Source: an uncultured Bacteroidales bacterium
Lineage (GTDB): Bacteria > Bacteroidota > Bacteroidia > Bacteroidales > Paludibacteraceae
Assembly (NCBI GenBank): GCA_900319035.1
Contig: ONMU01000005.1
Span: 82,524-146,523, forward strand
Reading direction: 5' to 3'
Length of the DNA: 64,000 bases
This document shows positions 1 to 64,000 of the stretch, piece by piece. Below the pieces are notes generated by a model. That model had not been told where the DNA came from. It was given only the letters and a program-made list of their open reading frames with translations, and made no database searches. Each line of letters starts with the position of its first letter. The stretch's first letter is position 1. Both the position numbers and the translations under genes were made by a program.

Positions 1-124
1 CCGCACCGTTTAACTCAAAAGCATCGCCTGCATCAATCCGCGCGACCACTTTATGTCCGCGCTCAAGGGCAACTTCTTCAATCATGTGCCCCATTTTACC
101 ATATCCGATGATTGCTATCTTCAT
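1..124 (-). CDS. dapB: 4-hydroxy-tetrahydrodipicolinate reductase, N-terminal part (cut by window edge)
   Basis: The last step shared by the lysine and diaminopimelate routes is reduction of hydroxy-tetrahydrodipicolinate with NAD(P)H, and DapB does this in the cytoplasm. Only the first 41 codons lie in the window, too short a stretch for the ORF list. They read MKIAIIGYGKMG followed by a helix and an RI-D end to the second strand, the Rossmann GxGxxG nucleotide site expected at the very start of DapB. The ATG at 122-124 lies about 100 bases downstream of a good promoter (226-257). Other short-chain Rossmann reductases start in a similar way, so the identity rests on the N-terminus alone. Confidence 0.75.
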   Translation of the reverse strand, partial: MKIAIIGYGKMGHMIEEVALERGHKVVARIDAGDAFELNGA

Positions 125-225
125 GTTCTTATATCTGTCTTTTTTGTTTTTATATATCCGCCAATCTTGGAGTGATCCCCTTTTTGTATCACGCGCTATA
201 TATGCGCGCACATCAAAAAAGCGTG

Positions 226-257
226 CAAAGTTACAAAAAAAAACGTACATATACAAG
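226..257 (-). promoter_or_regulatory. promoter of dapB
   Basis: The minus strand has CTTG at 254-257 and TAACTTTG at 226-233, separated by exactly 20 bases. This matches the Bacteroidota -33/-7 pattern. A TATATGT follows the -33 box, as a variant of the CATATGT seen at other promoters here. Confidence 0.75.
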
Positions 258-263
258 TATATG

Positions 264-290
264 TATAAAAAAGAGCGCCGAAACGCTCCT
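264..290 (-). terminator. intrinsic terminator downstream of the 320-958 gene
   Basis: On the minus strand a GAGCG / CGCTC stem (273-277 and 284-288) with a 6-base loop is followed by a run of T (265-272). It sits 30 bases past the stop of the secreted-protein gene and just upstream of the dapB promoter. Confidence 0.8.
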
Positions 291-319
291 TTTCTCTCTT
301 TTCCGTCAATTTTTCTACA

Positions 320-958
320 TCATTTCACTTCTTGACCGGTAATAGTATAGGTGTGATCTGAGTTTTCAATCATCACTTGATCCTTACTTAGATATTTGCG
401 TGCAGACGATTTCAGTGGAGAAATAGGGGACATTACATTCTCGCTTACATCTCCTGTTCCGGGTAGGGAATAGATAGAGGTCGTATATTCTGATATGCCT
501 ATTTGCTGTTCTTCGTCCCAATGCCAATCGTAATTGCTGACTACTAACTTATAACCAGAAGTTAATTTTATTATGCGAACATAATTAAATTCTCCTAAAT
601 CAGCAAGTAGAAGTCCGTTTTGATTGTATACATATCCGTGACCTCCGTCTTTATTATTTCCGGTTGATGCTATGAATCCAATTAGACCGTCTGTTGAGTA
701 GATGTTTTTTGCAATTAAATCATAACTTTTCATGTTGGGTATAGTGATACGTGCGATTTCATTATAAGTCAATGCATCAACACAGATCAATGTCCCATTT
801 TCATTATAGGCGTAAATATCTCCCATCGTATATCCATTATTATCTATGGATTCATGTGGAGTGTAAACATTGTAGTTAAACGTGTTTTCTAATGTGATTT
901 GCGCATCAACCATTGTTGTAGCCAATAGTGCTGCAATCATAAATGTAAACTTTTTCAT
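320..958 (-). CDS. secreted protein of unknown function with a short C-terminal TGQEVK tail
   Basis: The protein has 212 residues and starts with a clear signal peptide (KK, then a hydrophobic stretch, then a VDAQ cleavage site near residue 19). The body is rich in Tyr, Asn, Gly and Asp with alternating hydrophobic residues, suggesting beta strands. It ends in YTITGQEVK. Many secreted Bacteroidales proteins end with a similar TGQ-VK tail after a degenerate type IX-like C-terminal region, so surface or periplasmic export is plausible. I recognise no enzyme domain. The gene is followed by its own terminator and preceded by the inverted repeat at 1026-1135, and seems monocistronic. Confidence 0.7.
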   Translation of the reverse strand: MKKFTFMIAALLATTMVDAQITLENTFNYNVYTPHESIDNNGYTMGDIYAYNENGTLICVDALTYNEIARITIPNMKSYDLIAKNIYSTDGLIGFIASTGNNKDGGHGYVYNQNGLLLADLGEFNYVRIIKLTSGYKLVVSNYDWHWDEEQQIGISEYTTSIYSLPGTGDVSENVMSPISPLKSSARKYLSKDQVMIENSDHTYTITGQEVK

Positions 959-1025
959 AATTTTAATATTTTATTTCCCCTCTTACACCTTCAGGGCTTG
1001 GTATAAAAAATGGACGTTTCTTATC

Positions 1026-1135
1026 ATCCTTGAGGCTGTAGGAATGCCCATATGCCGATAAGTCACGCCCATATACTATATGGACGTTTGACGACTTATA
1101 TTGGCATATCTCAAAACTTCCTACATTCCAAGGAT
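1026..1135. repeat. 110-base imperfect inverted repeat (cruciform-like)
   Basis: The ends ATCCTTG and CAAGGAT pair, then TGTAGGAA pairs with TTCCTAC, then ATATGCC with GGCATAT, ATAAGTC with GACTTAT, and finally CCATAT with ATATGG around a 3-base centre. The arms are about 50 bases each with small bulges. The element fills the spacer between the HepT gene end and the 320-958 gene. It could be a small non-autonomous mobile element or a structured leader. Confidence 0.75.
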
Positions 1136-1204
1136 TCCAATAAATCGCAAACGCGAATTTTCAATATGTCACCGCTTTTTTACGCTGTCGGTGCCAGCGA
1201 TTTA

Positions 1205-1561
1205 TTATTCCACGCTTTCTTCCTCTTGGATAAAACGTTCGATTTGAGGTCTTAAAATAGGTAGATCATTGTCGATGACATTCCATACCTTGGTTGGAAA
1301 AATCATATAATATCCGTGCACTAACACATGCCTCATTCCTTCCATTTTATTCCATGGCGCATCGGGATGTGCCTCACGGAATTCATTTGTTAACTTATAT
1401 GTGGCTTCTCCTATTATCTCCAGTTGCTTTACAAAACCATGGAAGATAATTGTATCTTTCTCAGCTTGTTCAACAGTAAAACGCTTACGACCATTTATTA
1501 AATTATCTATAGCCGTAAGAATATGAACCAAACGTTCTTTGTCTCTAATACGCTCTCTCAT
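1205..1561 (-). CDS. hepT: HepT-like toxin (DUF86 ribonuclease domain)
   Basis: HepT proteins are small all-helical HEPN RNases that act as toxins. Their MntA partner neutralises them by adding AMP to a tyrosine. This 118-residue protein has the family length and carries the Rx4HxY active motif as RHVLVHGY near residues 77-84, where the Tyr is the expected AMPylation target. It overlaps the end of the upstream mntA gene by 17 bases, the usual arrangement for this type VII toxin-antitoxin module. Confidence 0.85.
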   Translation of the reverse strand: MRERIRDKERLVHILTAIDNLINGRKRFTVEQAEKDTIIFHGFVKQLEIIGEATYKLTNEFREAHPDAPWNKMEGMRHVLVHGYYMIFPTKVWNVIDNDLPILRPQIERFIQEEESVE

Positions 1562-1853
1562 AAATTTTTATTTTATCATGGTCGGCTGATTTGCGGGCAA
1601 AAGGCATCAAATAGTCGTCCTCAATTAAATCTACTGGACGATGAACGATTTTCCGTAGATCACTTACCATTCCACCAATATCCATCAGCGAAAGGCTGTC
1701 GCTATCCGTATAAGTAACGAGCAGATCTACATCGCTATCCGGTGTTTCTTCGCCGCGCGAACAAGAACCGAACAAGTATGCTCGTTCGACCGGTTGAGTA
1801 GCAAGATACGCTTGTATCTTCGGAATCATCTCTTGTACTTCTGCGCTTGGCAT
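1545..1853 (-). CDS. mntA: MntA-like nucleotidyltransferase antitoxin
   Basis: This is the antitoxin partner of the HepT gene that follows. The minimal nucleotidyltransferase motif GSxxRG-x-DSDVDLLV is visible (GSCSRGEETPDSDVDLLV), with the metal-binding Asp pair. I chose the ATG at 1851-1853 (MPSAEVQ, 102 residues). A longer frame opens at 1922, but a strong promoter (-7 box at 1880-1887) lies inside that extension, so transcription would begin about 20 bases before the chosen ATG. Confidence 0.85.
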   Translation of the reverse strand: MPSAEVQEMIPKIQAYLATQPVERAYLFGSCSRGEETPDSDVDLLVTYTDSDSLSLMDIGGMVSDLRKIVHRPVDLIEDDYLMPFARKSADHDKIKIYERAY

Positions 1854-1879
1854 TTGGATGTCGGTTTTATTTTGCGCCG

Positions 1880-1911
1880 CAAAATTACGAATAATTTTTG
1901 ATATATGCAAA
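1880..1911 (-). promoter_or_regulatory. promoter of mntA-hepT
   Basis: Minus strand TTTG at 1908-1911 and TAATTTTG at 1880-1887, 20 bases apart, with CATATAT directly after the -33 box. It decides the mntA start codon. Confidence 0.85.
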
Positions 1912-1964
1912 TTTTGTAACAAAAATTTGTAGAATTTACGGATTTTATTATAATAAGGTCTATT

Positions 1965-3200
1965 TTACGGAACAATCCACTTCTTTGGGTCTATTTTTGT
2001 CCCGTCCGGCAAAACAGGCTTGCTCAGCACGCGTACCCAACTCGGTCTTCCTTCGGATTTGTCCTGCGACTTGTACTCATAGCTGTTCGGACATGGATCA
2101 TCCGCATTGTATCCCTCTTTGTCCTTTACCAAACCCAATGACCAACCTTCGCTGTTCAAGACACCCTCATCCCATGTGGTATATGCCCAAACGGTCTCTC
2201 CCCACCATCTCCAAGGACGAGCTAACCAAACACTCTGCTTGCGGCTTTTGGGGTATTCTTTGACTTGCTCTTTCACCACTTTCTCTCCCACGGTTTTACT
2301 GGTTCGAAGGGTCGTCACAGACGGTTTTAACTCGTCCTCGGTCGCCAACCGGATGTGACATTTATAGAATAGCATACCCCGTTTGCCCTCTTCACTTCTG
2401 CCTGCCGCGATGTAACACTTATCGCCTTTCTCGCCGTTGATATTGGCTACGATCGTTGCCTTGTTCACGCACATCGTCATCGCTCCGAAGATAAAATCGA
2501 CACCTCCTGCCAAAATTCCGCCTTCCCAGTAGATACTTGCTCCCTCATCGCCGTACAACACATCCTGTCGTCCCACGGCACGGCAGTTCTTCAAACGTGC
2601 GTTCGTTGCTCCCTCGGTAAACGAGATAGCTGCTGCCCGCTCTCTGTATTTCTTCTTTTGCACCTCTGTCGAACCCACCTCTTTCGGTCGCTCTGGCATC
2701 ACTTTCTTTGGCCGCTCTTTCGCTGTCCACGGCATGTCGGATTGACTGATATCCACCAGACTGTCTGCTGCTTCTTTCTCGCAGACATACAGGTTAAACG
2801 AGTTCTCAAAGATAATATTCTCTGCATAGAAATCCGGAGCTGTCACCAATACCGATGCATTCCATCGTCTCTCTCTCGAACCACCATAGTTCACGCGGCT
2901 ACCCATACTCTTGTACTGGTATCCATGCCCGTAGTACCAAGTCAGTCGCACAGCCTCCGGATCGGCTTCTACTCCTCCGTTCCTTAAACCGATAGAAGGT
3001 TTCTTACTCGCGTTCTTCAAACTCAATCCCGGTACATCAATCGTCAATTCCTCGCAATATGTCCCCGGTTCAATCCAGATTGTCGTCCTCTCTCCCCGTT
3101 CCTTATACACAACCCGCGCACTATCTACCGCTGCCGTCACGCTCTCTCCCGCAGAAACGTGTAGCACTAAGAATAATATACTCGCTACGAAAATATTCAT
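1965..3200 (-). CDS. pectin methylesterase (carbohydrate esterase family 8)
   Basis: The enzyme removes methyl groups from galacturonan and should be exported: residues 1-18 form a signal peptide ending VSAG. The CE8 landmarks appear in order: PGTYCEE (46-52), GRQDVLYGD (210-218, acid Asp), GGVDFIFGA (232-240, nucleophile Asp) and LARPWR (326-331). At the first conserved Gln site (QAVAL in plant enzymes) this protein reads RAAAI with Arg188. Some Bacteroidota members seem to differ there too, so activity is not excluded. A charged Lys/Glu/Pro-rich insert lies at about 160-187. The ATG lies inside a heptamer repeat (3197-3231). The gene is last in the minus-strand run and fits the uronate genes at 55-60 kb. 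Confidence 0.85.
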   Translation of the reverse strand: MNIFVASILFLVLHVSAGESVTAAVDSARVVYKERGERTTIWIEPGTYCEELTIDVPGLSLKNASKKPSIGLRNGGVEADPEAVRLTWYYGHGYQYKSMGSRVNYGGSRERRWNASVLVTAPDFYAENIIFENSFNLYVCEKEAADSLVDISQSDMPWTAKERPKKVMPERPKEVGSTEVQKKKYRERAAAISFTEGATNARLKNCRAVGRQDVLYGDEGASIYWEGGILAGGVDFIFGAMTMCVNKATIVANINGEKGDKCYIAAGRSEEGKRGMLFYKCHIRLATEDELKPSVTTLRTSKTVGEKVVKEQVKEYPKSRKQSVWLARPWRWWGETVWAYTTWDEGVLNSEGWSLGLVKDKEGYNADDPCPNSYEYKSQDKSEGRPSWVRVLSKPVLPDGTKIDPKKWIVP

Positions 3201-3231
3201 TATTAATTATTCACTATTCATTATTCATTAT
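3197..3231. repeat. heptamer repeat, unit TCATTAT/TAATTAT, 5 units
   Basis: Five 7-base units (TCATTAT, TAATTAT, TCACTAT, TCATTAT, TCATTAT). It contains both the pectinesterase ATG (3198-3200) and the stop codon of the 3221-3409 frame. Confidence 0.85.
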
Positions 3232-3409
3232 TATCCACCAGCATTTCGCATTTCTTGCAATCGAAGGTAAGGCGAAGGGTTTTGCCCGTACGGAGACGCA
3301 GAAAACGCGGTTCCTTATCTTTCGGATAAGGATTAATCTTGCGGCAATGTCCCAGCTCAAAGAGCAGGCAGTATTTGCAAGTCATCAAAGGATAGTTGCT
3401 CGTCTCCAT
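3221..3409 (-). CDS. detached C-terminal Cys4 segment of a U32 family protein
   Basis: This 62-residue frame reads PLMTCKYCLLFELGHC near its start and FDCKKCEML near its end, giving a Cys pair plus a C-x2-C that resembles the very C-terminus of long Bacteroidota U32 proteins. It overlaps the end of the U32 gene by 25 bases in another frame. The two frames together look like one ancestral gene that lost an internal piece and its frame. It might be translated by coupling, or be a remnant. Protein-coding character is supported by the conserved pattern rather than by its length. Confidence 0.55.
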   Translation of the reverse strand: METSNYPLMTCKYCLLFELGHCRKINPYPKDKEPRFLRLRTGKTLRLTFDCKKCEMLVDNNE

Positions 3410-4854
3410 TCGTTCAAAACACTAATAGGTATAAAATACGGCTTGCTCTCAATCCGCACTTCACGCGCGATATAAGGCGTGTCGCCAAGTTTAGCTAACT
3501 GTGTACGGATGTTCTCCAATGCTTTATCTGCATTTTTAGCTTCCTCATGCGCATAAGTAAATGAACGCTCATGGTCGCCTATTTGTACTGAAAAACCCTC
3601 TTCCGTCTCCCTCAAAACAACATCCACCGGAATCTTCCGTTCGCTTCTCAGGTTCTTCACGAACTCGACATCCAGATTTCTATACAGCCCTCTTCCCTTT
3701 AGGGAGGAGATGGGGGTAGGCTCTTTATTCACCTTCACCCAATTTCCCTCTACGCCGTTGACGTTAAATCCCTCGTTGCCCATGGTCAGACCGTCTCCGT
3801 TATGCAAGACCACACCGGGTTTCAACCGGACGCGTAAAGTATTACCGTTGATCTGAAGCACCTCTCCGACGTACTCACCCGTGGACTTCGGCGTGTCCCA
3901 ATTAGCCATTTTTGCTGTCCGTCCGTGCAAGAAATAATCAATCCCTCCTCGATGGAAGGTCTTCTCGGGATTAGGTGTAAAATCACGTGTGTAAATCGGT
4001 CTGTACTCTGTCAGTGAAACGGTCTGTGCTCTGAGGTCAACCTGGTAGCGGTCTAATTTCTCCCGATAATACGCTGTTATATTCGTCACATAATCAGCGT
4101 CTTTCAGTCGTCCCTCTATCTTAAAGGTCGTCACGCCGGCTTCTATCAGTTCGCTTAGATACGCACTTCGATCCATGTCCTGCAAACTCAGTAAATGCCG
4201 CTGATGAATAGGCACCCCTTGTTCGTCCAACACCTCGTTTCCCTCTGCATCTAACAGGTCGTACGCCATGCGGCAGAACTGCGCGCAAGCACCTCTGTTG
4301 GCACTTCGTCCGGCGAGCACTTCGGATATATAGCATCGTCCCGAATAACTCACGCACAAGGCGCCATGAACAAACGCCTCCAACTCTATATCCGGCACTT
4401 CTTCATGGATTGCCCGGATCTCCTCGATGCCCAATTCGCGTGCTAAAACGACCCGTTTGAAACCCAACTCTTTGAGCCGTTTCACTTGTTCAGGCGTACG
4501 GTTGTCGCATTGGGTCGAAGCGTGCAGCCTGATAGGCGGCAAGTCCAACTCCAACAAATGTAAATCCTGAATGATCAGCGCATCGACTCCTATTTTATAT
4601 AACGCGTGCGCGAGCGAGACAGCTTCCGGGTATTCGTCCTCATGGAGCAAGGTGTTCATCGTCACCAAGACCTGTACGCCGTACGTATGCGCGTATTGTA
4701 CTACCTCCGCCAAGTCCTCCAAACTGTTACCTGCCGCTTGGCGCGCACCAAAAGCCGGTGCACCTATATACACCGCGTCAGCTCCTGCTTGTATAGCAGC
4801 CTTAGCAACCTCTTTGTTCTTCGCCGGAGATAATATGCACAATTTACAATTCAC
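3385..4854 (-). CDS. U32 family peptidase-like protein (RlhA/TrhP type RNA hydroxylation family)
   Basis: The U32 signature is present around residues 160-195 (EAFVHGALCVSYSGRCYIS, then further Cys residues GACAQFC), on a TIM-barrel-like N-terminal domain starting ILSPAKN. Family members RlhA and TrhP hydroxylate rRNA or tRNA rather than cleave proteins, and that is the safer inference. The protein has 489 residues and stops after NEWRRATIL, where long Bacteroidota homologues continue; the typical end is found in the overlapping 3221-3409 frame. A PTPISSLKGRG insert (about 379-389) derives from a dispersed repeat. The gene sits 2 bases from the SpoU methyltransferase gene upstream, so two RNA-modification genes are co-transcribed. 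Confidence 0.8.
   Translation of the reverse strand: MNCKLCILSPAKNKEVAKAAIQAGADAVYIGAPAFGARQAAGNSLEDLAEVVQYAHTYGVQVLVTMNTLLHEDEYPEAVSLAHALYKIGVDALIIQDLHLLELDLPPIRLHASTQCDNRTPEQVKRLKELGFKRVVLARELGIEEIRAIHEEVPDIELEAFVHGALCVSYSGRCYISEVLAGRSANRGACAQFCRMAYDLLDAEGNEVLDEQGVPIHQRHLLSLQDMDRSAYLSELIEAGVTTFKIEGRLKDADYVTNITAYYREKLDRYQVDLRAQTVSLTEYRPIYTRDFTPNPEKTFHRGGIDYFLHGRTAKMANWDTPKSTGEYVGEVLQINGNTLRVRLKPGVVLHNGDGLTMGNEGFNVNGVEGNWVKVNKEPTPISSLKGRGLYRNLDVEFVKNLRSERKIPVDVVLRETEEGFSVQIGDHERSFTYAHEEAKNADKALENIRTQLAKLGDTPYIAREVRIESKPYFIPISVLNEWRRATIL
3689..3721. repeat. CCTCCCT-AAAGGGAGG repeat inside the U32 gene
   Basis: The stretch TCTTCCCTTTAGGGAGGAGA is an inverted repeat followed by TGGGGGTAGG. In the gene it encodes the SSLKGRG peptide. 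Related copies lie at 35420-35453, 35591-35625 and 45735-45766. Confidence 0.7.
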
Positions 4855-4856
4855 AA

Positions 4857-5435
4857 TTATCTCATTGCCTCTGAAAGTCGGTACATCACAATCCCTGCTG
4901 TCACGCTCACGTTCATCGAGTGCTTCGTGCCGTATTGTGGAATCTCAATACATCCGTCGCAACGATCCACCACTTCTTGCTGCACTCCGAAGACCTCGTG
5001 CCCTAAGACAACGGCTGTCTTCGGACCATTTTGAATTTTTAATTTTGAAACAATCGTTCCCTTGGGATAAGAATTTTTAATTTCTTCTGCCGCCTCTTCC
5101 AACGTGATGGAGTCATGAGCCTGCTCCACGGCATACACCTTGTAACCCTGTGCTTGCAACTCGCGAACCGCCTCCAGCGTCTCTTTGAAATAACTCCATT
5201 CCACACTCTCCTCGGCTCCCAAAGCGGTCTTGTGAATCTCCTGATTCGGCGGGCAGCAACAGATGCCGCACAGCACTACTCGCTCAATCCGCATGGCGTC
5301 AGCTGTCCGAAAAACCGCTCCCACGTTATGTTGGCTACGCACATTATCCAACACCACCACCAGAGGCAGTTTATCCGCCTCGTGGTATTCTTCTACACTC
5401 ATTCGCCCCATTTCGGCGGTAGTCAGTTTCTGCAT
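4857..5435 (-). CDS. SpoU/TrmH family RNA 2'-O-methyltransferase
   Basis: A SPOUT-fold methyltransferase that moves a methyl from SAM to a ribose 2'-OH in tRNA or rRNA. The three SpoU motifs are visible: DNVRSQHNVGAVFRTADA (about 30-47), VVLGHEVFGV (about 147-156) and IEIPQYGTKHSMNVSVTAG (about 164-182) forming the knot. The length of 192 residues suits the single-domain class. Between motifs 1 and 2 an insert containing KLKIQN comes from an A/T repeat of the type seen across the window (5031-5086). The target nucleotide cannot be read from the sequence. Confidence 0.88.
   Translation of the reverse strand: MQKLTTAEMGRMSVEEYHEADKLPLVVVLDNVRSQHNVGAVFRTADAMRIERVVLCGICCCPPNQEIHKTALGAEESVEWSYFKETLEAVRELQAQGYKVYAVEQAHDSITLEEAAEEIKNSYPKGTIVSKLKIQNGPKTAVVLGHEVFGVQQEVVDRCDGCIEIPQYGTKHSMNVSVTAGIVMYRLSEAMR
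5031..5086. repeat. A/T repeat (GAATTTTTAATTTTG type) inside the SpoU gene
   Basis: Two short copies, GAATTTTTAATTTTGAAA (5033-5050) and GAATTTTTAATTT (5071-5083), flank 20 bases of other sequence. They encode the SKLKIQN and EIKNS peptides of the methyltransferase. Confidence 0.6.
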
Positions 5436-5440
5436 AAAAT

Positions 5441-5475
5441 ATCAAATCTCAAATGTCAAATTTCAAATCTTGAAT
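5441..5475. repeat. heptamer repeat, unit NTCAAAT, 5 units
   Basis: Units ATCAAAT, CTCAAAT, GTCAAAT, TTCAAAT, CTTGAAT. The block supplies the last two residues and the stop codon of rimM (5463-5465) and fills the spacer to the SpoU gene. Confidence 0.85.
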
Positions 5476-5867
5476 GGTAAACGCACATGCAGCACATGTG
5501 CTTCTTCGTCTATTTCGGTAATGAAATCTTCGTGAAGTGGGATCATCCGTCCGTCTTCAAGGGTCGCTAAGGTGTTGATGGTACTCTCGTCCACATAAGC
5601 AATCACGCCCACTTGTTCCTCCTCACCGTTCTCTCCTTCATCCATGATCGTGTAACCCACCAAGTCCTGCCAAGTCAACAGTCCGTCCTCTTCGTCTTGC
5701 ATCTCGCTACGCAACACAAACCCCTCTTCGCCGATGAGTTCGGAGATCCTCTCTGTGCGGAACGGCACAAACAAACCGTCTCTAAGCACGAACACAAAAT
5801 CCGGCAGGTCTTTGTAGTGCGTACGCCGGATGATGCCGATAGATATTAAATCGTCTTTGCTAATCAT
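5463..5867 (-). CDS. rimM: 16S rRNA processing protein RimM, unusually short
   Basis: RimM binds S19 and helps mature the 30S head. The start MISKDDLISIGIIRRTH matches the RimM opening, GLFVPF the end of the first domain, and VDESTINTL with IPLHEDFITEID the PRC-barrel domain. At 134 residues it is about 35 shorter than usual: the stretch after RTH that normally reads like HGLKGE plus the DD strand is absent, and the region after VPF is compressed. The ATG at 5865-5867 overlaps the TGA of the upstream lipoprotein gene (ATGA), indicating translational coupling. A longer frame reaching 6068 merely overlaps that gene. The last residues come from a heptamer repeat. Confidence 0.75.
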   Translation of the reverse strand: MISKDDLISIGIIRRTHYKDLPDFVFVLRDGLFVPFRTERISELIGEEGFVLRSEMQDEEDGLLTWQDLVGYTIMDEGENGEEEQVGVIAYVDESTINTLATLEDGRMIPLHEDFITEIDEEAHVLHVRLPFKI

Positions 5868-6355
5868 TGTCTTACTGTGATGACGCCTCCTGAATTGGTG
5901 AGCGGAATACGTAATAACGGTTCGCGGGCAAGACCTTTCTGCGGGACTGCGGTTCCGGAACCCACATCGTACTGCTCGCCGCACTCGGGGCAGGTAGCAA
6001 AGATTCCATCTACATCGCAAGGATGCAAAACTCCTCGTCCTGCGCAATACGGACACGCCAAATCCCAAGCGTTGTAATTACCGTTGATGTCAATATATAC
6101 CAACACGCCTCCGTATCCATATGCGTTGGTGATAAGACGCGGTATAACCTCGCCGTTATAGTGATAACCCTCTGCGTTAACGATGACGAATGTATTTAGG
6201 GCAGTGGGCACAAAATGAACAAACACGCCGCTTCTCGTGTCTATAGAGATATTGACCGGATAGCGAGGTACGCTGTTGTTGAAGGTGTCATTCTTACATC
6301 CCACCAACGCAACCATCATCGCCAATACCCAAAATATGTTTTTCGCCCCTTTCAC
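5864..6355 (-). CDS. lipoprotein with two CPxC pairs (zinc-ribbon or Rieske-like)
   Basis: The 163-residue protein starts from a GTG inside a GTGAAAGG repeat, has a short hydrophobic stretch and the lipobox LVGC (Cys20), so it should be a lipoprotein. Residues near 100-130 read CPYC and CPECGEQYD with a preceding WDLACP, which resembles Rieske-like domains of Bacteroidota lipoproteins in spacing, but the paired histidines of a true Rieske cluster are not in place (one His in HPCD). A structural zinc site is the simpler reading. It is coupled to rimM by an ATGA overlap. Function unknown. Confidence 0.7.
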   Translation of the reverse strand: MKGAKNIFWVLAMMVALVGCKNDTFNNSVPRYPVNISIDTRSGVFVHFVPTALNTFVIVNAEGYHYNGEVIPRLITNAYGYGGVLVYIDINGNYNAWDLACPYCAGRGVLHPCDVDGIFATCPECGEQYDVGSGTAVPQKGLAREPLLRIPLTNSGGVITVRQ

Positions 6356-6357
6356 CT

Positions 6358-6909
6358 TTAATTTCCCACAATCGCACTAATCTCAACATGGTAGATCAGC
6401 GTCGAGTAGGGCGGAATATAACCGGTGGTACCTTCCGTTCCCATGCCTTCCGCTTTGTTGTACTTGTCGCTGTTGTATTTCTCGTAGTCGTACCCCAAAT
6501 ATGCCGGGATATACAACTCAATCGTACCTTTGTTATGTATCTTGTGGCATCCTTCCGAGAAGCCCGGAATAGTACTTGGCAGATAGAGCGACACGTTCTT
6601 TCCGGCACTAACGGTATAACCATTAATCAGCTTCACCGAGTAGTCGCACACTATTGTACTCGTTGAGTTCGGTTTGGCATCGCCGTACGATGCCATGGGA
6701 TCAGAGATGATCTTGTATTGCAAACCGGTCGAAGTCGTCACCACATTGTCTTTCTTGGCGTTGTCCAACAACCATAACTCATTCTGCGTTTTCCAATCCG
6801 CCCAGTTATTCGTTTTGCAAGAGGATAAAAATGCACAAAAGATAAGAAGAATGGAAACAAATCCTTTCAACTTTAAACTTTCAACTTTCAACTTTATTTG
6901 GCTATCCAT
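6358..6909 (-). CDS. FKBP-type peptidyl-prolyl isomerase lipoprotein
   Basis: An envelope proline isomerase of the FKBP fold. After the N-terminal repeat-derived leader comes a hydrophobic segment and lipobox LSSC (Cys31). The FKBP core is seen in GLQYKII, YSVKLINGYTV, IPGFSEGCHKI, IELYIPAYLGYD and the last strand TLIYHVEI. Several active-site aromatic residues differ from classical FKBP, so chaperone activity may outweigh isomerase activity. The start MDSQIKLKVESLKLKG is written by a heptamer repeat (6865-6892), and the ATG lies inside the last codons of the EnvC-like gene. Confidence 0.82.
   Translation of the reverse strand: MDSQIKLKVESLKLKGFVSILLIFCAFLSSCKTNNWADWKTQNELWLLDNAKKDNVVTTSTGLQYKIISDPMASYGDAKPNSTSTIVCDYSVKLINGYTVSAGKNVSLYLPSTIPGFSEGCHKIHNKGTIELYIPAYLGYDYEKYNSDKYNKAEGMGTEGTTGYIPPYSTLIYHVEISAIVGN
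6865..6892. repeat. heptamer repeat, unit TTTCAAC, 4 units
   Basis: TTTCAAC, TTTAAAC, TTTCAAC, TTTCAAC. On the coding strand it yields KLKVESLKLK, the cytoplasmic n-region of the FKBP lipoprotein signal. Confidence 0.88.
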
Positions 6910-8144
6910 AATTCGGGATTTAAAATGTTTCTGTCTTTATATACTTGGAAATAGAGTTCCGTTTTCTGGTCTTGTTCGGGGTCTGTGAAGATCGTACCGA
7001 TGACTTGCTTTGTCTCCACATTATCCCCTTGTTTGACGTTCAGTTTGCTCAGGTTCGAATACACGGTTCGGTAGTTACCGTGCTGAATAATCACAGCATA
7101 CGTATTCGCTACCATGAAGCAACTCGTTACCTCTCCTTTATATACCGCCCGAGCTTTTGAACCGGCTACGGTCTGCAGGTATATACCCTTGTTGTCAATC
7201 GTCACATGCTCATACACCGCGTGTTGCTGCTTACCGAAATGACCGCTGATCATGCCTTTCTCCACAGGCCACGGTAACCGACCTTTGTTCGCCTCAAATC
7301 CTCCGGCTATCAGTTTCTGTTCTTTGGTCAGCGAAGTCTTCGACGCTTTCTCCGTCTGTTTGCGGATCATTTCGTCAATCTTCTTGTTCAACTCTGCTAC
7401 TTTCTTCTGTTGCTGCTTGAGCTGTTTGTTCAGATCTTTCTCTTTGCTCTTCAACTGGCTCAGCATATTCTTCTGCTTGCGTTCGTCACGTTTGAGCTTG
7501 TCCTGCTCACGTTTACGAGTGTCCAAGACCGTCAACTTATCATGTTTGTTGGCTTTGAGCAAATCGTTCTGCACGTCTATCTCTGCTTGCGTGTTCTCTA
7601 TCCGTTTCACTTGTTGCTGACGGTAACGGGCGAACTCTCGCAGGTATCTGGCACGACGTGCTAACTGCTGAAAACTGTCGCTACTCATCAGAAACAGTAA
7701 CGGAGACTGCTGCAAACGGGCAAAATGACTCTGACGAACCATCTCCGCGTAGTCGTTTTTGTAACCGGTCAGCACTACTTGCAGCGAATCGCGGGTAGTA
7801 CCCAGACGATTCATCTCTTTGTTCAACGCAATGATCTCGTTGTCCAAGGTCGTGATCAGTTTCTTTTGGGTCTTTATATTTTGTCCGATGAGTTGCAACT
7901 TGTTCATCGTCGCACTCTCGTCTTTCTTGGTCTGCTTAAGCATCTTGTTCGTGTGCTCAATCTCCTCTTGCAGCTTCTTTTGTTTCTTCTGCAAGTCCTT
8001 CACATTATCCGCAGCCTGAAGTGGACAAAGCACAAAGCACAAAGGACAAAGGACTAATAAGATTAGTCGAACCCATTTCGTCTTTTGTCTTTTAACGAGA
8101 GCAACGAGCGGTCTTATGTCTTTCAGCGAAGCGGTCATAACCAT
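6894..8144 (-). CDS. envC: EnvC-like murein hydrolase activator (coiled coil plus degenerate LytM domain)
   Basis: EnvC-type proteins switch on amidases at the division site and do not cut murein themselves. Here residues 46-280 form long charged coiled coils (DNVKDLQKKQKKLQ onward), and residues 290-416 are an M23/LytM domain. The metal ligands are lost: the HxxxD site reads HVTIDN and the HxH site reads ELYFQV, which fits an activator rather than an enzyme. The signal peptide core (VLCPLCFVLCPL) is itself encoded by a heptamer repeat (8023-8050). The start lies within another dispersed repeat. Gene order dut, TPR, DUF4292, envC is common in Bacteroidales. Confidence 0.85.
   Translation of the reverse strand: MVMTASLKDIRPLVALVKRQKTKWVRLILLVLCPLCFVLCPLQAADNVKDLQKKQKKLQEEIEHTNKMLKQTKKDESATMNKLQLIGQNIKTQKKLITTLDNEIIALNKEMNRLGTTRDSLQVVLTGYKNDYAEMVRQSHFARLQQSPLLFLMSSDSFQQLARRARYLREFARYRQQQVKRIENTQAEIDVQNDLLKANKHDKLTVLDTRKREQDKLKRDERKQKNMLSQLKSKEKDLNKQLKQQQKKVAELNKKIDEMIRKQTEKASKTSLTKEQKLIAGGFEANKGRLPWPVEKGMISGHFGKQQHAVYEHVTIDNKGIYLQTVAGSKARAVYKGEVTSCFMVANTYAVIIQHGNYRTVYSNLSKLNVKQGDNVETKQVIGTIFTDPEQDQKTELYFQVYKDRNILNPELWIAK
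8023..8054. repeat. heptamer repeat, unit GGACAAA/GCACAAA, 4.5 units
   Basis: GGACAAA, GCACAAA, GCACAAA, GGACAAA, GGAC. Read on the minus strand it encodes VLCPLCFVLCPL, the hydrophobic core of the EnvC-like signal peptide. Confidence 0.9.
8091..8144. repeat. AGCGAAGCGGTC-type dispersed repeat at the envC start
   Basis: The block contains GAGCAACGAGCGGTCTTATG and TTTCAGCGAAGCGGTCATAA. Related blocks are at 23811-23860, 30332-30391 and 33936-34022. It supplies the first residues of the EnvC-like protein. Confidence 0.65.
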
Positions 8145-8701
8145 TTAGTAATGTCTATTTTCTTGTATCTGCTTGTATTCTGCTTGTTCACTTTTACCGG
8201 CACATCTAACTTCCGCACGGGGTAGATCACGCTCATCTCGACCGTCTTGTCGCCTAAAGTATAGACCAAACGGGCACTCTTGTCTCCTGTCGGCAACTCC
8301 GCGGTACATAACTGCTGCAGCACATCCCAGTTGATGGTGGGCACCAGATTGCGGTTCAGCTCCGCATAGGTCGTCGTAGCATACGTGCCTTCGAGTTTGT
8401 TAAAACCCGTTAACTCAAACGGCGTAGCTTCAAACCGCGCTATCTCCAAACCTAATAACGGCATGACGCTGATCACTAACATCGAGTCGCGTACCGTCTG
8501 CATCGTCACGTTTGCGGAGATCTGATTGTCTCCTAAGCTTAGCGTGGCGCGTGCGTTCTGTATCAGACAGGTGTGCCACATAGGTGCACTCTCAGCAGCC
8601 GTCTCTTGACCGACTGCCATCTTCCTTTTCGTGCCGCAACTCACCAACACCAGTGCGCAGCACATCATTCCCCATATGAACGTTTTACGCAGTAAAACCA
8701 T
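8135..8701 (-). CDS. DUF4292 lipoprotein
   Basis: A 188-residue envelope lipoprotein (lipobox LVSC, Cys22) of a family known in Bacteroidota and resembling LolB/LppX-like folds that handle lipids or lipoproteins. The body is a series of beta strands (ATLSLGDNQISANVTMQ, SMLVISVMPLLGLEIARF). It lies between the TPR gene and the EnvC-like gene, overlapping the latter by 10 bases. Its first residues MVLLRKT are identical to those of the upstream TPR protein because both starts lie in copies of the same palindromic repeat. Confidence 0.82.
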   Translation of the reverse strand: MVLLRKTFIWGMMCCALVLVSCGTKRKMAVGQETAAESAPMWHTCLIQNARATLSLGDNQISANVTMQTVRDSMLVISVMPLLGLEIARFEATPFELTGFNKLEGTYATTTYAELNRNLVPTINWDVLQQLCTAELPTGDKSARLVYTLGDKTVEMSVIYPVRKLDVPVKVNKQNTSRYKKIDITKWL

Positions 8702-8713
8702 CTTAACGTTTTA
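8679..8713. repeat. palindromic repeat AACGTTTTAC-GCA-GTAAAACC at a gene start
   Basis: The inverted repeat TTTTAC-gca-GTAAAA is followed by CATCTTAACG. It contains the ATG of the DUF4292 gene and writes its MVLLRKT start. A second copy starts the TPR gene, and a variant lies at 17846-17899. Confidence 0.8.
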
Positions 8714-9701
8714 TCGACTCAATATGTTTTTCTATTTCGCTTCTCGTATTGTCCGTGGCGTGTAACAGCGCGCGGTTCAAGTAGAACAAAGCCAACTCAT
8801 CCTCGCCTTTGAGGTGCAAAATCCAACCGTACGTATCTAAGAAAACCGGATTATTCGGCTCTTCCCGTATCGTGATAGCGCTCATCTGTTCGGCTTTCTG
8901 CAAGTCGCCTTTGTGTGTGGCGAGATGGTAAGCGTAGTTGTTCAATATACGCGGATTAGTCGATAGACTCAGCACTTTCTCATAAGCGGCATACAACACC
9001 GCCGGTTTGGCGTTCATCTGCTCTAATACCTCTACGCGGAAGATTAAGAACTCCACATTCGTCGGATCCAACTCCAAGTACTGATCAATCACCTCAATCG
9101 CTTTCTTGGGTTTGCCCCAACTATAGTAGATGCGGTACTTGTTCATCGCGCTATAGGCGTTAAAACCACGGATAGCGTCTAAGCGGTTCTGCATCTCCAA
9201 CGCTTTCTTCCATTGCCCGTCGGACATGTACATCCGTTCGAGTTGCTCGATCAGCTCTTCGTTTTTGGGATTAGCCTTCAATGCTTTCTCCATGACCCCT
9301 TGTGCCTCGTAGAAGCCCTCCATCGTCCGTTGCTCCAAGAGCACGTTCGTGTAGTGGTACCATTGATCACCTGGGTCGGCTTCGAAGGCCATACGGAATA
9401 AGTCCTTGGCGCTTTCTTTTCGTCCTATGCCGTTATAGAGAATACCCAAGAACGTAAGCGTCTGACCGTCATTGGGCTTGATCATCTCGCAGAACTCCAA
9501 CAACGCATATGCGTCCGCGTAGCGCTCTTCCTGTATCGCCTGTTTGGCAGCGTACCAGTAGTACTTAAACTGTGCCTCCTGCTCCACACTCAAACCTTCC
9601 GCCTGCGGTTTCTTCGCAGCGAACAGTATACTCGGGATAAATAGGATGAGCACAAGTCCCCACCACTTGCTATTTTTTAACGTTTTACGCAGTAAAACCA
9701 T
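8703..9701 (-). CDS. periplasmic tetratricopeptide repeat protein
   Basis: The protein has 332 residues with an N-terminal signal (hydrophobic GLVLILFIPSILFA, about 14-28) and at least six TPR-like helical pairs, for example AYALLEFCEMIKPNDGQTL, SAKDLFRMAFEADPGDQW and KAIEVIDQYLELDPTNVEF. TPR proteins serve as docking platforms, and its constant position between dut and the DUF4292/EnvC genes suggests a role in envelope assembly or division. The stop is 1 base from the next gene start. Confidence 0.82.
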   Translation of the reverse strand: MVLLRKTLKNSKWWGLVLILFIPSILFAAKKPQAEGLSVEQEAQFKYYWYAAKQAIQEERYADAYALLEFCEMIKPNDGQTLTFLGILYNGIGRKESAKDLFRMAFEADPGDQWYHYTNVLLEQRTMEGFYEAQGVMEKALKANPKNEELIEQLERMYMSDGQWKKALEMQNRLDAIRGFNAYSAMNKYRIYYSWGKPKKAIEVIDQYLELDPTNVEFLIFRVEVLEQMNAKPAVLYAAYEKVLSLSTNPRILNNYAYHLATHKGDLQKAEQMSAITIREEPNNPVFLDTYGWILHLKGEDELALFYLNRALLHATDNTRSEIEKHIESIKR

Positions 9702-9753
9702 CTTAACTCTTTAACGTTTTGATGCAATCAAAACCATTTTAACCATTTAACGT
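9674..9753. repeat. TTTAACGTTTT...AAAACCATTTTAAC repeat cluster upstream of the TPR gene
   Basis: Two tandem hairpin-like copies (AACGTTTTAC-GCA-GTAAAACC and AACGTTTTGATGCAATCAAAACC) followed by ATTTTAACCATTTAACG. It includes the TPR gene start and fills the space to dut. Confidence 0.75.
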
Positions 9754-9760
9754 CGAAAAT

Positions 9761-10195
9761 CTATTTTCGACCACTATGTCCGAATCCTCCTTCACCTCGT
9801 TCGGTCTCGCTCAGTTCACTCACTTCCACCACTTCGGGACTCTCGTGTTTGGCAATCACCATCTGGCAAATACGCTCTCCGGGTTCGATGGTCTGTGCCT
9901 CGCCGCTCAGGTTGATAAGGATCACTCCCACTTCGCCTCGGTAGTCGGCATCGATCGTACCCGGTGTGTTGAGTACCGTCAAACCGCGTTTGAGTGCCAA
10001 ACCGCTACGCGGACGAATCTGTGCCTCGTAGCCTGCCGGTAACTCGATATACAGACCTGTCGGAATCAACTTCCTTTCCATCGGAGCCAAGGTCACCGCC
10101 TCGCTGATGTTACACCGTATATCCATTCCTGCCGCCTGCGCACTCTCGTACTTCGGCAGCGGATTCGAACTCTTATTAATGATTTTTAATGTCAT
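9761..10195 (-). CDS. dut: deoxyuridine 5'-triphosphate nucleotidohydrolase
   Basis: Trimeric dUTPase hydrolyses dUTP to dUMP and keeps uracil out of DNA while feeding thymidylate synthesis. All five family motifs are present: AAGMDIR (21-27), RPRSGLALK (about 62-70), [16 protein letters not shown] (about 76-91), GERICQMVI (about 106-114) and the C-terminal [11 protein letters not shown]. The length of 144 residues is standard. It heads the conserved dut-TPR-DUF4292-EnvC cluster and follows the lipid kinase gene across a repeat-filled spacer. Confidence 0.97.
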
Positions 10196-10198
10196 AAA

Positions 10199-10259
10199 TC
10201 GTCAATTATTTTCAATCGTCAATCAATCGTACCTCGTCAATCGTCCAATCGTCAATCAG
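10199..10259. repeat. heptamer-like repeat, unit CGTCAAT
   Basis: Copies of CGTCAAT and CGTCCAAT with short spacers. The block contains the stop codon of the upstream lipid kinase gene (10256-10258). Confidence 0.75.
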
Positions 10260-11149
10260 AATCGTTTCTCCACAAGGACTCTTAGTCCGTCTGGAACCAT
10301 TTTGATGTGAATATCTTTCTCCATCTCCACAGGATCGCCGTCGATGTGGAACGGAGCTATCTCTTCGCGTTCTACCGTCACTTCCTTGGCACGGATAGTG
10401 TCCATGAAATGACTACCGTCTATACTTCCGGCAAACAGTCGCAACGCCAAGCTGGCACCGGCTAACAGCGCGTTACTCGACATCAGCATAATATCCATCT
10501 TACCGTCCTGCATACTGGCTTTCGGAGCTATCTTGGCATCGTTGCCCCATTGGTTCGCGTTTGCAAACGTGATCAGAAACGCTTTGTGCGTCACGTCCAG
10601 ACCGTCTCCCACGATGTGGTACGTACGCGGATGATACGTGAAGGCTTCCTTGATCGTGTTCTGAATATAACTCATGAACCCGCGTTTACTGCCGGCGGCA
10701 AAGTTATCTGCTATGACTGCATCAAATCCCGTGCCACACGTGCAAACGAACATCCTGCCGTTCGCCAAACCGTAATCCACATTGATCGGCTCGCTGTGAT
10801 TGATCAGTTCGATCGCTTTCTGCGGACGCATAGGGATATTCAAGTGGCGGGCAAAACCGTTACCGCTACCCATCGGAATAATTCCCAACGCTGTCTTCGT
10901 CTCTTTCAGACCGCGCGCTACTTCATTAACCGTTCCGTCTCCGCCCACAGCTACCACGGCATCAAAGCCCATACGCGCATACTGGTACGCCAATTCCGTT
11001 CCGTGTCCCGCGTACTCCGTAAACGTGATATTCGGTAACCACTGCTCGTCGTCCAAGGTCTGCATGATCAACTTCGGCAGTTTCTTCTTCTCTTTCTGGA
11101 TCTCCTTCGACCCCGAAATAGGATTGATGATAAAAGCGATATTTTTCAT
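10256..11149 (-). CDS. diacylglycerol/lipid kinase family protein (YegS-like)
   Basis: Members phosphorylate diacylglycerol or related lipids at the inner membrane face. The catalytic-domain marks are FIINPISGSKE at the start, VGGDGTVNEVARGL (about 63-76) and GIIPMGSGNGFARHL (about 85-99). The C-terminal half has the beta-sandwich pattern ending PFHIDGDPVEM. I chose the ATG at 11147-11149 (297 residues), because the promoter at 11203-11234 lies inside the longer open frame. Confidence 0.88.
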   Translation of the reverse strand: MKNIAFIINPISGSKEIQKEKKKLPKLIMQTLDDEQWLPNITFTEYAGHGTELAYQYARMGFDAVVAVGGDGTVNEVARGLKETKTALGIIPMGSGNGFARHLNIPMRPQKAIELINHSEPINVDYGLANGRMFVCTCGTGFDAVIADNFAAGSKRGFMSYIQNTIKEAFTYHPRTYHIVGDGLDVTHKAFLITFANANQWGNDAKIAPKASMQDGKMDIMLMSSNALLAGASLALRLFAGSIDGSHFMDTIRAKEVTVEREEIAPFHIDGDPVEMEKDIHIKMVPDGLRVLVEKRF

Positions 11150-11202
11150 TTCTTTAACTGTTTCTACACATATGCACACATTCGTGCAATTTAAATCGGC
11201 TG

Positions 11203-11234
11203 CAAATTTACTACAAAAATTGCACATATGCAAA
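11203..11234 (-). promoter_or_regulatory. promoter of the lipid kinase - dut operon
   Basis: Minus strand TTTG at 11231-11234 and TAAATTTG at 11203-11210, spacing 20, with CATATGTGCAA after the -33 box. It excludes the upstream start codons of the kinase frame. Confidence 0.88.
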
Positions 11235-11660
11235 TTTTCGGGTATTTTTTGTCCAATAAAATGAAATTTTATGCACGAATAGTGACTTTTCCTAATATTA
11301 GTACATGGTTTTAGGACAAGAATTCTCACATTTCTCACTTTTCTCATGTCAATTTTTTTTGCATGGCGATATCGCCATTATCGCCACTTTCGCCAGTGCA
11401 TTTGTTTACATCGTCAATTGTTCCGGATGACATCCGGATCTTCCCTCATTTTGCATTTCTGTTTTCTCTTTCTATATAGTATTATATACTATGTATATAA
11501 TACAGAGCGATTAAATCTTTAGTGATTCCTTAGTGATTCGTTATATATTCGTTAATCATTAACGGTCCTAAAAGCGACCCGGAAGCATACCTCAACCTGC
11601 TCCGGGTAATACCGCAAATTGTCAACTGTACAAGAAATTTTTCATAATTTTGTGGCTTTT
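11235..11660. other. gene-free divergent spacer with three small palindromes
   Basis: No convincing gene is present. Visible structures are TGGCGATATCGCCA (11364-11377), TCCGGATG-a-CATCCGGA (11422-11438), an AT-rich TAGTAT-tat-ATACTA (11478-11492), direct repeats TTAGTGATTC (about 11520-11540) and a CCCGGA/TCCGGG hairpin (about 11579-11606). The spacer separates the divergent lipid kinase and secA promoters. Confidence 0.6.
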
Positions 11661-11661
11661 A

Positions 11662-11693
11662 TTTGCATATGTGCAAAAAAAGTTGTACCTTTG
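11662..11693 (+). promoter_or_regulatory. promoter of secA
   Basis: TTTG at 11662-11665 and TACCTTTG at 11686-11693, spacing 20, with CATATGTGCAA following the -33 box. The secA ATG lies 65 bases further on. Confidence 0.9.
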
Positions 11694-11758
11694 CACGATT
11701 TTTGTGCGCATATGGGTAACGCACATGTGTATATACGTGTAATTGAATATAACGAAAT

Positions 11759-14700
11759 ATGGATTTTTTAGGATTAATTACTAAGCTTTTCGGCAACAAG
11801 GCGCAGAAGGATATGAAAGCCATACAGCCGATAGTGGATCAGATCAAAGCACAGTACGAAGTGATTGATGCGCTCTCCAACGATGAGCTGCGTGCTCATT
11901 CGTGGGCGTTGATGGACAAGCTCAAAACAGCTGTCGCAGACAAGAAATCTCAAATCGCAAACCTCAAATCTCAAATTGAGACCACACCTATTGAGAAGCG
12001 TGAGAAGATCTACAACGAGGTGGACAAACTCGAGAAGGAGATCAAGGACAAATACGAGGAAGTGTTGAACGAGATTCTGCCCGAGGCATATGCGATCGTC
12101 AAATCAACTGCACGTCGTTTTGCCGAGAGCGAGACGGTAGAGGTGACCGCGACCGAGATGGATAGAGCCTTGGCTGCTGACCCGCGTTTTGATTTTGTGG
12201 AGATAGTAGGCGGCGATAATCTCGCCAAGGCAGTGTATAAGAACCACTGGATGGCGGGCGGTAATGAGATCAAGTGGGACATGATCCACTATGACGTACA
12301 GCTCTTCGGTGGTGTCGTTCTTCATCAGGGTAAGATCGCCGAGATGGCAACGGGTGAGGGTAAGACCCTTGTAGCAACCCTTCCGGTGTACCTCAACGCG
12401 CTGACGCATGAGGGCGTTCACGTGGTGACGGTCAACGACTACCTTGCTAAACGTGACTCGGAGTGGAACGGACCGATCTATATGTTCCTCGGCTTGACGG
12501 TCGATTGTATCGACAAACACCGTCCGAACTCCGATGAACGCCGCAAAGCCTATGCTTGCGACATCACTTTCGGTACGAACAACGAGTTCGGTTTCGACTA
12601 CCTGCGTGATAACATGGCTACTTCGCCGCTTGACCTCGTGCAGCGCGGACACAACTACGCTATCGTCGATGAGGTGGACTCCGTCTTGATTGACGATGCC
12701 CGTACGCCGTTGATCATCAGCGGTCCGGTGCCCAAGGGTGAGGATCAGCTCTTCGATGAATACAAAGACCGTGTAGCCGCTCTTGTTCGTCAGCAGACCA
12801 CGCTCACGACCAAACTGTTGGCTGAGGCGAAAGCGAAGATGGGTTCCGCGGACGAGAAGGAGAAAGAGGCAGGTGAGTTGGCACTCTTCCGTTCGTTCAA
12901 AGGAATGCCGAAATCGAAGGCGCTCATCAAATATCTGTCCGAGCCGGGCGTCAAAGTGCGTATGCAGAAAACAGAGGAGTTCTATCTCCAAGAGAACGAG
13001 AAGAATATGCACATCGCTACCGACGAGCTCTTCTTCGTCATCGACGAGAAGAACAAGTCCATCGAGTTGACCGACAAAGGTATTGATGCGCTGACCGGTA
13101 CGACCGATGACCCGAATTTCTTCGTCCTGCCGGATGTGGGTTCCGAAATGGCGGAGCTGGAAAACGAGACCGCGCTCTCAGCCGATGAGAAACAGCAGAA
13201 GAAAGACGAGATCCTCACCAACTATTCGATCAAGTCCGAGCGCGTACACACCGTTCACCAGTTGCTCAAAGCATATACCCTCTTCGAGAAAGATGTCGAT
13301 TATATCATCGACGGCGGCGAGGTGAAGATCGTGGATGAGCAGACCGGTCGTGTGATGGAAGGCCGCCGCTGGTCGGACGGTCTGCATCAGGCAGTGGAAG
13401 CGAAGGAGAACGTGAAGGTCGAAGGTGCAACGCAGACTTTCGCTACCATCACGCTGCAGAACTACTTCCGTATGTACCACAAGCTTGCCGGTATGACCGG
13501 TACCGCAGAGACCGAGGCAGGTGAGTTCTGGAATATCTACAAACTCGATGTGGTAGTTATCCCGACCAATAAACCCATCGCTCGTCACGATATGAACGAC
13601 CGTATCTATCGTACCAAACGCGAGAAATACAACGCCGTCATCGACGAGATCGTGAACATGGTGAACCAAGGTCGTCCGGTGCTCGTGGGTACCACTTCGG
13701 TGGAGATCTCCGAGTTGCTGAGCCGTATGTTGACGCTCCGTAAGATCAAACATAACGTCCTCAACGCCAAACTCCACCAGCAGGAGGCGCAGATCGTTGC
13801 CGAAGCAGGTCGTGCAGGCGTGGTGACTATCGCTACGAACATGGCAGGTCGTGGTACCGATATCAAGCTGACGCCCGAAGTGAAAGCAGCAGGCGGTCTC
13901 GCGATCATCGGTACCGAGCGTCATGAGAGCCGACGTGTGGATCGTCAGCTCCGTGGACGTGCCGGTCGTCAGGGTGACCCGGGTTCGTCGGTCTTCTACG
14001 TTTCGCTCGAGGACGACCTCATGCGTATGTTCGGCTCCGAGCGTATTGCTTCTATCATGGACCGTATGGGATTCGAGGAAGGCGAGATGATCGAGCACTC
14101 GATGATCTCTTCGTCTATCGAACGGGCACAGAAGAAAGTGGAGGAGAACAACTTCGGTATCCGTAAACGACTCATCGAATACGATGATGTCATGAACCAG
14201 CAGCGTAACCTCATCTACGCCAAACGTCGTCACGCCCTCATGGGTGAACGTATCGGTGTGGATATCACGAATATGATCTATGAGATCGCTGAGAACCTCG
14301 TGGCCGACGCTAAGTCTGCCAATGACTACGAGGGACTCAAGTTCGATGCTATGCAGGTCTTCGCGATCGAGTTGCCGTTCGACGAAGAGGTCTTCAGCCG
14401 CGGTAAACGCGATGTCCTCTCTAACGAACTCGCTGAGGCGGCGCTGGACAGCTTCAAACGTCGTATGGACAAACTGACCCAGATAGCTGACCCGCAGATC
14501 CAATACGTCAACGAGACCAAAGGACAGATGTACGAGAACATCCTTATCCCGATTACCGATGGTAAACGTGTCTATAACATCGCCGTGAACCTCAAGTTAG
14601 CGGCTGAGACGCATTGCAAAGAGGTGGTGAAGGAGTTCGAGAAACGTATGTTGCTCTACGTCATCGATGATGAATGGAAAGAGCATCTCCGTCAGTTGGA

Positions 14701-15109
14701 CGATCTCAAGCAGTCCGTTCAGAACGCTTCGTACGAGCAGAAAGACCCGCTGTTGATCTACAAACTCGAGTCCTTCCATATCTTCAAGGCGATGTTGGAT
14801 AATCTCAACCGTCGAGCAATAGCTATCCTGCTTCGCGGACAGATCCACATGACCGAGCCGGATCATGTGCAGCAGGCTCAGCAGCAACGCCGTATGGACT
14901 ACAGCCGTTACCGCACGCAGAAAGATGCCGTTCAGCAGGCAGCACAGGCTTCCGGAGCAGCTGCGGCTGCAGGTCGTGACACCCGTGAGAACGCACGTCC
15001 CGAGCCGATCCATGTGGATAAGAAACCTCGTCCGAACGATCCCTGTCCTTGCGGTAGTGGTAAGAAATACAAACAATGCCACGGTAAAATGAACGCTGCG
15101 GGCATCTAA
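11759..15109 (+). CDS. secA: preprotein translocase ATPase SecA
   Basis: SecA drives protein export through SecYEG. Its 1116 residues suit the long Bacteroidota form. Walker A (TGEGKT) lies near 198-203, the DEVD helicase box ([14 protein letters not shown]) near 302-314, the second ATPase motor includes [13 protein letters not shown], and the C-terminus carries the zinc-binding SecB/ribosome tail [14 protein letters not shown] (about 1096-1109). Near residues 62-75 the sequence [12 protein letters not shown] is encoded by five heptamer units, in a region where the family is variable. It is followed 9 bases later by the DUF3078 gene. Confidence 0.98.
11945..11979. repeat. heptamer repeat inside secA, unit AAATCTC, 5 units
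   Basis: AAATCTC, AAATCGC, AAACCTC, AAATCTC, AAATTGA. In frame it gives a seven-residue period ([13 protein letters not shown]). Confidence 0.92.
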
Positions 15110-15118
15110 CTATGTAAC

Positions 15119-16285
15119 GTGCGTAGTACCATTTTAACAATAGTAACGATCTGTTGCGCCGCCATCAACATGACGGCGCAACAAGTATATCCCGACACCT
15201 TCAAGTTGGCCGAGCAGAACAAGACAGCGGATATCGATCTGCTGCTACTGAATATGGTCTCCGCGCAGAGCGAACAGCTGCACGCCCATGACACGATTGA
15301 CACCCTGACGGTCGAGGAAGTGATGCGGCTCGATTCGATAGCCCGCGAGATGGCGGAGATAGACTCCTTGCGTGAACTCAACGCGCAATTGGTGCTACAG
15401 ACCATCGCGCAGACACCCCATATAGAGGTGGAGAAATCGTGGATCAAGGATGCAGAGGAAGACCGAAACGACGTACTGCGTGCTATTCGGGATCTGCATT
15501 CTCCTTGGCGGCGCGAGGCGGTTATCATGTTGCAGGTGACTCAGAACTATGTCACCAACAACTGGTACCAAGGCGGATCCTCTTCCTTCGCAGGACTCGG
15601 AACGGCGAAAGGACAGATCAGTTACATCTCCGACCAATTTACATGGGAGAACACAGGAGAATGGCGTATAGGTGGAACGACCATCGCGAACGACAGCCTT
15701 CATAAGGTCAACACCACCGATGATGTGTTCCGTGTCTATACCAAAGCGAACCTGCGCATCATTCCGAAACTCTTTGCCTCTGTCTCCGGCGAACTGGAGA
15801 CTCGTTTGCTGCCGACGTACCGCTCTAACTCCAAAGAACTCAAGTCCGGTCCTTTCTCACCGGTACGTTTCAACGCCGCAGTCGGTATAGATTGGAAACC
15901 GGTCAAAGGTCTCTCCCTCTCCGTCTCACCGCTTTCCTATAAGGTGGTACATATTCATGACACGGCTCGCGTGCGGGTTAAAGACTACGGTCTCAAAGAG
16001 GGACAGCAGACCCAACATAACATCGGTTCGTCCGTCCGTCTCGAATATACATGGAAACCCGTTCGAGAAGTGGAACTCGAAATGCGTTTTTTTACCTATA
16101 CCAATTATAAAGATGTGGAGATTGATTTAGAGGTGAACTGCGATTTTATCATCAACCGCTTCCTCTCTGCCCGTTTGCAGTTACACCCTCGTTATGACTC
16201 ATCCGTCATCATTAAGGGCGACAAACATGCCAAACTGCAGTTCCGTGAACTGCTGTCTATCGGCTTCGCGCATAAGTTCCGATAA
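15119..16285 (+). CDS. DUF3078 outer-membrane-type protein
   Basis: The 388-residue protein starts at a GTG (15119) and has a signal peptide ending NMTAQQ. The C-terminal two thirds show alternating strands with aromatic residues (NNWYQGGSSSFAGLGTAKGQ, FTWENTGEWRIG, LEYTWKPVREVELEMRFFTYTNYKD) typical of a beta barrel, and the last residue group ends HKFR. Bacteroidota DUF3078 proteins are predicted outer-membrane proteins of unknown function. It seems to be co-transcribed with secA. Confidence 0.78.
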   Translation: MRSTILTIVTICCAAINMTAQQVYPDTFKLAEQNKTADIDLLLLNMVSAQSEQLHAHDTIDTLTVEEVMRLDSIAREMAEIDSLRELNAQLVLQTIAQTPHIEVEKSWIKDAEEDRNDVLRAIRDLHSPWRREAVIMLQVTQNYVTNNWYQGGSSSFAGLGTAKGQISYISDQFTWENTGEWRIGGTTIANDSLHKVNTTDDVFRVYTKANLRIIPKLFASVSGELETRLLPTYRSNSKELKSGPFSPVRFNAAVGIDWKPVKGLSLSVSPLSYKVVHIHDTARVRVKDYGLKEGQQTQHNIGSSVRLEYTWKPVREVELEMRFFTYTNYKDVEIDLEVNCDFIINRFLSARLQLHPRYDSSVIIKGDKHAKLQFRELLSIGFAHKFR

Positions 16286-16289
16286 AGTG

Positions 16290-16324
16290 ATGTACGAAGG
16301 GACAATGTACAATGTACAAAGGAA
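16290..16324. repeat. heptamer repeat, units ATGTACG/AATGTAC/AAAGGAA, 5 units
   Basis: ATGTACG, AAGGGAC, AATGTAC, AATGTAC, AAAGGAA fill the convergent spacer between the DUF3078 gene and the HD-domain gene. Confidence 0.88.
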
Positions 16325-16325
16325 A

Positions 16326-16826
16326 CTATCCGCAGAGCGCTACCAACTCGTTCCAGCGAACGAAGGCTTCGTGACCGTACTTCCAGATATTGTACTTGAT
16401 CTTATTGATGTCCACTTCTTCGCCGAGGTGGCTTTTCGAGTAGAACTTATCCGCATAACAGATGATCTTCTCTTCCAAACTCTGCGGACAGTAGTCTTTT
16501 TCGGGAATCGGCAACTCTTCCCGCTCCACCTGTTCGATGGTGATACCGGTACCTGTGTGCCGTTCTGCCACCAAGGCGTGCTTCGGAAAACCTTCTTTAC
16601 GCAGCAACTCCGCGCCTAAATAACCGTGCTCAATATATTTATGCGGACCCATACAGTATATCTTCGGCGCGTTGCAGAAGATGATACCTATATCATGCAG
16701 CATAGCCGCTTCTTCCACAAACTGCCGATCCACTAACCCTTCCTCTGTCCATTGAGGATGCGCATCTACAATCTTCAGCGCACGATCTGCCACCTGTCGG
16801 CTGTGCGTCAACAGAACATGCTTCAA
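16326..16826 (-). CDS. HD-domain phosphohydrolase-like protein
   Basis: The protein carries the metal-binding HD pair in AAMLHDIGI and further histidines (HKYIEHG, AERHTGTG) as in HDIG-type hydrolases. The substrate is unknown. The listed start is a TTG at 16824-16826. The same frame continues upstream as YLALIEKYYGETPEL, which looks like family sequence, but no ATG is available before a stop inside the heptamer block at 16866-16907. The true start is therefore a non-ATG codon in or next to the repeat, or the TTG given here. Confidence 0.7.
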   Translation of the reverse strand: MKHVLLTHSRQVADRALKIVDAHPQWTEEGLVDRQFVEEAAMLHDIGIIFCNAPKIYCMGPHKYIEHGYLGAELLRKEGFPKHALVAERHTGTGITIEQVEREELPIPEKDYCPQSLEEKIICYADKFYSKSHLGEEVDINKIKYNIWKYGHEAFVRWNELVALCG

Positions 16827-16865
16827 CTCCGGTGTTTCCCCGTAGTACTTTTCTATGAGAGCTAA

Positions 16866-16907
16866 GTAATTCGTAATTCTTAATTTTTAATTTTTAATTT
16901 TTAATTC
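16866..16907. repeat. heptamer repeat, units GTAATTC/TTAATTT, 6 units
   Basis: GTAATTC twice, then TTAATTT three times, then TTAATTC. It fills the junction between fmt and the HD-domain gene and overlaps the expected start of the latter. Confidence 0.9.
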
Positions 16908-17840
16908 TCAATGTATTCCATTGAGGAATGACCGTGCGTCCATTCTCTTTTTCCCTGGTACTTGCAGTTCCAGTATGCGAACCGCGCCTTCCTTGCACGG
17001 CACGATGATGGAAGATTTGTCCATTGTCCATTGTCCATTGTCCATTGTCTCAACGGCAAATATTTTCGCGTTTTCGAAAATATTTCCGTTGATATTGAGG
17101 TTCGTCCATGCGGCAGGGTAAGGGCTGAGTCCGCGTACGAAATTATGTACCTGCTCCGCCGTCATCCGGTCGAAATGAATCTCGCAGTCTTCTTTGAAGA
17201 TCTTCGGCGCAGGACGTAACTCCGCTACCTCCGGTTGCGGAGTAGTGGGTACTGCAATGCCTTTGTTCTCGCAATCGATAATCAGATCCACCGTGCGGGT
17301 GACCATCTCCTTGCTGAGCTCCATCAGTCTATCGTGTACCGAGCCCACGTTCTCGTCTTCGCCGATAGGAATACGTTCCTGCAGGATCATGTTGCCCGTG
17401 TCGATCTCATGTTTGAGCATGAAGGTCGTCAGACCGGTTTCGCGGTCTCCGTTCATGACTGCCCAGTTAATCGGCGCTGCGCCTCGGTACTGCGGCAGTA
17501 AGGAACCGTGGATATTGAAGGTGCCTAAACGGGGCATCGTCCAAACGACCTCCGGCAACATCCGGAACGCCACTACTATCTGCAAGTCCGCATGGTACGA
17601 GCGCAGTTCTTCGATGAACGCCTCGTCTTTGAGTTTCTCGGGCTGCAAAACCGGCAGTCCTACCTCCAAGGCGTATTTCTTGACATCCGAATACTGCACC
17701 TGATGACCTCTTCCTGCCGGTTTGTCCGGCATCGTCACCACGGCTACTACGTTATATCCCCCTTCTACTAAGGTCCGCAGGCTCGCCACCGCAAACTCCG
17801 GTGTGCCTAAATATACTATTCTTAAATCTCTCTTTGTCAT
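16908..17840 (-). CDS. fmt: methionyl-tRNA formyltransferase
   Basis: Fmt formylates initiator Met-tRNA using 10-formyl-THF. The N-terminal catalytic domain shows YLGTPEFAVASL at the start, the catalytic NIHGSLLPQYRGAAPINWA (about 108-126) and TGLTTFMLKHEIDTGNMI, and the C-terminal OB-like domain ends near the stop. In the C-terminal domain a VETMDNGQWTMDKSS stretch is encoded by five heptamer units (17017-17051). The length of 310 is normal. It precedes the HD-domain gene on the same strand. Confidence 0.96.
   Translation of the reverse strand: MTKRDLRIVYLGTPEFAVASLRTLVEGGYNVVAVVTMPDKPAGRGHQVQYSDVKKYALEVGLPVLQPEKLKDEAFIEELRSYHADLQIVVAFRMLPEVVWTMPRLGTFNIHGSLLPQYRGAAPINWAVMNGDRETGLTTFMLKHEIDTGNMILQERIPIGEDENVGSVHDRLMELSKEMVTRTVDLIIDCENKGIAVPTTPQPEVAELRPAPKIFKEDCEIHFDRMTAEQVHNFVRGLSPYPAAWTNLNINGNIFENAKIFAVETMDNGQWTMDKSSIIVPCKEGAVRILELQVPGKKRMDARSFLNGIH
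17017..17051. repeat. heptamer repeat inside fmt, unit TTGTCCA, 5 units
   Basis: TTGTCCA four times and TTGTCTC. Coding strand product MDNGQWTMD, inserted in a C-terminal loop. Confidence 0.93.
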
Positions 17841-17845
17841 AACAA

Positions 17846-17899
17846 CTTAACGTTTTTTCGACAGAAAAAACCATTTTAACTCTTTAACTATTTAACGTC
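17846..17899. repeat. TTAACGTTTT...AAAACCATTTTAAC repeat between lgt and fmt
   Basis: A variant of the 8679 and 9674 palindromic repeats (AACGTTTTTTCGACAGAAAA, CCATTTTAAC, TTTAACTATTTAACG). It provides the last codons and stop of lgt. Confidence 0.7.
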
Positions 17900-18802
17900 T
17901 TGATACTTTGGATCAAGACTCTTCGGTCGTTTATCCACTACCGGGCTAAGCGGTCTCCTATACGCGCGTATAATAAGGTATATAGCCAATACGATAAACG
18001 GCAGGCTGAGGAGCTGACCCATATTCAAGAGATGTCCGGCTTCGAAAGCCTCTTGGTCGTTTTTGATGAACTCCAATAGGAACCGCACGCCGAAGATGAT
18101 GAGGAAGAACACACCGAGCAGCAGTCCTTCACGACGACGCGCATCGGTCTTCCAGTACATAGGCCACGTGATACAGAACGCCGCTAAGCAGTACAGCATC
18201 TCGTATATCTGCGTCGGATGACAGGGCACTGTCTGACCGTCTCGTACGAAGATAAATCCCCACGGCAGATCAGTCGGTCCGCCGTAGATCTCGCTGTTGA
18301 ACAAGTTGCCTAAACGAATCAGAAAACCCGTGACGCACACACCTACACAGAGCCGGTCTAAGATCCACAGCCACGTGGTGCCGAACTGCGGATAGCGGCT
18401 GAACTTATACTTATTGAGCAAGGCAGCTGCAGCGATGATGCCGAGCGTTCCGCCGTGACTTGCCAAACCGCCTTCCCAGATCTTAAGCATCCATAAGGGG
18501 TGCTCAATATAGGGGTTGCGGTACGTAAACTCCATGCCAAACAAGTACCACGGGTTGCCGTATTGATGCCATTCGTAGAAAAGGCAATGCCCCAGACGCG
18601 CACCAACAATGGCGCCTATCGTGATCCAGAAAAAGAGCTGGTCAGACCATTCTGCCGGGCAGTTCTCCCGTTTGTACATCCGCTCATTGATCACCCAACA
18701 AACATAGATACCGATTGCCCACAGCAACCCGTACCATCGTATTCCTCCGTCTCCGAAATGAATAAGTATCGGATCTACATCCCAAGTAATAAAATTAAGC
18801 AT
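17888..18802 (-). CDS. lgt: phosphatidylglycerol-prolipoprotein diacylglyceryl transferase
   Basis: Lgt attaches diacylglycerol to the lipobox Cys of prolipoproteins at the inner membrane. Seven or so hydrophobic helices are visible. Family marks are GGLASHGGTLG (about 138-148), RLGNLFNSEIYG (about 188-199) and HPTQIYEMLY. The length of 304 is typical. The C-terminal end (DVK) lies in a dispersed repeat. It lies between nadK, 3 bases upstream, and fmt. Several lipoproteins in this window depend on it. Confidence 0.96.
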   Translation of the reverse strand: MLNFITWDVDPILIHFGDGGIRWYGLLWAIGIYVCWVINERMYKRENCPAEWSDQLFFWITIGAIVGARLGHCLFYEWHQYGNPWYLFGMEFTYRNPYIEHPLWMLKIWEGGLASHGGTLGIIAAAALLNKYKFSRYPQFGTTWLWILDRLCVGVCVTGFLIRLGNLFNSEIYGGPTDLPWGFIFVRDGQTVPCHPTQIYEMLYCLAAFCITWPMYWKTDARRREGLLLGVFFLIIFGVRFLLEFIKNDQEAFEAGHLLNMGQLLSLPFIVLAIYLIIRAYRRPLSPVVDKRPKSLDPKYQDVK

Positions 18803-18805
18803 TGT

Positions 18806-19741
18806 TTATCGTCCCCAATTAAGTTTTGCTTTGAGCGAATTCAAGAAACTGTTGTCGCCTATCTGTACCACCTTGGTGGTGTAGTTAGCGCGCTCTACGT
18901 GCAGCGTGAGATCCGTACTGAGGCTCTGACTGCGACCGTCCACCGATACCATGAACGCATCGTAGCGGCTCGTGACGCGGATGTCGAATTGCCAATCGTC
19001 CGGCACTACCAGCGGCTTGACCGTCAGGCTGTGCGGTGCGATAGGTGTGAGGATGATACCTCGGCTCTGCGGTGCCATCAGAGGACCACCGATAGAGAGG
19101 TTATACGCCGTGCTACCCGTCGGAGTAGCAATCACCAGACCATCGGAATTATAGGTGTGCAGGTACTCACCGTTCACCTTCAGCTCTATTTGCAGCATAC
19201 TACTTAATCCCTCTTTGAGGATAGCGATCTCGTTCAGACCGTTCGGCGCCATGATCAGACCATCGCGACGAGCTCCGTCTTTGTCAATCACACTCACGTT
19301 CAGCAGACTGCGCTGCTCGATCGTGTATTCGCCTGCCATCAGTTTATGAAGGATATTATCTACATCGCACGCCTGTACCTCTGCCAAGAATCCTAAATGT
19401 CCGCAGTTGATACCTACGATAGGAATATTCTTGTCTCCTATAGCTGCGGCACTGGTCAGGAATGTACCATCACCACCTACCGAGAGGGCGAAGTCAATCG
19501 GTTCGCGTTCGTTGCTCGACGACTCATCATCGTTCATCGAGACATCATTGATAAACCCGTCGTTGAAAACCGGATACTCGCGAAGGTTCAGCTCTTGACG
19601 CAATTCCTGCGACAGTACTACTTGCAGATCGTTCTCGCTAAGCGAGTTGTCCTGCCTGTACTGCGCCAAAAACGCCAAGATATGCTGTACTTCCTGCAGC
19701 GTCTCGGATTTCATCGCGTTTCCAAAAATAGCTATTATCAT
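18806..19741 (-). CDS. nadK: NAD kinase
   Basis: NadK makes NADP from NAD and ATP. The GGDGTFL motif (about 88-94), GINCGHLGFLAEV (about 106-118) and the NADP-site strand region with TPTGSTAYNLSIGGPL are all present. The length of 311 residues is a little above average owing to an acidic segment before the GGDGT motif (NDDESSSNEREP). It is divergent from pdxJ, which is a usual Bacteroidales neighbourhood, and heads the nadK-lgt-fmt-HD operon. Confidence 0.96.
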   Translation of the reverse strand: MIIAIFGNAMKSETLQEVQHILAFLAQYRQDNSLSENDLQVVLSQELRQELNLREYPVFNDGFINDVSMNDDESSSNEREPIDFALSVGGDGTFLTSAAAIGDKNIPIVGINCGHLGFLAEVQACDVDNILHKLMAGEYTIEQRSLLNVSVIDKDGARRDGLIMAPNGLNEIAILKEGLSSMLQIELKVNGEYLHTYNSDGLVIATPTGSTAYNLSIGGPLMAPQSRGIILTPIAPHSLTVKPLVVPDDWQFDIRVTSRYDAFMVSVDGRSQSLSTDLTLHVERANYTTKVVQIGDNSFLNSLKAKLNWGR

Positions 19742-19762
19742 GTTTTTTCACTTTTGCGGCTG

Positions 19763-19794
19763 CAAAAGTACTGCTTTTTTCTGACATATGCAAA
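19763..19794 (-). promoter_or_regulatory. promoter of nadK
   Basis: Minus strand TTTG at 19791-19794 and TACTTTTG at 19763-19770, spacing 20, CATATGTC after the -33 box. The predicted leader is about 15 bases. Confidence 0.88.
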
Positions 19795-19828
19795 TTTTTG
19801 TAGATTTTTCTAAATACCTTTCTAAAAA

Positions 19829-19860
19829 TTTGCATATTTCAAAAATATTTTGTACCTTTG
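19829..19860 (+). promoter_or_regulatory. promoter of pdxJ-exbB-exbD-tonB
   Basis: TTTG at 19829-19832 and TACCTTTG at 19853-19860, spacing 20, with CATATTTCAAA after the -33 box. It overlaps the longer reading frame of pdxJ and so supports the start at 19882. Confidence 0.9.
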
Positions 19861-19881
19861 CAGCGTTTTTTAAAAACAACT

Positions 19882-20595
19882 ATGACGAAATTAAGCGTAA
19901 ACATCAACAAGGTGGCCACATTGCGCAATGCGCGTGGTGGAAATGTGCCTGACGTTCAGCGTTTTGCAGTGGACTGCGAGCTGTTTGGTGCGCAGGGTAT
20001 TACCGTTCATCCGCGTCCGGACGAACGGCATATTCGTAAGGAGGACGTGTACGTGCTCAAGTCGATGGTGACTACGGAGCTCAATATCGAGGGAAATCCG
20101 ACGGATGATTTCTTGGCTCTGGTGACGGATGTCAAGCCGACGCAGGTCACTCTTGTGCCCGATGATCCTTCGCAGCTGACCTCTAATCACGGTTACGACA
20201 CACGTAGGCATCTTCATTTTCTGAAAGGTGTAGTGAATCATCTGCACGCCTATCGGATGCGTGTGAGTATCTTTGTGGATCCCGATCCCGTGATGGTGGA
20301 GTACGCGCTGCGTACGGGCGCTGACCGCGTGGAGCTCTATACGGGTCCTTATGCCGAGATGTTTGAGACGGATCCCAAACGTGCGATAGAGAAATACCGT
20401 GCTGCGGCGGAGAAAGCGCACGAGTTAGGGCTTGGTCTCAATGCCGGACATGACCTCAATCTCAAGAACCTCAAGCCTTTCATCAAGGCGTTCCCTTGGA
20501 CAGCAGAGGTCTCTATCGGTCACGCCATCATCTGTGATGCGCTCTATTTGGGTATCCAAGAAACAATCCAAGAATATTTAGATTTATTGAAATAA
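19882..20595 (+). CDS. pdxJ: pyridoxine 5'-phosphate synthase
   Basis: PdxJ condenses 1-deoxyxylulose 5-phosphate with aminoacetone 3-phosphate to give PNP in DXP-dependent vitamin B6 synthesis. The start LSVNINKVATLRNARGG, the ITVHPRPDERHI segment and the C-terminal GHDLNLKNL and VSIGHAIICDAL regions are characteristic. From ATG 19882 it has 237 residues, the standard size. DXP comes from Dxs, encoded at 29917-31878. It is followed 1 base later by exbB. Confidence 0.97.
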   Translation: MTKLSVNINKVATLRNARGGNVPDVQRFAVDCELFGAQGITVHPRPDERHIRKEDVYVLKSMVTTELNIEGNPTDDFLALVTDVKPTQVTLVPDDPSQLTSNHGYDTRRHLHFLKGVVNHLHAYRMRVSIFVDPDPVMVEYALRTGADRVELYTGPYAEMFETDPKRAIEKYRAAAEKAHELGLGLNAGHDLNLKNLKPFIKAFPWTAEVSIGHAIICDALYLGIQETIQEYLDLLK

Positions 20596-20596
20596 T

Positions 20597-21286
20597 ATGT
20601 TATTACAAATTGACACATTAGCTGCCGTACAGGAAGAGATGGCAGCAATCGAAGAAACTACGCAGTCTATCAATCTGTTTGAAATGGCGCAATATGGAGG
20701 TTGGATCATGATCATTCTGGCGATCCTCCTTGCCGGCGCATGTTATATTTTCATTGAGCGTCTTGTGGTCATCAAACAGGCTACGCAGGAGGACAAGTCC
20801 TTCATGGATCGTATTCGCGATTATATCCATGAGGGTAAGATCGACTCTGCGCTCAATCTCTGCAAGCAGACCGACACCCCTTCTGCGCACATGATTGAGA
20901 AAGGTATCACGCGTATCGGTCGTCCGATGCAGGATGTGCAGGTGGCTATTGAGAACGTTGGTAACTTAGAGGTCGGCAAGTTGGAGAAAGGGCTTGTCAT
21001 CATGGCGACCATCGCCGGTGGTGCTCCGATGCTTGGTTTCCTTGGTACTGTATTAGGTATGGTGCAGACGTTCTATAACATGGCGCAGACATCCGGCGGC
21101 ATCATCGAGATGAGCGCCCTCTCCACCGGTATGTATCAGGCGATGGTAACGACCATCGGCGGTCTGATCGTTGGTATCTTGGCGATGTTTGCCTATAACT
21201 ATCTCGTCTCGCGTATCGACCGCGTCGTTCGTCTCTTGGAGAGCCGTACCTTGGAGTTCATGGACCTGCTCAACGAACCGGCGTAA
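20597..21286 (+). CDS. exbB: MotA/TolQ/ExbB proton channel family protein
   Basis: The inner-membrane ExbB subunit couples proton flow to TonB. Three hydrophobic segments are visible (about 35-55, 135-160 and 175-200) with the family pattern ATIAGGAPMLGFLGTVLGMVQTF and TTIGGLIVGILAMFAYN. The length of 229 is typical. It is followed by exbD and tonB, forming a full energy-transducing complex for outer-membrane receptors. Confidence 0.94.
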   Translation: MLLQIDTLAAVQEEMAAIEETTQSINLFEMAQYGGWIMIILAILLAGACYIFIERLVVIKQATQEDKSFMDRIRDYIHEGKIDSALNLCKQTDTPSAHMIEKGITRIGRPMQDVQVAIENVGNLEVGKLEKGLVIMATIAGGAPMLGFLGTVLGMVQTFYNMAQTSGGIIEMSALSTGMYQAMVTTIGGLIVGILAMFAYNYLVSRIDRVVRLLESRTLEFMDLLNEPA

Positions 21287-21288
21287 CA

Positions 21289-21323
21289 ATCTCAAACCTT
21301 CAAACAATTTCAAACTTTCAAAC
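21289..21323. repeat. short tandem repeat, unit about TTTCAAAC, between exbB and exbD
   Basis: CTCAAAC, CTTCAAAC, AATTTCAAAC, TTTCAAAC, ending one base before the exbD ATG. Confidence 0.75.
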
Positions 21324-21324
21324 T

Positions 21325-21732
21325 ATGTCTTTGAAAAAGAGAAATAGGGTAGAAGCGACTTTTGCGATGAGCTCCATGACGGACTTGGTGTTCCTCTTAC
21401 TCCTGTTCTTCGTCATGGCATCCACACTGTCTTCGCCCAATGATATTAAGATCAATCTGCCTACTTCCCGTTCGCAGAAGGTGACCCGTCCGCAAGTAGC
21501 GAAAGTGTCGATTGACAATCTCGGTAATTACTTTGTGGCACTGGGCAAGGAGAAACCGATCCCTGTCGATCCCGATAATCTGGAGGGTTACCTCAGCCGT
21601 GTGCAGGCAGCTGACTCCACGACCTATATAGCCCTTCATGCCGATCAGGATGTAGCGTACAAAGAGGTGGTACGTGTGCTCGATATAGCTAACCAGCATC
21701 ATATGAAGCTGGTGGTAGCTACGAAACGTTAA
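21325..21732 (+). CDS. exbD: ExbD/TolR family biopolymer transport protein
   Basis: A 135-residue protein with a short cytoplasmic start, one membrane helix (TDLVFLLLLFFVMAST, with the conserved Asp at its head) and a periplasmic domain. It partners ExbB and TonB in the same operon. Confidence 0.93.
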   Translation: MSLKKRNRVEATFAMSSMTDLVFLLLLFFVMASTLSSPNDIKINLPTSRSQKVTRPQVAKVSIDNLGNYFVALGKEKPIPVDPDNLEGYLSRVQAADSTTYIALHADQDVAYKEVVRVLDIANQHHMKLVVATKR

Positions 21733-21739
21733 TAACCTA

Positions 21740-21759
21740 TCCGCCAAGTTTGGCGGATC
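21740..21759. repeat. perfect 9-bp inverted repeat ATCCGCCAA-gt-TTGGCGGAT
   Basis: The hairpin lies between exbD and the tonB ATG. A related one (ATCCGC-ttg-GCGGAT) spans the stop region of the ABC ATPase gene at 36135-36149. It has no T run, so a terminator role is not supported. Confidence 0.75.
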
Positions 21760-21764
21760 ATCAC

Positions 21765-22577
21765 ATGACAAAGAAACAAAAACGACATACTATCGCATCT
21801 ATCGGAACGGTACTTTTTATGATCTTACTGTTCCTGTTGCTATGGTTTATCAAGCTGACCGCCTTCAAACCCGAAGAGGAAGAAGGTGTCGAGGTAGCTT
21901 TCGGCGAAGTGGCTGATGCCGGAGGTTACATGGCGGAGCAGTCGGAGGCAGTGCCGATGCCTGCACCCGTACCTGCAGCACCGCAGTCTGCTTCTTCTCC
22001 TTCGGACAATGATCTGATGACCCAAGAGGACGAAGAATCGTTGGCTTTGCGCCGTGAGCAGGAGAAGAAAGAGCGTGAACGCAAAGAAGCCGAGGCGGCT
22101 GAGAAACAACGTCAGCGTGAGGAGCAGGCACGGCTCGAAGAGGAGCGTAAGGCGCGTGAGGCAGCCGAGGCGGCACAACGTGCCAAAGAAGCCGAAGCTA
22201 TAGCAAAGGCTAATCAGTTCGGTTCGCTCTTTGGACAAACGGGTAATACCCAAGGCTCCGGAAGTAGCCAAGGTTCCGGACAGCGAGGCAATCCTGTGGG
22301 ACACGGTTCGGTAGGAGGTAACTCGTGGAGCCTTGCCGGTCGTGGTATCAAAGGTACTCTGCCGCAACCGTCCAATGACTTCAAGCAAGAAGGAAAAGTA
22401 GTGGTACGAATCCGTGTAAACGCAGCCGGACAGGTAAAGGAAGCTACTATCATCGGCGGCGATGTGTCGGATAAACAAACCCAACAACTGGCTCTTGATG
22501 CAGCGCGTAAGGCGAAGTTCACGGAGGGCGAGCATGATCAGATCGGAACAATCACCTATATATTTAAATTAAACTAA
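21765..22577 (+). CDS. tonB: TonB-like energy transducer
   Basis: One N-terminal membrane helix (ASIGTVLFMILLFLLLWFI), an acidic linker, a long Arg/Lys/Glu/Ala-rich helical rod (about 85-145), a Gly/Ser/Gln linker (GSGSSQGSGQRG) and a C-terminal TonB domain (VVVRIRVNAAGQVKEATI...). I chose ATG 21765 (270 residues) over a TTG at 21750, which lies in a hairpin. It completes the ExbB-ExbD-TonB complex. Confidence 0.88.
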   Translation: MTKKQKRHTIASIGTVLFMILLFLLLWFIKLTAFKPEEEEGVEVAFGEVADAGGYMAEQSEAVPMPAPVPAAPQSASSPSDNDLMTQEDEESLALRREQEKKERERKEAEAAEKQRQREEQARLEEERKAREAAEAAQRAKEAEAIAKANQFGSLFGQTGNTQGSGSSQGSGQRGNPVGHGSVGGNSWSLAGRGIKGTLPQPSNDFKQEGKVVVRIRVNAAGQVKEATIIGGDVSDKQTQQLALDAARKAKFTEGEHDQIGTITYIFKLN

Positions 22578-22579
22578 TT

Positions 22580-22635
22580 AGTCAGATGGTCAAATCAATG
22601 ACCAAATGGTAAATGATTAAATCGTAAATGACTTT
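22580..22635. repeat. heptamer-like repeat, unit AAATGGT/AAATGAT
   Basis: AGATGGTCAAATCAATGACC followed by AAATGGT, AAATGAT, TAAATCGT, AAATGAC. It fills the spacer before the DJ-1 gene. Confidence 0.75.
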
Positions 22636-23163
22636 ATGAATTATCTCTTTCTTGACAATGGTTTTGAGGAAATCGAAGCAATCACCACTATCGATTTACT
22701 GCGTCGCGCGAACATCGCGCTGACGACTGTTTCCGTAACCGGTAATCCCATGGTTCTTGGGGCGCATAACATCGCCGTAGAAGCCGATGGTCTTCTGGAT
22801 AAGATCGACTTCTCGGATGCCGAGATGCTCATCCTGCCGGGAGGACAAACCAAACTCGGTGAATATTCCGCATTGTGCGATCTGTTAGTGGAACATAACA
22901 AAGCAGATAAACTGATAGCTGCTATCTGTGCCGCTCCGTCGGTATTGGGTAAACTCGGTATCTTGGAGGGCAAGCAGGCTACCTGTTATCCGGGATTCCA
23001 AGATGCGTTAGGGGAAAGTTATGTGGGAGGTCTGGTGGTGGAGTCCAAGAATGTGATCACAGCCAAAGGACCCGGCTTGAGTGCCGATTTCGCTTTCTGT
23101 ATCATTGAGCGTCTCAAAGGCTCCGATGTAGCCGACGCGGTATATGATGCAGCGCAGTATTAA
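22636..23163 (+). CDS. DJ-1/PfpI family protein
   Basis: A 175-residue cytoplasmic protein of the DJ-1 superfamily. The nucleophilic elbow Cys sits in IAAICAAPSVLGKLG (about 93-107), and the acidic partner is in the N-terminal FLDNGFEEIEAI. Members act as stress chaperones, glyoxalase-like enzymes or have unknown roles; the sequence does not decide among them. The stop overlaps the convergent coaE stop by 4 bases. Confidence 0.92.
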   Translation: MNYLFLDNGFEEIEAITTIDLLRRANIALTTVSVTGNPMVLGAHNIAVEADGLLDKIDFSDAEMLILPGGQTKLGEYSALCDLLVEHNKADKLIAAICAAPSVLGKLGILEGKQATCYPGFQDALGESYVGGLVVESKNVITAKGPGLSADFAFCIIERLKGSDVADAVYDAAQY

Positions 23164-23795
23164 GAGAGAAACTGAATGATCTCGTTCGCGAGATCGGAGA
23201 TAGAAGTCCTACCATCATTGATGATGGTCAGGACTTTTTTTGTTGCCTTTTGCTCATCAGTAGGATGGAACTGTTGTGCGCGCATACGCGCGCGTACCTT
23301 ATTGATATGCTCCTCCGTCGCGTCTCCATGGTAGTCGCGTGCGATCGTTCGTTGAAGCCGTACCTCTTCCGGTGCATCCACCACTACGATCCTGTCGCAT
23401 AAGCTGTCTATACCTGCCTCAAAGAGAATAGCCGACTCCACGAAGAGCACGCTGAACTCTGAATTCTGAACTCTGAATTCTGAACTCTGAACTCTGATCT
23501 CTTCCTTGACCGCCGGATGAACGATTGCATTGAGTTGCTGTAATAACTCGGGTTCGGCAAAGACCCGCTGCGAGACATAAGAGGTGTTGTAACTGCCGGT
23601 GAAAGGATGTTGAGGCGAAGGCACGAACGCCTCGGTGCCCAAGAGCGCAATGATGGCTTTGCGAACCTCTGCGTTCTCCACAATGATCCGTTTGGCTTCT
23701 CTATCGCAGTCATAGACCGCGTAGCCACGTGCAGCTAAAACCTGCACAATAGTGGATTTACCACTTCCGATACCTCCTGTGATGCCTACTAACAT
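23160..23795 (-). CDS. coaE: dephospho-CoA kinase
   Basis: CoaE phosphorylates dephospho-CoA, the last step of coenzyme A synthesis. The P-loop GITGGIGSGKST is at the start, followed by DCDREAKRI and the LVESAILFEAG-like stretch, read here as LFVESAILFEAGID. Before that last motif a SSEFRVQNSEFS peptide is inserted, encoded by seven perfect heptamer units. The total of 211 residues remains near normal. It is the last gene of the dxs operon. Confidence 0.95.
   Translation of the reverse strand: MLVGITGGIGSGKSTIVQVLAARGYAVYDCDREAKRIIVENAEVRKAIIALLGTEAFVPSPQHPFTGSYNTSYVSQRVFAEPELLQQLNAIVHPAVKEEIRVQSSEFRVQNSEFSVLFVESAILFEAGIDSLCDRIVVVDAPEEVRLQRTIARDYHGDATEEHINKVRARMRAQQFHPTDEQKATKKVLTIINDGRTSISDLANEIIQFLS
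23452..23500. repeat. heptamer repeat inside coaE, unit CTGAAYT, 7 units
   Basis: CTGAACT and CTGAATT alternate with no interruption through six units, plus CTGATCT. The coding-strand product has a seven-residue period (SSEFRVQ, NSEF). This is the most regular block in the window. Confidence 0.95.
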
Positions 23796-23810
23796 ATTTT
23801 GTCTTTATTC

Positions 23811-23860
23811 TTTTAGCGAAGCGGTCTTTGCTCTTTCAGCGTAGCGGTCTAAAACTGAAA
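23811..23860. repeat. AGCGAAGCGGTC-type repeat between coaE and the MBOAT gene
   Basis: TTTTAGCGAAGCGGTCTTTG and CTTTCAGCGTAGCGGTCTAA are two copies. The block writes the last residues and stop (23849-23851) of the MBOAT gene. Confidence 0.7.
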
Positions 23861-25813
23861 GTATATAAACGGTTGCATCTCAGCCGTGACGAACTGATAG
23901 ATCACCACGATAGCAACGCAAGCTACTATCACCATGAGCCATAAAGGCATTGCACTGAATGCCAAACGGTACCTTCTCTTCCAGTTGGTTGGCAGCCAGT
24001 GGATCATCATTCCGGCAACGAACATCGCTACAACCCATCGGTACTCCCATAGAAACTCAGGAATGATGGCATTGCTCCATGCGCCACCTATCTGATTGAC
24101 CATGTTCTTTGCCGTGTTCCATGCTACCTCGTTGGCGGTCTCCGGATCGAGGTTACTGCTGCTTCGGAAGAAAAGACGGGTGAAGGTGATAAACGTGAAG
24201 GTCTGTAGAATCGCCCAGACGGTGGATAGCGAGTTCGCAAACCGGTTCTCTCTTTCGGAGATCTCCTCCCTGTCCAGCGAGATGAGCCAATAGACATACC
24301 GAATAGCGGTACCGAGCCAGATGAGTGCCGACCAGACCGCAAACATACGCCATACTGGCAGGTTCGTGAAGAAATCCGCTACACACAAACCTGCTGTCAG
24401 CAAGGTGATGCTCGCAAAACGAAGATGCCAATTCATCTTCCGCCAGATCTTCTCAATGATCATTCCGAAACCGTTGATACCGCCCCATATGATGAAATTC
24501 CAACTTGCTCCATGCCAAAGACCGCCCAAGACCTGCGTGATGAACGAGTTCAGATTTGCGTAGAGAAGCTTCAGATTTGAGGATTTGAAGATTTGAAGAT
24601 TTGAAGATTGCGCCCAATGGTTGTATATCGCTACGCATACCATGAATACGGCAAAGGGCACGAGGATCTGCCACCACCATCCTGTCAAGGCGGCGGAGAC
24701 AAAAGCAATCAAGCTTAACCAGAAATACGTACCAAAACCGATCTTCCTGTTGCCGCCTAAGGGTATATACAGATAGGTCTTCAGCCAGCGTCCTAAGGAC
24801 ATATGCCATCTTCTCCAGAACTCCTGTGGACTTTGGCTCTTATAGGGCGAGTTGAAGTTCATCGGCAGGTAGAATCCCATCAGCATCGCTACGCCGATAG
24901 CTATATCCGTATAACCCGAGAAGTCCGCATAGACCTGCAGCGAGTAGGCAAAGAGCGCAAACAGGTTCTCGAATCCCGAGAAGAGCAAGGGGTTGTCAAA
25001 CACACGGTCAATGAGATTCACTGCCAAGTAATCCGACATGATGATCTTCTTCGCCAAACCATTTAAGATCCAGAAAACCGCTATACCGAACAACCTCCGG
25101 CTCAGACGGAACGGTTTGTATAGTTGTGGAATGAACTCCTCTGCACGCACGATAGGTCCGGCTACCAACTGCGGGAAGAAAGAGACGTAGAACCCAAAAT
25201 CGAGTATGTTCTTCACCGGCTGAATACGTCCCCTAAAGACATCCGCCGTATAGGAGATCACTTGGAAGATATAGAACGAGATACCTACCGGCAGCACGAT
25301 CGTATCGACACTGAACCGACCTGCTTCGGCAAAACCGTTACCCACATAGGCGAAGATGTCAAACACGCGGAATCCGGTGCCGAACAGGTCATTGATCATG
25401 TTCGTGAAGAAATACGCGTACTTGAAATATGCCAATAACCCCAAGTCAATGACTACCGAAAGTGCCAAGAAAAGATAGGCAACAGGTAACTTGTAATTTT
25501 TAATTCGTAATTCGTAATTGTTAATTTGAGAATGTTTAATTCTCTGTGCGATAAGCCAATCGCTCAGCGTCACAAACGCCAAGAGAAGCAGGAACAAACC
25601 GCTGGTCTTGTAGTAAAAGAACCAACTGACGAACAGCAGATATACATTGCGCAGATGGAGTCTTCCTTTCTCCTTTCCTGTCCCGCTATTCCCTATTATC
25701 AGCGCGAATAGCGCATACACGATCGCAAAGAACGCCCAGAAATAGAACTGAGTGAACAATAACGGGCTATTCTCGTCAAAAGCAAATATGTAATGTAAAA
25801 AGTCCACCTTCAA
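23849..25813 (-). CDS. MBOAT family O-acyltransferase (AlgI/DltB-like)
   Basis: A polytopic enzyme of 654 residues that transfers acyl groups to a cell-surface polymer or lipid. The conserved His lies in GGLWHGASWNFIIWGG, preceded by SPQEFWRRWHMSLGRWLKTYLYIPLGG, both typical of AlgI-like proteins. About a dozen hydrophobic segments are visible. Two repeat-derived inserts occur: NNYELRIKNYKL (25493-25541) and SSNLQIFKSSNLK (24571-24610), both in predicted loops. The adjacent SGNH protein is the usual partner, so an envelope polysaccharide acetylation pair is likely. Confidence 0.9.
   Translation of the reverse strand: MKVDFLHYIFAFDENSPLLFTQFYFWAFFAIVYALFALIIGNSGTGKEKGRLHLRNVYLLFVSWFFYYKTSGLFLLLLAFVTLSDWLIAQRIKHSQINNYELRIKNYKLPVAYLFLALSVVIDLGLLAYFKYAYFFTNMINDLFGTGFRVFDIFAYVGNGFAEAGRFSVDTIVLPVGISFYIFQVISYTADVFRGRIQPVKNILDFGFYVSFFPQLVAGPIVRAEEFIPQLYKPFRLSRRLFGIAVFWILNGLAKKIIMSDYLAVNLIDRVFDNPLLFSGFENLFALFAYSLQVYADFSGYTDIAIGVAMLMGFYLPMNFNSPYKSQSPQEFWRRWHMSLGRWLKTYLYIPLGGNRKIGFGTYFWLSLIAFVSAALTGWWWQILVPFAVFMVCVAIYNHWAQSSNLQIFKSSNLKLLYANLNSFITQVLGGLWHGASWNFIIWGGINGFGMIIEKIWRKMNWHLRFASITLLTAGLCVADFFTNLPVWRMFAVWSALIWLGTAIRYVYWLISLDREEISERENRFANSLSTVWAILQTFTFITFTRLFFRSSSNLDPETANEVAWNTAKNMVNQIGGAWSNAIIPEFLWEYRWVVAMFVAGMMIHWLPTNWKRRYRLAFSAMPLWLMVIVACVAIVVIYQFVTAEMQPFIYFQF
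24571..24610. repeat. 8-base tandem repeat inside the MBOAT gene, unit GAAGATTT, 5 units
   Basis: TCAGATTT, GAGGATTT, GAAGATTT, GAAGATTT, GAAGATTG. Coding-strand peptide SSNLQIFKSSNLK, a rare 8-base unit in the window. Confidence 0.9.
25493..25541. repeat. heptamer repeat inside the MBOAT gene, units GTAATTC/TTAATTT, 7 units
   Basis: GTAATTT, TTAATTC, GTAATTC, GTAATTG, TTAATTT, GAGAATG, TTTAATT. Coding-strand peptide NNYELRIKNYKL. Confidence 0.9.
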
Positions 25814-25817
25814 TTAT

Positions 25818-25847
25818 CTCCTTTCACCTTTCACCTTTCCATTTCCT
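25818..25847. repeat. heptamer repeat, unit CTTTCAC
   Basis: CTTTCAC, CTTTCAC, CTTTCCA between the MBOAT and SGNH genes; it covers the SGNH stop region. Confidence 0.75.
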
Positions 25848-27150
25848 CTCCTTCCAAAATCCACTGTACTACAGCGTTTCCGGCTTTGCGGGCACCGCTG
25901 CGCATGAAATGGATACCGTCGCTGCCTGCCAAACCGTTCTCTTTCCAACGAGCCATACTTCCGGCACCGCCCATATAGTTGAAAAGACTGAAATAGGCGA
26001 TATTCTCCTCCATTGCCATCTTCCTAAGCAGGCGATCCATATAAGGTATCATCGGATACGTGATCCATTCTCCGTTTTCCTGCGTCAGCATATCACTCGG
26101 ACCGATGAAGAGGATAGACGCCTCTGGTGCGCAGGATTGCAAATACCGAACCTGCTCGCGCAAACCCTTGACAATCGAACTGATGGTACTCGGGTTCTTG
26201 TTAAATGGTATCGCATTTCCGCCAAACTGCATGATGATCAGCGTCACGTTCTGCTCGCGGTAGAATGAACTCAGTTGCTGACGGTCGATCTTCGTGAAGA
26301 CGGTTCCTAAACATCCGCGCATAGGGATATTGTCCACGATGACACCGGTCTTGCTCTCCTGCGAAAGGGCATAGACGGAACCTTTGCCGGACAGATAAAC
26401 GGAGTCGCCGGACGTCCTGTAATGAACGCTGCTGTCGGCGAAGATGCGCCATGTGTTGTAACGTGCGTTATTGTCCTGCGGCGTACAGATTGCGATGACT
26501 TCTTCACTGCCGCTTACGAGACTGTCGTTCATCACTGCCACTTGTCCCATCACGCCGTAGAGACCGTCCTCACGTTGCGTCCGTTTAGGTCCATAGACCA
26601 TGTATCGCTGCGGACCTTGAGCAGGCTGTATCTGTTTGCCGTTCATGACAAGACGCTGTCTAACCGTACGGCTCGGGATCGTCTGAGCCAAAGGCAGCAG
26701 ACCTGCTCCGGAACCGCCGTAACGGCTCTGCAAGGCTTCGCGTATCTGTTGCGTCATTCGGTCTTCTTCTATCTGGCTGTCTCCGTAATGAAGCACCCTC
26801 ACTTTCTTGGTGTCGGCTTGATCCAACGAAGCGTAGAAGGACTTCAGGAAGACGCGGCTGTCAACAGTGCTGTCCACCGCCACACGAGGTACCTCTATAC
26901 GCGGCTCTTCTTTTACTTCTGGGGATTCGGGTAGGATAGTATCTTGCGGCTCAGGAAGGCTTGCATCTATCTCCTCCTCTATCTCCTCACATTCCTGTTG
27001 AGACGTAGTGGGGTTTCCTATCACCTCTGCTAAGGTCGGCCACCTCAGTTCGTACTCATGGTACACAACCCTTCCCGGCAGAACCATACTCAGCCCTGCC
27101 AAACCTGCCATTATACAAGCAATAAATATGAATACTTTACTGGGACTCAA
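25831..27150 (-). CDS. SGNH/GDSL-type hydrolase or acetyltransferase partner
   Basis: The 439-residue protein has one N-terminal membrane segment (KVFIFIACIMAGLAGLSMVL), a Pro/Glu-rich linker (about 40-75) and an SGNH domain beginning VRVLHYGDSQIEEDRM (block I Ser), with a Gly/Asn block IIMQFGGNA, and ending in a DGIHFMRSGARKAG block V (Asp and His). It is adjacent to the MBOAT gene, and together they probably acetylate a surface polysaccharide. The start is a TTG inside a CTCAAAT heptamer block, with a stop codon two codons upstream. Confidence 0.83.
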   Translation of the reverse strand: MSPSKVFIFIACIMAGLAGLSMVLPGRVVYHEYELRWPTLAEVIGNPTTSQQECEEIEEEIDASLPEPQDTILPESPEVKEEPRIEVPRVAVDSTVDSRVFLKSFYASLDQADTKKVRVLHYGDSQIEEDRMTQQIREALQSRYGGSGAGLLPLAQTIPSRTVRQRLVMNGKQIQPAQGPQRYMVYGPKRTQREDGLYGVMGQVAVMNDSLVSGSEEVIAICTPQDNNARYNTWRIFADSSVHYRTSGDSVYLSGKGSVYALSQESKTGVIVDNIPMRGCLGTVFTKIDRQQLSSFYREQNVTLIIMQFGGNAIPFNKNPSTISSIVKGLREQVRYLQSCAPEASILFIGPSDMLTQENGEWITYPMIPYMDRLLRKMAMEENIAYFSLFNYMGGAGSMARWKENGLAGSDGIHFMRSGARKAGNAVVQWILEGEEMER

Positions 27151-27166
27151 ATCTCAAATCTCAAAT
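27146..27166. repeat. heptamer repeat, unit CTCAAAT, 3 units
   Basis: Three perfect units between trkH and the SGNH gene; the SGNH start codon (TTG on the minus strand, 27148-27150) is part of it. Confidence 0.85.
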
Positions 27167-27170
27167 CATT

Positions 27171-28619
27171 TTACTTCTTCCACAACGCCCTGCTGAACAA
27201 CAGCAAGATGGTGAATATCTCCAAACGTCCGATGAGCATGACGAAGGTCGCTACCCATTTTGCGATGGTCGGGAAGGCGGCATAACATCCGCTGGAACCC
27301 CATTGACCGATGGACACACCCACATTACCTATCATTGAAACGGCTACCCCCAAGGACTCGTCAAAACCGATACCGCAAGCACAGAAACACAGCGAAGCAG
27401 CCACGATGATCGCCATGTAGAAGAACATAAACGCTACCACGTTACTGGTGGTCTGCTCGCGAAGGGTCAAGCCGTTGAACCGCACAGGGATGACCGCATT
27501 CGGGTGAATACGACGTTTGATCTCCGCGTTAGCTGATTTGGCAAAAATAGCCAAACGTACCCATTTGATACCTCCGGCTGTTGAACCCGATGCACCGCCT
27601 GTGAGCATAAGGAAGAACACGATCATCCATAGGAAAGGAGGCCAAACCATATAATCCGCTGCAACAAATCCTGTACTGGTGATCGTCGCAATGGAGGTAA
27701 AGAAACCTATTCGGATGCTGGATAGCAGATGCGTATGAAGGAGCAGACCTCCGGAAAGTACCAGACCAGCTATGATACAAGCCCCTACGTACCAACGCGT
27801 CTCCTCGTCACGGATCAGGCGCATCGGCTTGCCGCGGAAAGCATAGATCAGCTGCGTGAAGTTAATACCCGAGAGGAGCATAAACACTATGATGATCCAT
27901 TGGATCGCGGGAGAGTACGAGATCACGCTGTCGTTATGAGTAGAGAATCCTCCGGTGGAGATGGTTGCCATCGAGTGACAGATAGCGTCAAACCGTCCCA
28001 TACCAAACAGCCATAACAGCACTCCTTCGCCAATGGTCAGAAGGATATACGTCAACCACATATGTCGGGCGGTGTCGGCTATACGGGGACTCAGTTTGTC
28101 GTAACTGACACCTGTCACCTCGGCGCTGTAGAGCTGCATTCCTCCCAAACCGAACATAGGCAGGATAGCTACACTCAGCACGATGATACCCATACCTCCT
28201 ATCCATTGGGAGAGCGAACGCCATAAGAGGATCGAACGGCTCTGAGCCGCTACGTCCGTGAAGACGGTAGAACCGGTGGTGGTGAAACCCGCCATGGCTT
28301 CGTACCAAGCGTTGGTGATCTCCGGCAACGCGCCGCTCAACCAATAGGGTAGCAATCCGAATAACGAATAGACGATCCAGACCATCGCTACGATGACGTA
28401 GCCTTCACGTTCGCCTACACGCTTCTCTGCGTGACGACCGGCTGCTAACATCCACCAACTGCTCATCCATGTTACGAAAGTGGAGATGAGCCATGCGCCG
28501 AGATCCGGTTCATCGTACCACCAAGCCGCAAAAGTAGGAATGAGCATGAACTGCGCCTCTAAGAGGGTCAGCACGCCCATGGTCTTGAAAACTAACCTCC
28601 AGTTGAATGTTCGTGTCAT
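27171..28619 (-). CDS. trkH: Trk-type potassium uptake protein TrkH
   Basis: The membrane subunit of the Trk/Ktr potassium system. The 482-residue sequence contains four filter-like P-loop segments (GFTTTGSTVF, ISTGGFSTHNDS, TITSTGFVAADY, MIGNVGVSIGQWG) and many hydrophobic helices. It overlaps trkA by 4 bases, so the regulatory and channel subunits are coupled. Confidence 0.94.
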   Translation of the reverse strand: MTRTFNWRLVFKTMGVLTLLEAQFMLIPTFAAWWYDEPDLGAWLISTFVTWMSSWWMLAAGRHAEKRVGEREGYVIVAMVWIVYSLFGLLPYWLSGALPEITNAWYEAMAGFTTTGSTVFTDVAAQSRSILLWRSLSQWIGGMGIIVLSVAILPMFGLGGMQLYSAEVTGVSYDKLSPRIADTARHMWLTYILLTIGEGVLLWLFGMGRFDAICHSMATISTGGFSTHNDSVISYSPAIQWIIIVFMLLSGINFTQLIYAFRGKPMRLIRDEETRWYVGACIIAGLVLSGGLLLHTHLLSSIRIGFFTSIATITSTGFVAADYMVWPPFLWMIVFFLMLTGGASGSTAGGIKWVRLAIFAKSANAEIKRRIHPNAVIPVRFNGLTLREQTTSNVVAFMFFYMAIIVAASLCFCACGIGFDESLGVAVSMIGNVGVSIGQWGSSGCYAAFPTIAKWVATFVMLIGRLEIFTILLLFSRALWKK

Positions 28620-29950
28620 TTGAAGAATCGCTCTAATTGTCTAATTACATGGCTCTTACAGAAGACGACTACCAAGTCTCCGGAGATGATCTGCGTCTCG
28701 CCGTTCACCAATATACCTTCTCCTGCACGTACGATACCGCCTATATTCGCCTCGTCCGGCAGGTCCATATCTTTCACTTTATGACGAGTGATAGTGCTGC
28801 CTTCTTTGGCGTAGAACTCCACGATCTCGGCGTCGGCACTCGTCAGGTTATGTACGCCTCGAACGGACGCGTCCAAGAGCATCTGGTAGATATACGAAGC
28901 TGCGATGGTCTTTTTGTTGAGTACCGTTCCGATATCCAGACCTTCCGCCATGGGGATATAATCGAGGTTCTCCACCTCTGCGATGGTCTTACGGACACCA
29001 AAACGCTTAGCGGCAAGGCAAGCGAAGATGTTCGCCTCGCTGCTGTCTGTGATAGCTACGAAAGCGTCGGCATCTTGGATGCCTTCCTCTTTGAGCACGT
29101 CCATATCCGTTCCGTCATCGTTGATAATCAGCGCGTTAGGAACCTTATCGCTCAGTATATTACACAACTCGCGGTCTTTCTCGATGATCTTGATACTCAT
29201 CTCATCCGTCAGTTCGGTAGCCGCCTTGCGGGCAATACGTCCGCCGCCGAAGAAGATGACGTTCTTGATCTCGCGTTTGGACTTACCGAGTTCCTCACGC
29301 ATGAACTCCATGTTTTCTTTCGGGCACACGCAATATACCATGTCGTTCTCCTCCACCATATCTTGTCCGCGAGGAATGAGGGTTGTTTGCTCGCGTTTGA
29401 TGGCTACAATACGGTATTTGCCGTGGTTATAGATGCCGGAAGCAAAAGTCTTACCGATGATCTTAGCTCCGGCACGCACTTTGATGATACAAAGCTCCAA
29501 TGCACCCTGACACAGATGCAGGTGATACCGCATCCAGTTGGTACGCAGGCTCTCTTCGATCTCATTGGCTGCAAGCACCTCCGGATAGATCAGGTGGTTC
29601 AGACCCATAGCTTCGAAAAACTTGCGGTTCTCCGGCAGCAGGTACTCGTAGTTATCGATTCGCGCAAGAGTTCGTTTGGCGCCGAGTGAGTTGGCGATGA
29701 GGCAAGCTGTCATGTTCTCTGCCTCGTTTGGGGTAACGGAGATGAACAAGTCACATCCGTCCACACCTATATCGCGCTGGTCGTGGATAGAAGTGGGGTT
29801 ACCCACTTTCGTGAGCATGTCGTAGTTGGCGCTCAGGTCACCAAGCCTTTCTTGGCTCTCGTCCAAGAGGCTGATCTCCATGTCTTCGCGGCTAAGCAGT
29901 TTCGCCAAATGCGTTCCTACTTCGCCTGCACCTGCAATAACGATTCGCAT
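28616..29950 (-). CDS. trkA: Trk system potassium transport regulator TrkA
   Basis: A peripheral NAD-binding regulator of TrkH with two RCK modules. The first opens with IVIAGAGEVGTHLAKLLS and ends each half with a TrkA-C domain; the second Rossmann starts VIFFGGGRIARKAA near residue 231. The length of 444 is standard. The start overlaps the dxs 3' end by 34 bases on the same strand. Confidence 0.95.
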   Translation of the reverse strand: MRIVIAGAGEVGTHLAKLLSREDMEISLLDESQERLGDLSANYDMLTKVGNPTSIHDQRDIGVDGCDLFISVTPNEAENMTACLIANSLGAKRTLARIDNYEYLLPENRKFFEAMGLNHLIYPEVLAANEIEESLRTNWMRYHLHLCQGALELCIIKVRAGAKIIGKTFASGIYNHGKYRIVAIKREQTTLIPRGQDMVEENDMVYCVCPKENMEFMREELGKSKREIKNVIFFGGGRIARKAATELTDEMSIKIIEKDRELCNILSDKVPNALIINDDGTDMDVLKEEGIQDADAFVAITDSSEANIFACLAAKRFGVRKTIAEVENLDYIPMAEGLDIGTVLNKKTIAASYIYQMLLDASVRGVHNLTSADAEIVEFYAKEGSTITRHKVKDMDLPDEANIGGIVRAGEGILVNGETQIISGDLVVVFCKSHVIRQLERFFK

Positions 29951-31878
29951 AATCCTTCTTTATCAAGTTTTAACATATGATATAGTTCCTTGGTGGAACC
30001 GTGTTCTACGTATTGGTCGTTGACGCCGAGACGGATGACGCGCGGCGTGTAACCATGGTCGCTCATCCATTCCAGTACAGCGCTTCCGAAACCACCGGCG
30101 ATGATACCATCTTCGGCTGTCACGATGGTCTTGTATTTCTTGCCCACGTCGTGTAAGATCTCCTCGTCCAGCGGTTTCAACCACCGCATATCGTAGTGAG
30201 CAATTTTTAATTTTGAATTTTGAATTTTTAATTCTTCAATCGCTTCTACCATCGTGTTTCCGATGGAACCTATTGTCAGTACGGCTACATCCTCTCCGTC
30301 ACGCAGCTTGACACCCTTTCCGTACTGTAATTCGGTCTGTACTCTGTCAGGCGAAGCCGGTCTGTCTTCTGTCAGGCGAAGCCGGTCTTCCACAGCGGCT
30401 CTGCCGCGTGGATACCTAATGGCTATGGGTCCTTCCATCGTCTCCGCAAGGCTCAACATCTCCCTCAGATCCTCAGCCGTTCTCGGCGCACAGATCTGCA
30501 TGTTCGGTATCGGACGCAGGTACGCTAAATCGAGCAATCCATGATGCGTAGCTCCGTCGTTGCCCACGATACCTGCACGATCAATACAAAGTACCACATG
30601 CAGGTTCTGCAACGCTACGTCATGCACGATGTTATCGTACGCCCGTTGCAGGAAAGTGGAGTAGATATTACAGTAAGGCACCATGCCTGCTTTGGCCAAA
30701 CCGGCACTAAACGTCACCGCGTGTCCTTCGGCGATACCCACATCGAACACCCGTTCCGGCAGCTCTTTTTGCATGATACTCATGCTGCAACCCGAAGGCA
30801 TTGCCGGCGTGATACCCACTATCTTCTCGTTCTTCTTCGCCAACTCCAACAAGGTCTCGCCAAACACCTCCTGCCAAAGAGGCTGAATTCTGACATCTGA
30901 ATTCTGAATTCTCTCGCCGGAGGCGACATTGAACTCTCCCGGAGCATGCCAAACGGTCTGGTCGTTCTCCGCAGGAGCGTAACCTTTACCTTTCTTGGTG
31001 ATAATATGCAGCACTTTGGGACCGCGGTGGTTCTTGATCTCACTCAGGATGCGCACTAAGCCCTCTACGTCATGCCCGTCGGTCGGACCGAAATAACGGA
31101 TGTTCAGACCCGTGAAGATATTGTTCGGCTGCTTGCTGAGCATCGCCTTGAGGTTGTTGTTACGGCGAAGCCAAGCCTGCCGTTTACGCTCATCCACAAG
31201 GTGCATCTTCTCCGCCAATTGGTACAACCTCCACCTCCATTTGTTATAGGTCGAACTGGTCGTCAGATCCACGAGATACTGCGTGATACCGCCCTTCAGC
31301 GGATCAATCGCCATGTGGTTGTCATTGAGCACGATCAGCAGGTTGTTCTTGTCCATCGAGGTGTTGTTCAGCCCCTCAAAAGCCAAGCCGCCCGTCATCG
31401 CCCCATCGCCTATGATCGCTACGACACTGCGAGACTTTCTACTCTCAACTTCTCTCAACTCTAAACTCTCAACTCTAAACTTTTCTGCAATATCGATTCC
31501 CAGCGCAGCTGAAATCGAGTTGCTGGCGTGCCCTGCAATAAAAGCATCGTATTCGCTCTCGTTCGGGTTTGTGAACGGCGAGAGACCTTTGAACTGACGG
31601 TTCGTGTGAAAACGATCCCGCCTTCCGGTCAGGATCTTATGCGCATAAGCTTGATGCCCCACATCCCACACGAGTTTGTCGTTGGGGGTATCGAAGACAT
31701 AATGAAGTGCCACCGTCAACTCGATAGCGCCTAACGACGAACCGAGATGTCCGGGGTTCTTACTCAGCGCCTCGATGATGAATTGCCTCAACTCCGCACA
31801 CACAGCAGGTAACTCGTTTACCTTCAGCTTCTTCAAATCCGCCGGCGAATCAATCTTATTTATATATTGATAATCCAT
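29917..31878 (-). CDS. dxs: 1-deoxy-D-xylulose-5-phosphate synthase
   Basis: Dxs makes DXP from pyruvate and glyceraldehyde 3-phosphate for isoprenoids, thiamine and PLP. The TPP motif GDGAMTGGLAFEGLNN (about 155-170), HPGHLGSSLG-like start (NPGHLGSSLG) and the C-terminal transketolase domain are present. At 653 residues it carries four repeat-derived segments: RVESLELREVESRKS just before the TPP motif, IQNSDVRIQ, LRLTEDRPASPDRVQ and KIQNSKLKI. No other gene here has so many. It heads the operon with trkA, trkH, SGNH, MBOAT and coaE, from a clear promoter at 31994-32025. Confidence 0.96.
   Translation of the reverse strand: MDYQYINKIDSPADLKKLKVNELPAVCAELRQFIIEALSKNPGHLGSSLGAIELTVALHYVFDTPNDKLVWDVGHQAYAHKILTGRRDRFHTNRQFKGLSPFTNPNESEYDAFIAGHASNSISAALGIDIAEKFRVESLELREVESRKSRSVVAIIGDGAMTGGLAFEGLNNTSMDKNNLLIVLNDNHMAIDPLKGGITQYLVDLTTSSTYNKWRWRLYQLAEKMHLVDERKRQAWLRRNNNLKAMLSKQPNNIFTGLNIRYFGPTDGHDVEGLVRILSEIKNHRGPKVLHIITKKGKGYAPAENDQTVWHAPGEFNVASGERIQNSDVRIQPLWQEVFGETLLELAKKNEKIVGITPAMPSGCSMSIMQKELPERVFDVGIAEGHAVTFSAGLAKAGMVPYCNIYSTFLQRAYDNIVHDVALQNLHVVLCIDRAGIVGNDGATHHGLLDLAYLRPIPNMQICAPRTAEDLREMLSLAETMEGPIAIRYPRGRAAVEDRLRLTEDRPASPDRVQTELQYGKGVKLRDGEDVAVLTIGSIGNTMVEAIEELKIQNSKLKIAHYDMRWLKPLDEEILHDVGKKYKTIVTAEDGIIAGGFGSAVLEWMSDHGYTPRVIRLGVNDQYVEHGSTKELYHMLKLDKEGLCESLLQVQAK
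30202..30236. repeat. heptamer repeat inside dxs, unit AATTTTT/AATTTTG, 5 units
   Basis: AATTTTT, AATTTTG, AATTTTG, AATTTTT, AATTCTT. Coding-strand peptide ELKIQNSKLKI. Confidence 0.92.
30332..30391. repeat. AGGCGAAGCCGGTCT repeat pair inside dxs
   Basis: CTGTCAGGCGAAGCCGGTCT occurs twice, about 21 bases apart, and relates to the AGCGAAGCGGTC blocks elsewhere. It encodes LRLTEDRPASPDRVQ. Confidence 0.8.
30883..30910. repeat. heptamer repeat inside dxs, unit CTGAATT, 4 units
   Basis: CTGAATT, CTGACAT, CTGAATT, CTGAATT. Same unit as the coaE block. Coding-strand peptide RIQNSDVRIQ. Confidence 0.9.
31431..31487. repeat. heptamer repeat inside dxs, units CAACTCT/AAACTCT
   Basis: After GAGACTTTCTACTCT come CAACTTCTCT, CAACTCT, AAACTCT, CAACTCT, AAACTTT. 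Coding-strand peptide KFRVESLELREVESRKS, lying close to the TPP-binding motif. Confidence 0.85.
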
Positions 31879-31885
31879 GTTTGCT

Positions 31886-31943
31886 TATCCACGTTTCCTA
31901 TTCCACGTTTCCTATTCCAAGTTTCCTATTCCAAGTTCCTTAT
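31886..31943. repeat. 14-base (2 x 7) tandem repeat, unit TATTCCACGTTTCC, 4 units
   Basis: TATCCACGTTTCC, TATTCCACGTTTCC, TATTCCAAGTTTCC, TATTCCAAGTTCC in the dxs leader, just before the ATG. Confidence 0.88.
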
Positions 31944-31993
31944 TTTATGCGCCTTACGTGTACGCGCATACTTATGCATTTTAAAATCGGCTG

Positions 31994-32025
31994 CAAATTT
32001 ACTACTTTTTTTGCATATATGCAAA
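31994..32025 (-). promoter_or_regulatory. promoter of the dxs operon
   Basis: Minus strand TTTG at 32022-32025 and TAAATTTG at 31994-32001, spacing 20. The -33 region is the perfect palindrome TTTGCATATATGCAAA. Confidence 0.9.
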
Positions 32026-32389
32026 TAAAAAGCATAAAAATTAACAATAATTGACGATTGTCCTGTTCATTTTTCATTTCTGTCGCATATTTGCGGCAGT
32101 TTTCCTCCCTCCCTCTCCCTTCGTCCTCTGCGTCGCTTCCCCTCCCTCTGTGGGGAGGGTCTGGGAGGGGTTGTAGCTCCATGCTGCTTCGGTGAGCGTC
32201 AATATAATCCGGACGATACCATCGTCCGCAAAAAAGATATTCATTATTCATTATTAATTATTCATTATTAATTATTCATTTTAATAATTCTTTGTCCCTT
32301 GCGTCGGGATCTGATCCCGACAAAAACACCTTCTAACTCCCCTTTCCGCCCCGAAAATCTCATTATTCTGACTTTTCCAAGCCTCAAAA
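32026..32389. other. gene-free spacer rich in repeats
   Basis: I see no gene. A pyrimidine-rich and G-rich stretch (32101-32175, with CCCTCCCTCTGTGGGGAGGG) resembles the CCTCCCT-AAAGGGAGG family, and a TCATTAT/TAATTAT heptamer block (32241-32280) follows. A 103-residue minus-strand open frame across it is an artefact of the repeats. Confidence 0.65.
32241..32280. repeat. heptamer repeat, units TCATTAT/TAATTAT, 5-6 units
   Basis: TCATTAT, TCATTAT, TAATTAT, TCATTAT, TAATTAT, TCATT. Same units as the block at 3197-3231. Confidence 0.92.
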
Positions 32390-32421
32390 TTTGCACATAT
32401 CAAAAAAATGTATTATCTTTG
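32390..32421 (+). promoter_or_regulatory. promoter of the 32593 gene
   Basis: TTTG at 32390-32393 and TATCTTTG at 32414-32421, spacing 20, with CACATATCAAA after the -33 box. The leader would be about 165 bases long. Confidence 0.85.
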
Positions 32422-32592
32422 CACCCGATTTTTGGATCACCTCTCATCCACTAACCCTCTCACCCACTAACCCCTCCCAAGGGCTCTGCCCGAGACCGGA
32501 TACAGAGTGGATCGAGACCGGAAAGGAGGTGTCCTAGACTATGCTATTTGTAAACACATTATAACAACCACATATACAAACGTTTACAGCCG
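32422..32592 (+). promoter_or_regulatory. long leader with a GGAGG element and a possible 7-codon frame
   Basis: The leader contains ACTAACCCTCTCACCCACTA-type repeats, then GAGACCGGA twice, then AAAGGAGGTG at 32523-32532. Nine bases later ATG (32541) opens MLFVNTL and stops at 32564, 28 bases before the ATG of the next gene. Bacteroidota rarely use Shine-Dalgarno sequences, so the match may be chance. Confidence 0.4.
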
Positions 32593-33348
32593 ATGTCCAA
32601 GCATCTAAAAACAACCATATTTTCAATTTTAACAAGCACCCTTTTCCAAGAGGTGCCTTCTCCTGCTGTTTCCAAGGTTCGAGCCCGTGGTGTTCGCTAT
32701 TTATACCCCATTGATGGCATCAATTACTACTGCGGAATGATGAATTCCCACCAAATAGGCCAAAAATACCGCAAACACATCATCGTCCGCCGTGTGCCGC
32801 GTTTTGGCGGCTTGCACCAACTCTATACCTACCATTTCCCCAAGACTTGGTCTGCAGCCTGCGTTGCGAATCGCGAACTCATCAAAACCGCCCAGAAACT
32901 CGCTCACGCCCTCGAACACGACTACTCTCAGGAAGGCATCGAATGGAGACTTCGTTTCTTCCATCATTATTTCCATGTAGTCAAAGGAGGCGCCAAACCG
33001 GAACCCGGTCTCAAGCCCTATACCCGTTTCTATCAATACGTCTACGTCTCCATCTACCGCGACCTAAAATCCGCCGTTACCGCCACCCAAGAAGCCTCCC
33101 TCACCCAACAATCCCTCGTAGCCGCCCCAAATGCCTCCGCTGAACAATCTTTGTTGAGTGCTCCGTGCGTCAGCGCGGAGTCCCCTTCGCCTATAACCAT
33201 TAGCCTTTCGCCCTCCGCCGAGCAGTCCCTCCCGACACCCGAGGACGTCTCCTTCGTGCCCATAGATCCCCGTCCTCTCCGTTCCCGCCGCATGTATCCC
33301 CTCAATGCCCTCATTCTCTCATCTTCTCGCCCCTCGTTAAAGACCTAA
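32593..33348 (+). CDS. protein of unknown function with a basic, aromatic N-terminal domain
   Basis: I do not recognise this 251-residue protein. Residues 1-160 are rich in Tyr, His, Arg and Lys (GINYYCGMMNSHQIGQKYR, RRVPRFGGLHQLYTYHFP, FFHHYFHVVKGG) and look folded and basic, perhaps nucleic-acid binding, which is only a guess from composition. Residues 165-251 are Pro/Ser/Ala rich with a repeated AEQSL motif and look disordered. There is no signal peptide. It is transcribed alone from its own promoter with a long leader, between two divergent core operons. Confidence 0.65.
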   Translation: MSKHLKTTIFSILTSTLFQEVPSPAVSKVRARGVRYLYPIDGINYYCGMMNSHQIGQKYRKHIIVRRVPRFGGLHQLYTYHFPKTWSAACVANRELIKTAQKLAHALEHDYSQEGIEWRLRFFHHYFHVVKGGAKPEPGLKPYTRFYQYVYVSIYRDLKSAVTATQEASLTQQSLVAAPNASAEQSLLSAPCVSAESPSPITISLSPSAEQSLPTPEDVSFVPIDPRPLRSRRMYPLNALILSSSRPSLKT

Positions 33349-33381
33349 ATTGTCAATAATTCTTATTTTTTAATTCTTTTT

Positions 33382-33413
33382 CTTGCATATATGCAAAATT
33401 TTTTGTACCTTTG
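33382..33413 (+). promoter_or_regulatory. promoter of the murF-alr gene
   Basis: CTTG at 33382-33385 and TACCTTTG at 33406-33413, spacing 20, with CATATATGCAAAA after the -33 box. Confidence 0.88.
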
Positions 33414-33447
33414 CAGCCGCAAAGGTTTTTGACCTTATTACACGAAT

Positions 33448-35400
33448 ATGAAACTATCGGAGATAAAACAAACAATCGGGACTGTTGCTACGGTGACGGG
33501 CGATGATGATGTGGAGATTCGCTACCTGCTGACGGATAGCAGACAGTTGAATGTACAAAGGGACGATGTACAATGTACAAAGAATAATGATGTACAAAGT
33601 ACAAAGAATAACGATGTACGAAGTACAAAGGCTGCACAGACCTTGTTCTTCGCACTTAAGACAGAGAAGAACGACGGGGCAAAGTATATACCGGAGTTGG
33701 AGAAGAAAGGCGTGCGGGCATTCGTGACCGGTGACGCTTTAGCGGCTTTGCAGCTCTTGGCGGCACATGTGCGTAGCCGGTTTAACGGAACGGTCATCGG
33801 TATCACCGGCTCGAACGGCAAGACCGTGGTGAAAGAATGGTTGTACCAACTCCTCAAAGAGGACTACACCATCATCCGTTCGCCTAAATCGTATAACTCG
33901 CAGATCGGCGTGCCGCTAAGCGTTTGGCAGTTAGCTGACGCTGACCGTCTTGCGGACTGTAAGACCGCTTCCAAGTCTGACTCAGACCGCTCCGCTGAAA
34001 GATCGGCTTCGCCTGAAAGACCTCTCTTGGCAATCTTCGAAGCCGGAATCTCGCAGCCCGGGGAGATGGAGAAACTGGAGCGGATCATTCGTCCGACGAT
34101 CGGCGTGATCACGTATATCGGTCATGAGCACGATGAGAACTTCGCTTCCTTGGACGCCAAACGGGCGGAGAAGATGAAGCTATTTGCGCATTCCAAGCAA
34201 GTGATTGAGGACCCGACGCATCAAAACGTGCGTACGTGTGCGGCGGTGATGCGTGCCTTGGGGTACGACGAAGAGACGATCTCAAACCGTATTCTGCATC
34301 AGACCCACGAGACGGTACTCAAAGTAAACCTCTCGGCGTTGGTGGAGAATGTGCGTTATTTCCGGTCGCTGCTTCGTCCGACGACCAAGCTGACCTGCAT
34401 GGTGAAGGCGTTCGCTTACGGTGCTGGTAGTGTGGATGTTAGCAAGGCGTTGCAGGCTTCGGGTTTGGTGGATTACTTAGCGGTAGCTGTAGCAGATGAA
34501 GGGGTAGAGTTACGCCGTGCAGGTATCACTTTGCCGATTATCATCATGGATCCCGAGGTAGCTGCGATGGATCTGATCTTGGAGAATAACCTCGAACCGA
34601 ACGTCTATAGCCATCAGTCGCTCAAGACGGTCATCGCGGCCGTGGAGTCGAAGGGCTTGGAGCACTACCCGATACATATTAAGATCGACTCGGGCATGCA
34701 CCGTCTGGGTTTTTACAAGGAAGACATCCCTTGGCTCATTGACCGCCTGACGCATCAGAAAGCCGTTTCTGTCCGTTCGGTCTTCTCGCATCTCGCCGGT
34801 TCGGACGAGGCGCAGTTTGACGATTTCACCCTCTCGCAGATCAAGTACTTCGATAGTTGCGCAGAGGAGCTGAAGAAAGGATTAAAAGATGAAGGGATCA
34901 TCAAACATATCTGCAACTCCGCCGGTATAGAGCGGTTTACGCAGTTCCAGTTCGACATGTGCCGGTTAGGCATCGGTCTGTACGGCTTCTCGTTCAACGG
35001 GGCGCAACTGAGGAATGTATGTTCGTTGGAGACGACGATCCTCTCCGTCAAGACCGTCAAGGCGGGTGAGACCATTGGTTACGGTCGTCATACGCGTCTG
35101 GAGGAAGACCGCGTGATAGCGGTGATACCTATCGGTTACGCGGACGGCTTCGACCGTCGGTTCTCGAACTACGGCGGCGAGGTCTATGTGCGCGGTAAAC
35201 GCTGTCCGGTGGTGGGCAACGTGTGCATGGATCAAGCGATGATCGATGTGACCGATGCGGACGCACGTCCCGGTGATCCGGTGGAGGTCTTCGGAGAACA
35301 TATGCCCTTACAGGAACTTGCCGACAAACTCGGAACAATCACATATGAAATACTAACATCTGTCTCACGCCGTGTCCAACGAATCTATTTCTACGAATAA
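33448..35400 (+). CDS. alr: MurF-Alr fusion with a truncated MurF part and intact alanine racemase
   Basis: In Bacteroidota one protein usually joins MurF (adds D-Ala-D-Ala to the UDP-MurNAc tripeptide) to alanine racemase, with about 820 residues. This one has 650. The Alr half (about 285-650) is complete: HETVLKVNLSALVENVRYF, the PLP lysine in MVKAFAYGAGS, and the Tyr of GYGRHTRL. The MurF half keeps the P-loop TGSNGKTVVKEW (about 118-129) and EAGISQPGEM, but after EKMKLFAHSKQVIED it jumps to HQNVRTCAAVMRALGYDEE and then straight into Alr, so most of the central and C-terminal ligase domains are missing. MurF activity is unlikely. Two repeat-derived inserts lie at about 35-62 and 164-191. 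It overlaps the ABC ATPase gene by 29 bases. Confidence 0.88.
   Translation: MKLSEIKQTIGTVATVTGDDDVEIRYLLTDSRQLNVQRDDVQCTKNNDVQSTKNNDVRSTKAAQTLFFALKTEKNDGAKYIPELEKKGVRAFVTGDALAALQLLAAHVRSRFNGTVIGITGSNGKTVVKEWLYQLLKEDYTIIRSPKSYNSQIGVPLSVWQLADADRLADCKTASKSDSDRSAERSASPERPLLAIFEAGISQPGEMEKLERIIRPTIGVITYIGHEHDENFASLDAKRAEKMKLFAHSKQVIEDPTHQNVRTCAAVMRALGYDEETISNRILHQTHETVLKVNLSALVENVRYFRSLLRPTTKLTCMVKAFAYGAGSVDVSKALQASGLVDYLAVAVADEGVELRRAGITLPIIIMDPEVAAMDLILENNLEPNVYSHQSLKTVIAAVESKGLEHYPIHIKIDSGMHRLGFYKEDIPWLIDRLTHQKAVSVRSVFSHLAGSDEAQFDDFTLSQIKYFDSCAEELKKGLKDEGIIKHICNSAGIERFTQFQFDMCRLGIGLYGFSFNGAQLRNVCSLETTILSVKTVKAGETIGYGRHTRLEEDRVIAVIPIGYADGFDRRFSNYGGEVYVRGKRCPVVGNVCMDQAMIDVTDADARPGDPVEVFGEHMPLQELADKLGTITYEILTSVSRRVQRIYFYE
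33549..33631. repeat. tandem repeat inside the murF-alr gene, units AATGTAC/AAAGAAT
   Basis: AATGTAC, AAAGGGA, CGATGTAC, AATGTAC, AAAGAAT, then AATGATGTAC, AAAGTAC, AAAGAAT and a third round. The peptide contains CTKNNDVQSTKNNDVRSTK. Confidence 0.88.
33936..34022. repeat. GACCGCT-TCCGCTGAAAG-type repeat inside the murF-alr gene
   Basis: Copies of AGACCGCT, CGCTGAAAGA and CGCCTGAAAGACC, related to the AGCGAAGCGGTC family read from the other strand. It encodes a Ser/Asp/Arg/Ala-rich insert ending SAERSASPERP. Confidence 0.7.
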
Positions 35401-36151
35401 ACTGACGATCGGGTATAAGCCTACCTCCGGCTCCTCCCTGAAGGGAAGAGAGGAAGTGGTGCAATCAAACCTCACGTTCTCGCTTCAACAAGGCGAGATG
35501 GTTTGTATGTTGGGCCCGAACGGTTGTGGCAAATCGACTTTGCTGCGAACCTTAGCAGGTCTGCAACCGGCGTTGGGAGGAGAGATTAAGCCTAACCCCG
35601 ACCCTTCCCTAAAAGGAAGGGAGGCTGCTAAGCAGATGGCTTTGGTCCTTACGGAACGGCTGTCGATGGATAACACCACCGTGCATGACGTAGTAGCGAT
35701 GGGTCGGTACCCTTATACTTCGTTTTTAGGCGGACTGACGGATGAGGACGAACGGATTATTGAGGAGTCCTTGGAGAAAGTGGGGTTTCAGAATTCAGAG
35801 GTGGCGAAGACGTTCTTCAACGCGCACTCGGATGGCGAGAAACAGCGGATCTTGATTGCGAAAGCCTTGGCGCAACAGACGCCTATCATCCTCTTGGATG
35901 AACCGACAGCGCATCTGGACCTGCCGCATCGTATATTGGTGCTTCGTCTGCTGAGACAGTTGGCACACGAGCAAGACAAGACGGTGCTCATCTCCACGCA
36001 TGAGTTGGACTTGGCTTTGGCGCTAAGTGACCGCATTCTGCTGATGACGCCCGGCAAAGGAGTGCAACTCGACACGGCGGAGAACCTCCGTAAGTCCGAC
36101 GCCTTCACACGGGCTTTCGGTATGGACATCTTTCATCCGCTTGGCGGATAG
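35372..36151 (+). CDS. ABC transporter ATP-binding protein of the iron-siderophore/cobalamin type
   Basis: The 259-residue ATPase has Walker A GPNGCGKST (about 49-57), a Q-loop-like ALVLTERLS, the family mark VVAMGRYPYTSFLGGLTDED, a signature of the form HSDGEKQR and Walker B IILLDEPTAHLD. This pattern fits FecE/BtuD/HmuV proteins that energise periplasmic import of siderophores, haem or B12. No permease or binding protein lies nearby. Two SLKGRE peptides (about 23-28 and 85-90) come from dispersed repeats in loops around Walker A. The start is a GTG within the end of murF-alr, and the C-terminus is written by a small palindrome. Confidence 0.88.
   Translation: MSNESISTNKLTIGYKPTSGSSLKGREEVVQSNLTFSLQQGEMVCMLGPNGCGKSTLLRTLAGLQPALGGEIKPNPDPSLKGREAAKQMALVLTERLSMDNTTVHDVVAMGRYPYTSFLGGLTDEDERIIEESLEKVGFQNSEVAKTFFNAHSDGEKQRILIAKALAQQTPIILLDEPTAHLDLPHRILVLRLLRQLAHEQDKTVLISTHELDLALALSDRILLMTPGKGVQLDTAENLRKSDAFTRAFGMDIFHPLGG
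35420..35453. repeat. CCTCCCTGAAGGGAAGAGAGG repeat inside the ABC ATPase gene
   Basis: An inverted repeat CTTCCCT-like pair that encodes SGSSLKGREE. Confidence 0.75.
35591..35625. repeat. CCTTCCCTAAAAGGAAGGGAGG repeat inside the ABC ATPase gene
   Basis: Second copy in the same gene, an almost perfect palindrome (CCTTCCC/GGAAGGG), encoding PNPDPSLKGREA. Confidence 0.8.
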
Positions 36152-36233
36152 AGGGGCATTGGTCCATGCAAGGGCTGTCGTTAGTCGTTAGTTGAAAACA
36201 AAAGATTATTTGAGGAAAATATAGATAGAAGAA

Positions 36234-38030
36234 ATGGAATCATTTGTATTGTGGGGATTTAGTGGTAACGCTTGGATCACGATCATCACGGTTTTCACGA
36301 TGTTTACCGTGCTGTTGTTTACCAAGCTGCGCTCGGATTTAGTTTTCTTAGGCGGCATAGCTGTCCTGTTTCTGACCGGAGTGCTGAATGCCAAAGAGGC
36401 GTTCTCCGGTTTCAGCAGCACGTCGGTTGTTGTGATCGGAGTGCTGTTTGTTGTGGTAGCGGGTCTGACCCATACCGGTGTGCTGCAATGGGTAGTGCAC
36501 AATCTGTTGGGGCAGCCGAAGTCGTACAAAGGTGCGGTGTTGAGGCTGATGTTACCGGTAGCGGCTCTCAGTTCGTTTCTGAGCAACACGACCGTGGTGG
36601 CGCTTTTTGTGAACATCGTTAAGATGTGGTCCAAGAAATTAGGTATCTCGCCTTCCAAACTGCTTATTCCGCTGAGTTACGCTTCGGGTATGGGAGGTGT
36701 CTGTACGCTGATCGGTACGCCGCCTAACCTAATCATCTCGGGGCTTTATGCAGACCGTACAGGCACGGCGATGAATGTCTTGGCAACCACTTTGCCCGGT
36801 CTCTTCTGTCTGGGCGTCGGGGTGATGAGTATCATCGTACTGCGCCGTCTGCTGCCTAACCGTGAGACACCGGAAGATGTGTTTGAAGAGACGTCGGAGT
36901 ATACGGTAGAGCTGATTGTGCCCTCTGCAAACCCCAATATCGGAAAAGGGGTTGCTGAATTGGGACTGAAAGATATTCATGGCGGTTCGCTCGTGGAGCT
37001 GGTTCGTGCGAATGAGGTGCTGTCACCGGTTGCCGATGACGAACTGCTCCAAGAAGGTGACCGCTTGGTCTTCGCCGGACAGATTGATGATATCTTCTAT
37101 CTCAAAGGTAACCTCGGTTTTAAGACCGCCGACCAAGCGCTGTTTACGATAAATCAGCAGGATAGTGACCGGCAGTTACGAACCGCTTATGTGGTTTTGA
37201 ATAGCGATCTGATTCATAAACGGATCTGCGAAACGACCTTTGAGAAAGATAATAACCTGACCGTCGTTGCGGTGGCTCGTTATGGTAAACGTCTTAAGAC
37301 TTCGCCGCGGGAAGTGAAACTACATGCCGGTGATTCCCTGCTTTTGGAGTGCTCGCCGAAACTGGACATCAACACGGAGAGCCTGAAATCGCAGCTCTAT
37401 TTCTACGACTCAGAGCAGGTACCGAACATCGGTCCGCAGACCCTTGTCTCCTCGGCGATTATGATAGCTATGGTGGTGCTCTCGTCGCTTAATATCCTGC
37501 CGCTGTTGAACTGCGCTTTCCTTGCTGCATTCGCGATGCTGATCTTCCGCTGCTGTACGCCGGAACAGGCGATGAAATCAATCAACTGGGAAATACTGAT
37601 GGTCTTTGCCGGTTCGGTAGTCTTGGGTGTTGCGATCGAAAAAACAGGTATCGCAGAATGGTTAGCGTACCGTACGCTCGATGTATGTGGCACGAATCCG
37701 ATTGTCGTGATGACGGCTATCTGTTTTATCGCTACTTTCATCACCGAGTTCATCTCCAACACCGCTGCCGGAGCTATGTTCTTCCCGATCATGTATGAGG
37801 CAGCGAACCATTTGGGCTACGAACCCTATCCGTTCCTGATCGCCCTGATGATCAGCGTCAGCAGCAGTTTCGCTACGCCGATCGGTTCACCAACCCATAT
37901 GTTGGTCTATGCGCCGGGAGGGTACCGGTTCAGCGATTTCTTGCGGATCGGTCTGCTGATGAATATCATCATCCTTGCCGCAAACATCCTGATTGTGAAT
38001 CTTCTTTATCCGTTAACACCAATTCACTAA
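36234..38030 (+). CDS. SLC13/DASS-family permease with two internal TrkA-C domains
   Basis: The 598-residue inner-membrane transporter has N- and C-terminal hydrophobic halves and a soluble centre (about 215-385) holding two RCK_C-like modules (LVELVRANEVLSPVADDELL and LTVVAVARYGKRL...LHAGDSLLLEC). The family signatures appear as SFLSNTTVVALFVNI, GTPPNLIISG, and later EFISNTAAGAMFFPI and ATPIGSPTHMLVY. Substrates in this family include sulfate and dicarboxylates; the sequence does not settle which. It lies 6 bases from the cation antiporter gene. Confidence 0.88.
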   Translation: MESFVLWGFSGNAWITIITVFTMFTVLLFTKLRSDLVFLGGIAVLFLTGVLNAKEAFSGFSSTSVVVIGVLFVVVAGLTHTGVLQWVVHNLLGQPKSYKGAVLRLMLPVAALSSFLSNTTVVALFVNIVKMWSKKLGISPSKLLIPLSYASGMGGVCTLIGTPPNLIISGLYADRTGTAMNVLATTLPGLFCLGVGVMSIIVLRRLLPNRETPEDVFEETSEYTVELIVPSANPNIGKGVAELGLKDIHGGSLVELVRANEVLSPVADDELLQEGDRLVFAGQIDDIFYLKGNLGFKTADQALFTINQQDSDRQLRTAYVVLNSDLIHKRICETTFEKDNNLTVVAVARYGKRLKTSPREVKLHAGDSLLLECSPKLDINTESLKSQLYFYDSEQVPNIGPQTLVSSAIMIAMVVLSSLNILPLLNCAFLAAFAMLIFRCCTPEQAMKSINWEILMVFAGSVVLGVAIEKTGIAEWLAYRTLDVCGTNPIVVMTAICFIATFITEFISNTAAGAMFFPIMYEAANHLGYEPYPFLIALMISVSSSFATPIGSPTHMLVYAPGGYRFSDFLRIGLLMNIIILAANILIVNLLYPLTPIH

Positions 38031-38036
38031 ATAGTT

Positions 38037-39395
38037 ATGGTACACGATTTGTACATTTTAATGATCACGGCAGGCATAGTGAGTCTGCTCTTTAAGCTGC
38101 TAAAGCAGCCGGTTGTATTGGGCTACATCGTAGCCGGAGTGTTGGTAGGACCGAACTTATTCGGAGAGAACCTTGTTAGTCACGAGAACGTGGAAGCGTG
38201 GGGTAACATCGGTGTGCTCTTCGTGCTCTTCTGTATCGGTCTGGAGTTCCGTCTCAAGAACCTGTTCTCGAGCGGTAAAGTGGCTGCCGTGGGTGCTGTC
38301 ACCATCATCGGAGGTATGTTGCTCTTGGGCTACGGTGTGGGACGATTCTCGCTGTTGGACAACATGAACTCGCTCTTCTTGGCAGCGATGCTCTGTATGT
38401 CCAGTACGACCATCGTCATGAAAGCGATTGACGAGGCAGGTCTGAGCAAAGCGCGCTTCGTCAAAGGTGCCACCAGTATCCTGATCATCGAGGATATAGT
38501 TGCGGTAGTGCTGTTGGTGCTGCTCTCCAGTATTGCGGTCAAGAACAGTTTCGAGGGAGCCGAGTTGCTCAACAAAGTGGGTGTCCTGGTCATCACCTTG
38601 GCGGTTTGGTTCGTAGTGGGTATTCTGATCATCCCGACCTTGCTTCGCAAAGTGCGTAATTACCTCAACGACGAGACGCTGATCATCTTGGCGTTGGGTC
38701 TCTGCTTAGGTATGGTACTGACGGCTGAGGAAGCAGGTTTCAGTAGCGCACTCGGTGCTTTCGTAATGGGTATGGTATTAGCCGAGACCTTGGAGGCGCA
38801 CCGTATTGAGAAACTCATGGCACCGCTCAAGAACGTCTTCGCTGCTATCTTCTTCGTTTCCGTGGGTATGATGATCAACCCCTCGTCGCTGGTTACCTAT
38901 TGGGATTCGATCCTCTTTGTTTCCCTCGTCATCATCGTGGGTATGATCGTCTTCGGAACCCTCGGATGCTGGTGGGGTGGTGAGACGATGAAAGATGCGA
39001 TGTCCACCGGTTTCTCGTTCGTGCAGATCGGTGAGTTCTCGTTCATCATCGCCGGACTCGGTAGCAATCTGGGCGTCACAGACCCTGTTATCTATCCGAT
39101 CATCGTAGCAGCCAGTGTGCTGACGACCTTCCTTACCCCGTATATCATGAAGGCTACGATACCGTGCTATGATTTCTTCTACAAACATGCGTCTGATAAA
39201 CTGCGTGCTAAGATCGACCAGCGTGAGAAAGATGTGGAAGCAGCTGAGAAAGCCGCTGCTTTGGCTACCGAGGAGCAAGGACCCTCTACCGCTGATAAGG
39301 TGCGTCATGCGGTTCGCAAGACCTATATTACCAAACACGTCGTGGATCTGTTTATCCGGAACATGACCGAAAATGATCAAAAACATGAAGACTAA
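38037..39395 (+). CDS. CPA2-family cation:proton antiporter (KefB-like)
   Basis: The 452-residue membrane protein matches monovalent cation/proton antiporter-2 proteins: KQPVVLGYIVAGVLVGPNL at the start, FCIGLEFRLKNL, SSTTIVMKAIDEAGL, SALGAFVMGMVLAET and FFVSVGMMINPSSL. About a dozen membrane helices are visible. It lacks the KTN nucleotide domain of KefB/C and ends in a short charged tail. It probably exchanges K+ or Na+ for protons next to the DASS permease. Confidence 0.9.
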   Translation: MVHDLYILMITAGIVSLLFKLLKQPVVLGYIVAGVLVGPNLFGENLVSHENVEAWGNIGVLFVLFCIGLEFRLKNLFSSGKVAAVGAVTIIGGMLLLGYGVGRFSLLDNMNSLFLAAMLCMSSTTIVMKAIDEAGLSKARFVKGATSILIIEDIVAVVLLVLLSSIAVKNSFEGAELLNKVGVLVITLAVWFVVGILIIPTLLRKVRNYLNDETLIILALGLCLGMVLTAEEAGFSSALGAFVMGMVLAETLEAHRIEKLMAPLKNVFAAIFFVSVGMMINPSSLVTYWDSILFVSLVIIVGMIVFGTLGCWWGGETMKDAMSTGFSFVQIGEFSFIIAGLGSNLGVTDPVIYPIIVAASVLTTFLTPYIMKATIPCYDFFYKHASDKLRAKIDQREKDVEAAEKAAALATEEQGPSTADKVRHAVRKTYITKHVVDLFIRNMTENDQKHED

Positions 39396-40212
39396 ACTTT
39401 GCCTTCTCGCCCTTTTCGTCCTTTCGCCTTTCGCTATGATGGTGGCGCAAGAGGATCATATAGTGGACGGAATGACATCGGTGGCTTCCATAGCCGGTGA
39501 AACGAAGACCGTTGGGGACAGCGTCAAAGCCGCTGCCCCTGAAGCGGTTATTCCGATGTGGAAACAGAAACTCTACTACGGCTATAATTTCGACATCTAT
39601 TTCCATCACGACTCCCGTTCGGACCGCAAGGAGAACGGATGGTCTATCGCCTTGAGTCCCGAGGTGGGCTGGAAACTGACCGAACGCATCCATCTGGGTC
39701 TGCGTCTGTCGGGTTCGTATGCCAATTCGGTCACTACGTACGACATGAATTTCATTGACACCACGTACTCAACCGACCTGCGTGTGCACCAAGGCGCATT
39801 CGAGATAGCACCTTATATGCGCTACCGGATGAAGACCATGTTCGATGGTAAGGTGGGTATATGGCTTGAGGCACGTGTGTTCACCGGTATGGAGTTCCCG
39901 CGTGTGACCGACGGAATCATTAACGGAACCGATTATGACGGCTTGAAACATAGTATCAACTATGGTTTTCAGATCTCTCCGGTGGTCACTTATAAGTTCA
40001 ATAAAAAGAGTACTTTTCAGATATTCTTCTCTATCCTCAGCCTTGGGTATAGCGGTATGACGTACTGCTACAGAGACCCGCTGACCGGAGAGCGATACAA
40101 GGAACATACACACGATGTGATCATCTTCTCGGGCAAACTGCGTAACATGCTTGCGAACCAGTTTACCCCGGGTCTGTACGGATTGCGTTTCGGTGTTCAG
40201 AAAAGTTTTTAA
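39385..40212 (+). CDS. outer-membrane beta-barrel-like protein
   Basis: The 275-residue protein begins with a signal peptide (MKTKLCLLALFVLSPFAMMVAQ) and then shows a series of amphipathic strands with girdle aromatics (KQKLYYGYNFDIYFHHD, GWKLTERIHLGLRLSGSY, STFQIFFSILSLGYSGMTY), ending in a final Phe as outer-membrane barrels do. I favour the ATG at 39385 over 39373; either start overlaps the antiporter gene. It directly precedes the TamB-Omp85 fusion, so it could be a substrate or partner of that system. Function unknown. Confidence 0.75.
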   Translation: MKTKLCLLALFVLSPFAMMVAQEDHIVDGMTSVASIAGETKTVGDSVKAAAPEAVIPMWKQKLYYGYNFDIYFHHDSRSDRKENGWSIALSPEVGWKLTERIHLGLRLSGSYANSVTTYDMNFIDTTYSTDLRVHQGAFEIAPYMRYRMKTMFDGKVGIWLEARVFTGMEFPRVTDGIINGTDYDGLKHSINYGFQISPVVTYKFNKKSTFQIFFSILSLGYSGMTYCYRDPLTGERYKEHTHDVIIFSGKLRNMLANQFTPGLYGLRFGVQKSF

Positions 40213-40220
40213 GACCATCA

Positions 40221-43200
40221 TTGAAAGGGGCTAAGCTGTTTTGGAAAGTGCCGCTCGTCCTGACCGGAGTGGTCATAGGAGTGGTCTTACTGCTACTGAT
40301 TGCGGTAGTAAGCGTGCTCTATGTGCCTTCCTTGCGCCGAGTAGCGATTGAGAAAGGTGTCGTGGTAGCGGCTGAGAAGACGGGCATGGATATCGATCTG
40401 GACAGCCTCTATCTCTCGCCTTTTCATCATTCGCCCATGGTGCTCTACCGAGCGTGGAAAGGGCAAGGCGACCTGCCTTTAGAGGTACGTATAGACAGCC
40501 TTTTTGTCGGTCATCGGGGGCAAGACACCTTGGTGTACGTACGACATCTGCGGCTCAAAGCTACCGTGCATACCCTTTCCTCTGCCCCTCATCAGCCCAA
40601 GGATCTCCTCTCTCTTCCGATCGAAGTGGAACATCTTCTTTTGGATAAGACCACTTTTCACTCCGGTCCGTTGATAGCGACCGTGGGTGTGGACGTGGTG
40701 CTGAGGCTGTTGGAGACCTCCAGCCCTGCGTTGAGTATCGCCGAAGGACGGTATCCCTTGCACGGTCTGCGTATATACGACACCTTCGTGGGCATTGACC
40801 TGCGTCCCTCTCCTAAACCCGCTAAACCGAAAACAGGAAAGAAGAACCCCCTGCGTTTGGCGTTCGATGTGCCGGACGGCGATCTGAGGAATATTCATTT
40901 CCTCCTCACCCCCTTGGGACTCGATATCCGGACGCGTACCTTGCAACCCGATGTGCTTGTGGATGTCGGCGGCAACACGTACGATGCGCATCGCTTAGAG
41001 GTCGGCGGGTATCAGATGTCTATCGGTAAGTTCTACCTGCCCTTGGACACCGTTCACGGCGATGCCTGTGTAGCGCTCGACAAGCATCTGATTACCAGTA
41101 ATGGGCTACATGCCCGTTCGGATGAGATAGGCGCGCAGATAGATCTGACCACTGCGGCGATGAACTTGGAAGAGATGCGTGTGGACGTGGACGGAGATGC
41201 GCAGTACAAAGGCAGCAAGGCGCAGCTGAGGGGCTATTATGACATCAACGACGAAGCCTATGACGTACATGCAGAGGTCGAACGTGTCGATCTCACTGCG
41301 CTGATGCGTGACAGTACATATGTACTGATAGCCGGTGAACTGAACGCGAAAGGTCAGGGTATCAATCCTCGTTCGCGGGCGATGCGGAGCAAGGTGCAGC
41401 TCCATCTGACCGATGCCTGCTACGGTACGATCGATGCTTCGGGCTTGTCCATCAATGCCGAGTTGGCTCAGAGCACGGTGGACGGCGACATCCATCTGCC
41501 TATTCAACTGAAAGATGCACACGACCGGCAGCTCGTCTCGGCGCAAACGGATCACACGCTTCGGGTGTCGGATTTCATGACGCCTTCGCGTATGTGCGTC
41601 AACTATCGTTCGCATATGCGTGACGTACAGGCGCGCGTTGGAAACGAAGATCTCCATGCTCAACAGCTGGATATCCATTTTACAACCGACTCCTCCACCT
41701 CTTTGAACCTTGCTACGGAGAACCTAAAGGCGGATCTGACAACCCCGATGCATGTGTTGCAGTTCGTACAAGGGCTATCTCCGCTCTTACAGGCAGTCAA
41801 AGACTCCGCTCGCATCCACGCCATCACCTCGCTGCGTGATCTGACGCAGTTGGATTCCCTGCGGCGGTTGATACCTGCCCTGAACGGACGCATCGATCTC
41901 TCGCACGGCAGCCCCGTGCAACCCTTCATTGACCGGACGGGATTAGACATCCGTCAGGTCGGTCTGGAATTGGCGTCCGACAGCCTGCAAACGGCGATGA
42001 ACTTAGACCTCTCTATCCCTCAGATTGAACATCCCGAAGACAGTACAGCGCTTCGGCTTCCTGCTGCTAACGCTGCACTGAAGATCGGCATGACAGAGGG
42101 CAACACCGCTGCTTCCCTCACCGCCAACAGCCAGCTGACCGATGGAGCGATGTCGCTGCGCGGACTGCAAACCGATGCTGATCTGTGGTTCGACGTGCAG
42201 CGGAATGAGAACCGCCTGAACGGTGTTGGATGTCTCACTCTGGATAACTTATCCTATGACTCCATCGAATTAGGTAGCCGGTCTGTGGACTTGACTCTCT
42301 CGCCCTCGGCACTCTATCCCAATGCCCTCAGAGCAGAGGTGCGTCCGGATGATATACCGATGGAGATCGTCAACGGCATTCTCAAAATGGCGGATCTGAA
42401 CCTCAGCGGTGCCCTCGGTGCGCAGGCTTCGATAGATGGTCTGCCCAAACGCTTCGATCTCTCTGCCGAGGTGCTGCCCAAGAGCGTGTCGGCATTGTAC
42501 CGTCCTTATGACGTGCGGCTCAGTCTGGGCGAGACACCCGTGGTGATGCAGCATAACAAGATCGATTTCAACGGCCTGCCTGTCTATGCGGTCGATAGTA
42601 CCTATCTGGCGTTGACGGGCGGTTTGGATATGAATAACATGCGTCTGGATGTCAACTTGGCTGCGGATAGCTTGGTGCCGGTTAAACTGGAGAAAGGCGG
42701 TCCGATACCGGTCTATGGAGGTCTGGCAACGGACATCCGAGGTTCCGTCACAGGTCCTTTGGACAGCATCTTGGCGGATGTGGATATCACGATTCTGCCC
42801 TGCACGGACATCACTTATCCGATAGACAAGAAGAACTTAGCGCAAGTCAAACCGCACGGAACCGTCAATGTGCGTTACGGCACAGCAGAAGGCGGACTCA
42901 GTCTGGGCGGAGAGGTGCGTGTGGACGATGGATTCATCCGGTATTCGCCCAAAGCGTACCCGATCATGCCGTTCCATGTGGATTCCGGCAGTCATGTGGC
43001 GTTCAATGGTCCTGTGGGGCAAACCCTATTGGATATCTCGGCTTCGCAGAAAGTGAAAGCCGATGTGGAGTCCGAAGGAGAAGAGACCCGCCGTGTGGAT
43101 TTCACCACCGGTGTGCGCGTGAACGGAATAGTGGACTCCATCGGACTGCATTCGATAGACTTCTTCCTCGAGGCTCCCAATGACGAGACGGTCACACGTG

Positions 43201-45035
43201 AGTTGGCTTCCGTGGACGAAGAGACCCGTGAAGGCTTAGCGGCTACCTTGCTCGCTACCGGTATGTATGTGGGTGAGAGTAACGTGGCTGCTCAACGAGG
43301 TGGCTATGCGCTCTCTTCTATCGTCAGCAGTCGTCTCAATGCGGCGATGTCGAATTCAAAAATGGGTAAAGTCGTGGACATCGACCTCAGTAGTGCGCAG
43401 ACCGAACACGCAGGAGGTAAGACCAATGACCTGAATATAGCCATCAGCAAATCGTTCTTCAAAGACCGGCTACGCATCACCTTGGGTTCTACGCTCACCG
43501 ATAACCCCGAAGTGAACCAAACAAGCGGTTGGTTAAATGCCCTCTCCGCCGAATACAAACTGACCAAGGACGGTAACGTCTTGCTGCGAATCTTCGAGCA
43601 ACGCGACTACAACAATATCTTGGAGGGCGAACTCTACAAGTCCGGCGTTGGTGTGCGAGCTATGAAAGAATGGCGTCGTCAACAACTATACCGCGGCGAC
43701 TCCATCACCCGTACATACGACCTCACCGGCGATGTCGATGTGGCGTGGCGATCCAATAACAGTCTCGGCCCGAACCTCACCCTCAAATCGTCCATTAAGA
43801 ACCTCATGGGAAAAGGTGAGACCTTCACCATCAAAGGAACCGGAGCCTATTACTGGGCATTGCGAAACCGTCACCCGGGTGACCCAAGAAAGACCGATAC
43901 CTACAAGTTAGGCGTCAACGCTTCGCTTATCTTCCCCTATCTCCATTGGGCGGGAGATAACAACCCCGAAGGCAACACGCGGTATATGCTCAACTACCAG
44001 TACGAGAATATAGCCGGAGGTTACGGTGTACACAAAGTCGCCGGTTCGTTCACCTATTTCATTCAATCGACGGAGTTCATCACCCACATCTTCACACCCC
44101 TCTCGCTCTCCGTAGTGCTCATGAAAGCCGAGTCGGACAACCTCCTCAACAAGGCAGAGGAGTACCCTCAACTCATCAAATTGATAGCCGGAAACGAGTT
44201 CGTGCCTTCCATCGGCTACACCTTCCTCTACAACGACTACCGCTCCAAACGACCCGTGAACACAATGATCGAATTAGGCGTCAAGGAGTCCGCAAACCTC
44301 CTCAACGCCATGTATTGCCTCTTCGGGCGTAAATGGAACGAGAAAGACAAACCATTTGGTAATGTGACCTTTAACCAGTTCCTCAAACTGACTGCCGAGC
44401 TCCGTAACCGCTTTAATATAACCGACCAAGTTTGTATCGCTACCCGTCTCTATGCCGGCGCGAACATCCCCTTGGGCAACTCATCCGCTTCACCCCTCTC
44501 CGAGGCGTTCTATATGGGCGGACCCAATAGTATGCGTGCTGCGGCTCCTTATGCTTATGGAGCCGGTAACTTCTACTCCGATAAATACAACCAGAACTTC
44601 TTCCATTCCGGCGATCTCAAGTTAGAAGCGAATTTCGAACTCCGTTTCCCGATTGTCTGGAAACTGTTCGGAGCCGCTTTTGTCGATGCCGGCAATGTGT
44701 GGAACTGGTATAACAGCGATGATGTCTTCAAGAAAGCAGGCTTCCCCGATTATCAGGAGCGCCTTCAGCTCCACGAAGAGCTCTACGATGGAATCATCAA
44801 CAACACCCATTTCGCCAAACAGATAGCCCTCGGCACCGGTGCCGGTCTGCGTCTGGACTTGGACGGCTTGGTCATTCGTCTGGATTTAGGTGTCGCTATC
44901 CATGCCCCCTATCAGACCTATCGTTACAACAAGGACGGCACTCCCGACCGCTCCCGTCCCATCAATACCTATTTCAATATCCCCTCCGCTCTTGACGCCC
45001 TCCGCCTCAACTTCGGTATAGGATATCCTTTCTAA
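40221..45035 (+). CDS. TamB-Omp85 (TamA/TamL barrel) fusion protein
   Basis: The 1604-residue protein joins two normally separate envelope components. Residues 9-32 are an inner-membrane anchor; about 35-690 have AsmA/TamB-like beta repeats; about 700-1140 match the TamB C-terminal domain (AATLLATGMYVGESNVAAQ, SFFKDRLRITLGS, EYKLTKDGNVLLRIFEQRD). At about 1150 the sequence passes directly into a 450-residue Omp85 barrel (SNNSLGPNLTLKSSIKNL, FTIKGTGAYYWALRN) with the lid-loop motif GGPNSMRAAAPYAYGAG near 1432 (Arg kept, following Gly changed to Ala) and the terminal signal LRLNFGIGYPF. No POTRA domains are seen. A TTG start follows the upstream gene by 8 bases. If made as one chain, it would span from inner to outer membrane. 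Confidence 0.85.
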   Translation: MKGAKLFWKVPLVLTGVVIGVVLLLLIAVVSVLYVPSLRRVAIEKGVVVAAEKTGMDIDLDSLYLSPFHHSPMVLYRAWKGQGDLPLEVRIDSLFVGHRGQDTLVYVRHLRLKATVHTLSSAPHQPKDLLSLPIEVEHLLLDKTTFHSGPLIATVGVDVVLRLLETSSPALSIAEGRYPLHGLRIYDTFVGIDLRPSPKPAKPKTGKKNPLRLAFDVPDGDLRNIHFLLTPLGLDIRTRTLQPDVLVDVGGNTYDAHRLEVGGYQMSIGKFYLPLDTVHGDACVALDKHLITSNGLHARSDEIGAQIDLTTAAMNLEEMRVDVDGDAQYKGSKAQLRGYYDINDEAYDVHAEVERVDLTALMRDSTYVLIAGELNAKGQGINPRSRAMRSKVQLHLTDACYGTIDASGLSINAELAQSTVDGDIHLPIQLKDAHDRQLVSAQTDHTLRVSDFMTPSRMCVNYRSHMRDVQARVGNEDLHAQQLDIHFTTDSSTSLNLATENLKADLTTPMHVLQFVQGLSPLLQAVKDSARIHAITSLRDLTQLDSLRRLIPALNGRIDLSHGSPVQPFIDRTGLDIRQVGLELASDSLQTAMNLDLSIPQIEHPEDSTALRLPAANAALKIGMTEGNTAASLTANSQLTDGAMSLRGLQTDADLWFDVQRNENRLNGVGCLTLDNLSYDSIELGSRSVDLTLSPSALYPNALRAEVRPDDIPMEIVNGILKMADLNLSGALGAQASIDGLPKRFDLSAEVLPKSVSALYRPYDVRLSLGETPVVMQHNKIDFNGLPVYAVDSTYLALTGGLDMNNMRLDVNLAADSLVPVKLEKGGPIPVYGGLATDIRGSVTGPLDSILADVDITILPCTDITYPIDKKNLAQVKPHGTVNVRYGTAEGGLSLGGEVRVDDGFIRYSPKAYPIMPFHVDSGSHVAFNGPVGQTLLDISASQKVKADVESEGEETRRVDFTTGVRVNGIVDSIGLHSIDFFLEAPNDETVTRELASVDEETREGLAATLLATGMYVGESNVAAQRGGYALSSIVSSRLNAAMSNSKMGKVVDIDLSSAQTEHAGGKTNDLNIAISKSFFKDRLRITLGSTLTDNPEVNQTSGWLNALSAEYKLTKDGNVLLRIFEQRDYNNILEGELYKSGVGVRAMKEWRRQQLYRGDSITRTYDLTGDVDVAWRSNNSLGPNLTLKSSIKNLMGKGETFTIKGTGAYYWALRNRHPGDPRKTDTYKLGVNASLIFPYLHWAGDNNPEGNTRYMLNYQYENIAGGYGVHKVAGSFTYFIQSTEFITHIFTPLSLSVVLMKAESDNLLNKAEEYPQLIKLIAGNEFVPSIGYTFLYNDYRSKRPVNTMIELGVKESANLLNAMYCLFGRKWNEKDKPFGNVTFNQFLKLTAELRNRFNITDQVCIATRLYAGANIPLGNSSASPLSEAFYMGGPNSMRAAAPYAYGAGNFYSDKYNQNFFHSGDLKLEANFELRFPIVWKLFGAAFVDAGNVWNWYNSDDVFKKAGFPDYQERLQLHEELYDGIINNTHFAKQIALGTGAGLRLDLDGLVIRLDLGVAIHAPYQTYRYNKDGTPDRSRPINTYFNIPSALDALRLNFGIGYPF

Positions 45036-45060
45036 GATAAACAATTAAACAGTATAGAAC

Positions 45061-45582
45061 ATGAAAAAAATCTTTCTTTTATTTCTTCTCTGCGCCATGA
45101 GTTTTCAGACTTATGCGGCGAAGCGTCCTATCCCCGAGACCGAACCGCGTTCGGTGATGTTAGCTCGTGCAGGCGATTCCTATTATGTCGGAAATGAGAA
45201 AATGGGCAAACTACAAACCCTTCGTTGGCTGAAAGCGCAGGACTGCCGCGTTGCGTACGACCTGTTCCGTTCCGGTTATGAGACAGCCATGGTGGGGTGG
45301 GGTCTGTTGAGTATCGGTGCCGTGTTTGAGATTGCGGGTTTAATCTATATGACTTCCTCTATTGACAATGGTGCTCCCAAAGGACTCGTTACCGGATATA
45401 TGCTATATAGTCTTGGAGGCGCCTTTGAATTAGCAGCTATACCGACCATCTCAGTCGGATATTGGAAGATGCACCAAACGCCGAAGACCTATAACATGCA
45501 CTGTTACCGTTCGGATGATGCGCATCCTTATTGGGCTATTCAAGCTGGTGGAAACGGTTTAGGCGTAGCTTATAAATTCTAA
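45061..45582 (+). CDS. small secreted or membrane protein of unknown function
   Basis: A 173-residue protein with a signal peptide (KKIFLLFLLCAMSFQTYAA) and two further hydrophobic stretches (about 78-98 and 108-140, Gly/Ala rich). The pattern, including YYVGNEKM and an internal pair of helices, occurs in small Bacteroidales envelope proteins of unknown role. It follows the TamB-Omp85 gene by 25 bases and may share its transcript. Confidence 0.65.
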   Translation: MKKIFLLFLLCAMSFQTYAAKRPIPETEPRSVMLARAGDSYYVGNEKMGKLQTLRWLKAQDCRVAYDLFRSGYETAMVGWGLLSIGAVFEIAGLIYMTSSIDNGAPKGLVTGYMLYSLGGAFELAAIPTISVGYWKMHQTPKTYNMHCYRSDDAHPYWAIQAGGNGLGVAYKF

Positions 45583-45584
45583 GT

Positions 45585-46805
45585 TCAGACCCTTTCTGCC
45601 GAAAACAATACCGGTTTGCCGTTCACTCGACAACCGATGACATAGGCTGTACCTCCGTCTCGGAGGTGCAGTTTCTTTTTGAGTTGCTCTGCCGTCAACG
45701 GATAATTGCGCACGATCACGTTCGCTTGACTAATCACCCTCTCCTTGGAAGAGGGAAGGGGAGAGGTTTTCCACACCCGTCCCGGAAAGTCCTCAACGAG
45801 CTTATCCGAGACATAGAGATGCGTGTTGACATCTAATTTCTGAAGCCCGAAACGCTCGGACACCAACTTATATGCCCCTCCTTTGAGAATAGCGGCATTG
45901 GGCTCATAAAGGAATGTACAAGGGGACAATGTACCATGTACCATTTGTGGCTGCGCCGTTTGTTCTTCTTCGCGGGTAAAGACAAATGCCTGCTCTTTCT
46001 TATCCAGATCAATCGCAGTAATGGTCTGAGTTCTGAACTCTGATTTCTGATGGCTCAACAGCAACACTTCCTTAACCTCATTCTTCACCGCCACCACGTG
46101 AATATCCCATGTGAGGACTGATGCAGGTGTGACCTTACTGACTGCTGACAACTCTTTGATTGCCTGCGTGAGGTCAATCATCGGAGATAACTTGAGCATG
46201 ATCCTGCCTTCCGGCGCTAAATGCGAAACCAGATCTGGCATCAACTCCACCACATTCGGTGTACAGTCTCCGAGCCGAAAGACTTTTCCTCCATGACTGT
46301 CCCGCCTTGCCGGATCAAGGAAAATAAGGTCGTAGCCCCCCTCGTTCTCCCTGTGAATGGAAGCCAGAAACTCCTCCGCCGTACAGTTATGGATTGAGAC
46401 ATTCTTAATTTTTAATTTTTCATTCGTAATTTCCTTATTGTGCTCCGCAATCCTGCATAACTCCGCGTTCTGCTCCACGTAGTCCGTCTCATCAAAGAGC
46501 TCACTCAGAAAAAATGTATCTACTCCATAACCGCCCGTCAAATCAAGGCACTTATGATTTGAAGATTGGAGAATTGGAAGATTAGAAGATTCGATGATGT
46601 GTGCTTTGTATCGTGCCGTAAGTTCCGACGAACATTGCTCACAACTGAGCCGAACGGGGTACCACCAATCTTCGATTGCTGCAAAAGTGGGCAGCTTGTC
46701 CGCTGTCCTCTCACGCCCCTCGACTTGCTGCAAAAACCACCTCCATTGCTCGTCCGTAAGGTGCTTGTATTTAGAGCGTTGTAACGCTAAGTCGGCTACC
46801 TGCAT
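45585..46805 (-). CDS. SAM-dependent methyltransferase with THUMP-like C-terminus (PG_1098 type)
   Basis: The class I Rossmann domain has motif I as LDLTGGYGVDTFFL, an acidic loop YVEQNAEL and the FLDPARRD catalytic-type motif, followed by RLGDCTPNVVELMP. The C-terminal part (PNAAILKGGAYKLVSERFGL, VRNYPLTAEQLKKKLHLRDGG) matches the ferredoxin-like and THUMP-like domains of the Porphyromonas PG_1098 family. RNA is the likely substrate, unproven. Four repeat-derived segments interrupt it (SSNLPILQSSNHK, NEKLKIKN, a QKSEFRTQ stretch and SPLPSSKERV). Confidence 0.85.
   Translation of the reverse strand: MQVADLALQRSKYKHLTDEQWRWFLQQVEGRERTADKLPTFAAIEDWWYPVRLSCEQCSSELTARYKAHIIESSNLPILQSSNHKCLDLTGGYGVDTFFLSELFDETDYVEQNAELCRIAEHNKEITNEKLKIKNVSIHNCTAEEFLASIHRENEGGYDLIFLDPARRDSHGGKVFRLGDCTPNVVELMPDLVSHLAPEGRIMLKLSPMIDLTQAIKELSAVSKVTPASVLTWDIHVVAVKNEVKEVLLLSHQKSEFRTQTITAIDLDKKEQAFVFTREEEQTAQPQMVHGTLSPCTFLYEPNAAILKGGAYKLVSERFGLQKLDVNTHLYVSDKLVEDFPGRVWKTSPLPSSKERVISQANVIVRNYPLTAEQLKKKLHLRDGGTAYVIGCRVNGKPVLFSAERV
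45735..45766. repeat. CCCTCTCC-TTGGAAGAGGGAAGGGGAGAGG repeat inside the methyltransferase gene
   Basis: An inverted repeat of the CCTCCCT-AAAGGGAGG family; encodes SPLPSSKERVI. Confidence 0.7.
45911..45944. repeat. heptamer-like repeat inside the methyltransferase gene, GTACAAGGGGACAATGTACC
   Basis: AATGTAC, AAGGGGAC, AATGTACC, ATGTACC, the same unit type as at 16290 and 33549. Coding-strand peptide MVHGTLSPCTF. Confidence 0.75.
46026..46050. repeat. heptamer repeat inside the methyltransferase gene, unit CTGAACT, 3.5 units
   Basis: CTGAGTT, CTGAACT, CTGATTT, CTGA. Same unit as in coaE and dxs. Peptide QKSEFRTQT. Confidence 0.85.
46405..46432. repeat. heptamer repeat inside the methyltransferase gene, unit TTAATTT, 4 units
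   Basis: TTAATTT, TTAATTT, TTCATTC, GTAATTT. Peptide EITNEKLKIKN. Confidence 0.88.
46554..46598. repeat. 7-8 base tandem repeat inside the methyltransferase gene, AGATTGGA type
   Basis: GATTTGA, AGATTGG, AGAATTGG, AAGATTAG, AAGATTCG. Same family as 24571-24610. Peptide ESSNLPILQSSNHK. Confidence 0.85.
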
Positions 46806-47847
46806 AGTAATAACTCAGTATTTCTTCGTAACTCTTTCCTTCGCTTGCCATCACCGCTGCGCCTATCTGGCAAAGCCCTGCTCCGTGACCCCAACCGTGA
46901 CCTGTAAGTACGAAGGACGGATGTACGATGTACGAAGGGTTTTTCTCTACCTCAAACCACGAGCTATACAGACACGTACGAGACAACCAAAGACGGATCT
47001 TTAACTCCTTGCCAATGATCTCCGTGTGTTTGGAACCCACAATCTGGAGTTCGTAGATTCGTCCCGAAGCACCGCGTTTAAGCGGAATAAGATCGATGAT
47101 CTCCCCAAAGTCAATGCCCGATTTGGTACGAATGATCTCGCTCAACTCATCTGCGGTATAGCTCACTCTCCAATCCCGAAAATCCTTCGTCTCCTGATCA
47201 TAGTCATTGAGCACCAGACGCAGCACTTTAGGCGAAGGACTCTTACACCAATCGCATCTAACCGACTGAATATAAGGCACATCAATGTCTTCCCAGCAAG
47301 TCCGCCAAACTTCTGTTTTTCCGCCGCAACACTTGTAGTACCGGCAGTCACAGATCTCCTCCTTCGTACCTTGTTCGTCCTTTTGTCCATAGACCAAGAC
47401 CTGTCCTTTAGTGGCACGAACGGCTTCTACCGCCCTTTCGTTCTTAGCCCCATCGGGGCACGATTGTCTCATTCGCCTAAGCCCCTCGTACCGCTGACAG
47501 TGATCATCTGCACAGACATGAAAACCCTCGTGATTTGGTTTTTGGATAGCGCGTATCGCCCACGAACGGCTGATGACCGCGTGAGCTTTGAGCAGCTCCA
47601 TAGGACTGTTGGCAGACATCTCGGACGAGATAACCGAACACAGATAGTCCTCTAAATCAATGGTATTGATAGCCGTTTGAGTACCATCTGCGTTGTTACG
47701 AATCTCCAACGAACCGGCAAACTCTTGGTCTTCATGGCGATCCCAATGAAAACCAATACCGATCCGCACGTTCTTCAGAACGAACGTCTTCTCCCGCTGC
47801 TCAAACTCAATCTGCGGAGCCGTTAATATCCCGACACGAATATCCAC
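46771..47847 (-). CDS. SpoIID/LytB-domain protein
   Basis: The 358-residue protein matches SpoIID/LytB proteins, which in Bacillus act as lytic enzymes on peptidoglycan or stimulate amidases. Marks are EDYLCSVISSEMSANSPMELLKAHAVISRSWAI (acid residue and ARS-W core) and the C-terminal GHGWGHGAGLCQIGA. The conserved substrate Arg is replaced in part by SRSWA, as in other Bacteroidota members. No signal peptide is visible. Its 3' end overlaps the methyltransferase gene by 35 bases. A short VEKNPSYIVHPSF segment is written by a GTACGAAGG heptamer block (46904-46939). Confidence 0.85.
   Translation of the reverse strand: MDIRVGILTAPQIEFEQREKTFVLKNVRIGIGFHWDRHEDQEFAGSLEIRNNADGTQTAINTIDLEDYLCSVISSEMSANSPMELLKAHAVISRSWAIRAIQKPNHEGFHVCADDHCQRYEGLRRMRQSCPDGAKNERAVEAVRATKGQVLVYGQKDEQGTKEEICDCRYYKCCGGKTEVWRTCWEDIDVPYIQSVRCDWCKSPSPKVLRLVLNDYDQETKDFRDWRVSYTADELSEIIRTKSGIDFGEIIDLIPLKRGASGRIYELQIVGSKHTEIIGKELKIRLWLSRTCLYSSWFEVEKNPSYIVHPSFVLTGHGWGHGAGLCQIGAAVMASEGKSYEEILSYYYAGSRLSVTTL
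46904..46939. repeat. heptamer repeat inside the SpoIID-like gene, unit ATGTACG
   Basis: GTAAGTACGAAGGACGG, ATGTACG, ATGTACG, AAGGG. Peptide NPSYIVHPSFVL. Confidence 0.82.
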
Positions 47848-47854
47848 TATTCCA

Positions 47855-49186
47855 CTAATCCTTTCTCGCCTTCAGCTCAAACGTCCGCAGTTTATCTTTG
47901 TACCAGTTATTGCGGTTCATGGCAACTATATCGCAGTTCGCATCGGAGTTATCCTCCCAACGACGACAGTTATACACCACATCATAGATGCGACCGATAG
48001 GGTAGTCTCGGCTGATCCTTAGCCCCACCGCATAGTCCTCGCCATACTTGGTGGTCGGATAGTTGATGGTACGAAGAAGCGGCACATAGAATCCTCTTGG
48101 AGCACCTAATCCATTGATTCGCAATGCGTTATTGCGACCGTTCTCATCGGTCCATTCCCGATGGTCGATCACTCCCGGAGGAAGAATCTCGCCGTTCATA
48201 TTCGTCAACTGGTACGTACCGATCACCATGCCGTACTTCGTACCTTCTTTATCTTCAAAGGCATCAATGAACCGCTGTACGGTCGTTTCGTCAAAATACG
48301 TATCGTCGCTGTCCAACTGAATAGCATACTTACCGCAACGAGGATCATGGATAGCCACGTTCCAGTTTCCACCTATCGCGTGCCACGTCTTGTCCTGCGC
48401 AATATAGATTAATTTTTCATTTTGATTTTTTAATTTCTCAATGATCTCCGCAGTTCCGTCGGTAGAGTTGTCATCGACCACAATGACGTTGAAACTATAC
48501 CCCTCGCGCACTTTCTGGTTCAACGCACTATGTATTGCGTCCGCGATCGTGCGGGCACGATTCTTACAAGGAATGATAACACTGGCTGTCACAGGATAGT
48601 CTCCGGCTTCCGGAAGAGCTTTGTATTCACCCGGTTTCAGATACGCCCCGATTCGTTTGAGGTGGGCGGTCACACATTGCTCCATCTCTATCTGTACACC
48701 GCGGTTTCGCGGATCCACATAGTCAAACAGTTTCTCTCCCGACTTGCGCGTATCCGTCTCTACCTCATAGTACAGATACTCGGGAATATGTTCCAACTTC
48801 TCTGCCCTCAAACGTAAGTCGTAAAGCCCTGCAAACTCGTACTCGGTATCCATCTGCGCAACGAGCGCTTTCAGTTTCTCGGTGTCCCATAACATGACCG
48901 CTCCGAACTCAAAATCATCGCGCAGCGCACCCTCCTGATAATCAATCACAGGCGCTTCACCGATCGACCATTGACCATCAATCATGGACTTGTTAAAATG
49001 GTCGCTGTACACCATCGTAGCGCCGGTCATTTGGAGTACTTGAATCATTCGCTCTTGTCCCAGATAAATCCATTCTATATCGGGTTTGAGACAAATCATG
49101 GTGTACGGAGTGTTTGCACGGGATGCGATGTCCCTGATTGCCGAAGTGGAGCAAATCCGCCCGGGAAGATGAAATGTACTAATCAT
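47855..49186 (-). CDS. glycosyltransferase family 2 protein
   Basis: The 443-residue cytoplasmic protein has a divergent N-terminal segment ([21 protein letters not shown]) followed by a GT-A domain starting [20 protein letters not shown] (about 202-221), [13 protein letters not shown], and the metal site [10 protein letters not shown]. Such proteins add sugars to surface polymers; donor and acceptor are unknown. [13 protein letters not shown] segment after the DDNSTDG motif is written by four heptamer units. It shares the minus strand with the SpoIID-like gene, 7 bases away. Confidence 0.85.
48410..48437. repeat. heptamer repeat inside the glycosyltransferase gene, unit TTAATTT, 4 units
   Basis: TTAATTT, TTCATTT, TGATTTT, TTAATTT. 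Peptide [11 protein letters not shown]. Confidence 0.85.
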
Positions 49187-49213
49187 ATCTATTCGAATTA
49201 AATTTCAGCATAC

Positions 49214-49245
49214 AAAATTACACTTTTTTTTTGACATATTCGCTT
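49214..49245 (-). promoter_or_regulatory. probable promoter of the glycosyltransferase operon
   Basis: Minus strand TAATTTTG at 49214-49221. The place of the -33 TTTG (49242-49245) is not conserved, but AATATGTCAAA follows it at the same position as the CATATGTC of the other promoters. Confidence 0.6.
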
Positions 49246-49300
49246 TGAATATAAGAAAATCACCATTCTGCTATCTTTTTTTATTATTTTAATAAAATTA

Positions 49301-49332
49301 TTTGCATATATCAAAAATTATGAGTAATTTTG
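49301..49332 (+). promoter_or_regulatory. promoter of the secreted nuclease/phosphatase operon
   Basis: TTTG at 49301-49304 and TAATTTTG at 49325-49332, spacing 20, with CATATATCAAA after the -33 box. Confidence 0.88.
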
Positions 49333-49373
49333 TAGCCGATTTGGAAAAATGTATCTAATTAACACCAAATAGT

Positions 49374-50462
49374 ATGAAAACACACGCAATGTTATGGGTA
49401 GCAGCTCTGCTGTTAACATGCAGCGCTTCTCTGAGCGCAGAAAACAAAAAGGCTGATCAGGTGGGTCAAGGTCAGTACGTTCGTTGTATTGCTTTTTACA
49501 ACTTGGAGAACCTCTTTGACACTATTCACGATGAGGGCAAAAACGACTATGAGTACCTGCCCGACGGCGGTATGAAATGGAACTCGTACAAGTACGAGAA
49601 CAAAATCAAGAAGATGTCGGAGGCCGTTGCTGCTTTGGGTTTGGACTATGATCCTCGTGGTGCCGCTTGTATCGGTGTAGCCGAGGTCGAGAATATTGGT
49701 TGTCTCTACGACCTCTGTCGGGAGACCAACAAGACCTATGGTCGTCGGCTCAAACCGATTCTCTTGGAGGGTCCCGATCGTCGTGGTGTGGATGTGGGCT
49801 TCTTGTATGACTCCACACTCTTCAAGCCTTCGCATGTTGCCGGCTATGAGCTCAAAGCGCACTATGCCGACGGTGGTGAGATCAAGACGCGTCTTCAGTT
49901 GCTCGTTTCCGGTTATCTCATCGGTGACGGTAAACCCGAGAAGATCCATATGATCACGAACCACTGGCCGAGCCGTTATGGAGGCGAGCTCTCTTCCCGT
50001 CCGGGACGTGACACAGCCGCTATGCTCTGTATGCACATCTGCGACTCGATCTATCGTACCGACGCTAACGCGAAGATAATCATCATGGGTGACTTGAACG
50101 ACGACCCCGATAACCATTCCTGCAAAGAGGTGATCAAGGCGCGTAAGAAACCCAAACAGGTGGAGAAACAAGGATGGTATAACACCATGTGGATCCACCT
50201 TGCTAACGGAACAGGCACGCTGTTCTATAACGGAGGTTGGAATCTCTTCGACCAGATCATCATCTCCGAGCCGCTCCTCAATGAAGATAAGAACAGCGGC
50301 AAATGGGCGTTCTGGAAATCGCAGGTCTTCAACAAACCCTTCCTGACCGTACAGGAGGGCAAGGACAAAGGTGCTCCGCTGCGTACCCACAAAGGTGGTG
50401 TTTGGCAGAATGGCTATGGAGACCACTTCCCGACTATGATCTATTTAATTCGTAAAAAATAA
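49374..50462 (+). CDS. secreted endonuclease/exonuclease/phosphatase family protein
   Basis: The 362-residue protein has a signal peptide (MLWVAALLLTCSASLSA) and the EEP fold: FYNLENLFDT, GVAEVENIG with the metal Glu, NHWPSRYGGE, and MGDLNDDPDNH. EEP enzymes cleave DNA, RNA, phosphoinositides or other phosphodiesters; as an exported protein it may scavenge nucleic acids or phosphate. It heads a transcript with DUF4290, prs and glutaminyl cyclase, and its stop overlaps the next ATG. Confidence 0.88.
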   Translation: MKTHAMLWVAALLLTCSASLSAENKKADQVGQGQYVRCIAFYNLENLFDTIHDEGKNDYEYLPDGGMKWNSYKYENKIKKMSEAVAALGLDYDPRGAACIGVAEVENIGCLYDLCRETNKTYGRRLKPILLEGPDRRGVDVGFLYDSTLFKPSHVAGYELKAHYADGGEIKTRLQLLVSGYLIGDGKPEKIHMITNHWPSRYGGELSSRPGRDTAAMLCMHICDSIYRTDANAKIIIMGDLNDDPDNHSCKEVIKARKKPKQVEKQGWYNTMWIHLANGTGTLFYNGGWNLFDQIIISEPLLNEDKNSGKWAFWKSQVFNKPFLTVQEGKDKGAPLRTHKGGVWQNGYGDHFPTMIYLIRKK

Positions 50463-50767
50463 TGGAACTGCATCGTAATACAACGCCGATACAAATGCGC
50501 AACTATGGACGCATTGTACAAGATATGATCGGCTATGCATGCTCCCTGCCGGTCGGCCCGGAGCGTGACTCACTGGAGGTATATATCGCGCAATGTATGC
50601 GTCAACGCAACCTGATCTGGAATCGCGATCAGGAAGCGGGTATTCAACGCGTGCGTGAGGATCTGCTGCGTCTCTCCGGTGGTAAACTCAAAGGAGAATC
50701 TGCCGTGTTCGAGCAACTGATGGCGCAACCGAACGCGCAGCTTATGGGTAAGAAAAAGAAAAAATAA
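50462..50767 (+). CDS. short DUF4290-like protein
   Basis: At 101 residues this matches roughly the second half of Bacteroidota DUF4290 proteins (usually around 200): NYGRIVQDMIGYACSLPVGPERD followed by QCMRQRNLIWNRDQEAGIQRV and LLRLSGGKL. The N-terminal half is absent. The tail ends in Lys repeats (GKKKKK). Function of the family is unknown. It is coupled to the gene before it (overlapping stop and start). Confidence 0.65.
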   Translation: MELHRNTTPIQMRNYGRIVQDMIGYACSLPVGPERDSLEVYIAQCMRQRNLIWNRDQEAGIQRVREDLLRLSGGKLKGESAVFEQLMAQPNAQLMGKKKKK

Positions 50768-50801
50768 AGGGTACTTCTTGTGCCCTAAACTGAATACAAC
50801 T

Positions 50802-51761
50802 ATGCAAGAAACAAATCAGTTTAAGGTTTTCGCCGGTTCGAAAGGTCTGGATTTGGCGAAACGCGTGTGTGACGTATTGGGTTGCCAATTGGGTAATGTG
50901 CATGTGGACCGTTTTTCGGACGGTGAGTTCTGCACCTATTTTGAGGAATCCGTTCGTGGTCAATCCGTCTATCTCGTTCAGCCGACCTGTCCGTCCAGCG
51001 ACAATCTGATGGAACTGCTGCTCATGATCGACGCTGCCAAACGTGCAAGTGCTTACAAGGTCATCGCAGTCATTCCTTACTTCGGATGGGCCCGTCAGGA
51101 CAGAAAAGATAAACCGCGTGTTTCTATCGGTGCCAAACTGGTGGCGAACATGCTCCAAGCTGCCGGCGCTGACCGAATCATCACCGTCGATCTTCATGCT
51201 GAGCAGATCCAAGGATTCTTCGACATCCCGGTAGATCATATCTACGGCTCCAATGTGCTCGCACCTTATATCGCGGGTCTCAACCTCAAGAAACTGATTG
51301 TAGCTTCGCCGGACGTCGGAGGCTCCAAACGTGCTTCTAACTTCGCTAAGAAACTCCATGGAATGACCGACCGCGAAGTGCCGATGGTCATCTGCTATAA
51401 ACATCGCCCCGACTTTAACAAAGTATCGGAGATGCGTGTCTTGGGTGACGTGTACGGCAAAGATGTAGTCATCATTGATGACATCGCCGACACAGCCGGA
51501 ACGCTTTGTAAAGCGGCTCAAGTCATGAAAGCAGGAGGCGCTAAATCCGTGCGAGCCATCGTTTCGCATGGTGTGCTCAGCGGAACTGCTTGCGAGCGAA
51601 TCGAAGAGTCGGATCTGGAAGAACTCGTTTGCACGGACTCGCTCCCGTCGGATGAGAAACATTGCTCCAAACTGCATATAGTGTCCCTCGCTGCATCCAT
51701 CGCACAGACGATTCTTGCTATCCAAAACCATACTTCTATCAGCGAAACAAACTTGCGATGA
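50802..51761 (+). CDS. prs: ribose-phosphate pyrophosphokinase
   Basis: Prs makes PRPP from ribose 5-phosphate and ATP for nucleotide, His and Trp synthesis. Marks are FSDGEFCTYFEESVRG, IPYFGWARQDRKDKPRVSIGAKLVANM, the VDLHAEQIQGFFDIPVDH motif and the PRPP loop VVIIDDIADTAGTL. I chose the ATG at 50802 (319 residues) over a TTG eight codons earlier. Its TGA overlaps the next ATG (ATGA). Confidence 0.97.
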   Translation: MQETNQFKVFAGSKGLDLAKRVCDVLGCQLGNVHVDRFSDGEFCTYFEESVRGQSVYLVQPTCPSSDNLMELLLMIDAAKRASAYKVIAVIPYFGWARQDRKDKPRVSIGAKLVANMLQAAGADRIITVDLHAEQIQGFFDIPVDHIYGSNVLAPYIAGLNLKKLIVASPDVGGSKRASNFAKKLHGMTDREVPMVICYKHRPDFNKVSEMRVLGDVYGKDVVIIDDIADTAGTLCKAAQVMKAGGAKSVRAIVSHGVLSGTACERIEESDLEELVCTDSLPSDEKHCSKLHIVSLAASIAQTILAIQNHTSISETNLR

Positions 51762-52750
51762 AAAAGATATTCATTCTTAGTTTTTCATTTCTAATGGGTG
51801 TGCTTTTGTTTTCGGCATGTTCGTCGAAACCAAAGCCACTTGACCGTCCTGCATTCTGTGCCGACTCTGCTTATGCGTATATAGAAAAACAGATGTCTTT
51901 TGGTCCGCGTGTACCGAATAGCAAAGGACACAACGATTGTGCGGTGTGGCTCATTCAGAAACTCCGTTCTTTCGGAGCAGAAGTAGAACTCCAACGTGGT
52001 CAGATGCCCGACTACCGCGGCAACATGCAGCAGATTTACAACATCATCGCCCACTTTACTCCCTCATCTTCTCCCCGCATCCTCTTAGGTGCTCATTACG
52101 ACACGCGTCCATGGTGTGATGAGGAAGAAAACTATTCCGACCGTTATTATAACGTCCCGGGTGCCAATGATGGCGCCTCCGGTGTCGGCGTCCTCCTCGA
52201 AGTTGCCCGTCAAATAGGTCTGAAAGTGGCAGACTCCACATTGACGACCCCCATCGACATCATCTTCTTCGATGTAGAAGATATGGGTTCACCCCGTTTC
52301 TATACCGGTCAAGAGCGTGAAGACACTTGGTGCCTTGGTTCGCAACTCTGGGCTACCAACTATGCCAAAATGTCAAATGATAAATCTCAAATATCAAATC
52401 CACAATACCGATTCGGTATTGTGTTAGACATGGTCGGCGCTCCCGATGCCTCGTTCCCAAGAGAAATGTATTCTACCCAGTATGCCGGCAACTACCAGCA
52501 GCAGATATGGTCCGCTGCGCAGAAACTTGGTTATGGCTCGATGTTCAACAACCAGCAGTCGTACCCCATTACTGATGACCACTATTACGTCAATTATATA
52601 GCAGGTATCCCTTGCGTGGATATTATCCATTATGACATCCGTAACGCAACCGGCTTCCCGCATTGGTGGCACACCCGTAACGATGACATGACCAACATCT
52701 CCAAATCAACCATTCAGGCGGTCGGAGAAGTGGTAATGTCTCAACTCTAA
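51758..52750 (+). CDS. glutaminyl cyclase-like M28 family lipoprotein
   Basis: Bacterial type II glutaminyl cyclases turn N-terminal Gln of exported proteins into pyroglutamate; in Bacteroidota many exported proteins begin with Gln after signal peptidase cleavage. The 330-residue protein has a lipobox (LLFSACSS), and the M28-like zinc and active residues are seen in LLGAHYDTRPW, VPGANDGASGVGVLLEVA, IIFFDVEDMG, ITDDHYYVNYIAGIPCVDI and FPHWWHTRNDD. It could instead be an aminopeptidase, but the overall pattern fits the Porphyromonas cyclase. A NDKSQISNPQYR insert comes from a heptamer block. Confidence 0.87.
   Translation: MKKIFILSFSFLMGVLLFSACSSKPKPLDRPAFCADSAYAYIEKQMSFGPRVPNSKGHNDCAVWLIQKLRSFGAEVELQRGQMPDYRGNMQQIYNIIAHFTPSSSPRILLGAHYDTRPWCDEEENYSDRYYNVPGANDGASGVGVLLEVARQIGLKVADSTLTTPIDIIFFDVEDMGSPRFYTGQEREDTWCLGSQLWATNYAKMSNDKSQISNPQYRFGIVLDMVGAPDASFPREMYSTQYAGNYQQQIWSAAQKLGYGSMFNNQQSYPITDDHYYVNYIAGIPCVDIIHYDIRNATGFPHWWHTRNDDMTNISKSTIQAVGEVVMSQL
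52371..52403. repeat. heptamer repeat inside the glutaminyl cyclase gene, unit AATCTCA, 4-5 units
   Basis: AATGTCA, AATGATA, AATCTCA, AATATCA, AATCC. Peptide MSNDKSQISNP. Confidence 0.88.
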
Positions 52751-52781
52751 AAGTTTACTATTTTTAAGATTTCGGCTTCAC

Positions 52782-52826
52782 GGAAGTAATACGGACTTTT
52801 TACGGAGTTAATACGGACTTAATACC
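52782..52826. repeat. direct repeat TTAATACGGACTT upstream of sufC
   Basis: GTAATACGGACTTTTTACGGA, GTTAATACGGACTT and AATACC form an imperfect tandem array in the spacer before sufC. No standard promoter was found there. Confidence 0.7.
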
Positions 52827-52874
52827 TATCCCAAAATCCTGCAAAATGGATTAAAAAATGTACGATTATTAAGA

Positions 52875-53618
52875 ATGAGTAAGTTATTAGAAATAAAAAA
52901 CCTTCACGCCTCCATCGGCGGAAAGGAGATTCTCAAAGGTGTTAACCTCGTCATCAACGAAGGCGAGGTACACGCGATCATGGGACCCAATGGAGCAGGT
53001 AAATCGACCCTCTCTGCCGTCCTTACGGGCAATCCGGCGTACGAAGTGACGTCCGGCGAGGTCTATCTCAAAGGACAAGACCTGCTCGCTATGCCCGCGG
53101 AAGTGCGCGCACGTGCGGGCGTGTTCCTTTCTTTTCAATATCCTGTGGAGATCCCGGGTGTCAGCATGACCAATTTCATGCGCGCTGCCCTCAATGCCAA
53201 ACGCGAATACGAAGGCAAAGAACCCATCGCACCGAAAGAGTTCCTCGCATTGATGCGAGAAAAAAAGAAACTCCTCGAACTGCCCGATAAACTCAATAAC
53301 CGTTCGGTTAACGAAGGTTTCTCCGGCGGTGAGAAGAAGAAAAACGAGATCTTCCAGATGGCGATGCTCAACCCCTGTCTCTCTATCTTGGACGAGACAG
53401 ACTCCGGTCTCGACATCGATGCCCTCCGCATCGTAGCCGAAGGTGTCAACAAACTCAAGACCCCGCAAAACGCCTCGATCGTCATTACCCACTACCAGCG
53501 TCTCTTGGACTACATCGTCCCGGATTTTGTACACGTCCTTGCCGATGGTAAGATCGTCAAAACAGGTGATAAATCCCTCGCTCTCGAACTCGAAGAACAT
53601 GGATATGAGAATATCTAA
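52875..53618 (+). CDS. sufC: Fe-S cluster assembly ATPase SufC
   Basis: SufC is the ABC-type ATPase of the SufBCD scaffold complex. Walker A GPNGAGKST (about 37-45), the signature GFSGGEKKKNE (about 150-160), and Walker B LSILDETDSGLDIDA are present, with the SufC-specific early MTNFMRAALNAKR segment. It has 247 residues. It overlaps sufD by 20 bases. sufB and sufS are not in the window, which is unusual because they normally flank sufC/sufD. Confidence 0.96.
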   Translation: MSKLLEIKNLHASIGGKEILKGVNLVINEGEVHAIMGPNGAGKSTLSAVLTGNPAYEVTSGEVYLKGQDLLAMPAEVRARAGVFLSFQYPVEIPGVSMTNFMRAALNAKREYEGKEPIAPKEFLALMREKKKLLELPDKLNNRSVNEGFSGGEKKKNEIFQMAMLNPCLSILDETDSGLDIDALRIVAEGVNKLKTPQNASIVITHYQRLLDYIVPDFVHVLADGKIVKTGDKSLALELEEHGYENI

Positions 53619-54216
53619 AGGCGAAATATTTGAGCGTGTCTTCATCAACGAGGAAGTAAATCTTCAGATCGATCAGGAAGCCGGTTCGCATGTGAAAATA
53701 CATGTGATCAATGCCTCGTTCTCTATTACGGTGAACCAATTAGGAGAGGGCTGTAAGACAGAAATTTATGGTTTAGAGAACTTGCACGGTGACGAATCTG
53801 TCACCGCTGAGACCCACGTCACGCACGCTGTCGGAGGAGGTACCTCGAACCAACTCATTAAGTTCGTCTTGGCGGACAACTCCCGTGGTCGTTTTATCGG
53901 TGACCTCAAGATCGTTCCCGATGCACAGAAGACCGAAGCCCATCAGACGAACCGCAATCTGCTTCTCTCGGACACCGCCGAGATGCGTACACAGCCGCAG
54001 TTGGAGATCTATGCCGATGATGTCAAAGCAACTCACGGTGCTTCCACCGGACAACTCGACGAGTCCGCTCTCTTCTATATGCAGCAACGCGGCATCGACA
54101 AACAAAAAGCGCGTCAACTCCTCGTTAACGCGTTTATGGTTGACGTCCTCGCTACCATCAGCGATGAAAAAATAAGGGAGCAATTACTGAACTCTATTGA
54201 TGGCGTAGTCGAGTAA
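53599..54216 (+). CDS. sufD: SufD-like Fe-S assembly protein, lacking the N-terminal half
   Basis: The protein has about 205 residues, less than half of a usual SufD (about 430-450). It holds the beta-helix core (SITVNQLGEGCKTEIYGL, THAVGGGTSNQLIKFVLAD) and the diagnostic C-terminal region (KTEAHQTNRNLLLSD, TQPQLEIYADDVKATHGAS, GQLDESALFYMQQRGI). The N-terminal helical domain is absent, and no part of it is found upstream since sufC occupies that space. Start at ATG 53599, overlapping sufC. The 3' end overlaps the convergent polyprenyl synthase gene by 33 bases. Confidence 0.85.
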   Translation: MDMRISKGEIFERVFINEEVNLQIDQEAGSHVKIHVINASFSITVNQLGEGCKTEIYGLENLHGDESVTAETHVTHAVGGGTSNQLIKFVLADNSRGRFIGDLKIVPDAQKTEAHQTNRNLLLSDTAEMRTQPQLEIYADDVKATHGASTGQLDESALFYMQQRGIDKQKARQLLVNAFMVDVLATISDEKIREQLLNSIDGVVE

Positions 54217-55179
54217 GGCAAGCAGACTGCTTTTTTCAGGACAGTCACGGAAAATGCTTAGCGCTTCCGTGGCTTTCTTTTTATATTCGATCATCTTCTG
54301 CACGGCGTACTCGTCTCCCTTGAACCGCATCACAAACGCCTTGATCTCTTCCAACGTCCGTGCTTCCTCTTCCGGCGAATAACCTTTAGCCACTAACCTT
54401 TCGCCTTTCGCCTTTATAATATCCGTCTCGTCTTTCGGAGCCCGTCTCAGTGCTTCGATGAGCGGAAGCGTCACTTTGCCGTCACGCAAATCGCTCATGG
54501 TCGGTTTGCCGATCTCCTCCAAGTCGCTGTAGTCAAAAATATCGTCTTTGATCTGGAAACAGAGCCCCAATAACCGTCCATATTCCCGCAAAGCAGCTCG
54601 TTGCCGCTGGGTACAACCGGCACTCTCAGCTCCGGCTTCAGCGCAAGCCTGAAAGAGTTGCGCGGTTTTCTGTTCGATCACCTTATAATATTGCTCCTCG
54701 TCAATCCACATCGATTGTCCGACATGCAGTTGTACCATCTCGCCGCTACTAAGGCTCTTACCAAGATTCGCTACGATCTCCAAAATCCGTATATTACGCA
54801 CTTCGGCAGTCAGTCCGATCACTTTTGCTAACATGTAATCGCCAATGAGTACCGCCACTTTGTTGGTCCATTTGGTATGAACAGCCGCTACTCCTCTGCG
54901 CATATCCGAATCATCCACTACATCGTCATGAATCAGACTTGCTGTGTGCAGCAACTCCAACGCAACGGCAGACTTAAGCGTCTTATCCGTCACAGGGTTA
55001 CAGATCTGTGCGGCTAATAACACCAACAATGGTCGCAGCTGTTTGCCGCGACGTGAACCCACGTAGCGAAGCAGTTCTTGTTGCAACTTATTGTCGACAC
55101 GCAGCGAACTTTCCATCATCCGCTCGTACTGCTTCCATTCTGCCTCTATCGGCTTCCTTATGTCTGATAAATCTGCCAT
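54184..55179 (-). CDS. polyprenyl diphosphate synthase (trans-isoprenyl type)
   Basis: The enzyme extends isoprenyl diphosphates for the quinone side chain or related lipids. Both Asp-rich motifs are seen, HDDVVDDSDMRRG (first) and IKDDIFDY (second), with GKQLRPLLVLLAA before them. The 331-residue length suits octaprenyl or similar synthases. It would supply MenA (62567-63430). A KAKGERLVAKG insert near residue 260 is written by a CTTTCGC heptamer block. Its own promoter is at 55197-55228. Confidence 0.93.
   Translation of the reverse strand: MADLSDIRKPIEAEWKQYERMMESSLRVDNKLQQELLRYVGSRRGKQLRPLLVLLAAQICNPVTDKTLKSAVALELLHTASLIHDDVVDDSDMRRGVAAVHTKWTNKVAVLIGDYMLAKVIGLTAEVRNIRILEIVANLGKSLSSGEMVQLHVGQSMWIDEEQYYKVIEQKTAQLFQACAEAGAESAGCTQRQRAALREYGRLLGLCFQIKDDIFDYSDLEEIGKPTMSDLRDGKVTLPLIEALRRAPKDETDIIKAKGERLVAKGYSPEEEARTLEEIKAFVMRFKGDEYAVQKMIEYKKKATEALSIFRDCPEKSSLLALLDYAINRVQ
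54398..54418. repeat. heptamer repeat inside the polyprenyl synthase gene, unit CTTTCGC, 3 units
   Basis: CTTTCGC, CTTTCGC, CTTTATA. Peptide IKAKGERLV. Confidence 0.8.
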
Positions 55180-55196
55180 CTATTCAAAAACGACTG

Positions 55197-55228
55197 CAAA
55201 GGTACTACTTTTTTTTGATATAAACAAA
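55197..55228 (-). promoter_or_regulatory. promoter of the polyprenyl synthase gene
   Basis: Minus strand TTTG at 55225-55228 and TACCTTTG at 55197-55204, spacing 20, with TTTATATCAAA after the -33 box. Confidence 0.88.
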
Positions 55229-55316
55229 TTTTCGAACATTTTATATGAAATACTTTATAATTTGATGTAGAAAAATTGACACAAATGGTGAAAAAGTGAC
55301 AAAAGAATGGCATATG

Positions 55317-55348
55317 CTTGCATATGTCATTTATTTTTCGTAACTTTG
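55317..55348 (+). promoter_or_regulatory. promoter of the uronate cluster
   Basis: CTTG at 55317-55320 and TAACTTTG at 55341-55348, spacing 20, with CATATGTCA after the -33 box. Confidence 0.88.
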
Positions 55349-55387
55349 CACTCGCAAATTCATTTAACACAATAAAATCTATCATTT

Positions 55388-56759
55388 ATGAAAGCTTTCA
55401 TGGACAAAGATTTCCTGTTGCAGACAGAGACCGCACAGGAGTTGTATCACAATCATGCGGCTAAAATGCCGATTATCGATTATCACTGCCACCTTATTCC
55501 GCAGATGGTTGCCGAGAACAAACGTTTCGAATCCATCGCACTCCAACGGTGTGGACGAGCGTTATTGCACCGGTAAGGACACCACCGACTGGGAGAAGTT
55601 TGAGAAATGGGCAGAGACCGTTCCTTACACTTTCCGCAACCCATTGTACCACTGGACCCATCTGGAGCTCAAAACCGCTTTCGGCATCGAAGAGCGTCTG
55701 AACCCCGAGACCGCACGTGCTATCTACGACAAGTGCAACGACCTGATTGCCAACGATCCGAAGTTCTGTCCGCGCGGACTGATGAAGCACTACCACGTAG
55801 AGCTCGTTTGTACGACCGATGATCCGGCAGATTCGCTCGAGTGGCACAAGATGGTCAAAGAAGACCCGACCGCAGAGGTACGCATGTTGCCGACTTGGCG
55901 TCCGGACGCAGGTATGAACATCGAAGCCGCTACTTGGAAAGCATACATCGAGAAACTGGCTAAGGTTGCCGGTGTGGAGATCCGCAACTTTGCAGACATG
56001 GTGGATGCCTTCCAAAAACGTCATGACTTCTTTGAGTCGATGGGTTGCCGTCTCTCTGACCACGGCATCGAGGAGTTCTACGATGAGCCGTACACCGATG
56101 CGGAGATCAACGCGATCTTTGAGAAAGCTCTCGCAGGCAAAGAGCTCAGCGTATATGAGATTCGTCAGTACAAACACGCTTATCTCCACGCTCAGGCAGA
56201 GATGGACTACGCTTCCGGTTGGACGCAGCAATACCACTACGGCGCGATCCGTAACAATAACTCGAAGATGTTCGCACAACTTGGCGCAGACACCGGATTC
56301 GACTCCATCGGTGAATTCACAACCGCTAAAGCAATGAGTCATTTCCTCGATGAGATGAACAGCGAAGGACACCTCGCTAAGACCATTCTTTATAACCTCA
56401 ACCCGTGCGCGAACGAGGTAATCGCTACGATGTTGGGTAACTTCCAAGATGGTTCTGTTCCGGGTAAGATTCAGTTTGGTTCCGGTTGGTGGTTCCTCGA
56501 TCAGAAAGATGGTATGGAGAAGCAGATGATGGCACTCTCGAACCTCGGTCTTCTCTCTCGTCTCGTCGGCATGTTGACTGACAGCCGTTCGTTCCTCTCA
56601 TATCCGCGCCACGAGTATTTCCGTCGTACGCTCTGTAACGTCCTCGGTAACGACATCGAGAACGGCATGATCCCGTACACCGGCTACGAGAAAGCCCGCG
56701 TTCAACAGATGGTCGAAGACATCTGCTATAACAACGCAAAGCAGTATTTTAAATTTTAA
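55388..56759 (+). pseudogene. uxaC: uronate isomerase with internal deletion and frameshift
   Basis: UxaC converts glucuronate to fructuronate or galacturonate to tagaturonate. The first frame (from ATG 55388) gives MKAFMDKDFLLQTETAQELY and DYHCHLIPQMVAENKRFESI, then runs into a stop at 55574-55576. The rest of the enzyme, from NGVDERYCTGKDTTDWEKFE to NNAKQYFKF, lies in the next frame and is otherwise complete (TTDDPADSLEWH, LPTWRPD, GWTQQYHYGAIRNNN, QFGSGWWFLDQKDGM). About 20 residues that normally sit between, including a conserved W-RAMR segment, are missing at about 55540. The remaining frame is well kept, so the break is recent, is bypassed, or is an assembly error. Confidence 0.8.
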
Positions 56760-56779
56760 TTTAAAATCATCGTGCCTTA

Positions 56780-56806
56780 TGGCTAAGAACTACTTCAAGT
56801 TCTAAA
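56780..56806 (+). other. duplicate remnant of a uxaC 3' end (MAKNYFKF)
   Basis: ATGGCTAAGAACTACTTCAA and the following GTTCTAA read MAKNYFKF-stop. The uxaC gene just upstream ends NNAKQYFKF-stop with different codons. The usual family end is very close to NNAKNYFKF, so this looks like the tail of an older or second uxaC copy left after recombination. Confidence 0.5.
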
Positions 56807-56846
56807 TCATAAATTTGCAATCATAAACAATAAAATATTTTTCATC

Positions 56847-57872
56847 ATGGCTAAAATTATTACATTGGGCGAGATTATGCTCCGCCTGAGTCCGGAAGGA
56901 CAAGACCGTTTCATTCAATCTGATCACTTCCGTATCATCCCCGGTGGTGGTGAGGCTAACGTAGCTATTTCGTGCGCTAACTATGGTCACGAGGCTTATC
57001 TGGTAACCAAACTGCCGAAACATGAGATCGGTCAGATTGCTGTTAACTCGCTGCGTCGTTACGGCGTGAAGGACGATTATATCGTTCGTGGCGGCGACCG
57101 CGTGGGTCTGTATTACTGCGAGACAGGTGCTTCGATGCGTCCGTCGAAGGTTATCTACGACCGTGCTCACAGCGCTATCGCTGAGGCTGATCCGAAGGAT
57201 TTTGACTTCGACAAGATCATGGAAGGTGCAGCATGGTTCCACTGGAGCGGCATCACTCCGGCTATCTCGGACAAAGCTGCTGAGATCACCAAACTCGCTT
57301 GCGAGGCTGCTAAACGTCACGGCGTAACCGTTTCGGTTGACCTGAACTTCCGTAAGAAACTGTGGACCAGCGAGAAAGCTATCTCGATCATGCGTCCGTT
57401 GATGAAGTACGTAGATGTTTGTATCGGTAACGAAGAGGACGCTGAGTTGTGTCTCGGCTTCAAGCCCGATGCAGATGTAGAAGGCGGCGAGACCAACGCT
57501 GAGGGCTACAAAGGCATCTTCGAGCAGATGATGAAGGAGTTCGGCTTCAAGTATGTTGTTTCGACGCTGCGCGAGAGCTTCAGTGCTACGTTCAACGGCT
57601 GGAAGGCGATGATCTACAACGGCAAGGAGTTCTACCAGAGCAAACGTTACGAGATCAACCCGATCATCGACCGCGTAGGTGGTGGTGACAGCTTCTCCGG
57701 CGGTCTGATCCACGGTATGCTCAAATATCCGGACAACCAAGGTGCAGCGCTTGAGTTCGCAGTAGCAGCAAGTGCTCTGAAGCACACCATCAACGGCGAC
57801 TACAACCTTGTTTCTGAGGATGAGGTTCTGAGCCTTGCAGGTGGTAACGCGAATGGTCGAGTACAACGCTAA
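56847..57872 (+). CDS. kdgK: 2-keto-3-deoxygluconate kinase (PfkB family)
   Basis: KdgK phosphorylates KDG from uronate breakdown to KDPG. The 341-residue PfkB protein shows IITLGEIMLRLSP at the start, the first signature GGGEANVAISCANYG (about 34-48), SVDLNFRKKLW and the ATP/anion-hole motif DRVGGGDSFSGGLIHGML with the catalytic Asp (about 272-289). It lies between uxaC and the KDPG aldolase gene, which supports KDG rather than another sugar as substrate. Confidence 0.93.
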   Translation: MAKIITLGEIMLRLSPEGQDRFIQSDHFRIIPGGGEANVAISCANYGHEAYLVTKLPKHEIGQIAVNSLRRYGVKDDYIVRGGDRVGLYYCETGASMRPSKVIYDRAHSAIAEADPKDFDFDKIMEGAAWFHWSGITPAISDKAAEITKLACEAAKRHGVTVSVDLNFRKKLWTSEKAISIMRPLMKYVDVCIGNEEDAELCLGFKPDADVEGGETNAEGYKGIFEQMMKEFGFKYVVSTLRESFSATFNGWKAMIYNGKEFYQSKRYEINPIIDRVGGGDSFSGGLIHGMLKYPDNQGAALEFAVAASALKHTINGDYNLVSEDEVLSLAGGNANGRVQR

Positions 57873-57906
57873 ATGAGAAAATGTGAAAATGATAAAATAA
57901 GAAAAT
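57873..57906. repeat. 7-8 base tandem repeat, unit AAAATGAG, between kdgK and the aldolase gene
   Basis: AAATGAG, AAAATGTG, AAAATGAT, AAAATAAG, AAAATTC. Confidence 0.75.
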
Positions 57907-57909
57907 TCG

Positions 57910-58578
57910 ATGGCAAAGTTTGATAAATTTCAGGTGATGGCGAAGATTGCTGCTGCACCGATGGTTCCTGTGTTTTATCACAAGGACGTGGAAGTTTGTA
58001 AGAACGTGATTAAGGCTTGCTACGAAGGCGGCGTACGTGCATTCGAGTTCACCAATCGTGGCGATTTCGCACACGAGGTGTTTGGTGAGTTGAGCAAGTG
58101 GGTAGCTAAAGAGTGCCCGGAGTTGGCACTCGGTATCGGTAGTGTTGTGGACGCTCCGACAGCAGCGCTGTACTTGCAGTTGGGCGCTAACTTCGTTGTT
58201 GGTCCGTTGTTTAACAAAGACATTGCAGTTGTCTGCAACCGTCGTTGCGTGACGTATTGTCCGGGTTGCCTCACTCCGTCCGAGATCGGTGCAGCACAGG
58301 AGGTTGGTTGCGACTTCACGAAGGTGTTCCCGGGCGACGTAGTTGGTCCGAACCTCGTAAAGGGTCTGATGGCTCCGATGCCGTGGTCGAAGATCATGGT
58401 TACCGGCGGTGTAGCTCCGGAGAAAGAGAACCTCGAGAAATGGTTCGCAGCAGGTGTTTACTGCGTCGGCATGGGCAGCAAGCTCTTCCCGAGCGACAAG
58501 GTAAAAACCGGAGACTGGAAGTACGTTACCGACAAGTGCAAAGAGTGTTTTGAGATCATTGCGGCTTGCCGCAAATAA
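57910..58578 (+). CDS. kdgA: KDPG/KHG aldolase
   Basis: The class I aldolase splits KDPG into pyruvate and glyceraldehyde 3-phosphate. The 222-residue protein has the Glu-containing FEFTNRGD (about 38-45), the Arg/phosphate region [23 protein letters not shown], the [15 protein letters not shown] segment and the Schiff-base Lys in [12 protein letters not shown] (about 137-148), with [14 protein letters not shown] closing the barrel. It is in the uronate cluster right after kdgK. Confidence 0.93.
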
Positions 58579-58614
58579 CTCGTAATAACGTCATAACGTA
58601 ATTACGTAATAACG
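58577..58614. repeat. 8-base tandem repeat, unit GTAATAAC, 4 units
   Basis: GTAATAAC, GTCATAAC, GTAATTAC, GTAATAAC between the aldolase and transporter genes. Confidence 0.85.
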
Positions 58615-58623
58615 ATAAAAATT

Positions 58624-60060
58624 ATGAGTAAAAAAGATATTATGACCAACTGGCGTTGGGTCATGTGTGCGATGCTTTTCTTCGCCACCACGGTTAACTA
58701 CATGGACCGTCAGGTGCTGTCGTTGACCTTCAAAGAGTTTATTCAGCCTGAGTTCCACTGGACCGATTCCGACTACGGAACGATCACCGGTGTGTTCTCT
58801 ATCGCGTACGCTATCTTTTGCCTCTTCGCCGGTAAGTTCATCGACTGGATGGGCACGAAGAAAGGTTACCTCTGGGCGATTGTTGTTTGGTCCTTAGGTG
58901 CCGTTATGCACGCAGGATGCGGCTGGGTAACCGAGCAAGTTGTTGGCTTGGAGAGCAAGGCAGCGCTGTTGGAAGCGACCGGAACGATAGTAAGCACGAT
59001 CTCAATGGTGAGTGTGTATCTGTTCCTCTTCTGCCGTCTGATCTTAGGTCTTGGTGAGGCAGGTAACTTCCCTGCTGCTATCAAGGTTACCGCAGAGTAT
59101 TTCCCGAAGAAAGACCGTGCGTTCGCTACCGCCCTGTTTAATGCAGGAGCATCGGTAGGTGCACTGGCTGCTCCGGCTACTATTCCTCTGCTGGCTAAGA
59201 GCCTCGGATGGGAGATGGCGTTCATCATCATCGGTGCGCTGGGCTTCATCTGGGCAGGTATCTGGATCTTTGTCTATGACAAACCGGAGGAGTCAGCTCA
59301 TGTGAATGAGGCTGAGCTCGAATATATCCACCAAGACGAGAAAGACGCTCCGAAGCAAGAGGCTAAGGAAGAGAAACAGATGTCGTTTGGCGAGGCTTTC
59401 AAGCACAAACAGACTTGGTCGTTTGCGTTTGGTAAGTTCATGACCGACGGCGTATGGTGGTTCTTCCTCTTCTGGGCTCCGGCGTATTTCCAGGATCAGT
59501 TCGGCATCAAGGCTTCTGACCCGCAAGGTATTGCGTTAATCTTTACGCTCTACGCGATCGTGACAGTAGTATCCTTGTTCGGCGGTTACCTGCCGAAGAT
59601 CTTTGTGGAGAAGAAAGGCATGGAGCCGTACGCAGGTCGTATGCGCGCGATGTTGATCTTCGCGTTCTTCCCGATCTTCGCGCTCTTTGCACAACCCCTC
59701 GGTGGTATCTACGGTCCTTGGGCGGTAGCGATCATCATCGGTATCGTAGGCGCAGCGCACCAGAGTTGGAGTGCGAATATCTTCTCCACCACAGGTGATA
59801 TGTTCCCTAAGTCGGCCGTTGCTACCATCACCGGTATCGGCGCCATGGCAGGTGGTGTAGGTTCGTTCCTCATCAACAAAGGCTCGGGTATGCTCTTCAC
59901 GCACGCCGAGAAGATGGGCGAGGCCTTCCAGTTCTTCGGCTTCAGCGGCAAACCCGCGGGCTACATGATCATCTTCTGCATTTGTGCGGTGGCTTACCTC
60001 ATCGGATGGAGCGTGATGAAGACTTTAGTTCCTAAGTACGAACCGGTTGTGGTGAAATAA
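58624..60060 (+). CDS. exuT: MFS hexuronate transporter (anion:cation symporter family)
   Basis: The 478-residue inner-membrane carrier matches the ACS family: NYMDRQVLSLTFKEFIQPEF at helix 1, GKFIDWMGTKKGYLWAIVVWS with the loop 2-3 motif, GLGEAGNFPAAIKVTAEYFPKKDRA in helix 4-5, and a second six-helix half after a charged loop (about 220-260). Adjacent uxaC, kdgK and kdgA genes point to galacturonate or glucuronate import, as with ExuT. A terminator follows. Confidence 0.88.
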   Translation: MSKKDIMTNWRWVMCAMLFFATTVNYMDRQVLSLTFKEFIQPEFHWTDSDYGTITGVFSIAYAIFCLFAGKFIDWMGTKKGYLWAIVVWSLGAVMHAGCGWVTEQVVGLESKAALLEATGTIVSTISMVSVYLFLFCRLILGLGEAGNFPAAIKVTAEYFPKKDRAFATALFNAGASVGALAAPATIPLLAKSLGWEMAFIIIGALGFIWAGIWIFVYDKPEESAHVNEAELEYIHQDEKDAPKQEAKEEKQMSFGEAFKHKQTWSFAFGKFMTDGVWWFFLFWAPAYFQDQFGIKASDPQGIALIFTLYAIVTVVSLFGGYLPKIFVEKKGMEPYAGRMRAMLIFAFFPIFALFAQPLGGIYGPWAVAIIIGIVGAAHQSWSANIFSTTGDMFPKSAVATITGIGAMAGGVGSFLINKGSGMLFTHAEKMGEAFQFFGFSGKPAGYMIIFCICAVAYLIGWSVMKTLVPKYEPVVVK

Positions 60061-60074
60061 ACTAATCGGCCAAT

Positions 60075-60108
60075 AAAAAAGCGACTCTTTTGAGCCGCTT
60101 TTTTTATT
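60075..60108. terminator. bidirectional intrinsic terminator between exuT and pspC
   Basis: AAAAAAGCG-a-CTC-ttt-tGAG-c-CGCTTTTTTT forms a stem (60081-60098) with A and T tracts on both sides, serving the convergent exuT and pspC genes. Confidence 0.85.
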
Positions 60109-60343
60109 TCACTACTTCTGCATCCTCGAACTTATCCCTCGGATCCTCCGGTCCTTTCATCGGAATGATAAGCACCATGATGATGTACAGCAGGATGCCA
60201 GGGAAACCGGCAGACAAGACGGAGAGTGCAGCGTAGCAAACGCGAATCAGGGTAGCATCTACTTCGAAGTACTCAGCGAGGCCACCCAATACACCAGCCA
60301 ACACTTTGTTGCTGCTGGAGCGAGTTAATTTCTTCTGTGCCAT
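60104..60343 (-). CDS. PspC domain protein
   Basis: A 79-residue inner-membrane protein with the PspC pattern: KLTRSSSNKVLAGVLGGLAEYFEVDATLIRV followed by one or two hydrophobic segments (AALSVLSAGFPGILLYIIMVLIIP). In enterobacteria PspC senses envelope stress, but stand-alone copies in Bacteroidota have no proven role. Confidence 0.9.
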   Translation of the reverse strand: MAQKKLTRSSSNKVLAGVLGGLAEYFEVDATLIRVCYAALSVLSAGFPGILLYIIMVLIIPMKGPEDPRDKFEDAEVVK

Positions 60344-60389
60344 AATTATCTTTTGTTAAATTATTAAACGTTTATTTCGTTATTTTTCT

Positions 60390-61295
60390 CTACAAAAACT
60401 GTACCAAAGCCAAAGCTGTCATAGCTTCAACCACCGGTACCGCCCGCACGGCCACGCACGCATCATGCCGTCCCTTCACGCCTGCCTTCGGTGTACTCGG
60501 TGTAGGTTTGAACACGCAGCGAAACACGATCTCTGTTCCATCCGCTATGCCGCCTGCTATACCTCCGCTGATACCATTGATGGCGCTGCCCGGTTCAGTC
60601 ACGCCGCCAAAACCCGTGCCGTACTCAAAACCCTTGCAGGCATTGATACTCATCACCGCGTAGGCCAGGTGGGCTTGGAGTTTGTCGAAGATCGGTTCGC
60701 CTGTTCCGACAGGAAGACCCGTGATACGGCACTCGATGATGCCGCCTATGGAGTCGCCGTCTTTCTGATAAGCCGCAATCGTCTCAGCGAACTTCGCCGG
60801 GTTTTTCTCTGCGCCTACCTGTATGAGCTCCGCATGTATCGCGATATCCTTTGCTGCCAGTTCCTGCTTGGCGATGCATCCGGCTACTACACGTGCGGCC
60901 GTCTCGCGCGCACTCGCTCTGCCTCCACCTCTCCAATCGCGGATACCGTATTTCTGCTCATATACCTTATCGGCGTGTCCCACACGATAGGTATGCTTGA
61001 GGTCTTCATAGTCTTCCGGCCGCGCATCTTTATTGCGAATGAGAAACGCAATCGGAGTACCGAGCGTAACACCGTCCATCACGCCGCTTAACCACTCCAC
61101 TTCGTCGGGCTCGCTCTTTGCACGGGCAGAAGCGCCAACTGCTCCTCGACCTGCACGGCGTGCTAACTCCTGACGAATAAGCGCAAAGTCAATACGCAAG
61201 CCTGCCGGAACACCATCCAGCACACCGCCTATCGCCGCGCCGTGCGACTCGCCGAAAGAGGTAAAACTCCACTTGTCTCCAAACGTATTGGCCAT
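60390..61295 (-). CDS. aroC: chorismate synthase, compact form
   Basis: AroC makes chorismate from EPSP with reduced FMN. The signatures GESHGAAIGGVLDGVPAG, GIRDWRGGGRASARETAARVVAG and GRHDACVAVRAVPVVEAM are clear. From ATG 61295 it has 301 residues against about 355 usual. The loop that normally reads like GSE-ND-...-TN-SGG is condensed to VTEPGSAINGISGG, and the regions before GDSIGG and before GRHD are also shortened. A longer frame to 61367 overlaps the promoter, so the inner ATG is right. It is divergent from the ttcA-like gene. Confidence 0.9.
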   Translation of the reverse strand: MANTFGDKWSFTSFGESHGAAIGGVLDGVPAGLRIDFALIRQELARRAGRGAVGASARAKSEPDEVEWLSGVMDGVTLGTPIAFLIRNKDARPEDYEDLKHTYRVGHADKVYEQKYGIRDWRGGGRASARETAARVVAGCIAKQELAAKDIAIHAELIQVGAEKNPAKFAETIAAYQKDGDSIGGIIECRITGLPVGTGEPIFDKLQAHLAYAVMSINACKGFEYGTGFGGVTEPGSAINGISGGIAGGIADGTEIVFRCVFKPTPSTPKAGVKGRHDACVAVRAVPVVEAMTALALVQFL

Positions 61296-61315
61296 CTTCT
61301 TCACTTTTGCGATTG

Positions 61316-61347
61316 CAAAAGTACTGCTTTTTTGCGACATATGCAAG
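61316..61347 (-). promoter_or_regulatory. promoter of aroC
   Basis: Minus strand CTTG at 61344-61347 and TACTTTTG at 61316-61323, spacing 20, CATATGTC after the -33 box. Confidence 0.88.
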
Positions 61348-61372
61348 AACTTACTGCATTTTTGCATTTTTA

Positions 61373-61404
61373 TTTGCGCATGTCATTTTTTTGTTGTAAT
61401 TTTG
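61373..61404 (+). promoter_or_regulatory. promoter of the ttcA-like operon
   Basis: TTTG at 61373-61376 and TAATTTTG at 61397-61404, spacing 20, with CGCATGTCA after the -33 box. Confidence 0.88.
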
Positions 61405-61426
61405 CAACGCAAAATTTGGTTTCGAC

Positions 61427-62197
61427 ATGAAGACCCCGGAACAGATAGCACTCGAAAAGCAACTGAATCGCCTCACGAAGCGTTTCCATAAAGCATGCGC
61501 TGACTATCAGCTCATCGCCGACGACGACCATATTCTCATCGGCCTCAGCGGCGGCAAAGACAGTCTGCTGCTCACCGAACTGCTGGGTCGCCGCGCGCAG
61601 ATTTACAAACCCCGCTTCAAAGTCACTGCCCTTCACGTGCGGGTCAAAGAGCGGGATTACCATACCGACCTCTCCTACCTCGAGTCCTTCTGCGCCGAAG
61701 CCAAGGTCCCCCTCATCGTCCGCGACACCGAGATCGGTGAACTTCCGAATACTCCGGATACTCCGAATACTCGGACTACTCAGCACCCCTGCTTCCTCTG
61801 TTCCTGGTACCGGCGCAAGGCTTTGTTCAATGCCGCGCAGGAGTTAGGTTGCAACAAGATCGCTTTCGGGCATCACCGCGACGATGTAGCGCAGACGCTG
61901 CTGATGAACCTGATCTTTCAGGGCGCTTTCGCGACCATGCCGCCGATCCTGCAACTGGACAAGATGCCGCTGCAACTAATCCGGCCGCTATGCCTCATTG
62001 ACGAAGCGGACATCGTCACCTACGCCGCCATGCGCGGGTATGAGAAACAGACCAAACTCTGTCCTTTCGAGCATGTCTCGTCCCGCGAGAAAGTGAAAGA
62101 ACTGCTCGAGCACATCAAAACCCTCAACCCCGAAGCCATCGACTCTCTCTTCGGAGCCATGACCAATATCAAAACGGACTATTTACCTAAAGTATGA
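61427..62197 (+). CDS. ttcA: TtcA-like tRNA 2-thiolation protein
   Basis: TtcA-type enzymes thiolate cytidine 32 of tRNA using a PP-loop and an Fe-S cluster. The 256-residue protein carries the PP-loop LIGLSGGKDSLLL (about 37-49), a CFLCSWYRR pair (about 123-131) for the cluster with a third Cys in LCPFEHVSSREK, and GCNKIAFGHHRDDVAQTLLMN. Just before the CxxC a PNTPDTPNTRTTQH stretch is written by a 9-base tandem repeat. A role on another nucleotide or tRNA is possible. Confidence 0.88.
   Translation: MKTPEQIALEKQLNRLTKRFHKACADYQLIADDDHILIGLSGGKDSLLLTELLGRRAQIYKPRFKVTALHVRVKERDYHTDLSYLESFCAEAKVPLIVRDTEIGELPNTPDTPNTRTTQHPCFLCSWYRRKALFNAAQELGCNKIAFGHHRDDVAQTLLMNLIFQGAFATMPPILQLDKMPLQLIRPLCLIDEADIVTYAAMRGYEKQTKLCPFEHVSSREKVKELLEHIKTLNPEAIDSLFGAMTNIKTDYLPKV
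61745..61780. repeat. 9-base tandem repeat inside the ttcA-like gene, unit CCGAATACT, 4 units
   Basis: CCGAATACT, CCGGATACT, CCGAATACT, CGGACTACT. It encodes PNTPDTPNTRTT. Nine bases keep the reading frame per unit. Confidence 0.9.
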
Positions 62198-62565
62198 ACG
62201 GATTATACACTATTTTATTACTCCTCGCGTCGAACATCTTCATGACGCTTGCGTGGTATGGTCACCTGAAACTGCAGCAGACCGGTTTCTTCACCAACGC
62301 CACGCCTCTTATCTTTGTGATTCTCCTTTCCTGGGGCATCGCTTTCTTCGAGTATTGTCTGCAAGTGCCGGCCAACCGCATCGGTTTTGCGGGAAATGGC
62401 GGACCCTTCACGCTGATGCAACTGAAGGTCATTCAGGAAGTCATCACCCTGATGGTCTTTGTCGTCTTCTCGGCTATCGCTTTCCAGATGCCCCTGCGCT
62501 GGAACCACTGCGTAGCCTTCCTCTTGCTCATCGGTGCTGTCTATTTTGTCTTTGGTTTCAAATAA
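62194..62565 (+). CDS. DMT-family small membrane protein (DUF486)
   Basis: A 123-residue inner-membrane protein with four hydrophobic segments, including the conserved SWGIAFFEYCLQVPANRIG and FTLMQLKVIQEVITLMVF. The family resembles small multidrug-type transporters, with substrate unknown. It overlaps the ttcA-like stop by 4 bases. Confidence 0.9.
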   Translation: MNGLYTILLLLASNIFMTLAWYGHLKLQQTGFFTNATPLIFVILLSWGIAFFEYCLQVPANRIGFAGNGGPFTLMQLKVIQEVITLMVFVVFSAIAFQMPLRWNHCVAFLLLIGAVYFVFGFK

Positions 62566-62566
62566 T

Positions 62567-63430
62567 ATGAATCCCTATATTCAATCGCTTCGTCTCCGCA
62601 CCTTACCCCTCTCGATGTCGGGTATCGTCTTAGGAACGGGTTTGGCCGGCTGGTCCAACTGGTGGATCTTCGCCCTGGCTATCCTCACGACGCTGAGTCT
62701 TCAGATCCTGAGCAACCTGAGCAACGAACTGGGTGACGCCCTCAAGGGCACGGACGCGGATCAGAAAGGACGCGAGGCGTATGGGCTGCAAGCCGGCACC
62801 ATCACCGTCAAGCAGATGAAAACAATGATATGGTGCTTCGTCGGTCTCTGTGTCCTCTTCGGCACCGCCCTCGTCTTCACCGCCTTCGGTATACCAATCA
62901 TCAATCATCATTCATCAATCACCAATGTCCTCCTCTTCTTAGGACTCGGACTCCTCGCCATCATAGGCGCAGTCACCTACACGCTTGGCAAGCATAGTTA
63001 CGGCTACATGGGTCTCGGGGATTTAGGTGTGTTCCTGTTCTTCGGTCTGCTCAGCACCCTCGGCGGGTATTACCTGCAGACGCAGACGCTGACGTCCGAA
63101 GTCATATGGTGCGGCATCGCCATCGGCTTACCCTGCGTCGGGGTGCTCAACCTCAATAACATACGCGATATGAATAATGACCGCGCGCATGGCAAGCGCA
63201 CGCTCGCGAGCAGGTTAGGCGCGCGCGGGGGAAAGATTTACCATACCTGCCTCCTGTTTATCTGCCTGATCATCTTCGTGACGTTCGACCACAACTGGGT
63301 GCTTTGCGTAGCGCCCGTCTGGGCTTGGCATGTGGGATATATATGGACGCACGAGAGCAGTAGTCTGGACAAACAGATGCCCGTCCTCATGCTCTCCACC
63401 CTGCTCGTCGCAGCCCTTGGATGGGTATGA
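62567..63430 (+). CDS. menA: 1,4-dihydroxy-2-naphthoate polyprenyltransferase
   Basis: MenA joins the polyprenyl chain to DHNA in menaquinone synthesis. The 287-residue UbiA-type membrane enzyme has the first Asp motif in NLSNELGDALKGTDADQ and the second in NLNNIRDMNNDRAHGKRT, between eight or so hydrophobic helices. The start YIQSLRLRTLPLSMSGIVLG is typical. A PIINHHSSITN loop is written by five heptamer units. The ATG at 62567 follows the DMT gene by 1 base. Confidence 0.93.
   Translation: MNPYIQSLRLRTLPLSMSGIVLGTGLAGWSNWWIFALAILTTLSLQILSNLSNELGDALKGTDADQKGREAYGLQAGTITVKQMKTMIWCFVGLCVLFGTALVFTAFGIPIINHHSSITNVLLFLGLGLLAIIGAVTYTLGKHSYGYMGLGDLGVFLFFGLLSTLGGYYLQTQTLTSEVIWCGIAIGLPCVGVLNLNNIRDMNNDRAHGKRTLASRLGARGGKIYHTCLLFICLIIFVTFDHNWVLCVAPVWAWHVGYIWTHESSSLDKQMPVLMLSTLLVAALGWV
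62895..62929. repeat. heptamer repeat inside menA, unit CAATCAT, 5 units
   Basis: CAATCAT, CAATCAT, CATTCAT, CAATCAC, CAATGTC. Peptide INHHSSITN, in a loop between membrane helices. Confidence 0.9.
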
Positions 63431-63474
63431 AAAATTTTTCAAGTTCGTTAATCATCTTAATCATATAAAGCACA

Positions 63475-63921
63475 ATGAAGAATAACATCAATGCCTTGAT
63501 CATGGAGGCAATGAAAAACCATGATTCCGTACGCACAGAGACGCTGCGCGCCATCAAGAGTGCATTCCTCAATTGGCAAACCAGCAAAGAGAATGCAGGT
63601 AAAGAACTGACCGATGCGGATGAGATTCAGATCATCAAGAAGATGGTCAAGCAGCGGCAAGAGTCCGTCGAGCAATACCTCGCGGCCAAACGTCAGGAGT
63701 TAGCCGATGCCGAGCAGGCTCAGATTACCGTTTTGGAGACTTTCCTGCCCCAAGCAGCCAGCGAAGAAGATATTGTTCGCGCCTTCAACGCCGCCAAAGA
63801 GGCAAACGGTTGGGAAGCAGAGAAGAAGAATATGGGTCTCTTCGTGAAAGCCATCAAAGCCGCGCTGCCGAATGCAGACGGCAAGATGGTTGCACAAGTC
63901 GTCCAGAGTCAACTGAGTTAA
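63475..63921 (+). CDS. GatB/YqeY domain protein
   Basis: The 148-residue protein is the stand-alone YqeY form of the tRNA-binding domain found at the end of GatB: ETLRAIKSAFLNWQTSKEN, IIKKMVKQRQESVEQYLAAKRQELADAEQAQI and ETFLPQ in the helical domain, GLFVKAIKAALPNADGKMVAQVV at the end. A role in transamidation or tRNA handling is inferred from GatB only. Confidence 0.92.
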   Translation: MKNNINALIMEAMKNHDSVRTETLRAIKSAFLNWQTSKENAGKELTDADEIQIIKKMVKQRQESVEQYLAAKRQELADAEQAQITVLETFLPQAASEEDIVRAFNAAKEANGWEAEKKNMGLFVKAIKAALPNADGKMVAQVVQSQLS

Positions 63922-63941
63922 AGGACTGACGAATAATCAAC

Positions 63942-63978
63942 AAAAAAATGACATGCGCGCTTGCGTGTGTCATTTTTT
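63942..63978 (+). terminator. intrinsic terminator after the yqeY-like gene
   Basis: ATGACA (63948-63953) pairs with TGTCAT (63968-63973), with an inner CGC/GCG extension, flanked by A6 and T6 tracts, so it could work on both strands. Confidence 0.85.
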
Positions 63979-64000
63979 ATGCAAAAAACGGGAAAAAGTA

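What the first reader, a model, noticed from the sequence alone, without database searches (positions are those of the whole stretch)
3197..62929. A window-wide system of 7-base tandem repeats with many different unit sequences
At roughly 28 loci short arrays of 3-7 units occur. The unit sequence differs (TCATTAT, TTTCAAC, GGACAAA, AAATCTC, TTGTCCA, CTGAAYT, TTAATTT, CTCAAAT, CAATCAT, CTTTCGC, AATGTAC and more) but its length is nearly always 7; a few are 8, 9 or 14. Arrays occur in spacers and inside genes on both strands. Because 3 x 7 = 21, an array in a gene stays in frame as a seven-residue peptide period (SQIANLK, NSEFRVQ, KLKIQNS). Strand slippage of one unit family would not create so many unrelated units of one length, so a copying or templating mechanism that fixes length rather than sequence is worth considering. 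Heptanucleotide STRR repeats are known in filamentous cyanobacteria; I do not know of a described counterpart in Bacteroidales.
Basis: seen in the sequence. Interest (0 to 1): 0.92.

Follow-up and report, generated by a model that had tools for sequence, protein, structure and literature searches.

The report
Swappable seven-base repeat arrays
A group of gut bacteria carries many short stretches of a seven-base word repeated about four and a half times, in gaps between genes and inside essential genes; each species favours its own words, and sister species can carry different words at the same spot with similar neighbours, which hints that the repeats are copied from place to place.

Summary
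Exact lag-7 runs of 12 or more number 10 in the window (lags 1-6: 0; lag 8: 1) and 47 in 402 kb of its genome (lag 6: 1; lag 8: 14). In 1.75 Mb of genus-like sequence (gut MAGs labelled Paludibacteraceae or Bacteroidales) periods 7, 8 and 11 give 239, 81 and 72 arrays; 5, 6 and 13 give 1, 3 and 0. Heptamer repeats are known in cyanobacteria, Xanthomonas, Beggiatoaceae and some Bacteroidetes, so the kind is not new.

Less expected: (1) units recur at unrelated sites (33 distinct in 68 arrays, 57 expected) and bloom by genome: CGACTAA has 130 hits in the sister genome, 9 in the window's. (2) Of 15 spacers with arrays in both sisters, 6 differ in family; flanks at swap loci are no more divergent than elsewhere. 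(3) Arrays sit in SecA, Fmt, CoaE and DXS; the Fmt loop changed fill type at least 20 times on trees.

Best reading: short arrays spread by trans copying, adjusted by unit-length slippage and filtered by selection. Trans copying is inferred, not shown. RVT_1 was absent from 9 of 10 array-rich genomes searched, the window's included.

The parts
3194..3232 (.). TATTCAT array, 5.6 units, at a gene boundary; sister has 14 nt less; G146 has TTCAATT and G161 TCTTTCA in this spacer
5437..5468 (.). AAATNTC array, shared with sister G151 at equal length
6864..6895 (.). CTTTCAA array at the start of an FKBP-type isomerase gene; identical in sister
8025..8054 (.). ACAAAGC array near the 5' end of an M23 peptidase gene (residues 31-40; signal-peptide region by inference)
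11945..11976 (+). AAATCTC array inside secA (residues 63-73, [11 protein letters not shown]); 57 of 57 distinct relatives have the same length there; 2 of 44 sequences (window and L080) reach lag-7 identity 0.6
16867..16912 (.). TTAATTT/TAATTCT array over the fmt stop codon; sister 7 nt shorter; G146 has TCAAATC here
17017..17049 (-). TTGTCCA array inside fmt; site empty (21-27 nt) or filled (36-48 nt, once 87) by other families or GC-rich hairpins in other species
23452..23502 (-). CTGAAYT array inside coaE, shared with sister
24574..24609 (-). period-8 GATTTGAA array inside an MBOAT gene; G146 has a period-7 GCCAACA array here
25486..25526 (-). GTAATTY array inside the same MBOAT gene; four relatives are 24 or 33 nt shorter there (a fifth, poor match 39)
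25820..25839 (.). CCTTTCA array at a gene end; sister has a different AT-rich sequence
27146..27167 (.). CTCAAAT array; sister has 21 nt more
30202..30233 (-). AATTTTK array inside dxs; G146 has a GCTAACG array at the site
31452..31481 (-). CTCTMAA array inside dxs (16 residues more than in three relatives)
32238..32280 (.). TATTMAT array in a divergent spacer
54397..54415 (-). CCTTTCG array inside a polyprenyl synthetase gene; sister has a GC-rich hairpin-like sequence
57871..57906 (.). period-8 AAATGAGA array; the sister's interval is longer and holds no array by the same rule
58581..58614 (.). period-8 CGTAATAA array; sister carries ATCGTAC repeats
62895..62926 (+). CAATCAT array inside a ubiA-family gene

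Best explanation
The window samples a population of very short tandem arrays, about 32 nt long, mostly of period 7 (8 and 11 less often), found across its genus. Most likely, tracts of existing arrays are copied in trans to other sites of the same genome (short-patch copying or template switching with arrays as donors), including over older arrays; copy number then shifts by whole units through slippage, and purifying selection leaves survivors in spacers, at stop codons and in tolerant protein loops. Shown: period peak, unit recurrence, genome-specific blooms, different families at the same site in sister genomes with ordinary flanks, whole-unit length changes, depletion in coding sequence. 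Inferred: trans copying, array donors, absence of a function.
For: Period spectrum for periods 5 to 13: 1, 3, 239, 81, 17, 8, 72, 10, 0 in 1.745 Mb, 0-1 in Markov controls; period-7 lengths peak at 30-35 nt, 104 of 239 (periods were scanned apart, so one array may be counted under two). Recurrence: 33 distinct units in 68 arrays, nulls 57.1 (min 47) and 61.2 (min 54). Blooms: exact 3-copy hits in 178 genomes have variance/mean 23.5, 7.8, 17.5 for TTGTCCA, CTTTCAA, CGACTAA; with up to 2 mismatches CGACTAA is 9 in own, 130 in sister G151, 197 in G073 and 0 in G147, while TTGTCCA is 33, 32, 3 and 93. Twenty arrays with TTGTCCA-like units from 18 loci of own and G092 share no 12-mer in 45-nt flanks between loci. 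Of 5 sites with G151 CGACTAA arrays and an aligned own allele, own has CTCTCAA, AATTTTC or irregular CAATCGT repeats at 3 and shorter CGACTAA at 2. Of 15 spacers with an array in both sisters 6 differ in family. 200-nt flank divergence averages 0.040 at seven swap loci, 0.046 at sixteen same-family loci, 0.058 at random places. Fmt fill type changes at least 25 times on the fmt tree (51 rows) and 20 on the SecA tree (44 rows).
Against: No copying event was seen and no donor identified. Local slippage from short seeds fits some fills (empty fmt alleles can contain GGACAAAGG or GTCGAAA), and whole-unit indels are plain slippage. At the SecA site 57 of 57 sequences have one length, so that array arose without net insertion. 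Relatives other than the sister have an array in 10 of 41 comparisons where own has one and 7 of 43 where it has none: no clear hot spot in spacers. The 12 genomes were chosen partly as extremes, and the backward-read control is not empty (0-9 hits a genome; in G146, with 7 hits, it is 4). Variant 'dialects' are suggestive only: TTGTCCT in 5 of 13 own arrays and 1 of 27 in G092, G035 and G147; TCGTCCA in 4 of 9 G147 arrays. The classes were assigned by hand for 28 of 39 loci, and very short imported tracts are not excluded.
Confidence: 0.47

Rival explanations
1. Local polymerase slippage alone: a replication or repair polymerase tends to slip by 7 nt, so arrays are born independently from local seeds at tolerated sites. 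This is the hypothesis of reference 33 as told in PMC4692102 (size of the DNA segment at the polymerase active site).
For: Differences of 14, 7, 21 and 28 nt at shared arrays; sharp floor at 7; seeds in some empty fmt alleles; hypothesis in the discussion of PMC4692102.
Against: Independent births do not predict unit recurrence, genome-specific blooms or the same family at three sites of one sister where the other has three different families. A length mode near 32 nt is not the monotonic decay that slippage would suggest, although exact runs alone do decline with length.
Confidence: 0.27
2. Short-tract homologous import: other species of the genus supply alleles with different arrays, exchanged through conserved flanking genes.
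For: fmt fill types are scattered over the trees; the immediate surroundings of the fmt array differ between the sisters.
Against: Flanks of swap loci are no more divergent than elsewhere, though the next nearest species differ by 14% or more in secA. Import does not explain one family blooming at many sites of one genome.
Confidence: 0.11
3. Selected binding sites: arrays bind a protein or RNA regulator, as MacGregor proposed for TAACTGA repeats near start codons.
For: 25 of 38 tandem-spacer arrays touch the upstream stop codon, null 13.8 with 99th percentile 20; variants are mildly concentrated at one phase, 0.635 against simulated 0.464-0.557.
Against: 33 different units in one genome sample, 21 of 68 arrays inside coding sequence; no excess at start codons (13 observed, 13.8 expected); different families at the same site in sister species.
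Confidence: 0.08
4. A reverse transcriptase or telomerase-like enzyme with a short RNA template writes the units.
For: Fixed unit length with family-specific sequence is what a short template would give (inference). G153, rich in CTTTCAA, has one RVT_1 match.
Against: No RVT_1 match in 14 of 16 genomes searched, including own, G151, G073, G092, G147 and G035; the genomes are incomplete drafts.
Confidence: 0.03

Closest known systems
STRR heptanucleotide repeats of filamentous cyanobacteria (Calothrix, Nostoc)
   Same: Short tandem heptamers, three units reported in Calothrix (passage of PMC4692102), also inside a functional RNA gene (title of Vioque 1997 seen as a reference in PMC2858038)
   Different: Other phylum; here tens of units with genome-specific blooms, sister-species swaps, and arrays inside essential protein genes
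TAACTGA direct repeats of Beggiatoaceae, cyanobacteria and five Bacteroidetes (MacGregor 2015, PMC4679880; abstract and section 10 read)
   Same: Heptamer direct repeats; includes Paludibacter propionicigenes; indels mostly in 7-nt steps between two close Cyanothece strains
   Different: One unit, mostly just upstream of start codons in BOGUAY; here many units, TAACTGA not among the 38 canonical units, position bias at stop codons
GGGAATC / GGGGAYT repeats of Xanthomonas and Nostoc (PMC4692102; passages and discussion read)
   Same: Heptamers, commonest array four units, spacers preferred, length and sequence variation between relatives
   Different: G-rich quadruplex formers; here A+T-rich units (351 of 476 unit bases)
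Small dispersed repeats of cyanobacteria (Elhai 2008) and Rickettsia palindromic elements (both recalled; no paper is held under the DOI I recalled for Elhai)
   Same: Very short elements without genes, dispersed without flanking homology, inserting in genes or functional RNAs
   Different: Those are defined sequences; here periodic arrays of many unit families

Membership tests
Over-represented bacterial heptanucleotide repeats (general kind) | Excess of period 7 over neighbouring periods | tested here: met
Over-represented bacterial heptanucleotide repeats (general kind) | Preference for non-coding sequence | tested here: met
   21 of 68 arrays in coding sequence against a coding fraction of 0.863 by my own gene caller
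TAACTGA repeats | Unit TAACTGA | tested here: not met
   not among 38 canonical units of 75 arrays
TAACTGA repeats | Position just upstream of start codons | tested here: not met
   13 of 38 at starts, 13.8 expected; 25 of 38 at upstream stops; starts are called by a simple script
GGGAATC-type quadruplex repeats | G-rich unit with a G-tract | tested here: not met
   unit base counts A 180, T 171, C 63, G 62
Cyanobacterial STRR | Cyanobacterial host | tested here: not met
   nearest named relatives are Bacteroidales MAGs
Cyanobacterial STRR | The published STRR unit sequences | not tested
   sequences recalled only; source not held
Small dispersed repeats / mobile micro-elements | Same sequence at unrelated sites without flanking homology | tested here: met
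   (no shared flank 12-mer between loci, 20 arrays)
Small dispersed repeats / mobile micro-elements | Demonstrated movement | tested here: inconclusive
   different families at one site in sisters but no event observed
REP elements with a Y1 transposase | Y1_Tnp gene in array-bearing genomes | tested here: inconclusive
   7 of 10 array-rich, 0 of 6 array-poor genomes (poor by three units only); absent from G151, G153, G156
Phase-variable simple sequence repeats | On/off switching within a population | not testable with these tools
   one genome per species

The most novel reading that the evidence does not exclude
Heptamer arrays are self-propagating micro-elements: arrays act as templates for one another, so that a unit family spreads in trans through a genome, overwrites other arrays in place and competes with other families, while the cell supplies a step of about 7 (or 8, 11) nt and a patch of about 32 nt. 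New protein segments in essential genes are a by-product.
Probability: 0.35. Interest if true: 0.88.

Novelty: new variant of a known kind. Interest (0 to 1): 0.72.

Why it matters
Heptamer repeats have been noticed in bacteria for decades; the papers I could read give hypotheses for their origin or role but no tested one. Here a close sister genome and 178 genomes of one genus make the origin testable: the unit is a heritable, genome-specific label, so births, swaps and spread can be tracked. If arrays do copy in trans, they would be very small selfish elements and a source of new peptide segments in housekeeping enzymes such as SecA, Fmt, CoaE and DXS.

Tried and rejected
Reverse transcriptase as writer: RVT_1 matched in 2 of 16 genomes (G101, G153); none in own, G151, G073, G092, G147, G035, G156, G075 or G113. 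Known RNA family: none at gathering score in the window. Core-plus-linker anatomy as a sign of binding sites: looked strong by eye and against a uniform null (0.672 against 0.492), but modest against simulated arrays passing the same detection (0.635 against 0.464-0.557 for period 7; for period 11 just above the simulated range); not used as a pillar. Array lengths of 7n+4 to 6 as a sign of microhomology slippage: better explained by variable positions that bound exact runs (my reading). Spacer hot spots: 10 of 41 against 7 of 43 for relatives beyond the sister; within the sister, another family where own's array is not shared (6 of 11) against any array where own has none (5 of 28), Fisher 0.044, post hoc. 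Length-preserving replacement as a mechanism: in coding sites length is probably held by selection, since spacer intervals do change length. One search's classes were miscounted by a script fault (last run in a stretch not flushed) and were redone. One fmt allele (L085) was mistyped and corrected by hand. Y1 transposase as mobiliser: 7 of 10 against 0 of 6 (Fisher 0.011), own only marginal at 22.6 bits, and missing from G151; kept as a lead.

Literature: searches. The sources of the polymerase hypothesis, of small dispersed repeats and of the RNase P STRR were looked up by recalled DOI, are not held and were not read.
Full report
1. Observation. The window is contig C57:82524-146523 of a 2.48-Mb, 97-contig genome, 91% complete. 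Tandem Repeats Finder at score 30 lists 79 rows, 32 of period 7. Counting exact lag-p runs of 12 or more, the window has 10 at lag 7, 1 at lag 8 and none at lags 1-6; second-order Markov controls average 0.0 at lag 7. In 402 kb of the same genome, window included, the counts are 0, 0, 0, 0, 0, 1, 47, 14, 4 for lags 1-9. Ten of those eleven contigs had been chosen because they hold hits to a TTGTCCA pattern, so density there is not a fair estimate. A set not chosen by repeats, 49 genus-like loci around fmt (895 kb; told apart by fmt identity), has 79 lag-7 runs and none at lags 1-6; 31 loci of other Bacteroidales (562 kb) have 4.

2. Anatomy. In 1.745 Mb of genus-like sequence (G151 left out) arrays scoring 12 or more number 1, 3, 239, 81, 17, 8, 72, 10 and 0 for periods 5 to 13, with 0-1 in third-order Markov sequence (each period was scanned on its own). 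Period-7 arrays peak at 30-35 nt (104 of 239); period-8 arrays have a median of 34 nt. Variants within arrays fall at one phase more often than in simulated arrays, but modestly.

3. Place. By a simple gene caller of my own, 21 of 68 period-7 arrays lie in genes and 47 in spacers or at contig edges, with 86% of the sample coding. Of 38 tandem-spacer arrays 25 touch the upstream stop codon (null mean 13.8, 99th percentile 20) and 13 the start (null 13.8). Genes with arrays in the window include secA, fmt, coaE, an MBOAT gene, dxs, a polyprenyl synthetase gene and a ubiA-family gene.

4. Units. The 68 arrays have 33 canonical units; units redrawn with the same base neighbours give 57 (minimum 47 of 300 draws) and genomic heptamers with matched A+T give 61 (minimum 54). 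So families recur. Twenty arrays with TTGTCCA-like units at 18 of 20 fetched loci in own and G092 share no 12-mer in their 45-nt flanks between loci.

5. Blooms. Exact three-copy searches of 178 genus genomes: TTGTCCA in 21 genomes (157 hits, 51 in G092), CTTTCAA in 91 (485 hits), CGACTAA in 12 (53 hits: 27 in G073, 14 in G151, 0 in own). Variance/mean is 23.5, 7.8 and 17.5. The built-in control for CTTTCAA is close to the same unit and is no control. With up to 2 mismatches in 12 genomes, chosen partly as extremes, in the order own, G151, G073, G092, G147, G035, G153, G156, G075, G113, G170, G146: CGACTAA 9, 130, 197, 36, 0, 35, 0, 0, 2, 29, 0, 7 (backward control 0-9 a genome) and TTGTCCA 33, 32, 3, 132, 93, 72, 0, 0, 1, 5, 2, 26 (control 0). 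Overlapping hits in one array count several times; divided by four, and with the exact CTTTCAA counts added, the unit-by-genome table still departs strongly from independence (chi-square 263, 22 df), and own against G151 does too (14.0, p 0.0009). Variant units differ between genomes, which I treat as suggestive.

6. Sister comparison. G151 is 96% identical over the secA stretch searched and 90-95% in the larger aligned blocks of the window. Shared arrays often have equal length; others differ by 14, 7, 21 or 28 nt. In aligned blocks 11 of 23 own period-7 arrays are shared at equal length and 4 with whole-unit indels; 2 are shared with other indels and 6 are weak or absent in the sister. In 54 tandem spacers G151 has an array in 15 of 20 compared where own has one and in 5 of 28 where own has none; of the 15, 9 are the same family (at most one base step) and 6 are not. 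Examples: C57:77312, own AATTTTC, G151 CGACTAA, no array in G032 or G036; C57:47311, own AAATGTC, G151 period-8 CGTTATTA; C57:68072, own AAATCTG, G151 period-8 CGTAATAA. At the five sites where G151 has CGACTAA arrays with an aligned own allele, own has another heptamer family at three, one of them irregular. Flank divergence over 200 nt averages 0.040 at seven swap loci, 0.043 at five array-versus-other loci, 0.046 at sixteen same-family loci and 0.058 at random places (28 of the 39 loci, classed by hand), so the change appears confined to the interval.

7. A site in a gene. The fmt C-terminal loop is empty (21-27 nt) in 12 of 54 rows; 32 are filled by TTGTCCA, GTACAAA, CTTTCAA, CCGTAAC or GTTAGCG repeats, period-8 GATTACG repeats or GC-rich hairpins; 10 are unclassified, seven of these a 36-nt form of a distant clade (typed by my own patterns; some rows are the same genome twice). 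The least number of type changes is 25 on the fmt tree without the loop (51 rows; 21 among 41 when unclassified fills are left out) and 20 on the SecA tree (44 rows); empty against filled changes 6 times on the fmt tree. In SecA all 57 distinct relatives have the same length at the array site; of 44 sequences, only the window and L080 (G146) reach lag-7 identity 0.6, with a weaker trace in G151 (0.58).

8. Mechanism. Whole-unit indels show slippage. Recurrence, blooms, lack of shared flanks and family differences confined to the array are not expected from independent local slippage and favour copying from array to array. This last step is inference. Candidate enzymes: RVT_1 matches in 2 of 16 genomes, G101 and the CTTTCAA-rich G153, and not in own, G151, G073, G092, G147 or G035; Y1_Tnp matches in 7 of 10 array-rich and 0 of 6 array-poor genomes but not in G151.

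9. Known systems. Over-representation of heptamers in bacteria is in print (passages and discussion of PMC4692102), as are TAACTGA repeats with a short list of Bacteroidetes including Paludibacter (PMC4679880, abstract and section 10; lineage). A search for Paludibacteraceae with tandem repeats found no paper. The listings, which cover only openly licensed papers, showed me no report of genome-specific unit blooms or in-place family swaps; I did not read beyond the papers named. I file this as a new variant of a known kind.

Noticed in passing
L277 2040-2075; L278 2069-2093; L279 2206-2252 counted on the reverse strand: Three Y1-transposase-like frames of 252-256 aa (G073, G092, G113) are followed 14-21 nt downstream by a period-11 array; in G073 and G113 its unit TCGTTAGTTAT contains TCGTTAG, a rotation of the reverse complement of the bloom heptamer CGACTAA; this 11-mer has 13, 9 and 6 hits in G073, G113 and G035, none in G151.
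   Followed up: partly
fmt loop, e.g. L074, L086, L095, L101, L102, L104; window ortholog 17017: GC-rich hairpin-like inserts (CCCTCCCTGAAGGGAAGGG type) of about the same size occupy the same loop in other species; the sister has one where the window has TTGTCCA.
   Followed up: partly
genus-like sequence; window 52787-52825: Period 11 is a separate peak (72 arrays), with 10 and 13 nearly empty.
   Followed up: partly
window 23801-23850 and 30333-30388: Two 23- and 25-bp tandem pairs share TACTCT and GCGAAGC; similar longer sequence appears in the sister near 57871.
   Followed up: no
window 9676-9753: 36-bp direct repeat, 2.2 copies.
   Followed up: no
window 3194-3232 and 32238-32280: TATTCAT arrays overlap the listed starts of minus-strand ORFs, so the array itself offers ATG codons every 7 nt.
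   Followed up: no
L280 1507-1541 counted on the reverse strand: A CTGAAAG heptamer array lies just upstream of a longer Y1-type frame in G147.
   Followed up: no
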